A stretch of 25,207 bases of DNA, from positions 1-25,207 of IMG/VR virus record IMGVR_UViG_3300025617_001245. One strand, 5' to 3'. Each line of letters begins with the position of its first letter. Positions within the stretch are counted from its first letter, which is position 1. A model generated the notes under the pieces. That model was not told where the DNA came from. It worked only from the letters and a program-made list of their open reading frames with translations, and searched no databases. Below are positions 1 through 25,207 of the stretch, piece after piece. Source of the DNA: a virus. A program made the translations under genes and the position numbers.

Positions 1-2
1 GC

Positions 3-2572
<2,570 letters not shown>

Positions 2573-2581
2573 TGGTATAAT
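2573..2581 (+). promoter_or_regulatory. Extended -10 promoter upstream of the papain-like peptidase
   Basis: TGGTATAAT begins immediately after the nrdF stop: a TGn extended -10 with a perfect TATAAT at 2576-2581. No convincing -35 is seen, as is usual for extended -10 promoters. The predicted start near 2588 leaves a short leader that contains AAGGA at 2595-2599. Confidence 0.6.
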
Positions 2582-2605
2582 GGATCTGACAGAAAAGGAT
2601 TTATT

Positions 2606-3412
2606 GTGCAACGTAGACTAGACTGGGTCCCCTCATTTGACCCACGGAATAAAATGTATGGCATTCGAGGAATGTTTGGGTCTATCCCCGTAGAGCGTAA
2701 GGCTAAGTTCTGGCAAGAAGGAACTGTACTAGACCAGGGCCGTGAAGGTGCTTGCGTTGGATTTGGCTGGATGGCAGAACTCATTGCAGAGCCCATGGTG
2801 CCCGACGAGCAGCCTTCCGAAGAGTTTGGAAACAAGCTTGCTAAGCATTTTTATAAGGCAGCCCAGCAAATTGACGAGTGGCCTGGAGATGACTATAGTG
2901 GTACTTCGGTCCTTGCTGGGGCCAAGATCATGAAGGAGCACGGGTTCATTGACGAGTATCGCTGGTGCTTTGACATTGATGACATCATTGACGCCGTTGT
3001 CTCCCAGGGCCCAGTCGTAATCGGCATTCCTTGGTATAGTGGAATGTACCGTACAAATAGTTTAGGCCTCACGGGACCCACAGGAGAGAAGGTGGGCGGT
3101 CACTGCATTACTCTTACTGGCTACCACCCAGCCAAGATCTTTGGCAGGCAGTCCCTCGAGGTGTTCAAATGGAGAAACTCCTGGGGCACAGATTATGGAG
3201 TAGACGGCTCTGGGTACATTAGAGTATCAGATCTGAGACAACTCTTTGAAGAGGGTGGGGAGGCATGCATCCCAGTAGTACGAAACAAGCCTACGCTCAC
3301 GTTCCCACCTGTGTCTTCTAGAAAAACTAGCTGGCTTGGTGAGATTGTAAAGAAAATTATTGACTGGCTTGCCTACAGGTTTACTGTACCAAAGGCAGCT
3401 CGTAAAAGATAG
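2606..3412 (+). CDS. Papain-like cysteine peptidase (C1 fold)
   Basis: Predicted cysteine protease of 268 aa. The papain triad is readable in order: oxyanion Gln44 and catalytic Cys50 in LDQGREGACVGF, His166 in GGHCITLTGY and Asn191 in WRNSWGTDYG. A GTG at 2606 is the start, with AAGGA 6 nt upstream and an extended -10 promoter just before. There is no signal peptide or long propeptide, so the enzyme is probably cytoplasmic or virion-packaged. The C-terminal 40 residues after the domain are basic with an amphipathic stretch (LGEIVKKIIDWLAYRF), which could anchor or target it. Phage and bacterial C1 peptidases of this type are known, but their substrates are not. It could process a virion or host protein; nothing nearby decides this. 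It precedes the tRNA cluster. Confidence 0.85.
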   Translation: MQRRLDWVPSFDPRNKMYGIRGMFGSIPVERKAKFWQEGTVLDQGREGACVGFGWMAELIAEPMVPDEQPSEEFGNKLAKHFYKAAQQIDEWPGDDYSGTSVLAGAKIMKEHGFIDEYRWCFDIDDIIDAVVSQGPVVIGIPWYSGMYRTNSLGLTGPTGEKVGGHCITLTGYHPAKIFGRQSLEVFKWRNSWGTDYGVDGSGYIRVSDLRQLFEEGGEACIPVVRNKPTLTFPPVSSRKTSWLGEIVKKIIDWLAYRFTVPKAARKR

Positions 3413-3427
3413 AATAATTAAATACAG

Positions 3428-3500
3428 TGGGGTATAGCTCAGTTGGCAGAGCAGAGAGCTGTTAACTCTAAGGTCGCTGGTTCGAGTCCAGCTACCCCAG
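3428..3500 (+). tRNA. tRNA-Asn (GTT)
   Basis: A 73-nt cloverleaf with acceptor TGGGGTA/TACCCCA, D arm GCTC/GAGC, anticodon loop CTGTTAA (anticodon GTT) and T arm GCTGG-TTCGAGT-CCAGC, ending in discriminator G. A T1-A72 pair with G73 matches actinobacterial tRNA-Asn. The 27-43 pair is a G-A mismatch. CCA is not encoded. Confidence 0.93.
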
Positions 3501-3501
3501 C

Positions 3502-3550
3502 GAATCCCTATCCTAGCATCACTCAACGATATTTCACTGGGTAGGGATTC
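3502..3550 (+). repeat. Long inverted repeat / hairpin between tRNA-Asn and tRNA-Asp
   Basis: GAATCCCTATCC at 3502-3513 pairs with GGGTAGGGATTC at 3539-3550: 12 continuous pairs including one G-U, with a 25-nt loop. It starts 2 nt after the tRNA-Asn discriminator and ends 6 nt before tRNA-Asp. No U-tract follows, so a processing signal or bipartite element is as likely as a terminator. Confidence 0.7.
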
Positions 3551-3556
3551 CCCAAT

Positions 3557-3630
3557 GGTCTTGTAGCTCAGTTGGTTAGAGTGCCGCCCTGTCACGGCGG
3601 AGGTCGCGAGTTCAAGTCTCGTCAAGATCG
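3557..3630 (+). tRNA. tRNA-Asp (GTC)
   Basis: A 74-nt cloverleaf: acceptor GGTCTTG/CAAGATC with one G-U, D arm GCTC/GAGT, anticodon stem GCCGC/GCGG type with loop CCTGTCACG (anticodon GTC), T arm GCGAG-TTCAAGT-CTCGT, discriminator G. CCA is not encoded. It lies directly upstream of the katG promoter. Confidence 0.94.
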
Positions 3631-3634
3631 CAAG

Positions 3635-3663
3635 TTGCTACCAAAAGTATTTTGTGGTAGAAT
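3635..3663 (+). promoter_or_regulatory. katG promoter with overlapping inverted repeat
   Basis: TTGCTA (3635-3640), a 17-nt spacer and TAGAAT (3658-3663) preceded by TGG form a good sigma-70-type extended -10 promoter starting near 3670. An inverted repeat, CTACCA (3638-3643) with TGGTAG (3655-3660), spans the spacer and overlaps both boxes. A dimeric repressor could sit there; no regulator is identified. Confidence 0.6.
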
Positions 3664-3692
3664 TCATAAGTACTACAGTAAGGAGAGAGTAT

Positions 3693-6110
3693 ATGAGTGA
3701 AGAAGCAAAGTGCCCATTCCCCCACGCGGCGGCAGGGGCAGCCCCAACAGATGAGGACGTGATTAAGTCAGCGTCTGCTGCGTCTGGAACAAAGAATTTT
3801 GATTGGTTCCCAGAGGGGCTCAAGATGGATGCACTTCTTAGGCATAACCCCAAGAGTGACCCAATGAGCGACACCTTTGATTACGCTAAAGAATTTGAGT
3901 CGTTAGACCTCGAAGAGGTAAAAGTTTTTATTAAAGCAATCATGACTAGTCGTGGCGAATATTATGAAGAATCTGTTGCAGCCAGTGGCTTGCCAGGAAT
4001 GCCGTATGGACAAGAGCACTGGTGGCCAGCAGACTGGGGTCACTATGGACCCCTCTTTATTAGGCTTGCTTGGCACTCAGCTGGTACCTATCGCGTATCG
4101 GATGGCCGAGGAGGCGGTGGGGAAGGAAACATCCGTTTCTCACCACTGAACTCTTGGCCTGACAACGTAAACCTAGACAAGGCAAGACGCATCCTGTGGC
4201 CAGTTAAAGAGCGATACGGGAGGAAGCTCTCTTGGGCAGACCTCTTTATCTTGGCTGGAAACGTTGCACTCGAAGACATGGGACTAAAGATTTTTGGATT
4301 TGCTGGCGGTCGTAAAGACGTGTACGAGCCAGACAACACCTACTGGGGCCCCGAGGCAGAGTTCTTGGCTAATGCAAGGTATGACGCTAGCAGGGCATCC
4401 GACACACTTCATGATCCACTAGCAGCCGTTCAGATGGGCCTAATTTATGTTAATCCAGAAGGTCCCGACGGAAACGCCGAAGATTTTGTTGGAGCTGCAG
4501 GAGATATCCGAACCACCTTCTCTCGCATGGCTATGGATGACGAAGAGACTGTGGCCCTCATTGCTGGAGGGCACGCATTTGGAAAGTCTCACGGGGCAGG
4601 GCCAGCCGATCAGGTAGGGCCACCGCCCGAGGCGGCACCATTAGAAGAGGCCAGTCTTGGCTGGATTAATTCCCAGGGCAAGGGCCACTCAGAGGACACT
4701 ATTAGTAATGGCATTGAGGGTGCCTGGACTCCAAACCCACTGCGTTGGGACAACGATTACCTACGACTGATTTTCCAGTATGAGTGGGAGATGGTGGAAA
4801 GCCCTGCTGGTGCAAAGCAGTGGCAGCCCGTTGACTGCAAGCCAGAAGACATGGTACCTGATGCACACATCGAGGGCAAAATGAATAAGCCAATGATGAT
4901 GACCACAGACCTTGCACTCCGACTTGGAGACGACAAGTATAAAGAAATTTGTGAGAAGTTCCTAAATGATTTTGAATACTTCTCTGATGCTTTTGCCAGG
5001 GCTTGGTTTAAGCTCACCCACAGGGATATGGGCCCAGTTTCTCGTTATGTCTGGAAAGAAAACCCAGGAGAGGTTTTGCTCTGGCAGGACCCAGTAGACC
5101 CTTCACCCTATCCCGAGCTTAGCGAGGACCAGGCCGAGTTGCTTCGTTCTTCTATCATCAGCAACTTGGACGATGGAAAGTACACACTCACCTATGACAG
5201 GGGATCTGTCAAGCAGCAGAGGAAATTAGATCTAAGAGACCTAATCTTTACTGCATGGGTTTCTGCTTCTAATTATCGAAATTCAGACAAGAGGGGCGGA
5301 GCTAACGGTGCACGTATTCTCTTGGAGCCAATGAAAGCTTGGAAGTTTGTAGACTCAGAGCGGGTGGACCTGGTCGTCCAGCTATTGAATGATGCGAAGC
5401 AACAGTCTGGGGTAGGCATTACTATGGCAGACTTAATCGTGTTTGCTGGTGGAGTTGGGCTGGAGCTAGCCATCAAGAATGCTGGTCATGACAAGGCTGT
5501 GCCATTTTTTGGTGGCAGGGGAGATGCAAGACAGGATCAGGTTGACGAGTTGTCCTTTAGCTACTTGGAACCAATTCATGATGGATTTATGAACTGGGTG
5601 CACCCAGACTATAATAAAGAACATGTACTAGATAAAAATGCAGAGTTTCTTTTTGTTGAGCGTGCAGCACTTCTAGGGCTCACCCCACCAGAAATGTCAG
5701 CTTTGTTTACTGGCTTTAGGTCAATGAGTGTTCATAACCGAGGATCTGAAATCTCTTCAGTTAGCTGGAACAGAAATAGCGGGCACAAGCTTAACAGAGA
5801 CTTCCTGGAGAACGCTATTATTAAGCCATGGTACAAGTGGACAGGACACGGAGATGATCTGTGGGAGGGTGACATAGAGAATCCGTCACGGCACCCTGCA
5901 AAGGGCAAGGCCTGGTACTACTCTGGACAGCACTATGTCCATGATACCCAGGTTAAAGTGTCCAGGGCAGACATGATGTTCGCCTCTAATTCTATCCTAC
6001 GTGCCAACCTGGAGGTTTATGCAGGAATTGACGGAGATGAGATTCTCATTGATAACTTTATTAAGGCTTGGGTAAAGGTTATGAATGCAGACAGGTTCGA
6101 CATTAAATAA
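3693..6110 (+). CDS. katG: Catalase-peroxidase (bifunctional haem enzyme)
   Basis: Haem enzyme that dismutates H2O2 and oxidises organic substrates in the cytoplasm. It is full length at 805 aa with both family halves. The distal pocket has Arg124, Trp127 and His128 in RLAWHSAGTYR. Tyr252 (MGLIYVNPEG) and Met279 (SRMAMDDEET) complete the Trp-Tyr-Met crosslink needed for catalase activity. Proximal haem ligand His294 is in GGHAFGKSHGA. The degenerate C-terminal half is present to the end (SRADMMFASNSILRANLEVYA). The ATG at 3693 is chosen over the GTG at 3654 because AAGGAG lies 7 nt upstream and the alternative start overlaps the promoter. No frameshift or missing key residue is seen, so it should be active. 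It sits between tRNA-Asp and tRNA-Thr, a typical phage insertion setting, and is very unusual cargo for a phage. Confidence 0.98.
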   Translation: MSEEAKCPFPHAAAGAAPTDEDVIKSASAASGTKNFDWFPEGLKMDALLRHNPKSDPMSDTFDYAKEFESLDLEEVKVFIKAIMTSRGEYYEESVAASGLPGMPYGQEHWWPADWGHYGPLFIRLAWHSAGTYRVSDGRGGGGEGNIRFSPLNSWPDNVNLDKARRILWPVKERYGRKLSWADLFILAGNVALEDMGLKIFGFAGGRKDVYEPDNTYWGPEAEFLANARYDASRASDTLHDPLAAVQMGLIYVNPEGPDGNAEDFVGAAGDIRTTFSRMAMDDEETVALIAGGHAFGKSHGAGPADQVGPPPEAAPLEEASLGWINSQGKGHSEDTISNGIEGAWTPNPLRWDNDYLRLIFQYEWEMVESPAGAKQWQPVDCKPEDMVPDAHIEGKMNKPMMMTTDLALRLGDDKYKEICEKFLNDFEYFSDAFARAWFKLTHRDMGPVSRYVWKENPGEVLLWQDPVDPSPYPELSEDQAELLRSSIISNLDDGKYTLTYDRGSVKQQRKLDLRDLIFTAWVSASNYRNSDKRGGANGARILLEPMKAWKFVDSERVDLVVQLLNDAKQQSGVGITMADLIVFAGGVGLELAIKNAGHDKAVPFFGGRGDARQDQVDELSFSYLEPIHDGFMNWVHPDYNKEHVLDKNAEFLFVERAALLGLTPPEMSALFTGFRSMSVHNRGSEISSVSWNRNSGHKLNRDFLENAIIKPWYKWTGHGDDLWEGDIENPSRHPAKGKAWYYSGQHYVHDTQVKVSRADMMFASNSILRANLEVYAGIDGDEILIDNFIKAWVKVMNADRFDIK

Positions 6111-6121
6111 GTCGGAGTCCT

Positions 6122-6142
6122 GGGCATGACATAAAACTGCCC
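6122..6142 (+). terminator. Stem-loop after katG, possible terminator or processing hairpin
   Basis: GGGCA (6122-6126) pairs with TGCCC (6138-6142) around an 11-nt loop that begins TG and ends AAAC. The same design recurs at 14644-14668. There is no U-tract, so terminator function is only a suggestion; it ends 3 nt before tRNA-Thr. Confidence 0.4.
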
Positions 6143-6145
6143 TCC

Positions 6146-6219
6146 GCCCCCTTAGCTCAGTTGGCCAGAGCACCGCTCTTGTAAAGCGGGGGTCGTCAGT
6201 TCGAATCTGACAGGGGGCT
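6146..6219 (+). tRNA. tRNA-Thr (TGT)
   Basis: A 74-nt cloverleaf: acceptor GCCCCCT/AGGGGGC, D arm GCTC/GAGC, anticodon stem CCGCT/AGCGG with loop CTTGTAA (anticodon TGT), T arm GTCAG-TTCGAAT-CTGAC, discriminator T. CCA is not encoded. It lies between katG and thyX. Confidence 0.95.
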
Positions 6220-6238
6220 CGAAACAGAAGGAGAGATT

Positions 6239-6940
6239 ATGGAAAATAGTATTAATGTTTTAGACAAGGGCTACGTAAGGCTTGTAAGCCACATGGGAGA
6301 TGACCTATCAGTAGTGAATGCTGCCCGAGTATCTTATGACAAAGAGTCTTTAGAGATTAGTAAAAAGGATGAGGGATTAATTAATTTTCTTATTCGGGAA
6401 AAGCATACCTCTCCATTTAGACATGCTGCAGTTACGTTTGAGGTATACGCCCCTCTGGTAGTTGCAAGGCAGTGGTGGAAGTACGCAGTGTCCTCAAGCC
6501 ACGTCGATGATCAAAATGGTTGGAATGAGTCTTCTCGTAGATATATTACAGAAGATGAAGAGTTTTACATCCCTACCGCCACACAGTGGCGTAGCAAGCC
6601 AGAGAATAGTAAGCAGGGCTCTGGGGAGCCAGTAGACGAGCTTGTAGGTCAAAGGTTTACGGATAGGCTCGAGGAGATTGTGAGGCTAGGAGAAGAGGCT
6701 TATGAGTCTGCAATGGAACAAGGGATTGCTCCTGAGCTTGCCAGACTATTCTTGCCAGCCTATGGAATGTACGTTCGTTGGCGTTGGACAACATCTTTGC
6801 AGGGAGTGCTTACATTCCTAGAGCAGAGGCTGCCCCACGATGCCCAGTCAGAGATTCGGGAATATGCAGACGCAGTTCTTGATCTATCTCAAGGTATCTT
6901 TCCAGTAACTTTTGAGCAGTATCTTAAACTTAACCAGTAA
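6239..6940 (+). CDS. thyX: FAD-dependent thymidylate synthase
   Basis: Makes dTMP from dUMP using methylene-tetrahydrofolate and reduced FAD. The 233-aa protein has N-terminal VVNAARVSYDKES, the HTSPFRHAAVTFEV block, the signature region from Arg77 to Tyr102 and a C-terminal WRWTTSLQGVLTFLEQR...AQSEIREYA block that binds nucleotide. The usual RHRxxSxNxxSxRY motif is altered: it starts RQWWKYAV, has a short insertion, and ends NGWNESSRRY, so RHR has become RQW. Phage ThyX proteins often vary here. AAGGAG lies just upstream of the ATG. With nrdEF and nrdH it builds a dNTP-supply set. Confidence 0.93.
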   Translation: MENSINVLDKGYVRLVSHMGDDLSVVNAARVSYDKESLEISKKDEGLINFLIREKHTSPFRHAAVTFEVYAPLVVARQWWKYAVSSSHVDDQNGWNESSRRYITEDEEFYIPTATQWRSKPENSKQGSGEPVDELVGQRFTDRLEEIVRLGEEAYESAMEQGIAPELARLFLPAYGMYVRWRWTTSLQGVLTFLEQRLPHDAQSEIREYADAVLDLSQGIFPVTFEQYLKLNQ

Positions 6941-6964
6941 ACTAGAGTATAATAAGGAGGAGAC

Positions 6965-7090
6965 ATGGAAGCAATTATGTTTATTGTATGGCACAGCATT
7001 GCCATCGTAGCACTTTCACTTTCATCTTACGGCATTGGCTACCTGGTAGCCAAGGGCGGTATTAAAGACATCTTAACAAAGGAGAACTAA
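6965..7090 (+). CDS. Small single-pass membrane protein (41 aa)
   Basis: An ATG at 6965 opens a 41-aa ORF with one hydrophobic helix over most of its length (IVWHSIAIVALSLSSYGIGY) and a short lysine-bearing tail. A strong AGGAGG (6956-6961 region) lies just upstream and TATAAT at 6948-6953 could drive it. Its TAA stop overlaps the nrdH ATG by one base (TAATG), which implies translational coupling. The family is not recognised. Spacing and RBS support it as a real gene. Confidence 0.7.
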   Translation: MEAIMFIVWHSIAIVALSLSSYGIGYLVAKGGIKDILTKEN

Positions 7091-7311
7091 TGACAACTGT
7101 CTATACTAAAAACAACTGTGTCCAATGCGACATGACTAAGAGACTTATGGACAAGATGGGCATCGAGTATGATACTGTCAACATCTCCGAGAATCCAGAA
7201 GAGCTAGACAAGCTTATTGAGATGGGATACAGGGCAGCACCAGTTGTTATTACTGACGATGACTCCTGGGCTGGATTTAATCCAGACAAGATTGGTGACT
7301 TAGCAGCCTAG
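7090..7311 (+). CDS. nrdH: NrdH-type glutaredoxin
   Basis: Small (73 aa) thioredoxin-fold redoxin that passes electrons to class Ib ribonucleotide reductase. The redox motif CVQC is at residues 10-13 in TVYTKNNCVQCDMTKR, followed by the NrdH-type GIEYDTVNI and AAPVVI (cis-proline) segments. It is coupled to the upstream micro membrane protein by a one-base overlap. It is detached from nrdEF by about 4.5 kb holding the peptidase, tRNAs, katG and thyX. Its stop shares CTAG with the stop of the convergent minus-strand gene. Confidence 0.95.
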   Translation: MTTVYTKNNCVQCDMTKRLMDKMGIEYDTVNISENPEELDKLIEMGYRAAPVVITDDDSWAGFNPDKIGDLAA

Positions 7312-7757
7312 CTGTGATCTATTTCGTAGATGCCAGCAATGTGGAAGTTGTCTGCTGTACTTAGTCCTACTGGCCCAGTGGATGAGAAAACCTCGTGCCG
7401 TCCATTAGACCCAATGCTAAATAGTTTTAGGATATCACTGCCAGCATCTGCGTGCCCAAGGACGGCGTATTGATCATCACCAGATATGTCATGAAGGCAT
7501 CCGTCACTTAAAAGGACGGCATGATGCGTAGGGGCAGGAAGCTTGATGTAGTATTGGCCTTCTCCGAAATCAGTGATGTTGTCCATGTCTACCTCAACTG
7601 TAAAGTGGCATAGACCTCCTACTATTTGGTAGTGGCCTAGGAATAATGGGTCTCCATCAAATGTAGGCTGAACCTCGTCAGTCCCGCCTTCGACGACCCA
7701 ACTGTTCAAATCACTGGCCCCCGTTCTAACAATTGCGGGATGTGTAAACCTAGCCAT
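7308..7757 (-). CDS. Putative virion (tail or fibre) structural protein
   Basis: A 149-aa protein with a beta-rich, glycine/aspartate-rich composition resembling C-terminal virion protein domains seen in actinobacteriophages (segments VHFTVEVDMDNIT-like, GQYYIKLPAP, GCLHDISGDDQYAVLGH, NFHIAGIYEID). No enzyme motif is visible. It is the second gene of a minus-strand pair; its ATG overlaps the stop of the upstream gene by one base. Its own stop overlaps that of nrdH in the palindrome CTAG. A structural role is inferred from resemblance and gene order next to the lysis cassette. Confidence 0.65.
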   Translation of the reverse strand: MARFTHPAIVRTGASDLNSWVVEGGTDEVQPTFDGDPLFLGHYQIVGGLCHFTVEVDMDNITDFGEGQYYIKLPAPTHHAVLLSDGCLHDISGDDQYAVLGHADAGSDILKLFSIGSNGRHEVFSSTGPVGLSTADNFHIAGIYEIDHS

Positions 7758-8035
7758 TACTGACCAACCTCTAGCTTAACCTTAAGCACTGCTGCAAACT
7801 GGCCAATCGCATCTGACACTAAGTATAGATCGTCCATGCCAGATAGCTCAACAGAGAATGCATGTCCAGGCATGATGCGGTATCCGTAGTTAGTGGTGGT
7901 AACATCGGAAGATCCCACATAAATATTAAGGGTCTCGTCGACGTTCTGAATTGTAATATCCATTCCAGAGTGAGTTCCATCTGGAGTAATTTTTGTTGGG
8001 GTGGGCCCAAGCTCATATAGTCTGTGAGTAGTCAT
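7757..8035 (-). CDS. Putative small virion structural protein
   Basis: A 92-aa protein with alternating beta-type sequence (MDITIQNVDETLNIYVGSSDV, YGYRIMPGHAFSVELSG, LYLVSDAIGQFAAVLKV) typical of small head-decoration or tail-attached phage proteins. It starts at an ATG placed exactly 6 nt after TATAAT, so its mRNA should be leaderless. It overlaps the next gene by one base, making a two-gene operon. The exact virion role is not recognised. Confidence 0.6.
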   Translation of the reverse strand: MTTHRLYELGPTPTKITPDGTHSGMDITIQNVDETLNIYVGSSDVTTTNYGYRIMPGHAFSVELSGMDDLYLVSDAIGQFAAVLKVKLEVGQ

Positions 8036-8041
8036 AGTATT

Positions 8042-8050
8042 ATTATACCA
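8042..8050 (-). promoter_or_regulatory. Leaderless extended -10 promoter
   Basis: On the minus strand, TGGTATAAT is followed by 6 nt (AATACT) and the ATG at 8035. Standard -7 to +1 spacing puts transcription start on the A of the ATG. Confidence 0.75.
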
Positions 8051-8152
8051 TTAATTACAAGAATGAATGTCTATTTTAACTCTAAGCTCTACTGCGTTGT
8101 CCCCCTGCATCCGCAGCTCGCATCGAGGACATGTAAAATATAGGGGCAGCAT
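8051..8152 (-). CDS. Micro zinc-finger protein (33 aa), tentative
   Basis: A 33-aa ORF reading YFTCPRCELRMQGDN then VELRVKIDIHSCN: a CPRC knuckle, a beta-type arginine-rich middle and a final His-Ser-Cys, which could make a one-zinc ribbon. TACAAT lies 5 nt upstream of its ATG, so it could be leaderless like its neighbours. It ends just before the promoter of the minus-strand structural pair and fills an otherwise empty 154-nt gap. It is too short for certainty; CxxC at the N-terminus and protein-like composition are the main support. Confidence 0.5.
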   Translation of the reverse strand: MLPLYFTCPRCELRMQGDNAVELRVKIDIHSCN

Positions 8153-8174
8153 ACTCAATTGTAGTTTGTTTTTA

Positions 8175-8183
8175 TGATAAAAT
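8175..8183 (+). promoter_or_regulatory. Leaderless extended -10 promoter of the endolysin gene
   Basis: TGATAAAAT is followed by 6 nt (AGTTAC) and the ATG at 8190, so transcription should begin on the start codon. No good -35 is seen. It faces the minus-strand micro zinc-finger gene. Confidence 0.7.
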
Positions 8184-8189
8184 AGTTAC

Positions 8190-8960
8190 ATGAAACTTAT
8201 TAATCCAGCTCCAGGTCGTAAGGTCACCAGTGCCTACGGTCCAAGGACACATCCAATTACTGGTCAAAAGGGCAAGATGCACCACGGTATTGACTTTGGT
8301 GGAAGCTTTAACGTTCTTGCTGCAGGAGACGGCATTGTAAGCCATGTTGGCTACTCTGCCAAGGGTGGTGGTCATGTTGTTATTATTAAACATGCTACCA
8401 ACCTTTACACCGTCTACTACCACGGCAAGGACGCAACAAAGTTTAAGGTCGGTGATCGCATTAAGGCTGGGGACGTTGTCTACCGAAGCGGATCCACTGG
8501 TGCTAGCACAGGCAACCACCTCCACTTCGAAGTGCGTCGTAGTCGTAAGTGGGGGGATAGTGTCGATCCTAATATTTATATCAACAATGATAAGCCAACC
8601 AAGGGTAGTATAGGTGGCCCAGAGAACACTGCCCGTCATCAATATGGCCTTAAGGTAGACGGCAAGCTGGGTAAGTCTACCTGGAGAGCATGGCAGAATG
8701 CACTTAAAGAAAGCTTTGAGTATCGCGGAATTGTGGACGGTATCCCAGGCAAGATGACCTGGACTGCTATCCAGAAGTCTGGACTTGACTATGGTTATAA
8801 TGCAAAGTTCGTGGATGGAATGCCAGGCCCAAACACTCGCAAGGCCGTACAGAGGCGTCTGAAGGCTACTGGAGACTACAAGGGACGTATCGATGGTGCT
8901 TGGGGGCCGCTTACAATTAGCTCTTTGCAACGGACACTAAACAAAGGAATGTATAAGTAA
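8190..8960 (+). CDS. Endolysin: M23 metallopeptidase with peptidoglycan-binding repeats
   Basis: Lytic enzyme of 256 aa that should cleave peptidoglycan cross-bridges at the end of infection. The N-terminal M23 domain carries the zinc set: HHGID (H31, D35), YYHG (H78) and HLHFEV (H110, H112). From residue 150 come four repeats of the form V/I-D-G-x-x-G-x-x-T...Q centred near D157, D184, D210 and D236, spaced about 26 residues, which resemble peptidoglycan-binding modules of actinobacteriophage lysins. There is no signal peptide, so release needs a holin. It is preceded by a leaderless promoter and coupled by a one-base overlap to the next membrane protein gene. Confidence 0.93.
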   Translation: MKLINPAPGRKVTSAYGPRTHPITGQKGKMHHGIDFGGSFNVLAAGDGIVSHVGYSAKGGGHVVIIKHATNLYTVYYHGKDATKFKVGDRIKAGDVVYRSGSTGASTGNHLHFEVRRSRKWGDSVDPNIYINNDKPTKGSIGGPENTARHQYGLKVDGKLGKSTWRAWQNALKESFEYRGIVDGIPGKMTWTAIQKSGLDYGYNAKFVDGMPGPNTRKAVQRRLKATGDYKGRIDGAWGPLTISSLQRTLNKGMYK

Positions 8961-9298
8961 TGATTAACAATATAATTACTGTATTCGAAAGGCTGCGTAA
9001 AAACCGTAAGCCAAAGCCTGTTACGAACGGGCCCTCCTGGACACATCGTCGTAGATTAATCTATGGTGCATATATCTTGGCAGTATTAATGATTGTCTTT
9101 GGGGCACTCAGCTTGTTTGCAGATAGCCAGATCGGTGTTGAGCTTGTTGTAGGAGGCGTTGCACTTCTATCTATTATTGTGACAGCCTACACAACATCCG
9201 CAACCTACGAAGATGTTCGTATCTGGAAACGATCTGGACCAACAGAGCTCGAAGACCCCTCAGATCAGTTTGACACAGACAACCCAGATGGTGTATAA
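8960..9298 (+). CDS. Two-TM membrane protein, probable holin-like lysis protein
   Basis: A 112-aa protein with a basic N-terminus, two hydrophobic helices (about residues 34-54 and 57-78) and an acidic C-terminal tail ending in many Asp residues. This two-TM layout directly after an endolysin fits a class II holin or a holin partner. The ATG overlaps the endolysin stop by one base. A separate r1t-like holin follows, so this could instead be an anti-holin. The promoter for the next gene lies inside its 3' end. Confidence 0.65.
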   Translation: MINNIITVFERLRKNRKPKPVTNGPSWTHRRRLIYGAYILAVLMIVFGALSLFADSQIGVELVVGGVALLSIIVTAYTTSATYEDVRIWKRSGPTELEDPSDQFDTDNPDGV

Positions 9299-9299
9299 T
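9270..9299 (+). promoter_or_regulatory. Promoter of the r1t-like holin gene
   Basis: A consensus TTGACA (9270-9275), an 18-nt spacer and TATAAT (9294-9299) lie at the end of the upstream gene. The predicted start near 9306 leaves a short leader containing AAAGGA ahead of the ATG at 9328. Confidence 0.75.
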
Positions 9300-9327
9300 A
9301 TATAGGTCTAATGAAAGGACACAACAA

Positions 9328-9576
9328 ATGGTAATGACAGCAGCGTTTTGGAAGATGGCGGGAGAAAGAGCCATCAAGACCGTCGCACAGAGTGCCCTAG
9401 CCTTCCTTGGCTCGGGAACCGTGGGACTGTTTGAGATTAACTGGGGTAACATGTCCAGTGTTGCACTGGGTGCAGGTCTCCTCTCAATCTTGACATCTAT
9501 TGCTATCCCTAGTGCAGAAACAAGGAACGCAGTTCGTAATGAGCTAGCGGGCAAGGCTCAGGCAAGGAATAAGTAA
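9328..9576 (+). CDS. r1t-type holin
   Basis: An 82-aa membrane protein that should form the lysis pore or time lysis. It reads FWKMAGERAIKTVAQSALAF, then a loop ending in NWG, then a second hydrophobic segment (VALGAGLLSILTSIAI) and a charged tail. This order matches the phage r1t holin family common in actinobacteriophages. ATGs at 9328 and 9334 are both possible; AAAGGA upstream favours the first. It has its own strong promoter and is coupled to the FmdB-like gene by a one-base overlap. Confidence 0.88.
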   Translation: MVMTAAFWKMAGERAIKTVAQSALAFLGSGTVGLFEINWGNMSSVALGAGLLSILTSIAIPSAETRNAVRNELAGKAQARNK

Positions 9577-9761
9577 TGGCAATCTACCAGTATAAATGTA
9601 CTGGTTGCGACACCATGATTGATAAGATCAGGGGCATCAACGATAAAGAAGATGCCTCTGATCTTGTTTGTGATAGGTGTAATGGCAACCTGAAAAGATT
9701 CTATGCGGGAGGTGCTTTTGGGGTACAGTTCAACGGAAGCGGATGGGCCAGTAAGTCTTAG
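9576..9761 (+). CDS. FmdB-like zinc-ribbon protein
   Basis: A 61-aa protein with the FmdB-family layout: MAIYQYKCTGCD, then VCDRCNGNLKRFY, giving zinc ligands C8, C11, C32 and C35, and a short glycine-rich tail (FNGSGWASKS) typical of the family. FmdB-like ribbons are common small phage proteins of uncertain, possibly regulatory, function. It overlaps the preceding holin stop by one base and the following monooxygenase by up to 59 bases. Confidence 0.85.
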   Translation: MAIYQYKCTGCDTMIDKIRGINDKEDASDLVCDRCNGNLKRFYAGGAFGVQFNGSGWASKS

Positions 9762-10530
9762 GTTCCACTGGTTTGCAAATAGGCAATACTCAGACGTCAC
9801 AGTGTCAGAGTTTAGGAAGATGATTTCTACCCTAGACTCTTTTGGCTATTACTCTGTTTTGCTGCCGTACCACAATCACTTGTCAGATTTCTTGGTGCTA
9901 TCAGCTAAGGATATTTCTAGCACAGAGAGAATAAAATATAATATAGCTATTAGGCCATCTGAAATGTCGGCAGAGGCCTGTGCTAGACAGGTCCACTCTT
10001 TTAATAAAATTGAAGCTAATAGATTAATTTTAAATATAATTTATGGAAGTCCGCAACAAATTGAAAATAGGGGAGATCTTGTGGAAAACAGAGTCGGTCT
10101 CAAGCAGTCCGCCGATATGTTTGTTGAGCAACTCTCCTGCAATAATCTATTTATTAAATCTAACACAGAAATAATTGTTTCGGGTAACTCCTACGAAGCC
10201 CTGGAGATGTCTAGACGACGAGCCGACTACTCGGCCCTAGACCTGGAGAGCTTTGAAAGAGAAGACATGGATAGTGAGGAGGGCAAGGCCCGCTTGGCTG
10301 CCTATGCAAAGGTTAAAAGACTCATGCTAGTGGCAGATATAGTTGTGACTGATAGCAAAGAAAGAAAACTGTTTGACGGCAGCAACTCCATCGTCGGTAC
10401 CGAAAAAGAAATTGTAGCCAAGCTAACGTCACTACAGAAGAGGGGCGTAACAGACATCCTAGTCTCTTCCCACCCCTATGATCGGCACATCGAATCGCTG
10501 CATCAATTAATAAAACGTATCTCAAGCTAG
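9703..10530 (+). CDS. Compact luciferase-like / SsuD-type flavin-dependent monooxygenase
   Basis: Resembles alkanesulfonate monooxygenase-type luciferase-like enzymes, which use reduced FMN and O2. Matching segments in order are FHWFANRQYSD, the GYYSVLLPYHNH block, RIKYNIAIRPSEMS, ANRLILNIIYGSP and, at the C-terminus, IVGTEKEIVAKLTSLQKRGV then DILVSSHPY. At up to 275 aa it is shorter than SsuD (about 380); the middle, after IIVSGNSYEALEMSRRRADY, appears shortened. The start is uncertain: ATG 9703 or TTG 9718 (5 nt after GGGAGG), both inside the FmdB-like gene. The substrate is unknown. Loss of part of the barrel could mean altered chemistry. Confidence 0.72.
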   Translation: MREVLLGYSSTEADGPVSLRFHWFANRQYSDVTVSEFRKMISTLDSFGYYSVLLPYHNHLSDFLVLSAKDISSTERIKYNIAIRPSEMSAEACARQVHSFNKIEANRLILNIIYGSPQQIENRGDLVENRVGLKQSADMFVEQLSCNNLFIKSNTEIIVSGNSYEALEMSRRRADYSALDLESFEREDMDSEEGKARLAAYAKVKRLMLVADIVVTDSKERKLFDGSNSIVGTEKEIVAKLTSLQKRGVTDILVSSHPYDRHIESLHQLIKRISS

Positions 10531-10550
10531 ACTTTTTGCACTAAATAAGA

Positions 10551-10556
10551 TATAAT
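10551..10556 (+). promoter_or_regulatory. -10 promoter element (TATAAT) upstream of the DUF7455-like gene
   Basis: A perfect TATAAT in the 57-nt gap, with predicted start near 10563 and a leader containing TTGGAGG before the ATG at 10588. No clear -35 is visible. Confidence 0.55.
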
Positions 10557-10587
10557 AGATAGAACAACAACTACTTTTGGAGGCTAT

Positions 10588-10821
10588 ATGACTGCATCAA
10601 CACTTGATAAACCAAGGCTAGACCCAAAAACTACCAAGCTTACCCGATCTGACAGATGCGATTCAGGATGCCCAGCCCAAGCTCATGTGCTTGTATTCGG
10701 CTTAGAGGGAGAGTTAATGTTTTGTGCACACCATTATAATAAAATTATGAGCAGCGACTCAGGCAGGGAAGCGATGGAAGCATTTGCTATCGAAACACAC
10801 AAACAAGATGAGGCGGCATAG
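10588..10821 (+). CDS. DUF7455-like small zinc protein
   Basis: A 77-aa protein whose core, LTRSDRCDSGCPAQAHV then GELMFCAHHYNK, matches the actinobacterial DUF7455 pattern (T..DRCD.C.AQA...G.L.FCAHH). Likely zinc ligands are C24, C28, C46 and H48 or H49. The first spacing is CxxxC instead of the usual CxxC, a small oddity. Function is unknown in hosts and phages alike. It has its own promoter, a good RBS, and a one-base TAGTG overlap with the next gene. Confidence 0.75.
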   Translation: MTASTLDKPRLDPKTTKLTRSDRCDSGCPAQAHVLVFGLEGELMFCAHHYNKIMSSDSGREAMEAFAIETHKQDEAA

Positions 10822-11240
10822 TGGAAATAGTTTTAGGGGCAGTGCTGGGCACGGCTATTGTAGTAGTCAGCACCCTATTTTTGCGTACTCCAGCCAAGGA
10901 AGCAATGAGCACCACATTAAAGTTTAGTCAAGCTCGGGCACACATGCTGATGTCCACTATCGCAGACTACGGAGATAGCGTTCACGAACCAGACACAAAC
11001 AATCAAAGCAAGGACTATATTAAAAAATCATATGTGAGGGTAGTCATAGCAGAAAACAATGCCTACTGGATTAAAGATAATGCTTTGTTCACAGCAGAGG
11101 TGGTCGAGGGAATGGTGGACAGGGAGAGCCAGAGAAGAGTTGACACAATGGGTATGGATAGTGTAGAATTAGAGCAGACGTTAGCAATTGTAGAAAAACT
11201 TAGAGAGGGACTAGATGAAGATAGCGGTGCAGGGAAGTAA
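10821..11240 (+). CDS. Membrane-anchored phage protein of unknown function
   Basis: A 139-aa protein starting with GTG that overlaps the previous stop by one base. Residues 2-22 (EIVLGAVLGTAIVVVSTLFL) form a single N-terminal TM anchor. The soluble part contains AYWIKDNALFTAEVVEGMVD and VDTMGMDSVELEQTLAIVEK segments, a pattern I have seen as a conserved hypothetical in actinobacteriophages. No catalytic motif is visible. Its 3' end overlaps the next gene by 26 bases. Confidence 0.75.
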   Translation: MEIVLGAVLGTAIVVVSTLFLRTPAKEAMSTTLKFSQARAHMLMSTIADYGDSVHEPDTNNQSKDYIKKSYVRVVIAENNAYWIKDNALFTAEVVEGMVDRESQRRVDTMGMDSVELEQTLAIVEKLREGLDEDSGAGK

Positions 11241-11568
11241 AAGCTTTTCCGACTACAACATTTTTTTGCGTGCTATGCGAACAGCACTGTACTCAATGAG
11301 CGAGGACGACAAGGCTATTGAGCTGTACCCATTGGGGCCACACATCGTAAACAATATGGCAATTGGTTTTGCCAATATTACTGAAGACAGTCTTCGGCCT
11401 AGGGGTATTAAAATTTCTTGTCACCAAAGGCCAGCGGGCTGGGCGGAGAAGAACGTAAAAGATTTTGACTATATTGCCTACTTCTGCAAACCAGGAGAGC
11501 CCTTTTCTAGGCTTGTAGATCTTGCAGACGAACTGGAGATGAACCCAGCAGTCTACTCTTACGAATAG
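11215..11568 (+). CDS. SLOG/YspA-like (DUF2493-type) nucleotide-binding protein, tentative
   Basis: A 117-aa protein beginning MKIAVQGSKSFSDYNIFLRA, which resembles the first strand and glycine loop of YspA/DUF2493 SLOG-fold proteins (MKV.V.GSR.F.DY). A later segment with ISCHQRPAGWAEKNVKDFDY and FCKPGEPFSRLVDLA would be consistent with the rest of a Rossmann-like fold. SLOG proteins bind nucleotides or nucleotide-derived signals. The start ATG lies inside the previous gene, suggesting coupling. Confidence 0.6.
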   Translation: MKIAVQGSKSFSDYNIFLRAMRTALYSMSEDDKAIELYPLGPHIVNNMAIGFANITEDSLRPRGIKISCHQRPAGWAEKNVKDFDYIAYFCKPGEPFSRLVDLADELEMNPAVYSYE

Positions 11569-11574
11569 AATTAG

Positions 11575-11651
11575 TGTCTCTTAAACTATACATTACGATA
11601 GTTAATGTTCGTTTTAAGGGACATAATGTAGTCAGCAAAAGTTGCTGACTA
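11575..11651 (+). other. Structured intergenic element with two strong hairpins
   Basis: The 105-nt gap between the SLOG-like and next gene contains TGTCTCTTAAA (11575-11585) pairing with TTTAAGGGACA (11613-11623) with one G-U, an inner AACTAT/ATAGTT hairpin (11584-11589 with 11598-11603) that competes with it, and then a perfect 10-bp stem TAGTCAGCAA/TTGCTGACTA with a 3-nt loop (11629-11651). No U-tract follows. It could be a terminator, attenuator or small RNA. Confidence 0.5.
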
Positions 11652-11673
11652 GTATAAACAGGGAATGATTATA

Positions 11674-11883
11674 ATGTTAGTATCATCACTTGACAAAATG
11701 GAAAACATCGTAAAGCGTAATCGCAACTTAAGATGGGATGGATGGGACGTTGTCTTCTCCTACCCCTCAGAGAAGGGTCGTACCTCAAAGTTCGGTGCCA
11801 GGGTAAATAATGTATGGCATCTGCAAAGAAGGATCGACCTCACTGAGCAGGGGTGGCACATACCTCAGAAGTATGTGAGGTAG
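11674..11883 (+). CDS. Small phage protein of unknown function
   Basis: A 69-aa basic protein (72 aa if the ATG at 11665 is used). The GGGA at 11661-11664 abuts 11665 but sits 9 nt from 11674, so the later ATG is preferred. The sequence NRNLRWDGWDVVFSYPSEKG then GWHIPQKYV resembles short conserved hypotheticals in actinobacteriophages; the tryptophan-rich pattern suggests a small beta fold. It lies directly upstream of whiB (3-nt gap), after the structured element. Confidence 0.65.
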   Translation: MLVSSLDKMENIVKRNRNLRWDGWDVVFSYPSEKGRTSKFGARVNNVWHLQRRIDLTEQGWHIPQKYVR

Positions 11884-11886
11884 GTT

Positions 11887-12189
11887 ATGAATTCCAAGCA
11901 CAGCTGGAAGGATGACGCTGCTTGCCTTGGCTTCGATACTGAATTCTTTTTTGACAAGTATGAAGAAGATGAAGAGTTCCGACCAGCGATTGACAAGACG
12001 TGTGCTGGTTGCCCAGTGGCAACACAATGCTTCGCAGTAGGCATCTCGCAAAAGGAGTGGGGTGTATGGGGCGGAGTATATCTTGAGAATGGAAAAGTAT
12101 CTCGTGAGTTTAACCGACATCGCACAAAGGCCGATTGGGCAAAGACATGGCAGTATCTGACACTAGACAAGAAGGGCAAGAATGAGTAG
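11887..12189 (+). CDS. whiB: WhiB-like iron-sulfur transcriptional regulator
   Basis: A 100-aa member of the actinobacteria-restricted Wbl family. The four [4Fe-4S] ligands are C13 (DDAACLG), C39 and C42 (KTCAGCPV) and C48 (TQCFAVG), followed by the GVWGG turn at 59-63 and a basic C-terminal stretch (REFNRHRTKADW). Wbl proteins bind sigma factor and respond to O2, NO or redox; phage Wbls such as that of TM4 can interfere with host Wbl control. The ATG overlaps nothing upstream; the 3' end overlaps a micro membrane ORF. It is the strongest host-range marker in the window. Confidence 0.95.
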   Translation: MNSKHSWKDDAACLGFDTEFFFDKYEEDEEFRPAIDKTCAGCPVATQCFAVGISQKEWGVWGGVYLENGKVSREFNRHRTKADWAKTWQYLTLDKKGKNE

Positions 12190-12292
12190 CATCGCTATAA
12201 TCCAGATCTTTATTTTGGTGGGGGTGTGGGTTAATGTAACCTTGGGGCTCATCGCACTCTATGACAGGAGAAAGAGAATAAATGTATACTAA
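12182..12292 (+). CDS. Micro membrane protein (36 aa)
   Basis: An ATG inside the end of whiB (ATGAGTAG) opens 36 codons: SSIAIIQIFILVGVWVN continues into VTLGLIALY, one TM helix, then DRRKRINVY, a basic cytoplasmic tail. It also overlaps the next gene by 11 bases. Position and a clean TM plus positive-inside tail support it. The family is not recognised. Confidence 0.6.
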   Translation: MSSIAIIQIFILVGVWVNVTLGLIALYDRRKRINVY

Positions 12293-12527
12293 CACAATGG
12301 CTAGGGCATTCAGATCTCTTGATCACTATTGTCCTAAGGGCTTCGCCCTGCAGGTTGTAGACAATGATAACTTCATCACCGTCAAAGCATTAGAAAAAGA
12401 CTTTAATCGATTAGATGATTTTAATAAAAGACGTGCTGTAGAATATATGGTGCTAACAAAGAAAGCATTAGAACAAGAAGGAGCAATCGTTTTGCTAGTA
12501 AGAGAAGGCGGTGAGGAGATTGGTTGA
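12282..12527 (+). CDS. Small phage protein of unknown function
   Basis: An 81-aa protein with a beta-type first half (GFALQVVDNDNFITVKALEKD) and a helical second half ending LVREGGEEIG. No motif is recognised. AGGAG upstream is within range of the ATG at 12282. It overlaps its neighbours on both sides, as do most genes in this run. Confidence 0.65.
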   Translation: MYTNTMARAFRSLDHYCPKGFALQVVDNDNFITVKALEKDFNRLDDFNKRRAVEYMVLTKKALEQEGAIVLLVREGGEEIG

Positions 12528-12903
12528 GGCTATTCTGGGAGCAGTTGGCATTATCGTAATGGGGCTGTTGGTAGTAGACAATATTTATCTTCGCTTAAAG
12601 AATAGAAAGCTGTTTGTTAAGGCCTCGCAGGCCGAGGTAGATCGTTTGTCTGTATATGTACAGACCAAAGATTTGCTGGCAAAAGCAGCGGAGGAGTCTC
12701 AGGGTACAGATGGATTTATTAAATTTATGTCAACCTCCCGCGACTGGGCCTTTGAGTATATCGAAGATGTCCAAAGGGATCTTCATGCTCTCAAAGAGAT
12801 TGTTGATGCTACTGCTGGCAAGCCAAGAACGGTGGCACAAAACAATGTCCTTACCGAGGCGGTAAACAAGGTACTAGAACATCTGCCAAAGGAGGGCAAG
12901 TAA
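12511..12903 (+). CDS. Membrane-anchored phage protein of unknown function
   Basis: A 130-aa protein with a GTG start overlapping the previous gene by 17 bases. An N-terminal TM helix (AILGAVGIIVMGLLVVDNIY) is followed by a helical domain with GFIKFMSTSRDWAFEYIEDV, a conserved segment in actinobacteriophage hypotheticals. The layout parallels the protein at 10821-11240 (single anchor plus about 110 soluble residues). It ends with a TAATG overlap with the thermonuclease gene, so the two may be coupled. Confidence 0.72.
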   Translation: MRRLVEAILGAVGIIVMGLLVVDNIYLRLKNRKLFVKASQAEVDRLSVYVQTKDLLAKAAEESQGTDGFIKFMSTSRDWAFEYIEDVQRDLHALKEIVDATAGKPRTVAQNNVLTEAVNKVLEHLPKEGK

Positions 12904-13304
12904 TGTTTAAATATAATGCAATTGTAGATAACGTGGTAGACGGTGACACGGTAGACTTGTCTATTGATTTAGGGTTTGATATCTGGCACAAGGCCAGAGT
13001 TAGGCTGCTGGGTATCGATACCCCAGAAAAATGGTATGACTACGGCAAGATCGTAAAGGCTTATGTGCAGGAGCAACTTGAGCTTAAGCCAGTGCAGATT
13101 TCCAGCACTAAGCCAGACAAGTATGGCCGCTACCTAGTTGACATCTATGTCGAGGGCATGGAGGAGACGTTTAACCAGCACCTAATTGACAATAACATGG
13201 CAAAATCTTACCATGGTGCAGCCAGGGGCAGCCTGTGGAGAGACGACGAGCTAGCCCTCAGAGACCACGACCTATTGATCAATAAAGTACAGTTTAAGGA
13301 CTAG
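12903..13304 (+). CDS. Thermonuclease (SNase-like)
   Basis: A 133-aa staphylococcal-nuclease-fold enzyme that cleaves DNA or RNA with Ca2+. Motifs are VVDGDTVDL (D15), RVRLLGIDTPE (R34, D39, E42) and DKYGRYLVDI (R76), so all catalytic residues match. There is no signal peptide, so it should act in the cytoplasm or virion, perhaps on host nucleic acid. It is coupled to the upstream membrane-anchored protein by a one-base overlap. Confidence 0.93.
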   Translation: MFKYNAIVDNVVDGDTVDLSIDLGFDIWHKARVRLLGIDTPEKWYDYGKIVKAYVQEQLELKPVQISSTKPDKYGRYLVDIYVEGMEETFNQHLIDNNMAKSYHGAARGSLWRDDELALRDHDLLINKVQFKD

Positions 13305-13305
13305 A

Positions 13306-13455
13306 ATGATTCATAATATTGAGCGGACTCTTTGCTCGGCTTGCGGGGCACTAATGGCAGCTGTCGTAAAGGGGAGAGACATCACTTACCGTTGCTTGAG
13401 CAAGCACGAGCTGCACCCCCCAGCTCGCTTTAGGGATGCCGCCAACGGAGAATAG
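13306..13455 (+). CDS. Small zinc-ribbon protein (49 aa)
   Basis: Starts 2 nt after the thermonuclease stop. The sequence RTLCSACGALMAAVVKGRDI then YRCLSKHELHPP has a CSAC knuckle and later Cys and His residues that could complete a zinc site. It resembles short zinc ribbons common in actinobacteriophages. No RBS is obvious beyond the upstream gene's end, so translation may be coupled. Confidence 0.6.
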   Translation: MIHNIERTLCSACGALMAAVVKGRDITYRCLSKHELHPPARFRDAANGE

Positions 13456-13457
13456 TG

Positions 13458-13490
13458 TTGACATTCACGTTATAGTTTGGTAAACTATAA
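13458..13490 (+). promoter_or_regulatory. Consensus promoter overlapped by a perfect palindrome (candidate operator)
   Basis: TTGACA (13458-13463), 17 nt, then TAAACT (13481-13486) preceded by TGG. A perfect inverted repeat, TTATAGTTT (13470-13478) and AAACTATAA (13482-13490) with GGT between, covers the -10. A dimeric regulator bound there would block RNA polymerase. A related half-site, AAACTATA, occurs in the structured gap at 11583-11590. Confidence 0.72.
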
Positions 13491-13506
13491 CAAAGAGAGA
13501 GAGACA

Positions 13507-13614
13507 ATGGAACTATATCTGGAAATGTTTGACAATAGCTTTTGGCGTAGTGGCTACCCCATCGGTATAGGATTCTTGCTTGCATGGTGGGCGATTACCA
13601 AGTTGAATAAGTAG
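13507..13614 (+). CDS. Micro membrane protein (35 aa)
   Basis: An ATG at 13507 after a purine-rich GAGAGAGAGA leader gives 35 aa: an acidic, aromatic N-terminus (ELYLEMFDNSFW), a glycine-rich hydrophobic helix (YPIGIGFLLAWWAI) and a lysine tail. It is the first gene after the palindromic promoter. The next gene starts 1 nt after its stop. The family is unknown. Confidence 0.6.
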   Translation: MELYLEMFDNSFWRSGYPIGIGFLLAWWAITKLNK

Positions 13615-13615
13615 C

Positions 13616-14152
13616 ATGAACATATTTTATTTAGATAGCGACACAGAAAAGTGTGCACAGTATCACCTAGATAAGCATGTAGTAAAGATGATTCTAGAGT
13701 ACTGTCAGCTACTGTCTACCGCTCACAGGCTTTCTGACGGCCTGCTAGAGCCAGGTCTGTCCAAGACTGGTCGTAACGTAAAGCGTTACAGGCTACTTGA
13801 TGACAGAGACTCTATCATGTATCAGGCCACTCATATCAACCACCCGTCTGCTGTATGGGCACGAGCAAGTAAAGAGAACTACGTATGGTTAGCAGATCTT
13901 CTTGTCAAGTTGTCTAAAGAATATACTAGGAGGTATGGCAAGACGCACAAGTGTGAGTCAGATGGCCTTATAAAAGCTTTGCAGCAGACTCCGCGGGGTA
14001 TGCGTGCAAAAGGCTTCACACAGCCCACACCAGCCATGCCAGATGAATACAAGAGTAATGACTCTATTACTTCGTATAGGACATACTATATGAAAGACAA
14101 GGCTTATATCGCATCCTGGAAGACAAGAGAAGTTCCTTCCTGGTTTTTGTGA
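13616..14152 (+). CDS. Conserved phage protein of unknown function
   Basis: A 178-aa protein of a type widespread in phages, beginning MNIFYLDSDTEKCAQYHLDK and continuing HVVKMILEYCQLLSTAHRL; later NHPSAVWARASKENYVWL and AMPDEYK...SYRTYYMKDKA. Conserved His, Asp and Lys residues in the DKHVVKM segment suggest an enzyme, but I cannot assign a reaction. Some databases link similar sequences with DNA-repair names; I do not rely on that. It may be co-transcribed with the preceding micro membrane gene. Confidence 0.7.
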   Translation: MNIFYLDSDTEKCAQYHLDKHVVKMILEYCQLLSTAHRLSDGLLEPGLSKTGRNVKRYRLLDDRDSIMYQATHINHPSAVWARASKENYVWLADLLVKLSKEYTRRYGKTHKCESDGLIKALQQTPRGMRAKGFTQPTPAMPDEYKSNDSITSYRTYYMKDKAYIASWKTREVPSWFL

Positions 14153-14182
14153 TATAATATATACGCTCGCCTGATAGGGAGC
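14150..14182 (+). promoter_or_regulatory. hsp20 promoter with 5'-terminal mRNA hairpin
   Basis: TGATATAAT (14150-14158) is an extended -10; +1 is predicted at 14165. There begins a stem-loop, GCTC(G)CCT-GAT-AGGGAGC (14165-14182), so the transcript would start with a hairpin. The RBS AGGAGG at 14203-14208 lies outside it. Confidence 0.55.
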
Positions 14183-14215
14183 ACTTTAACTCGCTTAACA
14201 TAAGGAGGAAATATA

Positions 14216-14620
14216 ATGATGTCTATTACAGACCCATTCGAAACAATCAATCGGGAATTCGATCGAATGTTTCCAGTTGTAGCAAGAACACACAAGCCAG
14301 TAGGCTACCCACCGTATAACCTGATCCAGTGGAATACGGAGCGATTCAGTCTTGAATTCGCAGTCGCTGGCTTTAGCAAAGATCAAATTGATATCTCAGT
14401 GGAGAAGGGTGTGCTGTCCGTGACTGGAGAGCAGACTGAAGAGGCAGCAGATATTAACTATCTACACAAGGGAATCGCAGCTCGAAAGTTTGTTCGTAAG
14501 TTTGAGCTACCCGAGCACGTAGAAATCTCCGAGGCAAAGCTAGAGAACGGCATCTTGATTATTGATTTAATTAAGGAAGTTCCAGAAGAGGCCAAGCCAA
14601 AGAAGATCAGCATCAAATAA
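14216..14620 (+). CDS. Hsp20-family small heat-shock protein
   Basis: A 134-aa alpha-crystallin-domain chaperone. An N-terminal arm (ITDPFETINREFDRMFPVV) precedes the domain: PPYNLIQWNTERFSLEFAVA, GFSKDQIDISVEKGVLSVTG, FVRKFELPEHVEISEAKLEN and GILIIDL. Such proteins bind unfolding proteins without ATP; phage versions are known, especially in cyanophages, and may aid virion assembly. ATG 14216 has AGGAGG 7 nt upstream; an adjacent ATG at 14219 is also possible. A separate promoter and 5' hairpin suggest independent regulation. It is followed by a stem-loop at 14644-14668. Confidence 0.93.
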   Translation: MMSITDPFETINREFDRMFPVVARTHKPVGYPPYNLIQWNTERFSLEFAVAGFSKDQIDISVEKGVLSVTGEQTEEAADINYLHKGIAARKFVRKFELPEHVEISEAKLENGILIIDLIKEVPEEAKPKKISIK

Positions 14621-14643
14621 AACTAAATAACGTCATACAGACC

Positions 14644-14668
14644 TGGGGCATGTCTATAAACTGCCCCA
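14644..14668 (+). terminator. Stem-loop after hsp20, possible terminator
   Basis: TGGGGCA (14644-14650) and TGCCCCA (14662-14668) form a perfect 7-bp stem with an 11-nt loop. Stem core and loop ends match the hairpin after katG at 6122-6142. There is no U-tract; the RBS of the next gene follows 5 nt later, so it may instead act as a leader hairpin. Confidence 0.5.
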
Positions 14669-14682
14669 CTTAGGAGAATGTT

Positions 14683-15153
14683 ATGCAATGCACCCAGTTT
14701 CTTGCTGTTGAAGCAGGCAATCCACAAAAGGCTATAGACAGAGCTAATTACAAAGTGTTGGAGCTTGTTGGTAAAAATCTGTGGTTTGATTCTATTCATA
14801 CCACAGAGCAGCCACCTGTGCTGATAGACGAAAACGTTATGTCTGACTTAATGGACAAACGCTTTCAGCTCATCCCAATTTTGTTGGAGGACTTGGACAT
14901 GAACCGAGTAATTGCTGCAATCAATGCCTACTTTGACCCAAAGCTTAGTCGAACCGATAGGGTTTATCAAGATATAATGAGAAGGTTCGAGGGACAGGCG
15001 GACATTGCTATCGAAGCAATACAGTTTGTTGATGAACGCTGGAGCAGCCGTAGTTTATTTTTTGATTTAGAAACTATGACTGGGTCTCCAGACGCCATCA
15101 CAAAAAGAATGCATAGGCCAAACTTTTTTGTACCATTTTTAATAAATTATTGA
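14683..15153 (+). CDS. Protein of unknown function (156 aa)
   Basis: No family is recognised. The 156-aa protein is soluble, mixed alpha/beta in feel, with acidic patches (ILLEDLDMNRVIAAINAYFD, RRFEGQADIAIEAIQFVDER). TAGGAG lies close upstream of the ATG at 14683, and the conserved stem-loop stands just before it. It is followed by an extended -10 promoter that overlaps its 3' region. Confidence 0.75.
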   Translation: MQCTQFLAVEAGNPQKAIDRANYKVLELVGKNLWFDSIHTTEQPPVLIDENVMSDLMDKRFQLIPILLEDLDMNRVIAAINAYFDPKLSRTDRVYQDIMRRFEGQADIAIEAIQFVDERWSSRSLFFDLETMTGSPDAITKRMHRPNFFVPFLINY

Positions 15154-15157
15154 TATA

Positions 15158-15204
15158 TGATATAATTATACCAGCCCCACGCAGGGCAAGGGTTTGCTAA
15201 CCTT
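15158..15204 (+). promoter_or_regulatory. Promoter with hairpin-rich leader before the methyltransferase
   Basis: TGATATAAT (15158-15166) predicts +1 at 15173. The leader begins with GCCC/GGGC (15174-15187) and continues with AAGG(G)TT/AACCTT (15188-15204). As at hsp20, a hairpin starts at the very 5' end of the predicted transcript. Confidence 0.5.
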
Positions 15205-15272
15205 AGGATGACTAGTTACCATTTTCTGGGCCAACCAGGGTCGCTGTGTGGGGTCCAAGATTTGGAGTTACA

Positions 15273-15929
15273 ATGGACGAAATACTACAAGAAGAAATGT
15301 CTCGGGTATATCGGCAAAACCTTTGGGGCAGCAAAGAGTCCCGCTCAGGCCGAGGATCGTCCCCCATTCAGACAATGTATCTTGAGCATGAGGTGCCAAT
15401 GCTGTTTGACCGAATGGAAATAGATTCTTTGTTAGATATTCCTTGCGGAGACTTCAGGTGGATGAGCAAGGTTCTTGAAAGGTCTAGCCGTAAAATAAAT
15501 TACCACGGCGCGGATATCGTTGAAAACATTATTAAAACTAATAAGCAGAAAGAAACAGATAGCATACATTTTTCATGCCTAGACATAACGACAGACCCTC
15601 TACCTAAGGTAGACTTAGTTTTTTCCAGAGATTGTTTTGTTCATCTATCAGACAGCATGATTCTTAAAGCATTTAAGAATATTAAAGATAGCGGATCGGC
15701 TTATATTGCAATGACTAACTTTTCATGGTTTCACTTGCCGAATAAAGCTTTGGAGAATGAGGACATTGTTGGCGGGAACTGGAGAAAAATCAATTTCAGG
15801 ATGAGGCCATTTTATATGCCCAGCCCTATTGATTTTATCAGCGAGGGCAGCACTGAAGAGCTAGGTAAAGATAAAACTATTGGGGTCTGGAGGGTTTCAG
15901 ATCTCCCAGACTGCTTGACTTTGGAGTAG
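15273..15929 (+). CDS. Class I SAM-dependent methyltransferase
   Basis: A 218-aa Rossmann-type methyltransferase. Motif I is LLDIPCGDFRWM, then YHGADIV (motif II acid), LDITTDPLPKVDLVFSRDCF (motif IV region) and VHLSDSMILKAFKNIKDSGS. The upstream NLWGSKESRSGRGSSPIQT segment is typical of a bacterial and phage subfamily with DxPCGDFxWM whose substrate is unknown. ATG 15273 is chosen because GGAG lies about 5 nt before it; GTG 15246 would add nine residues. The final WRPLN-like GNWRKINFRMRPF segment fits the same subfamily. It sits next to the oxygenase/glycosyltransferase cluster and could modify a glycan or protein. Confidence 0.85.
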   Translation: MDEILQEEMSRVYRQNLWGSKESRSGRGSSPIQTMYLEHEVPMLFDRMEIDSLLDIPCGDFRWMSKVLERSSRKINYHGADIVENIIKTNKQKETDSIHFSCLDITTDPLPKVDLVFSRDCFVHLSDSMILKAFKNIKDSGSAYIAMTNFSWFHLPNKALENEDIVGGNWRKINFRMRPFYMPSPIDFISEGSTEELGKDKTIGVWRVSDLPDCLTLE

Positions 15930-15934
15930 TTTCT

Positions 15935-15943
15935 TGGTAAAAT
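15935..15943 (+). promoter_or_regulatory. Leaderless extended -10 promoter of the metalloprotease gene
   Basis: TGGTAAAAT, 6 nt (AGTAGC), then the ATG at 15950. The predicted +1 is the start codon itself. Confidence 0.75.
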
Positions 15944-15949
15944 AGTAGC

Positions 15950-17320
15950 ATGAAGAGACAGATTGCATCAATAGCCCTTGTTCCGTTTATCCTTTCAGGA
16001 TGTGGTGTTTCGCTAGAGACAGTAAACACTTCCCAGCCAAAAGCTGAGGTGTTGCAGACTACGCAACAGCCTGTGGTTTTGTGGGATCAAACCCAATCTC
16101 CCCAGCCTGCGGAGTTTTGTAAGGTTCCAGATCAAAGACCGATAGAGTACCTAGGCCAGGCAAGGGGCCACACCATTGACGGTGTTACCTGGGGAGGACC
16201 TTCTGGATTCCCACTTGTTGAGCAAACGGTCCCCACCCAAGGAGAGCTGGATTGGCTTATCGTAATGGTTGCATTTAAAGATACTCCAAAGTATGTAGAT
16301 GAGCCATCAGAATTCTTGGACCCACAGATTGAAAAGCTAGAGGCCTGGGCCGAATTCTGGTCCCAGGGTAAGCTAAGTTTTAATGTTACTTACGTTAACT
16401 ATTGGATTGATCTACCAGTCAATGCCATTGACAGGCCTAAGAAGGATGGGGACCTCGCGAACATGATTGTCCAGGGAATGCCAGATGGAATGCACCCAGA
16501 CCACTACGATGCTACCTTTGTTCAGTGGGCAAACCTTGCTGAGGCCCCAGGTCTCGCAGAGCTGAACGGAACAAACAATATTAGATTTACTTTGCGTATG
16601 GGAAGCAATGAAAACACCTATGAGAGCCTTAATGAGGTTCCTAAGCTATTCTGGGCACCAGGATATTACCACTCAAGCGATGAGAGGCAGGCACTGACTC
16701 TGAAGAGAGAGTTTACGTACGGACATTGGCTACATGAGATTTTACATGAGATGGGGCTTAACCTGCATGCTCCTGGTAATGGCTGGGCCACTGGAGTTGG
16801 ACAGGCCTTGTACCCGAATAACCAAGGTTGGTCAGCTGCGATTAATTCATGGGAATCATTCCAGCTTGGTTGGCTAGATGACTCTCAGGTTCACTGTGTG
16901 GATAGGGAGTCTCTGGAGTCTACTAAAACTATCTTAACCCCAACAGACACTTATGGCGGAGAGAGAAAGATGATTGTAGTACCTACGAACAATGACAGCA
17001 ACGAAATCTTGGTTATTGAGGCACGACAAAAGGGTGAGTGGACAGACTGGGCAGATGTTTCAGAAGGGTTGCTTGCATATAGAGTAGACCCGACCGCCGC
17101 TCACAGGGACCATGTAGATAATGATTGTGGCAATGATCCAGCTATCAAGAAGTGGGCCTACTACATTTATCCAGACGGCACTGTAAGCCCAGAACCAAAC
17201 TGCGGGTACTTTGACCTGGCCCTGATTAGGGTGGGGGAGACCGTTACTTTTGACGGCATGACAGTCAAGCTAGACGCAACAGAAGAGGGGCTGTACTATG
17301 TTAGTATTAAAACTAATTAG
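15950..17320 (+). CDS. Secreted lipoprotein metalloprotease (M6-like, metzincin motif)
   Basis: A 456-aa predicted exported zinc protease. Residues 1-18 form a lipoprotein signal peptide (KRQ, hydrophobic core, lipobox ILSGC with Cys18). The zinc motif HEILHEMGLNLH at 262-273 fits HExxHxxGxxH, giving ligands H262, H266 and H273 and catalytic E263. Following features (WESFQLGWLDDSQV, EILVIEARQKGEW, EGLLAYRVDP) resemble M6/immune-inhibitor-A-like peptidases found in bacteria. It would sit on the outer face of the host membrane or be released. A leaderless promoter precedes it. Its stop overlaps that of the convergent oxygenase gene by 4 nt (TTAG). It is unusual for a phage; the substrate is unknown. 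Confidence 0.88.
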   Translation: MKRQIASIALVPFILSGCGVSLETVNTSQPKAEVLQTTQQPVVLWDQTQSPQPAEFCKVPDQRPIEYLGQARGHTIDGVTWGGPSGFPLVEQTVPTQGELDWLIVMVAFKDTPKYVDEPSEFLDPQIEKLEAWAEFWSQGKLSFNVTYVNYWIDLPVNAIDRPKKDGDLANMIVQGMPDGMHPDHYDATFVQWANLAEAPGLAELNGTNNIRFTLRMGSNENTYESLNEVPKLFWAPGYYHSSDERQALTLKREFTYGHWLHEILHEMGLNLHAPGNGWATGVGQALYPNNQGWSAAINSWESFQLGWLDDSQVHCVDRESLESTKTILTPTDTYGGERKMIVVPTNNDSNEILVIEARQKGEWTDWADVSEGLLAYRVDPTAAHRDHVDNDCGNDPAIKKWAYYIYPDGTVSPEPNCGYFDLALIRVGETVTFDGMTVKLDATEEGLYYVSIKTN

Positions 17321-17877
17321 TACTCGTAAGTAAACTCATCATCTGTCTGATCTTTTTGTGTAATAAAAGATCCAGCAGATATTCTGAGACCAGATTCAAT
17401 CTCTCTCACGCCGTGACTGTATTCCCTGGAGCCAGGGTGCATAATGAGGTCGCCAGCTTCTGGGACATATTCAACATCCTGGTTTGGATACCAAAGCTCC
17501 CCGCCCTCAAAGTCATCATTAATGTAATATACACAACCATACATGACTGGTGCAGAGTGGTCTCCGCCAAGGTTGTCATAGTGGGGCAGCATCCTTTGTC
17601 CAGGCTCCCAGTATACGTAGTTGTGGAGGGTGCTAAACTTGGGCTCAACTGCAAAGTCTAGAAGCTCTGTGGCTGTCTTGCGATACTTTTTATCAAGGCG
17701 GATCATTATAGAGTTAAACTCTTCTCTTAGATCGTTTCTTTTTAGGGTGTCGTCTTTTTCTTTAGCAGCATAGTACATCGAAGATAGGTAGTCGCAAACT
17801 AGCTTTGCCTCTTCTTTTGTGGAAAACTCTTTTAATAAAATAATATCTGTTCCTGGGAACGGCTCTGTAATTCTCAT
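17317..17877 (-). CDS. 2OG-Fe(II) oxygenase, prolyl-4-hydroxylase-like, ligands intact
   Basis: A 186-aa double-stranded beta-helix oxygenase that would hydroxylate a protein or other substrate using 2-oxoglutarate and O2. The iron triad is complete: H99 and D101 in MLPHYDNLGG and H155 in YSHGVREIESGLR, with R165 to bind 2-oxoglutarate; GCVYYINDDFEGGELWYP is the family core. The start at 17877 is chosen because TATAAT ends exactly 6 nt upstream; the longer frame to 17898 would run through that promoter. It is one of four related genes in the window. Confidence 0.9.
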   Translation of the reverse strand: MRITEPFPGTDIILLKEFSTKEEAKLVCDYLSSMYYAAKEKDDTLKRNDLREEFNSIMIRLDKKYRKTATELLDFAVEPKFSTLHNYVYWEPGQRMLPHYDNLGGDHSAPVMYGCVYYINDDFEGGELWYPNQDVEYVPEAGDLIMHPGSREYSHGVREIESGLRISAGSFITQKDQTDDEFTYEY

Positions 17878-17883
17878 GGTATT

Positions 17884-17889
17884 ATTATA
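17884..17889 (-). promoter_or_regulatory. Leaderless -10 promoter
   Basis: Minus-strand TATAAT followed by 6 nt (AATACC) and the ATG at 17877. It lies in the 25-nt gap after the upstream gene. Confidence 0.7.
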
Positions 17890-17902
17890 CACCATCAATC
17901 AA

Positions 17903-18265
17903 TTATGTGATGTAGAATCCGTTGCAGTTTCTTAAAAATTTTACCAAAGCTGGCATCTCAAATTGCAAGCCAGCTACAAAGGCTCTGTCTCCAACGCCAG
18001 ACTGCACAGAGACCTCCGTACCATGGCTTATTTCCGCATTAGTTGCGAATCTTTCAGTGCCCAGATTCTCTATCCTTTTGGCAATTGTCTCCGCCAGCTC
18101 CTTGCTCACCGCTTCCCCACGGTTACTAAACCAGTTTTCAACTTCTAATGCTTCAGGTATTTCTCGTTGTATCTCTCTCCAGAGTAAGTGCCAAGCCCAA
18201 ACATTAAACCGAATCCATTCTCCATCATAATTGTTTGGCTTTATGCCCTTCAGATCAAATGCCAT
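17903..18265 (-). CDS. Protein of unknown function (120 aa)
   Basis: No known family is assigned. The N-terminal half, YDGEWIRFNVWAWHLLWREI, is tryptophan-rich and recalls uncharacterised actinobacterial proteins with an F-R-N-xx-W-x-W pattern; the middle is helical (EAVSKELAETIAKRIENLGT). AAAGGA lies 7 nt before the ATG. It overlaps the end of the upstream glycosyltransferase gene by 11 bases, so the two are co-transcribed. Confidence 0.72.
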   Translation of the reverse strand: MAFDLKGIKPNNYDGEWIRFNVWAWHLLWREIQREIPEALEVENWFSNRGEAVSKELAETIAKRIENLGTERFATNAEISHGTEVSVQSGVGDRAFVAGLQFEMPALVKFLRNCNGFYIT

Positions 18266-19103
18266 TGTCTTGTCCTTTAGAAACTATTTTAATGTTACCG
18301 CTTTTTAGGGGGATATCTTTGTAAAGATCGGCCAATGCTACCAGGATGTTCTGACTGGGGGGCGTGGTATCAGGCATATCTTTTAATATGATGCTTCCGA
18401 TGTGAGTCACAAAGCTTCTTTCTTTGTTTATTTTTATTTTATTTGCATCTTGCCATATCCACTGCCAGCCCACCATTGGGTATCCAGTATTGGTTAACCA
18501 CGTCTCAAAAGTTTGACCACTCTCCTCAAAGTCTGGGAATGAAGAAACTATTTGATCTGCTAACCCTTCAACAGAAACAATGTAAGCTATCCACATACCA
18601 TCCCGCATCTCCTGGTCGTGTCTATTTAAACTAAGTAAAGTTTGTTTAGCCAAAACGAGCATGTTATCAATAATGCGTTTCAAGAATGGAGATTCTTTTT
18701 CTGAAGCTATTAGGTGGTTGTGGCATCTAAACCCCGAATGCCTTTCGTTTTTTAAATCACCATTGGTGAAGCAAAACCCCCAATGCATGTCAGGACTGCG
18801 AATTACGTAGGTGTCCAGGTCAAGGTTGGGCCTGGTATCTAAGTCAATGTACAGGCCACCTAGACGATAAAGAATAATAAGCCTGGCAAGATCTGCCCTG
18901 TAGGTCATGAGATCTATCTTAGAGTATACTTCCCAGGCATCTGAAGAGTACCCTTTTACGTGCTCCTCTACCTCAGAGTCCCGTAACAGTAGATGTTCCC
19001 AATGTGGGTATGCCTCTTGCCAGCCCCTGGCTAAGTGCTTAAAGTAGTCCAGCTCATCAGACTCGGGGCCAACATATATCTGTACAATCCGTTTAGGGAT
19101 CAA
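18255..19103 (-). CDS. GT32-type glycosyltransferase (DXD sugar-binding)
   Basis: A 282-aa transferase of the Gly_transf_sug/OCH1-like type. It opens IPKRIVQIYVG, continues with the KIDLMTYRADLARLIILYRL helix and the metal/nucleotide-sugar motif GGLYIDLDTRP (D87, D89). There is no TM anchor. It should move a sugar from a nucleotide donor to an unknown acceptor. It starts at a TTG (19103) with AAGGAG 6-7 nt upstream. It lies between two oxygenase-like genes on the same strand, with only an 18-nt gap from the upstream one. Confidence 0.88.
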   Translation of the reverse strand: MIPKRIVQIYVGPESDELDYFKHLARGWQEAYPHWEHLLLRDSEVEEHVKGYSSDAWEVYSKIDLMTYRADLARLIILYRLGGLYIDLDTRPNLDLDTYVIRSPDMHWGFCFTNGDLKNERHSGFRCHNHLIASEKESPFLKRIIDNMLVLAKQTLLSLNRHDQEMRDGMWIAYIVSVEGLADQIVSSFPDFEESGQTFETWLTNTGYPMVGWQWIWQDANKIKINKERSFVTHIGSIILKDMPDTTPPSQNILVALADLYKDIPLKSGNIKIVSKGQDNGI

Positions 19104-19121
19104 GTCTCTCTCCTTGCTGCT

Positions 19122-19625
19122 TTATTTTTCCAGAAAGCCCATCATGGTTAGAATTACCTGAGTGCCACCACTGACCTTAGAAAGACCATTGCCGAATGGC
19201 TCACCGCCTGGGTGAATAACCAAATCTCCAGCCTTGGGGCTATAGGTGTAGTCAATTTCAGGGAAGTAGTAGTTTCCTCCAGAAAAGTTATCGTTAATAA
19301 ACAACATAGTCATCGCATTGACCTGCTCATTGGTAACTGATTTCAAGACACCGTTCCACTGTACAGCCATCTCAAAGCCCTCTTCGCAAATCATAATGTC
19401 TGCTTGCTTACTCCATCGGGCGTCTCCCAGGTTGGGGTACACTTCCTTCACAACGCTTTTGATCTTGTCCTGCAGATTTTTAATAAGATCATCTGTTTTT
19501 TGTTTGTTAAAGACTGGATCTTTTAGTCCAGTAAAAATTTTGCGGAGGAAGTTCAGATCCTCATCGCTGATAATGTCTGAAACCACATATAGTGGTTGTT
19601 CTGGGTTAGGCTGTGTAATATTCAT
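19122..19625 (-). CDS. P4H-like 2OG-oxygenase fold protein lacking iron and 2OG ligands
   Basis: A 167-aa protein with the P4H-like core (MTMLFINDNFSGGNYYFPEI, SPKAGDLVIHPGG), so the fold is clear. Aligning with the intact paralogue at 17317-17877, the HxD pair becomes W90-N-G92, the distal His becomes N146 (FGNG for YSHG) and the 2OG Arg becomes Q156. All four key residues are lost, which argues against oxygenase activity. The reading frame and RBS-free leaderless promoter (TGATAGAAT, 6 nt, ATG) are intact, so it is not a decaying pseudogene. A binding or regulatory role is inferred. Confidence 0.8.
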   Translation of the reverse strand: MNITQPNPEQPLYVVSDIISDEDLNFLRKIFTGLKDPVFNKQKTDDLIKNLQDKIKSVVKEVYPNLGDARWSKQADIMICEEGFEMAVQWNGVLKSVTNEQVNAMTMLFINDNFSGGNYYFPEIDYTYSPKAGDLVIHPGGEPFGNGLSKVSGGTQVILTMMGFLEK

Positions 19626-19631
19626 ACGTAT

Positions 19632-19659
19632 ATTCTATCACTATTTTATGTGGTATAAT
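19632..19659. promoter_or_regulatory. Back-to-back divergent leaderless promoters in a 40-nt gap
   Basis: Minus strand: TGATAGAAT with its -10 at 19632-19637, 6 nt, ATG 19625. Plus strand: TGGTATAAT with its -10 at 19654-19659, 6 nt (AAGGTC), ATG 19666. Both extended -10 boxes, and nothing else, fill the whole gap. Confidence 0.75.
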
Positions 19660-19665
19660 AAGGTC

Positions 19666-20913
19666 ATGCCATATTCAGTTGGAGAAAAGGGATCTTACGG
19701 TTGCTCAGGCTACCCTGTCGTAAAGGACGGAACTAGCGAGGTAATGGGATGCCATGATACAGCAGGGGCTGCACAAAGACAGATTGCCGCTATTAATATG
19801 AGCGAAGCCGAGAAGGGTAAAAAGAAAATGACATCAGCAATGGGTCAGCCAGAGCCAGCAAGCTATGGAAAATCACACTTTAACTGGAGCACACCAGTTC
19901 GTAAACCAGAACGATCAAGTTTTAGCATCGGTAAAGCCGATGCACCAGCAGGAGCCGAGATTAAAGAGGGCGACTACGTAATGGGAGAAACCATGGAGGG
20001 CACCGTACACGGTCGTGTGGAGCACATCATGTGGGAGGGCGGAGTGCTTGGCTCGCCAGAAGGAGAGTATTCGCTTCAGTCTATGCCTCCAGAGAATCCA
20101 GCAATGTCCGTCCGTATCTTTGATGAGATTCCTGGCGGGTGGGAAGAGACAGCATACAGCATCGGAATGATGTATAAAGATGCCAAGAAAATTGATATCA
20201 GTAATCACAACATGTCTGAAGACAAGAGCTATGACGACATGTACAAGGCAGAGGGCTATGCTCCCACAAGCGGCATGAAAGCTGCTGCTCGTCGTGCCAT
20301 CAAATGGAAAGAAGATGGCAAGGCCAAGGGTGCTGGCACCGCAGTTGGCTGGGGTAGAGCAAGAGACATCGTAGCAGGTAGATCAATGTCTCTTAGTGTA
20401 GTTAAGCGTATGTACTCTTTCTTTTCTCGTCATGAGGTAGACAAGAAGGGCAAGGGCTTCTCCTCTGGTCCAGACTTTCCATCCAAGGGTCGTGTTATGT
20501 GGGACGCATGGGGCGGAGATGCAGGGTTCTCCTGGTCTCGTAAAATTGCCGAGCGCGAGAGCAAAAAGGCAGATAGTCTGTTTGACTGGGGAAATGTGAA
20601 TGATCTTAGGGCAGCCAAGCAAGCCCGTACTGATGCATGGTTTGCCATGCGTGAAGAGCAGTCAGAGATTGATTTAGTAGAAAAAGCGGATAGTGTTCGT
20701 GTGGGTCAGATGGTGTCCTGGAATTCTTCTGGGGGTACGGCAAGAGGTAAGGTTAAAAGAATTATTACTAGCGGATCATACAAGGTTCCAGACACAGATG
20801 TAACCGTAACGGGTACCAAGGAAGACCCTGCAGCAGTCATTACTTTATACAGAGACGGAGAGGCTACGGATACAGTCGTAGCTCATAAGGTTAAGACGCT
20901 AAGAGCCTCTTAG
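19666..20913 (+). CDS. Mosaic phage protein with C-terminal HVA1/TUDOR-like domain
   Basis: A 415-aa modular protein. Residues 1-45 (PYSVGEKGSYGCSGYPVVKD, MGCHDTAGAAQRQIAAI) resemble short cassettes found on phage head proteins. About 90-165 is a beta domain (IKEGDYVMGETMEGTVHGRV). About 190-310 carries the conserved phage domain with GTAVGWGRARDIVAGRSMSL and VMWDAWGGDAGFSW. The last 70 residues (VRVGQMVSWNSSGGTARGKV) resemble the HVA1/TUDOR (DUF2945) fold. The function of the middle domain is unknown to me; it may be a head- or DNA-associated protein. ATG 19666 is chosen over upstream in-frame codons because it sits 6 nt after TGGTATAAT. Confidence 0.8.
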   Translation: MPYSVGEKGSYGCSGYPVVKDGTSEVMGCHDTAGAAQRQIAAINMSEAEKGKKKMTSAMGQPEPASYGKSHFNWSTPVRKPERSSFSIGKADAPAGAEIKEGDYVMGETMEGTVHGRVEHIMWEGGVLGSPEGEYSLQSMPPENPAMSVRIFDEIPGGWEETAYSIGMMYKDAKKIDISNHNMSEDKSYDDMYKAEGYAPTSGMKAAARRAIKWKEDGKAKGAGTAVGWGRARDIVAGRSMSLSVVKRMYSFFSRHEVDKKGKGFSSGPDFPSKGRVMWDAWGGDAGFSWSRKIAERESKKADSLFDWGNVNDLRAAKQARTDAWFAMREEQSEIDLVEKADSVRVGQMVSWNSSGGTARGKVKRIITSGSYKVPDTDVTVTGTKEDPAAVITLYRDGEATDTVVAHKVKTLRAS

Positions 20914-21749
20914 GCAGTACCCTTTTTGCCAGTACCACCGTATCCACCAGACAGGAAGTGGTCTAAGGCTGGGTCTCCAGTAGACCTTTGTTGATTTCCT
21001 TTGTAATCTCCAGAGCCTAGCTCATAGCCAGACTTTTCCTGGACGTACCCCATCTCTTGTCCGTCTGTCGGGTTGAGCATGTTTGTCTTATCAAAACGAT
21101 TTTCCATGTCAGCAACATGAGAAATAAAGGATGTGAGAACATAACGCTGTCCCTCGCCAGTAACCTCAGTTACGCCGTGCAAACGACTTGCCCTAAACAG
21201 CATCATCGATCCAGCTGGGGGCTTGATCTGAGTGGTTAGGTCGTCATCCTTAAAGTAAAGATGTCCACCCTCATAGCTATCGTTAATGTAAATAACTGTA
21301 GCGAACTCTAGGCTAGGGTTGCAGTCCGTGTCTCTGTGGTCCTCAAGGCCAACTCCTTTGTAGTGACGTTGCATCACTCCATAGCGAGTAGACGGGTAGC
21401 CTGGAGGAAGAATGGCATTAACCCTATTGGTTACAGCAGTTACCTCATCGTTTAGCTGGGGCTCAGTAGAACGAACCTGGCTCATGTTCCTGGGGATAAT
21501 CATTAGCTTTCCCTCTTCAACCAGGGTAGCAATGTCTTTGCGACCATACAAGTCTTGTGCCTTTTCTTCAAGCTCTTTGAGGTAAAAGAAATACCATTGC
21601 GGCGGAAGGGTACCATTGGCAAGATCTTGGAATGCAGTAAGCTCTTCTGGTGTTAGGATGTTGTGCACCAAAAATGCATCATCAGCCAGCTGCTCATATG
21701 TGTAGCCCTGCTCGTCAAGATTTGCTTTAATTTTTTCTTTGAGTTCCAT
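20910..21749 (-). CDS. 2OG-Fe(II) oxygenase, prolyl-4-hydroxylase-like, ligands intact
   Basis: The largest of the four oxygenase-like proteins (279 aa). Ligands are complete: H138 and D140 in LEDHRDTDCN, H191 in RLHGVTEV and R202 in GQRYVLTSFI, within the core VIYINDSYEGGHLYF. An N-terminal helical extension of about 100 residues and a glycine-rich C-terminal tail (YELGSGDYKGNQQ, LSGGYGGTGKKG) are extra to the basic fold. ATG 21749 is preferred; a TTG at 21770 would be nearly at the transcription start. Its stop overlaps the convergent gene's stop by 4 nt. Confidence 0.88.
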   Translation of the reverse strand: MELKEKIKANLDEQGYTYEQLADDAFLVHNILTPEELTAFQDLANGTLPPQWYFFYLKELEEKAQDLYGRKDIATLVEEGKLMIIPRNMSQVRSTEPQLNDEVTAVTNRVNAILPPGYPSTRYGVMQRHYKGVGLEDHRDTDCNPSLEFATVIYINDSYEGGHLYFKDDDLTTQIKPPAGSMMLFRASRLHGVTEVTGEGQRYVLTSFISHVADMENRFDKTNMLNPTDGQEMGYVQEKSGYELGSGDYKGNQQRSTGDPALDHFLSGGYGGTGKKGTA

Positions 21750-21781
21750 GTGTGTCGGAGTCCCTTTCAAATAGTAATACC

Positions 21782-21787
21782 ATTATA
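21782..21787 (-). promoter_or_regulatory. -10 element overlapping an upstream stop codon
   Basis: Minus-strand TATAAT at 21787-21782 contains the TAA stop of the 54-aa gene upstream. Start is predicted near 21775, leaving a 26-nt leader with GAAAGGGA before the ATG at 21749. Confidence 0.5.
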
Positions 21788-21947
21788 CATCATTTTTCTT
21801 TTCACAATGCTCTATATATAGTGCCTTAAGTTGATCAGCGTACTTCTCATAATCTATTTCAATAATCATATCTTTGCCGATGGTGTGTATTTTAATCTCT
21901 TTTCCAATGTTAAAGAGTATTTCTTTTATTTCTTTGTCTAGGTCCAT
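21783..21947 (-). CDS. Small protein of unknown function (54 aa)
   Basis: A 54-aa, lysine-rich, mostly helical ORF (DLDKEIKEILFNIGKEIKIH, IIEIDYEKYADQLKALYIEH). It starts exactly 6 nt after TATAAT, the same leaderless design as its neighbours, and fills the gap between the oxygenase and the tandem glycosyltransferase. No family is recognised. Confidence 0.62.
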   Translation of the reverse strand: MDLDKEIKEILFNIGKEIKIHTIGKDMIIEIDYEKYADQLKALYIEHCEKKNDV

Positions 21948-21953
21948 ACCTAC

Positions 21954-21978
21954 ATTATACCTTAATGAATGCTATAAT
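21954..21978. promoter_or_regulatory. Divergent leaderless promoters in a 39-nt gap
   Basis: Minus strand: TATAAT at 21959-21954, 6 nt (GTAGGT), ATG 21947. Plus strand: TATAAT at 21973-21978, or an overlapping TAATAT exactly 6 nt from the ATG at 21987. It is a second case of two start sites packed into about 40 nt. Confidence 0.65.
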
Positions 21979-21986
21979 ATATACAA

Positions 21987-23534
21987 ATGGACGCAAATAC
22001 AATTCTTACTGTTATGCCCATCTACAATGCTGAGAAAACCCTAAAGGCAGCGGTAGATAGCATTCTTGCACAAACTTATACTAACATACATTTAGTGTTA
22101 GTGGATGACTTCTCTACAGACAGATCTCTTGAGATTGCATTGTCTTATCAACAAGACAAAAGGGTAACAATTATTCGTAACAAGGAAAATCTTGGTGCCT
22201 ACTACTGTCGCAACATAGGCCTATACAAGTTTCGTAATCAGCCATGGGGATTTTTTACTACCCATGACGCAGATGACGTGTCCAGGCTTGATCGATTCGT
22301 CCTGATGCACAAGCACTTTAGAAATACTAGAACGGTTGCCGTGCAAGATACTTGGGAGAGACGGAGGCTTAGCACGAAAGAAAGTATCTCGGTTAGCCTT
22401 ACGTGTGCCCATGCCATGTTTAAAAGAAAAGTCTTTGAGGATCTGGGCTACTTCGAAATGATGAGATTCGGTGCCGACTGGGAGCATTGGGCCAGGGTAA
22501 ATCAGTACAATGACATGAATAAAACTACTTCTAGAAGCTTAAAGGAAGTCACTGGCAACTCTTATGTTGCCAAGACCAATCTGACAGAGCAGATACCTGC
22601 AGGCTCTGGCCCAAGAGAAGTTTACATAGCTAAAAAGCAGGCCGAGCACGCTAAAGCAAAGCTAAATAATAAAACCATTTATCGTAACTTCAGCCCAAAG
22701 TCAAGGGCCCAGGACGTTGAGGGTTACAAGTTGCCATCGAAACCAATAAAGGGTGCAGAACTTGGCAACTCGGATGCAGCACCTAAATATAACAATGTTC
22801 GAATTACCGTAGTGCTTCTGACCTGGCAACGGCTAGGGCTACTTGCAAAGACGTTGGAGTCTTTATCTAAACAAACCTTTCAAAATTTTGAGGTATACGT
22901 TAGCAATGCCAACACCTCACATGAGGACGTAGTCGAAAAGACTACAAAAAAATACTCCGACAGGCTAAAGATAAGGGTTGGGCACGATGGCAATGAACTG
23001 TTCGCCTTTAGAAGAATGACAGTGGGCAAGAGGCTAGCCGAAGAGGGCACAGATATAATACTATTTATAGATGATGATATTACTTTTGATGAAAAGTACG
23101 TAGAAATCATGTTGCGGCACTACGAGCCTAAAGCTTATAAGTCAGGATTTGCCTGGAGTTTTCAGAACAATGGCTCCGACTATTACGGCAAAAGAACCAG
23201 GGTATTTGACCAGTCGTCTGTAATTCATTATTGTGGCACAGGTATTAGTATCATAGATGCCAGCATATTTTTAGATAAAAAGCTTATCAGCCTCGCACCA
23301 CCAAGTGCAATCAAGATAGAAGATCTCTGGCTTTCGTATTATGCCCAGCACGTTAAGCGGTGGAAGCTGGGGTATGTTCCCGTAGAAAACGTGGTTATCG
23401 GTGGCTCAGACTCCGTTGCCCTTTACAAGAGCATTCTAAATGACAAGAAAAAAGCTGGCAGTAATGTTGTGGATAAGGCAGACTTCTTGAGGCAGTTGAC
23501 TAAAGAGTATGGATGGAAGTTACCAACTAAATAA
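21987..23534 (+). CDS. Tandem GT2-family glycosyltransferase (two catalytic domains)
   Basis: A 515-aa protein with two GT-A domains. Domain 1 (about 5-215) has VMPIYNAEKTLKAAVDSILA, VDDFSTD (D40-D41) and the DXD-type HDADD (D94-D97). A linker of about 55 residues follows. Domain 2 (about 271-515) has VVLLTWQRLGLLAKTLESLS and FIDDD (D362-D364), with IKIEDLW as a possible catalytic acid region. The acceptor is unknown; two domains suggest addition of two sugars or chain extension. It has a near-leaderless promoter. Its 3' end overlaps the convergent HNH gene by 8 nt. Confidence 0.9.
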   Translation: MDANTILTVMPIYNAEKTLKAAVDSILAQTYTNIHLVLVDDFSTDRSLEIALSYQQDKRVTIIRNKENLGAYYCRNIGLYKFRNQPWGFFTTHDADDVSRLDRFVLMHKHFRNTRTVAVQDTWERRRLSTKESISVSLTCAHAMFKRKVFEDLGYFEMMRFGADWEHWARVNQYNDMNKTTSRSLKEVTGNSYVAKTNLTEQIPAGSGPREVYIAKKQAEHAKAKLNNKTIYRNFSPKSRAQDVEGYKLPSKPIKGAELGNSDAAPKYNNVRITVVLLTWQRLGLLAKTLESLSKQTFQNFEVYVSNANTSHEDVVEKTTKKYSDRLKIRVGHDGNELFAFRRMTVGKRLAEEGTDIILFIDDDITFDEKYVEIMLRHYEPKAYKSGFAWSFQNNGSDYYGKRTRVFDQSSVIHYCGTGISIIDASIFLDKKLISLAPPSAIKIEDLWLSYYAQHVKRWKLGYVPVENVVIGGSDSVALYKSILNDKKKAGSNVVDKADFLRQLTKEYGWKLPTK

Positions 23535-23820
23535 AGGCCTTGTTCTGGCGTTCCCAGGTACGATATCTGTGACAGTTGGCACAAACAACCTCACACTTGG
23601 AAATCTCTTGTTTAATAGTTTTAATACTTACAGCAGAGTTCGCGTACCTGGCTAGATTGTGTTTCTTTTTGCCATCAACATGGTCAAAGTCCATTTGGCT
23701 ATAGTGATAGGATTGCTTACAATCGGCACACACAGACTTCTCTTTGACGGATCGTATATAATCTTTGTTTCGATCTCTGGCCTCCCTTTTGCGGGCAGCT
23801 TCGGTAGAAGTCTTGGACAA
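23527..23820 (-). CDS. HNH endonuclease
   Basis: A 97-aa nuclease with a basic N-terminus, zinc pairs C31xxC34 and C80xxC83, and the HNH core DFDHVDGKKKHN (H47) then VVCANCHRYRTWE (H84). A size near 100 aa and its solitary position fit a free-standing phage HNH enzyme, possibly homing. TTG at 23820 with AGGAG about 9 nt upstream is the start. It follows a small zinc-ribbon gene on the same strand. Confidence 0.87.
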   Translation of the reverse strand: MSKTSTEAARKREARDRNKDYIRSVKEKSVCADCKQSYHYSQMDFDHVDGKKKHNLARYANSAVSIKTIKQEISKCEVVCANCHRYRTWERQNKAFI

Positions 23821-23845
23821 TATTCAGCTCTCCTTATGTCTAGTG

Positions 23846-23986
23846 CTACTCGTCTTCATAATCTACAAATGATTTACTAAATCCACAGTGAGCACACATT
23901 TCATATATGTGTGTGTAAATAGGGTCCTCTTTGTCATCTATTACCATGAACTCTAAGTCAGAGCCACAGTCTGGGCAGCGGATCAA
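23846..23986 (-). CDS. Small zinc-ribbon protein (46 aa)
   Basis: A short ORF reading MIRCPDCGSDLEFMVIDDKE then YEMCAHCGFSKSFVDYEDE: two CxxC knuckles (CPDC, CAHC) about 30 residues apart, a classic zinc ribbon. The likely start is TTG 23986, with AGGA 8 nt upstream inside the end of the PTS IIB-like gene. It is co-transcribed with that gene and the HNH gene. Its partner is unknown; it could bind nucleic acid. Confidence 0.7.
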   Translation of the reverse strand: MIRCPDCGSDLEFMVIDDKEDPIYTHIYEMCAHCGFSKSFVDYEDE

Positions 23987-23991
23987 CGGGT

Positions 23992-24264
23992 TTATCCTAC
24001 TAGGAAATCTTTAAACAACTCTTTTGCAAAAGAGTTAAAGTCCTCGATTGTTTTGACAGGCTTCTTGTGTTCCCCTAGAGCCTTGACGACAAATGGCTTA
24101 AGCTCATCAAACGTTAGCACTACATCATGGTCTGCAAAGTGTTGGGGCGAATCCGCAAGTGAGCATGCCATGTATTGGTTGTCTGGAATCATCTTTTCAA
24201 GCCTAGTCTTGAGCATGGCAGAAGATCCAACACCACTGTTACAAATAATTAAAACTTTTAACAT
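23992..24264 (-). CDS. PTS IIB-like (mannitol-type) phosphotransfer domain protein
   Basis: A 90-aa stand-alone protein resembling the IIB domain of mannitol-class sugar phosphotransferase systems. It reads KVLIICNSGVGSSAMLKTRL, with Cys8 in the phosphate loop CNSGVGSSAM, then DVVLTFDELKPFVVKAL and a C-terminal helix. In hosts IIB receives phosphate from IIA and gives it to sugar at IIC; neither is present here. Two ATGs occur (24267, 24264); AAGGAG is better spaced from 24264. An extended -10, TGCTATAAT, lies upstream. It could intercept host phosphotransfer. Lone domains of this type are rare in phages to my knowledge. Confidence 0.75.
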   Translation of the reverse strand: MLKVLIICNSGVGSSAMLKTRLEKMIPDNQYMACSLADSPQHFADHDVVLTFDELKPFVVKALGEHKKPVKTIEDFNSFAKELFKDFLVG

Positions 24265-24289
24265 CATTCTCCTTGTGTGTTATGGAACT

Positions 24290-24345
24290 ATTATAGCACC
24301 TTATGTCATGAACATGTTGACAGTATCGCCAACTTAGTATATAAT
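24290..24345. promoter_or_regulatory. Divergent promoters between the PTS IIB-like and helical-protein genes
   Basis: Minus strand: TGCTATAAT with -10 at 24295-24290 and a leader carrying AAGGAG. Plus strand: perfect TTGACA (24317-24322), 17 nt, TATAAT (24340-24345), 6 nt, ATG 24352, giving a leaderless transcript. The palindrome AACATGTT (24311-24318) lies between and touches the -35. Confidence 0.75.
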
Positions 24346-24351
24346 TGTAAC

Positions 24352-24579
24352 ATGAGTGAAGACAACGATCCAAACCCATATGGGTTTTTAAAAAGCTTGC
24401 CCGAGGGCTTAGGCTGGATTAGTAGGCTGGAGAATGAGCTAATACAGCTACTTGATGATGTCATTAAACACAAGGATGTGTTGTCGGAGATAAGTCTCAA
24501 TGCTCTGTATTACACTATAGCAAAGACAGAAGAGGCAATACAGCGTCTAGAAATAGAAATAAAGATGTTTGAGGAGTAA
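24352..24579 (+). CDS. Small helical protein of unknown function (75 aa)
   Basis: A 75-aa acidic protein, mostly one long predicted helix (ISRLENELIQLLDDVIKHKD, YTIAKTEEAIQRLEIEIKMF), likely a short coiled coil. ATG 24352 is chosen because TATAAT ends 6 nt before it; the earlier in-frame ATG at 24277 would read through the promoter. It runs into the next gene, whose TTG start lies 2 nt after the stop, so the two form an operon under the strongest consensus promoter in the window. Confidence 0.75.
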   Translation: MSEDNDPNPYGFLKSLPEGLGWISRLENELIQLLDDVIKHKDVLSEISLNALYYTIAKTEEAIQRLEIEIKMFEE

Positions 24580-24581
24580 GG

Positions 24582-25127
24582 TTGAATAAGAATATTACAA
24601 TACTGCCTAACTACATCTCAAGGGGTGAAGCCACCAGCCTGATCGAGCTTCTTAATGAGCATGATCAAGATGACCAGAACTGGGGGTCTCCCTGCTTCCC
24701 TGATCGCTGGGCAAAGATGGGCGGCAACCCCAAGCTGCAGCCAAGCAACAACCCAATCCCTGACTTAATTAGCCAGGTAACGAAAACTGTTGCTCAAAAA
24801 TTTTTAGACAATGGGATGCGGCCTTATGTAATTAAGGGCCATTGTCATCCAGCAGGTGCTCAGACGGTCCCTAATGGATATAAAGACTACGCCGCTATCT
24901 TGTATCTTAATGACGACTATTCTGGGGGCCATTTTATTATGCCAGAAGAAGACATTTCGTTAAAGCTAGATGCGGGGACTTTGATAGTTTTTAGAGATGC
25001 GGGCAACCATTCTCTTAATAGAGATAATAAAAGATTTTACGGAGTTTCCAAAGTAACAGAGGGAGTTAGATATTCTATTACGTTTACATTTTATGCAGAA
25101 GGGATGACTGATATAATTTATGATTAA
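24582..25127 (+). CDS. P4H-like 2OG-oxygenase fold protein with altered iron site
   Basis: A 181-aa protein with the P4H-like core (AAILYLNDDYSGGHFIMPEE, KLDAGTLIVFRDAGNHSLNR, VTEGVRYSITF). Aligned on YLNDDYSGG with the intact paralogues, the HxD position falls on G92-A-Q94 and the distal His on Y153; the 2OG Arg163 is kept. His87 and His89 are nearby and might serve instead if the loop is shifted, so loss of activity is probable but not certain. The start is TTG 24582, with AAGG just before it and the previous stop 2 nt away. Confidence 0.8.
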   Translation: MNKNITILPNYISRGEATSLIELLNEHDQDDQNWGSPCFPDRWAKMGGNPKLQPSNNPIPDLISQVTKTVAQKFLDNGMRPYVIKGHCHPAGAQTVPNGYKDYAAILYLNDDYSGGHFIMPEEDISLKLDAGTLIVFRDAGNHSLNRDNKRFYGVSKVTEGVRYSITFTFYAEGMTDIIYD

Positions 25128-25207
25128 CAAACTAAAGACGGAGTTGCAACAAATGATGTCTAAGAGACAAGAGATGAGAGATGATCTTAGGCTTAACAAT
25201 CTAAGCC
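25120..25207 (+). CDS. Partial ORF running off the window end
   Basis: An ATG overlapping the previous stop by 8 bases opens a frame that stays open for 29 codons to the window edge (INKLKTELQQMMSKRQEMRD and on). The sequence is charged and helical, as in a coiled-coil N-terminus. The overlapping start matches the local gene style. Too little is visible to name it. Confidence 0.5.
   Translation, partial: MINKLKTELQQMMSKRQEMRDDLRLNNLS

Follow-up and report, generated by a model that had tools for sequence, protein, structure and literature searches.

The phage sequence analysed here very probably follows the leaderless expression strategy of its host lineage, using promoters of host type and no dedicated phage regulon. 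The window, by which we mean the whole stretch of 25,207 nucleotides (positions 1 to 25,207 of IMG/VR record IMGVR_UViG_3300025617_001245), contains eight genes in which a -10 box ends exactly 6 nt before the ATG; leaderless transcription of these genes is very likely, given the peak at this spacing, the promoter logo, the near-absence of Shine-Dalgarno motifs and the conservation of the boxes. The sites would be ordinary promoters of the host housekeeping-sigma type, comprising an extended -10 and an optional -35 element, and placed so that transcription begins on the A of the ATG, the resulting 5'-terminal AUG being read by actinobacterial ribosomes. Leaderless promoters would be used at genes that open a transcription unit of their own, frequently with a second unit starting back to back, and the downstream genes of a unit would rely on Shine-Dalgarno motifs or on stop/start overlap. 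This kind of system is already known; it would be the actinobacterial leaderless mode, now in a phage.

Each of these eight sites, and a ninth at 21987, was read letter by letter, and for the eight the preliminary description proved accurate as to box, spacing and lack of a ribosome-binding site. TATAAT-N6-ATG occurs at 8035(-), 17877(-), 19666, 21947(-) and 24352, TAAAAT-N6-ATG at 8190 and 15950, and TAGAAT-N6-ATG at 19625(-). TGn, said to be frequent in front of the box, lies directly 5' of it in five of the eight (8035, 8190, 15950, 19625 and 19666), and a -35 element is present at 24352 (TTGACA-N17-TATAAT) and 15950 (TTGACT-N17-TAAAAT). Upstream of these starts we saw no usable Shine-Dalgarno motif; 19666 has AAGG, only 2 nt from the ATG. 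Longer in-frame alternative starts exist for 17877 (at 17895) and 19666 (at 19648), and orthologues favour the starts originally chosen.

The first of the predicted leaderless genes encodes 92 aa of unknown function (7757..8035, minus strand) behind a TGG-TATAAT box at 8042..8047(-). It is followed by an M23 peptidase or endolysin (8190..8960, plus strand), whose TGA-TAAAAT box (8178..8183, plus) is kept in the related contig L010 and reads TATAAT in L008, and by a 456-aa secreted or lipoprotein-like gene (15950..17320, plus) with a promoter at 15915..15943(+) that has TGG before the -10 and is aligned in L010. A 2OG-Fe(II) oxygenase (17317..17877, minus; box 17884..17889, minus) precedes a second 2OG-oxygenase-like gene (19122..19625, minus; TGA-TAGAAT at 19632..19637, minus), which stands back to back with a 415-aa gene (19666..20913, plus; TGG-TATAAT at 19654..19659, plus), their starts 40 bp apart; the latter matches phrog_2859, of unknown function, and has a C-terminal Hva1_TUDOR domain. 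The remaining two encode 54 aa (21783..21947, minus; box 21954..21959, minus) and 75 aa (24352..24579, plus; consensus promoter 24317..24345, plus). Two nucleotides after the last of these begins gene 24582, with a Shine-Dalgarno-like GAGGAG. By contrast, the Hsp20 gene (14216..14620, plus) has an AAGGAGG Shine-Dalgarno motif, and the N6 box is absent from its homologues in the relatives. Five of the eight leaderless starts fall within a cassette-rich stretch at 15-22 kb. The preliminary description had also admitted 21987, with TAATAT; this box is indeed found at N6, but a better one, TGC-TATAAT (21973..21978, plus), ends 8 nt before the ATG, with a predicted leader of ~2 nt, such that the tandem glycosyltransferase gene (21987..23534, plus) would be near-leaderless.

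The same geometry recurs in a comparison set comprising the window and 14 related phage contigs, with 1462 called genes. TANAAT stands at spacing 6 in 96 genes from 59 families and TATAAT in 64, against a background at the TANAAT level of 3-8 genes at most unrelated spacings. Aligned on the ATG, the sites have T at -15 in 67% and G at -14 in 78%, with T also at -17 and -1; they resemble canonical promoters whose +1 is the A of the start codon, TGn-TATAAT spanning -15 to -7. Matches of at least 4/6 to TTGACA lie at exactly -35 in 21 of the 96, each listed neighbouring offset having 1-8. With the -10 at -12 to -7, both it and the -35 are at the canonical distance from +1, as in primary-sigma promoters. 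A Shine-Dalgarno motif precedes only 3/96 spacing-6 genes, compared with 730/1366 others (p=8e-26), and distances between an extended -10 and the ATG have a bimodal distribution, with 97 cases at 6-9 nt, few of them with Shine-Dalgarno motifs, 3 at 10-14 nt, and a second mode of 77 cases at 15-30 nt, of which 82% have the motif. As in known TA-led genes, the first T of TANNNT is found ~12 nt upstream more often than by chance, with no Shine-Dalgarno motif. Window and relatives together support, far above chance, the original suggestion that the -10 puts +1 on the ATG.

Between the window and L010, identity is 92% in the -10 boxes, 43% in upstream DNA and 72% in the first codons, the boxes being kept between orthologues while the flanks drift; among orthologues of 8035(-), TANNNT is present at exactly N6 in 9/10 distinct upstream regions, with TATAAT at N9 in one. 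Across the 15 genomes, genes are leaderless in 22% of cases when the next gene upstream lies on the opposite strand, and in 1.1% when they overlap a gene on the same strand. Use of the mode is found at the proximal genes of units, as with TA-led genes, and distal genes have Shine-Dalgarno motifs or are coupled. Orthologous genes alternate between leaderless and Shine-Dalgarno starts among phages according to context: the 8190 gene, for example, has a Shine-Dalgarno motif and TTG in relatives where it is embedded.

It had been proposed that these starts mark a dedicated expression class, mostly of accessory genes, that is, a co-regulated set set apart from the rest (late genes, for instance, or genes expressed during Shine-Dalgarno shut-off). 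We regard this as improbable. The window is richer in leaderless starts than its relatives (8/39 vs 88/1423, p=0.003), and gene position accounts for the excess only in part, since 6/8 against 18/100 remains among genes with opposite-strand neighbours alone; the crowding of starts in the cassette-rich stretch, and phage boxes that are much nearer consensus than those of Planktophila, also favour it. However, a homologue-count test rejected restriction to accessory genes: in the 15 genomes the conservation of leaderless genes is not below that of the rest (p=0.23), and where the neighbour lies on the opposite strand it is higher. Core genes belong to the leaderless set, and 19666, 8190 and 8035 are widely shared, the first having homologues in 14/14 relatives analysed. 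An identical extended -10 also serves Shine-Dalgarno promoters, and the switching of orthologues with context likewise tells against a separate class, as do the sigma factor and candidate host results below.

No sigma factor (PF04542, PF04545) was found in the 15 phage records, all of them linear and perhaps incomplete. The phage, of freshwater type, has a WhiB gene, and this and its relatives are our only guides to the host, for which an actinobacterium is the candidate. A KatG-like protein was considered as a further host clue and no relative of it was found among the genome contigs searched; a nucleotide search of the phage records gave RNR and tRNA matches only. In Planktophila, the candidate host lineage, reached with similar genomes through a 16S-based pattern after an acI probe, the spacing-6 rule is obeyed: TANNNT has this spacing in 66/368 genes (18%), with 30 at 7, 15 at 8 and ~4 elsewhere. 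Its boxes are degenerate TANNNT and not TATAAT, and a different actinobacterium may therefore be the true host. Phylum-wide, TATAAT-N6-ATG is in clear excess over a reversed-pattern control in some genomes and shows none in others. A mycobacteriophage and a Rhodococcus phage have weak spacing-6 peaks, and phages of Vibrio, Limnohabitans and Bacillus, of similar AT content, have none.

Host-type promoters acting exactly on the ATG are also preferred to initiation a few bases away, which would yield very short leaders read independently of Shine-Dalgarno motifs by some other route. Such leaders find support in a smaller peak at spacing 9, where 32/34 cases have a purine at the predicted +1 and hence a 3-nt leader (e.g. 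ACU-AUG), and in the spacing of 8 at 21987. Yet spacing 6 dominates, with 96 genes against 23, 12 and 34 at spacings 7, 8 and 9, T at -1 and A at +1 fit initiation on the ATG itself, and leaders of -5 to +5 nt are already counted as leaderless in M. tuberculosis (PMC3898074); as a general account, short leaders are very unlikely.

A scan of the whole window against shuffled sequence, which the preliminary description had recommended, separates loose from strict patterns. TANNNT-N6-ATG is only mildly enriched (30 vs 16.8 in shuffles, 1.8-fold), whereas TATAAT-N6-ATG (6 vs 0.35) and TA[TAG]AAT-N6-ATG (10 vs 1.05) are strongly so, neither count being reached in any of 100 shuffles; neighbouring spacings give little signal, apart from k=2 and k=11, where a lesser excess is seen. 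Counting gene starts only, over 39 window genes and spacings 0 to 30, TANAAT stands at spacing 6 in 8 genes and at the 30 other spacings in 13 altogether (~0.4 each). The weak loose-pattern enrichment is the one point in favour of coincidence between AT-rich upstream DNA and ATG, an explanation that shuffles, the 15-genome peak and the peakless phages of similar AT content lead us to reject as scarcely credible, given also the sharp single spacing, the TGn and -35 elements, the boxes conserved against drifting flanks and the loss of Shine-Dalgarno motifs.

These results widen the leaderless mode known from Actinobacteria to include uncultured actinophages, in which start codons and promoters could be placed from sequence alone. 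Orthologues that alternate between leaderless, Shine-Dalgarno and coupled starts are natural experiments in which gene order sets the initiation mode. The missing peak in phages of non-actinobacterial hosts, although seen in three phages only, points to a possible signal of host phylum in viral contigs. Rather speculatively, the leaderless promoters of these phages might belong to a strength class avoided by the host chromosome, with leaders of exactly 3 nt as a second mode; promoters of this kind could win RNA polymerase from those of the host and permit translation when Shine-Dalgarno initiation is limited; the strength-class idea comes from the count of TGn-TATAAT-N6-ATG in six Nanopelagicales-type genomes, which is 0, against one to thirteen TATAAT-N6-ATG per phage contig.

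Judging by titles and abstracts in the literature searched, we found no paper devoted to leaderless transcripts in mycobacteriophages or Nanopelagicales. The Planktophila phages LanE43AprE7 and F5 (PMC10202952) infect low-GC freshwater actinobacteria and, like the present phage, have WhiB and glycosyltransferases, but encode a sigma-70 factor, of which none was found in the present 15 records. In Deinococcus-Thermus (PMC12340547), a -10 adjacent to the ORF also drives leaderless expression, in cellular genes of another phylum. Leaderless mRNAs are, as had been stated, frequent in Actinobacteria. In M. tuberculosis, transcription begins on the start codon, behind a TANNNT -10, in 26% of the genes that have a primary start site (Cortes et al. 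2013, PMC3898074); there the start sites were mapped, whereas the phage sites are known from their letters, and TGn precedes 7% of boxes, in contrast to the T at -15 and G at -14 that prevail in the phages. The closest parallel is with the TA-led genes of Zheng et al. 2011 (PMC3160421), in which TANNNT ~12 bp upstream denotes leaderless genes, ~20% of those in Actinobacteria; the proximal gene of a unit alone can be leaderless, distal genes usually need a Shine-Dalgarno motif, and orthologues change mode between genomes. The phage genes are alike in TANNNT position, absence of Shine-Dalgarno motifs, proximal use and mode switching, and differ in belonging to uncultured phages instead of cellular genomes, with boxes nearer to TATAAT and a strong TGn.

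All nine starts that the preliminary description had assigned to leaderless mRNAs, here named by start-codon coordinate (8035(-), 8190, 15950, 17877(-), 19625(-), 19666, 21947(-), 21987 and 24352), have their boxes in the window, and a spacing of exactly 6 nt between -10 box and ATG holds for eight (TATAAT, TAAAAT or TAGAAT), while 21987 is better read as TATAAT ending 8 nt before its ATG. Strict TGn precedes five of the eight N6 boxes, and two (15950 and 24352) have a -35 element at N17 from the -10. An excess over shuffled sequence was seen for TATAAT-N6-ATG (6 seen against 0.35 in dinucleotide shuffles of the window) and for TA[TAG]AAT-N6-ATG (10 against 1.05), but was modest for the loose TANNNT-N6-ATG (30 against 16.8). 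Among the 39 window genes, called by a simple script that ignored upstream signals, eight have TANAAT at spacing 6, with 13 matches in total across 30 other spacings; this count, done the same way for all spacings, also takes in-frame ATGs that follow the called start within 45 nt.

The 19666 protein matched 80 related viral loci. In most homologues with placeable first residues, a TGn-TATAAT box or near variant is separated from the downstream ATGCCATA or ATGCCTTA by exactly 6 nt, while the flanking DNA differs; others overlap an upstream stop codon and have no box, or have an AGGAGG motif and a leader. In 14 contigs from these loci, all fragments, together with the window (1462 genes), TANAAT occurs at spacings 5, 6, 7, 8 and 9 in 16, 96, 23, 12 and 34 genes respectively, and in 3–8 genes at each of spacings 0–4 and 10–14; counted by family, spacing 6 has 59 against 2–8 at those outer spacings. 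Between the window and L010, the nearest relative sharing several of the genes, identity is 92% in the -10, 43% in upstream DNA and 72% at the start of the coding region.

When the 96 spacing-6 genes are aligned on their ATG, T is preferred at -17 and at -1, TG at -15/-14 and a purine at -13, and 21 of them match TTGACA in at least 4 of 6 positions at -35 (1–8 at the neighbouring offsets printed), positions that would be expected if transcription began on the A of ATG. A Shine-Dalgarno motif precedes three of the 96, against 730 of 1366 other genes. Extended -10 boxes lie either 6–9 nt from ATG (n=97, few with Shine-Dalgarno) or at least 15 nt away (n=127, Shine-Dalgarno mostly present up to 60 nt), with only three at 10–14 nt, and both initiation modes therefore appear to use one promoter type. 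At spacing 9, a secondary class in the related phages G001–G013 (e.g. G001 53130–53534) has 3 nt of leader, with ACT and ATT the commonest forms, between TATAAT-N6 and ATG; a purine occupies the expected +1 in 32 of 34 cases, and the group spans 19 families at the TANAAT level.

Use of these starts follows gene context: 22% of genes with an opposite-strand upstream neighbour are predicted to be leaderless, the share being 7.5–13% where a gap separates the gene from a same-strand neighbour and 1.1% where same-strand genes overlap. Among orthologues of 8190, the M23 endolysin, those of L010 and L008 carry the N6 box, and those of L009, L012, L101 and L126 have AAGGAG/GGAGG-type motifs with TTG; the N6 box is almost never present before orthologues of Hsp20 and WhiB. 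A papain-family (C1) peptidase at 2606–3412 has GTG and a Shine-Dalgarno-like motif, and its homologue in G012 (L105) starts TATAAT-N6-ATG. Leaderless or near-leaderless promoters also stand back to back at 19625–19666 and 21947–21987, with start codons 39–40 bp apart, so that the promoters of each pair overlap and simultaneous occupation by two polymerases seems unlikely; comparable pairs occur in G005, G012, G013 and Planktophila. The proposal that the class comprises mostly accessory genes was not supported: leaderless and other genes do not differ in how many other genomes have a homologue (p=0.23), and among genes with opposite-strand neighbours the leaderless ones have homologues in more genomes (median 5 against 1, p=0.0045). 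Leaderless starts are commoner in the window than in its relatives (p=0.003), a comparison that is post hoc because the window was picked for this feature, and the enrichment is due in part to its many divergent cassettes.

The 25 kb fragment encodes RNR, a KatG-like peroxidase, ThyX, WhiB, Hsp20, the M23 endolysin, glycosyltransferases and 2OG oxygenases. The 2OG-oxygenase-like genes (17877, 19625, possibly 21749 and 24582) cluster with glycosyltransferases at 17317–25127 and may serve to modify the virion or DNA. The KatG-like catalase-peroxidase (PF00141; 3693–6110) has a 63% homologue in G012 (L105); phage-collection matches spanning most of its length are only about 44% identical, and a search of genome_contigs found no relative.

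The presence of WhiB suggests that the host is actinobacterial. Of 368 genes in 400 kb of Planktophila versatilis, 66 have TANNNT at spacing 6, 30 at spacing 7, 15 at spacing 8 and about 4 elsewhere, and 18 of 58 divergent pairs are predicted to be leaderless on both sides (spacings 6–9). The Planktophila boxes, such as TAGACT and TAAGAT, are degenerate, and none at the spacing-6 position in this 400 kb is TATAAT; the true host may therefore belong to another genus, or may simply have weaker promoters than the phage. A mycobacteriophage has a weak spacing-6 peak (4 against 0.6), as does a Rhodococcus phage (7 against 2.7), and Vibrio, Limnohabitans and Bacillus phages have none.

TANNNT about 12 bp upstream was reported in 2011 to mark leaderless genes, about 20% in Actinobacteria, and was tied to the proximal genes of transcription units (PMC3160421); start-site mapping in M. 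tuberculosis agrees (PMC3898074). As the mark is already published for Actinobacteria, the predicted starts of the window and its relatives represent a new instance of it, in uncultured actinophages, the less expected features being that its TGn-TATAAT boxes come so close to consensus and that spacing 9 holds a group with 3-nt leaders.

Follow-up and report, generated by a model that had tools for sequence, protein, structure and literature searches.

Two of the four prolyl-4-hydroxylase-like (P4H-like) proteins encoded by a phage fragment from IMG/VR (25.2 kb; hereafter the window, the whole stretch of 25,207 nucleotides that was analyzed) keep the P4H fold and appear to have lost their Fe(II) ligands. 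These two proteins, P2 and P4, are best explained as maintained pseudo-oxygenases that persist as binding subunits, a reading that as a whole stands, in our judgment, at about an even chance. The other two, P1 and P3, have intact sites. The original prediction had named four P4H-like proteins, two of them without an intact iron site, and all in intact frames with their own starts; site alignment, Pfam, and profile comparison bore out the former, and the four ORFs are indeed open with plausible starts. The fragment carries WhiB and leaderless-type promoters, and the host of the phage is probably an actinobacterium; a search for the host by genome scan gave a single weak match. The features of the locus are compiled in Table 1.

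Table 1. Features of the P4H-like locus (positions in the window)
Feature	Position	Strand	Evidence or remark
P1, intact P4H-type 2OG-Fe(II) oxygenase	17317..17877	-	PF13640 5.7e-9, phrog_61 5.6e-17
TATAAT, leaderless-type promoter of P1, 6 nt ahead of ATG	17884..17889	-	motif count
Small ORF in the P1-GT32 interval	17903..18265	-	48% to L241
GT32-type (DXD, Gly_transf_sug) glycosyltransferase	18255..19103	-	PF04488 6.5e-11; L241 ortholog 40–43%
P2, P4H fold, iron and 2OG residues absent	19122..19625	-	alignment, profile, structure model
TAGAAT, weak leaderless-type −10, 6 nt ahead of P2 ATG	19632..19637	-	upstream sequence
Divergent neighbor, phrog_2859, TUDOR-like C-terminus	19666..20913	+	most conserved anchor of the locus; outside the P4H set
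P3, intact P4H-type oxygenase	20910..21749	-	PF13640 3.4e-13
Two-domain GT2 glycosyltransferase adjoining P3	21987..23534	+	PF00535 2.2e-35; TATAAT ahead of ATG
Consensus promoter TTGACA-17-TATAAT, 12/12	24317..24345	+	heads ORF 24352–24579 and P4
Small ORF, stop 2 nt ahead of P4	24352..24579	+	ORF list, promoter position
P4, P4H fold, iron site altered	24582..25127	+	alignment, profile, model

P1 and P3 look, from their residues, like working protein hydroxylases. Both have the HxD...H triad and the distal Arg/Lys of P4H-type Fe(II)/2OG oxygenases (H99-Y-D101, H155, and R165 in P1; H138-R-D140, H191, and R202 in P3), and both pass the curated PF13640 cut-off of 27 bits (37.3 and 50.8, respectively), as expected from the earlier claim that these two copies keep HxD, the distal His, and the Arg. 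All site residues are invariant in the P1 ortholog of a related phage contig, L241 (positions 5639–6199; 80%), and in two P3 orthologs (83% and 69%).

P2, in contrast, has neither the iron triad nor the 2OG-binding Arg/Lys. In 109 of the 135 intact family members, a Gly stands six residues ahead of the first ligand His; because of this rule, G83 places the HxD position of P2 at Q89, and the site reads Q89-W-N91 (HxD), N146 (distal His), and Q156 (2OG Arg). The original prediction was correct on the Asn and Gln, but its W-N-G at HxD was out of register. The protein contains one His in its 167 codons (H138), so no two-His iron site is possible. The structure model (pLDDT 89, pTM 0.86) has the double-stranded beta-helix P4H fold, and its PDB matches include P3H1 (Z 17.3), PBCV-1 vCPH (Z 17.2), and B. 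anthracis P4H (Z 17.0). We also considered an Fe(II)/2OG halogenase (HxG/A, with both His kept), which was rejected, as both His are absent at the ligand positions. These residues make it almost certain that P2 is no Fe(II)/2OG enzyme, and it is very likely noncatalytic and maintained. Binding of 2-oxoglutarate, another role suggested for the altered copies, is unlikely for P2 with its Gln at the Arg position but possible for P4, which keeps the Arg.

P4 starts at a TTG behind GAGGAG and spans 181 codons. In the register favored by L-INS-i, by the Gly rule (G86 + 6 = G92), and by the modal 16-residue distance to Y(LND), G92-A-Q94 and Y153 occupy the ligand positions, and the 2OG-binding Arg, R163, follows Y153 by 10 residues, the spacing between the distal ligand position and the Arg in 101 of the 135 intact members. 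A faster alignment places H87-C-H89 at the HxD position instead, with a Y at the distal position; neither register yields a canonical HxD...H triad. The earlier reading of P4 (G-A-Q, Y, and Arg) is thus favored rather than settled, given the H-C-H alternative and the low local confidence of the model (pLDDT 74 overall, <50 at residues 84–89 and 91–94). The model nevertheless has the double-stranded beta-helix P4H fold (Z 12.6 to P3H1 and 11–13 across P4Hs). The verdict on P4 is less certain than that on P2 because strand II is poorly modeled; we lean toward P4 being noncatalytic and maintained.

Neither P2 nor P4 matches Pfam, and their phrog_61 matches are weak (6e-5 and 3e-6, respectively). 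A profile of intact relatives from which both were left out still recognizes P2 at 99.2% (E 1e-19) and P4 at 99.3% (E 7e-21); therefore, their kinship to P4Hs is not due to chance. Used alone as peptide-pattern queries, P2 and P4 found no match in IMG/VR; tblastn against 50,697 phage records gave marginal matches only, and no P4 ortholog was found in any collection searched. As sequences, the two have no close relative in these collections, and each may be unique to this genome, which is one half of the refuting condition given with the original prediction; altered families do recur in related phages.

On a tree of about 150 homologues from related phages, iron-site loss accounts for about six state changes; the search for such substitutions in homologues, proposed with the original prediction, thus revealed repeated loss. 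A tree in which all altered copies form one clade, as a single origin would require, was rejected (p-AU 9.4e-5). The count of degenerate sequences leaves out one row truncated by a contig end and the “HDRD” sequences, which are apparently intact members of another family whose distal His is misaligned. In the isolate control, cyanophage S-SCSM1, the site columns could not be read in most of the 25 proteins tested, as these lie too far from the P4H profile; this phage thus speaks neither for nor against generality. Two altered families, groups A and B, are widespread (8 and 41 contigs, respectively) and are under purifying selection, with dN/dS values of 0.15–0.42 and 0.05–0.24; their members have lost the catalytic residues and kept constraint, as is expected of pseudoenzymes under selection. 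As relatives of this phage retain comparable iron-less copies under selection, P2 and P4 are probably not broken genes but functional proteins without enzyme activity.

The setting of these families bears on what such proteins may do. The P4H fold could have been reused as a stand-alone binding or structural domain without an oxygenase partner, e.g., as a tail or virion component or as an adaptor for another enzyme, an explanation that we regard as rather unlikely for P2 and P4. It would fit group B, whose genes are surrounded by phage structural and class II RNR genes, in most cases with no P4H neighbor, and encode an invariant N-terminal motif (KFNTKEDHxPLHDxLF); it would also fit group A, whose domain, in most contigs, follows an N6/N4 DNA methylase in the same frame. 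However, P2 is in one gene run with an active-type P4H (P1) and a glycosyltransferase, in five loci (L330, L331, L333, L336, and L337) a group B gene shares a few to about 50 nt with the intact P4H gene beside it, and in one more (L219) the two abut. The same observations make it plausible that altered copies partner active ones, as had been proposed; this is not established because other altered copies, most group B genes among them, stand alone, and the group A gene is on a different strand from its intact neighbor.

The gene run of the window is headed by P2, followed by GT32, the small ORF, and P1. The P2 stop is 18 nt from the GT32 start, GT32 and the ORF overlap by 11 nt, and the ORF is 25 nt from P1; the ORF has no match in Pfam or PHROG. 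This order is kept in L241, where the protein in the P2 slot has the same length (167 aa), reads E-R-N at HxD, and matches the P4H profile at 90% (E 1.4e-6; 73% against a profile without degenerates). It shares 15% identity with P2, and BLAST found no similarity between the two; thus, we rejected them as clear orthologs, only the slot is conserved between the two loci, and neither their orthology nor constraint on P2 is demonstrated. The sole match of a P1-based scan was the contig of origin of L241, and a GT32-based scan gave no match. We infer each element of a possible pathway, including its peptide substrate: a peptide side chain hydroxylated by P1 would receive a sugar from GT32 at that hydroxyl, and P2, without catalysis, would bind or select this peptide or serve as a scaffold for P1 and GT32. 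Such a partner role for P2 is a tentative proposal that we rate somewhat short of even.

TATAAT followed by ATG after 4–9 nt was found 8 times versus 1.8 expected (0/100 shuffles), and translation of the ORF at 24352–24579 probably begins at the very 5' end of its mRNA. In 9 of 18 cases, a GT2 gene has a P4H gene no more than 1.5 kb away, versus 3.1 expected (p 0.0008, an optimistic value, as the contigs are related); GT32 near P4H genes in relatives (1/4) showed no enrichment.

It is improbable that P2 and P4 are relics, i.e., duplicated oxygenases that decay without function. Their branches are long (1.6–2.1 versus a median near 0.4), and they lack close relatives in the collections searched, as relics might; however, both frames are intact, their codon signals (P2, 0.31; P4, 0.17) fall within the range of the known genes of the window (0.10–0.38), P4 has a promoter and a ribosome site, the L241 slot holds an altered protein of equal length, and other altered families are under purifying selection. 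The frames, the codon signal, the L241 slot without HxD, and this selection support the earlier view that altered copies are maintained as pseudo-enzymes. It is likewise improbable that they are active metalloenzymes of an unusual kind that use other ligands, P4 being the most plausible case: its H87, H89, and H143 are possibly near the site, the Arg is kept, and the strand II register is uncertain, and in AspH, which has two His ligands only, losing some ligands need not abolish activity, single-His variants being still active (PMC10947486), but the family spacing rules place G and Q at the P4 ligand sites, and P2, unlike AspH, has no His at the ligand positions, the counterpart of its single H138 (H147) being present also in intact P1.

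Among known systems, the bacterial and viral P4Hs (B. anthracis 3itq/5hv4 and PBCV-1 vCPH 5c5t; PF13640) resemble these proteins over the whole fold (P2, Z 17; P4, Z 11–13), including the core YxND...GG and the C-terminal barrel, and P1 and P3 have the full site; unlike them, P2 has none of the three iron ligands and no 2OG Arg, and P4, in the favored register, lacks the ligands and keeps the Arg. The P3H1/CRTAP collagen prolyl 3-hydroxylase complex is alike in that P3H1 is the top Z match of both models, but CRTAP, to our knowledge, is no pseudo-oxygenase of the P4H fold, so the parallel with P2 and P4 is limited to the idea of a partner that is inactive. P3H1 is reported to act in complex with CRTAP (PMC3900401). 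In Skp1 of Dictyostelium and Toxoplasma, prolyl-hydroxylation is followed by glycosylation of one protein (PMC3515798, PMC11570480); a hydroxylase and a glycosyltransferase act in sequence there, but the pathway is eukaryotic and cytosolic and without a known pseudo-hydroxylase, and it serves as an analogy only. Cyanophages, too, each encode many divergent members of a single superfamily (1–5 2OG-Fe(II) oxygenases per genome, 24 in S-SCSM1, of unknown function); they are another phage group than this one with its actinobacterial-type WhiB, and the sections consulted of the two reports count copies and do not treat iron-site loss (PMC9602691, PMC3037559).

Collectively, these results raise the prospect, on which we are evenly divided, that large aquatic phages repeatedly turn P4H-type oxygenases into iron-less binding modules, selected as tail-region proteins, methylase-fused domains, or partners of active hydroxylases and glycosyltransferases, and that these form an unrecognized class of viral pseudo-oxygenases. 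Aquatic viromes are rich in phage 2OG-Fe(II) oxygenases, which are usually interpreted as enzymes that alter the chemistry of 2-oxoglutarate, nitrogen, or DNA repair in the host. Should some copies be unable to bind iron and yet be conserved, this interpretation would be wrong for those, and counts of “oxygenase” genes would overstate enzymatic capacity; the iron-less copies, above all those beside active ones and glycosyltransferases, would then offer a handle on the family's substrate.

We examined four genes of the window, P1 to P4, whose products have a prolyl-4-hydroxylase (P4H)-like 2OG-Fe(II) oxygenase fold. P1 and P3 were predicted to keep the HxD, distal His and Arg of the iron site; this is borne out by their sequences, and the site residues are invariant in their orthologs from related phage contigs (80% identical for P1; 83% and 69% for P3). 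A Pfam search of P2 and P4, the altered copies, gave no match, and both were matched at 99% probability by a profile of intact relatives. P2, P4, two altered families of related phages (groups A and B) and the proteins from the slot matching P2 in the relative L241 were left out of this profile, with one altered protein, L206, still in; it is the independent test, the E-values of the family HMM including altered members. The AlphaFold model of P2 was confident (pLDDT 89, pTM 0.86) and matched P3H1, PBCV-1 vCPH and B. anthracis P4H with a Z of 17 over 154–165 residues. The P4 model was weaker (pLDDT 74, uncertain around residues 84–94), with a clear fold match (Z 12.6). Closer orthologs of P2 and P4 may exist.

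Positions of the P4H-like genes and other features in the window and in related contigs (L-numbers)
Feature	Position	Strand	Description
P1	17317-17877	-	above Pfam cut-off for 2OG-FeII_Oxy_3; HxD, distal His, Arg kept
P2	19122-19625	-	no Pfam match; P4H-like by profile
P3	20910-21749	-	above Pfam cut-off for 2OG-FeII_Oxy_3; HxD, distal His, Arg kept
P4	24582-25127	+	no Pfam match; P4H-like by profile
KatG	3654-6110	+	full-length catalase-peroxidase, 818 aa; PF00141 5e-48; lies between tRNA-Asp and tRNA-Thr
456-aa protein	15950-17320	+	lipobox-like signal (LSGC), HEILHEMG metalloprotease-like motif; 77% conserved in L241; no match in Pfam or PHROG
Group A fusion	L324:4290-5603; also L320, L321, L323, L325		iron-less P4H domain and N6/N4 DNA methylase in one reading frame
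Group B protein	L341:5001-5600		no match in Pfam, PHROG or INPHARED
Collagen-like tail fibre	L324:733-1452	-	PF01391 9.4e-9

Among the 135 intact homologues of the 150 aligned, 109 have a Gly six residues before the first His and 101 have the Arg 10 residues after the distal His; the commonest His-to-Y(LND) spacing is 16. By these spacing rules the P2 site reads Q89-W-N91, N146 and Q156; the original prediction, which placed W-N-G at HxD, was one residue off there and correct for the N and Q elsewhere. A two-histidine iron site in P2 is impossible, because the protein has only one histidine, H138; intact P1 also has the counterpart of this residue. For P4 the same rules give G92-A-Q94, Y153 and R163, in agreement with the predicted G-A-Q, Y and retained Arg. 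An alternative alignment reads H87-C-H89 at the site with a spacing of 21, which occurs in 0 of the 135 intact relatives, so P4 probably lacks an iron site too, less certainly than P2. Moreover, reduced ligand sets are able to work, as AspH demonstrates (PMC10947486).

The altered copies are probably maintained, as was claimed. The in-frame codon signal of P2 is as strong as in well-known genes of the window and that of P4 is positive; a 12-of-12 consensus promoter precedes a small upstream ORF and P4, and a ribosome site, GAGGAG, lies 5' of the P4 TTG start. The gene order (M6-like protein, P1, ORF, glycosyltransferase GT32, slot, the phrog_2859 protein, P3, glycosyltransferase GT2) is kept in one relative, L241. 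Its slot protein has 167 residues, E-R-N at HxD and a distal His that is ambiguous in alignment, and is P4H-like by profile (90%; 73% with the profile of intact relatives). P1, P3 and their neighbours are ~80% identical between the window and L241, GT32 and the small ORF fall in between (43–48%), and P2 is only 15% identical to the slot protein. What is conserved is thus a position occupied by an altered copy, and any direct constraint on the P2 sequence would be putative.

P4H-like genes were found in 31 of the fifty NrdB-related contigs searched, with up to 13 per contig and often in tandem arrays (diverged P4H-type genes in G034, G041, G045, G004, G030 and G047). Searching homologues for altered sites revealed such copies in several lineages; parsimony needs six changes on a quick tree with many weak branches. 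A single clade of altered copies was rejected (p-AU 9.4e-5). For two altered lineages, relatives are numerous. In group A (8 contigs, 62–100% identical; site S-x-N or changed, Y, K), the P4H-like domain in most contigs follows an N6/N4 DNA methylase in the same reading frame. The DPPY-type motif of the fused methylase reads LPPY, and L326 has the P4H-like domain alone. Group B comprises proteins of ~200 aa from 41 contigs (L327-L367), with iron sites changed in nearly all members and the motif KFNTKEDHxPLHDxLF; their genes have structural and class II RNR genes as neighbours. The dN/dS values (0.15–0.42 for group A, 0.05–0.24 for group B) indicate that both are selected proteins. In searches of open-licence papers we came across no description of phage P4H-like proteins that lack the iron site. 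Cyanophages have been described as carrying multi-copy 2OG oxygenases whose function is not known (PMC9602691, PMC3037559).

The window is an IMG/VR virus record of 25,207 bases. Its gene content (NrdA, NrdB, ThyX, WhiB-like and Hsp20-like proteins, named from sequence), its three tRNAs and the placement of TATAAT 4–9 bases 5' of ATG (8 matches vs 1.8 expected; five are gene starts with leaderless-type promoters, at 8035, 17877, 19666, 21987 and 24352) point to an actinobacterial phage whose mRNAs are leaderless; a genome scan found no host. KatG has homologs in L008/L009 (79%) and L004/L006 (60%) and thus recurs in this phage group; matches in the phage collection reach only ~43% identity, several in records bearing bacterial names.

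Five distinct group B loci show an overlap between the altered gene and an intact P4H gene, and in L219 a group B member that keeps the triad without the Arg abuts an intact P4H gene. The remaining group B genes stand alone, which fits the main rival explanation, that the fold is reused for binding or structure, independently of any oxygenase partner. GT2 genes lie ≤1.5 kb from a P4H gene in 9 of 18 cases against 3.1 expected, a comparison that is optimistic given the relatedness of the contigs. The collagen-like tail-fibre protein of L324, encoded within ~5 kb of P4H genes, represents a candidate kind of substrate; no such gene was seen in the window. Collectively, the gene run P2-GT32-ORF-P1, the overlaps that related phages show between altered and intact genes and the proximity of GT2 to P4H genes suggest a hydroxylation/glycosylation route, every functional step of which we infer: an active oxygenase would hydroxylate a protein, a glycosyltransferase would then cap it, and the iron-less copy may bind the substrate or scaffold the enzymes.
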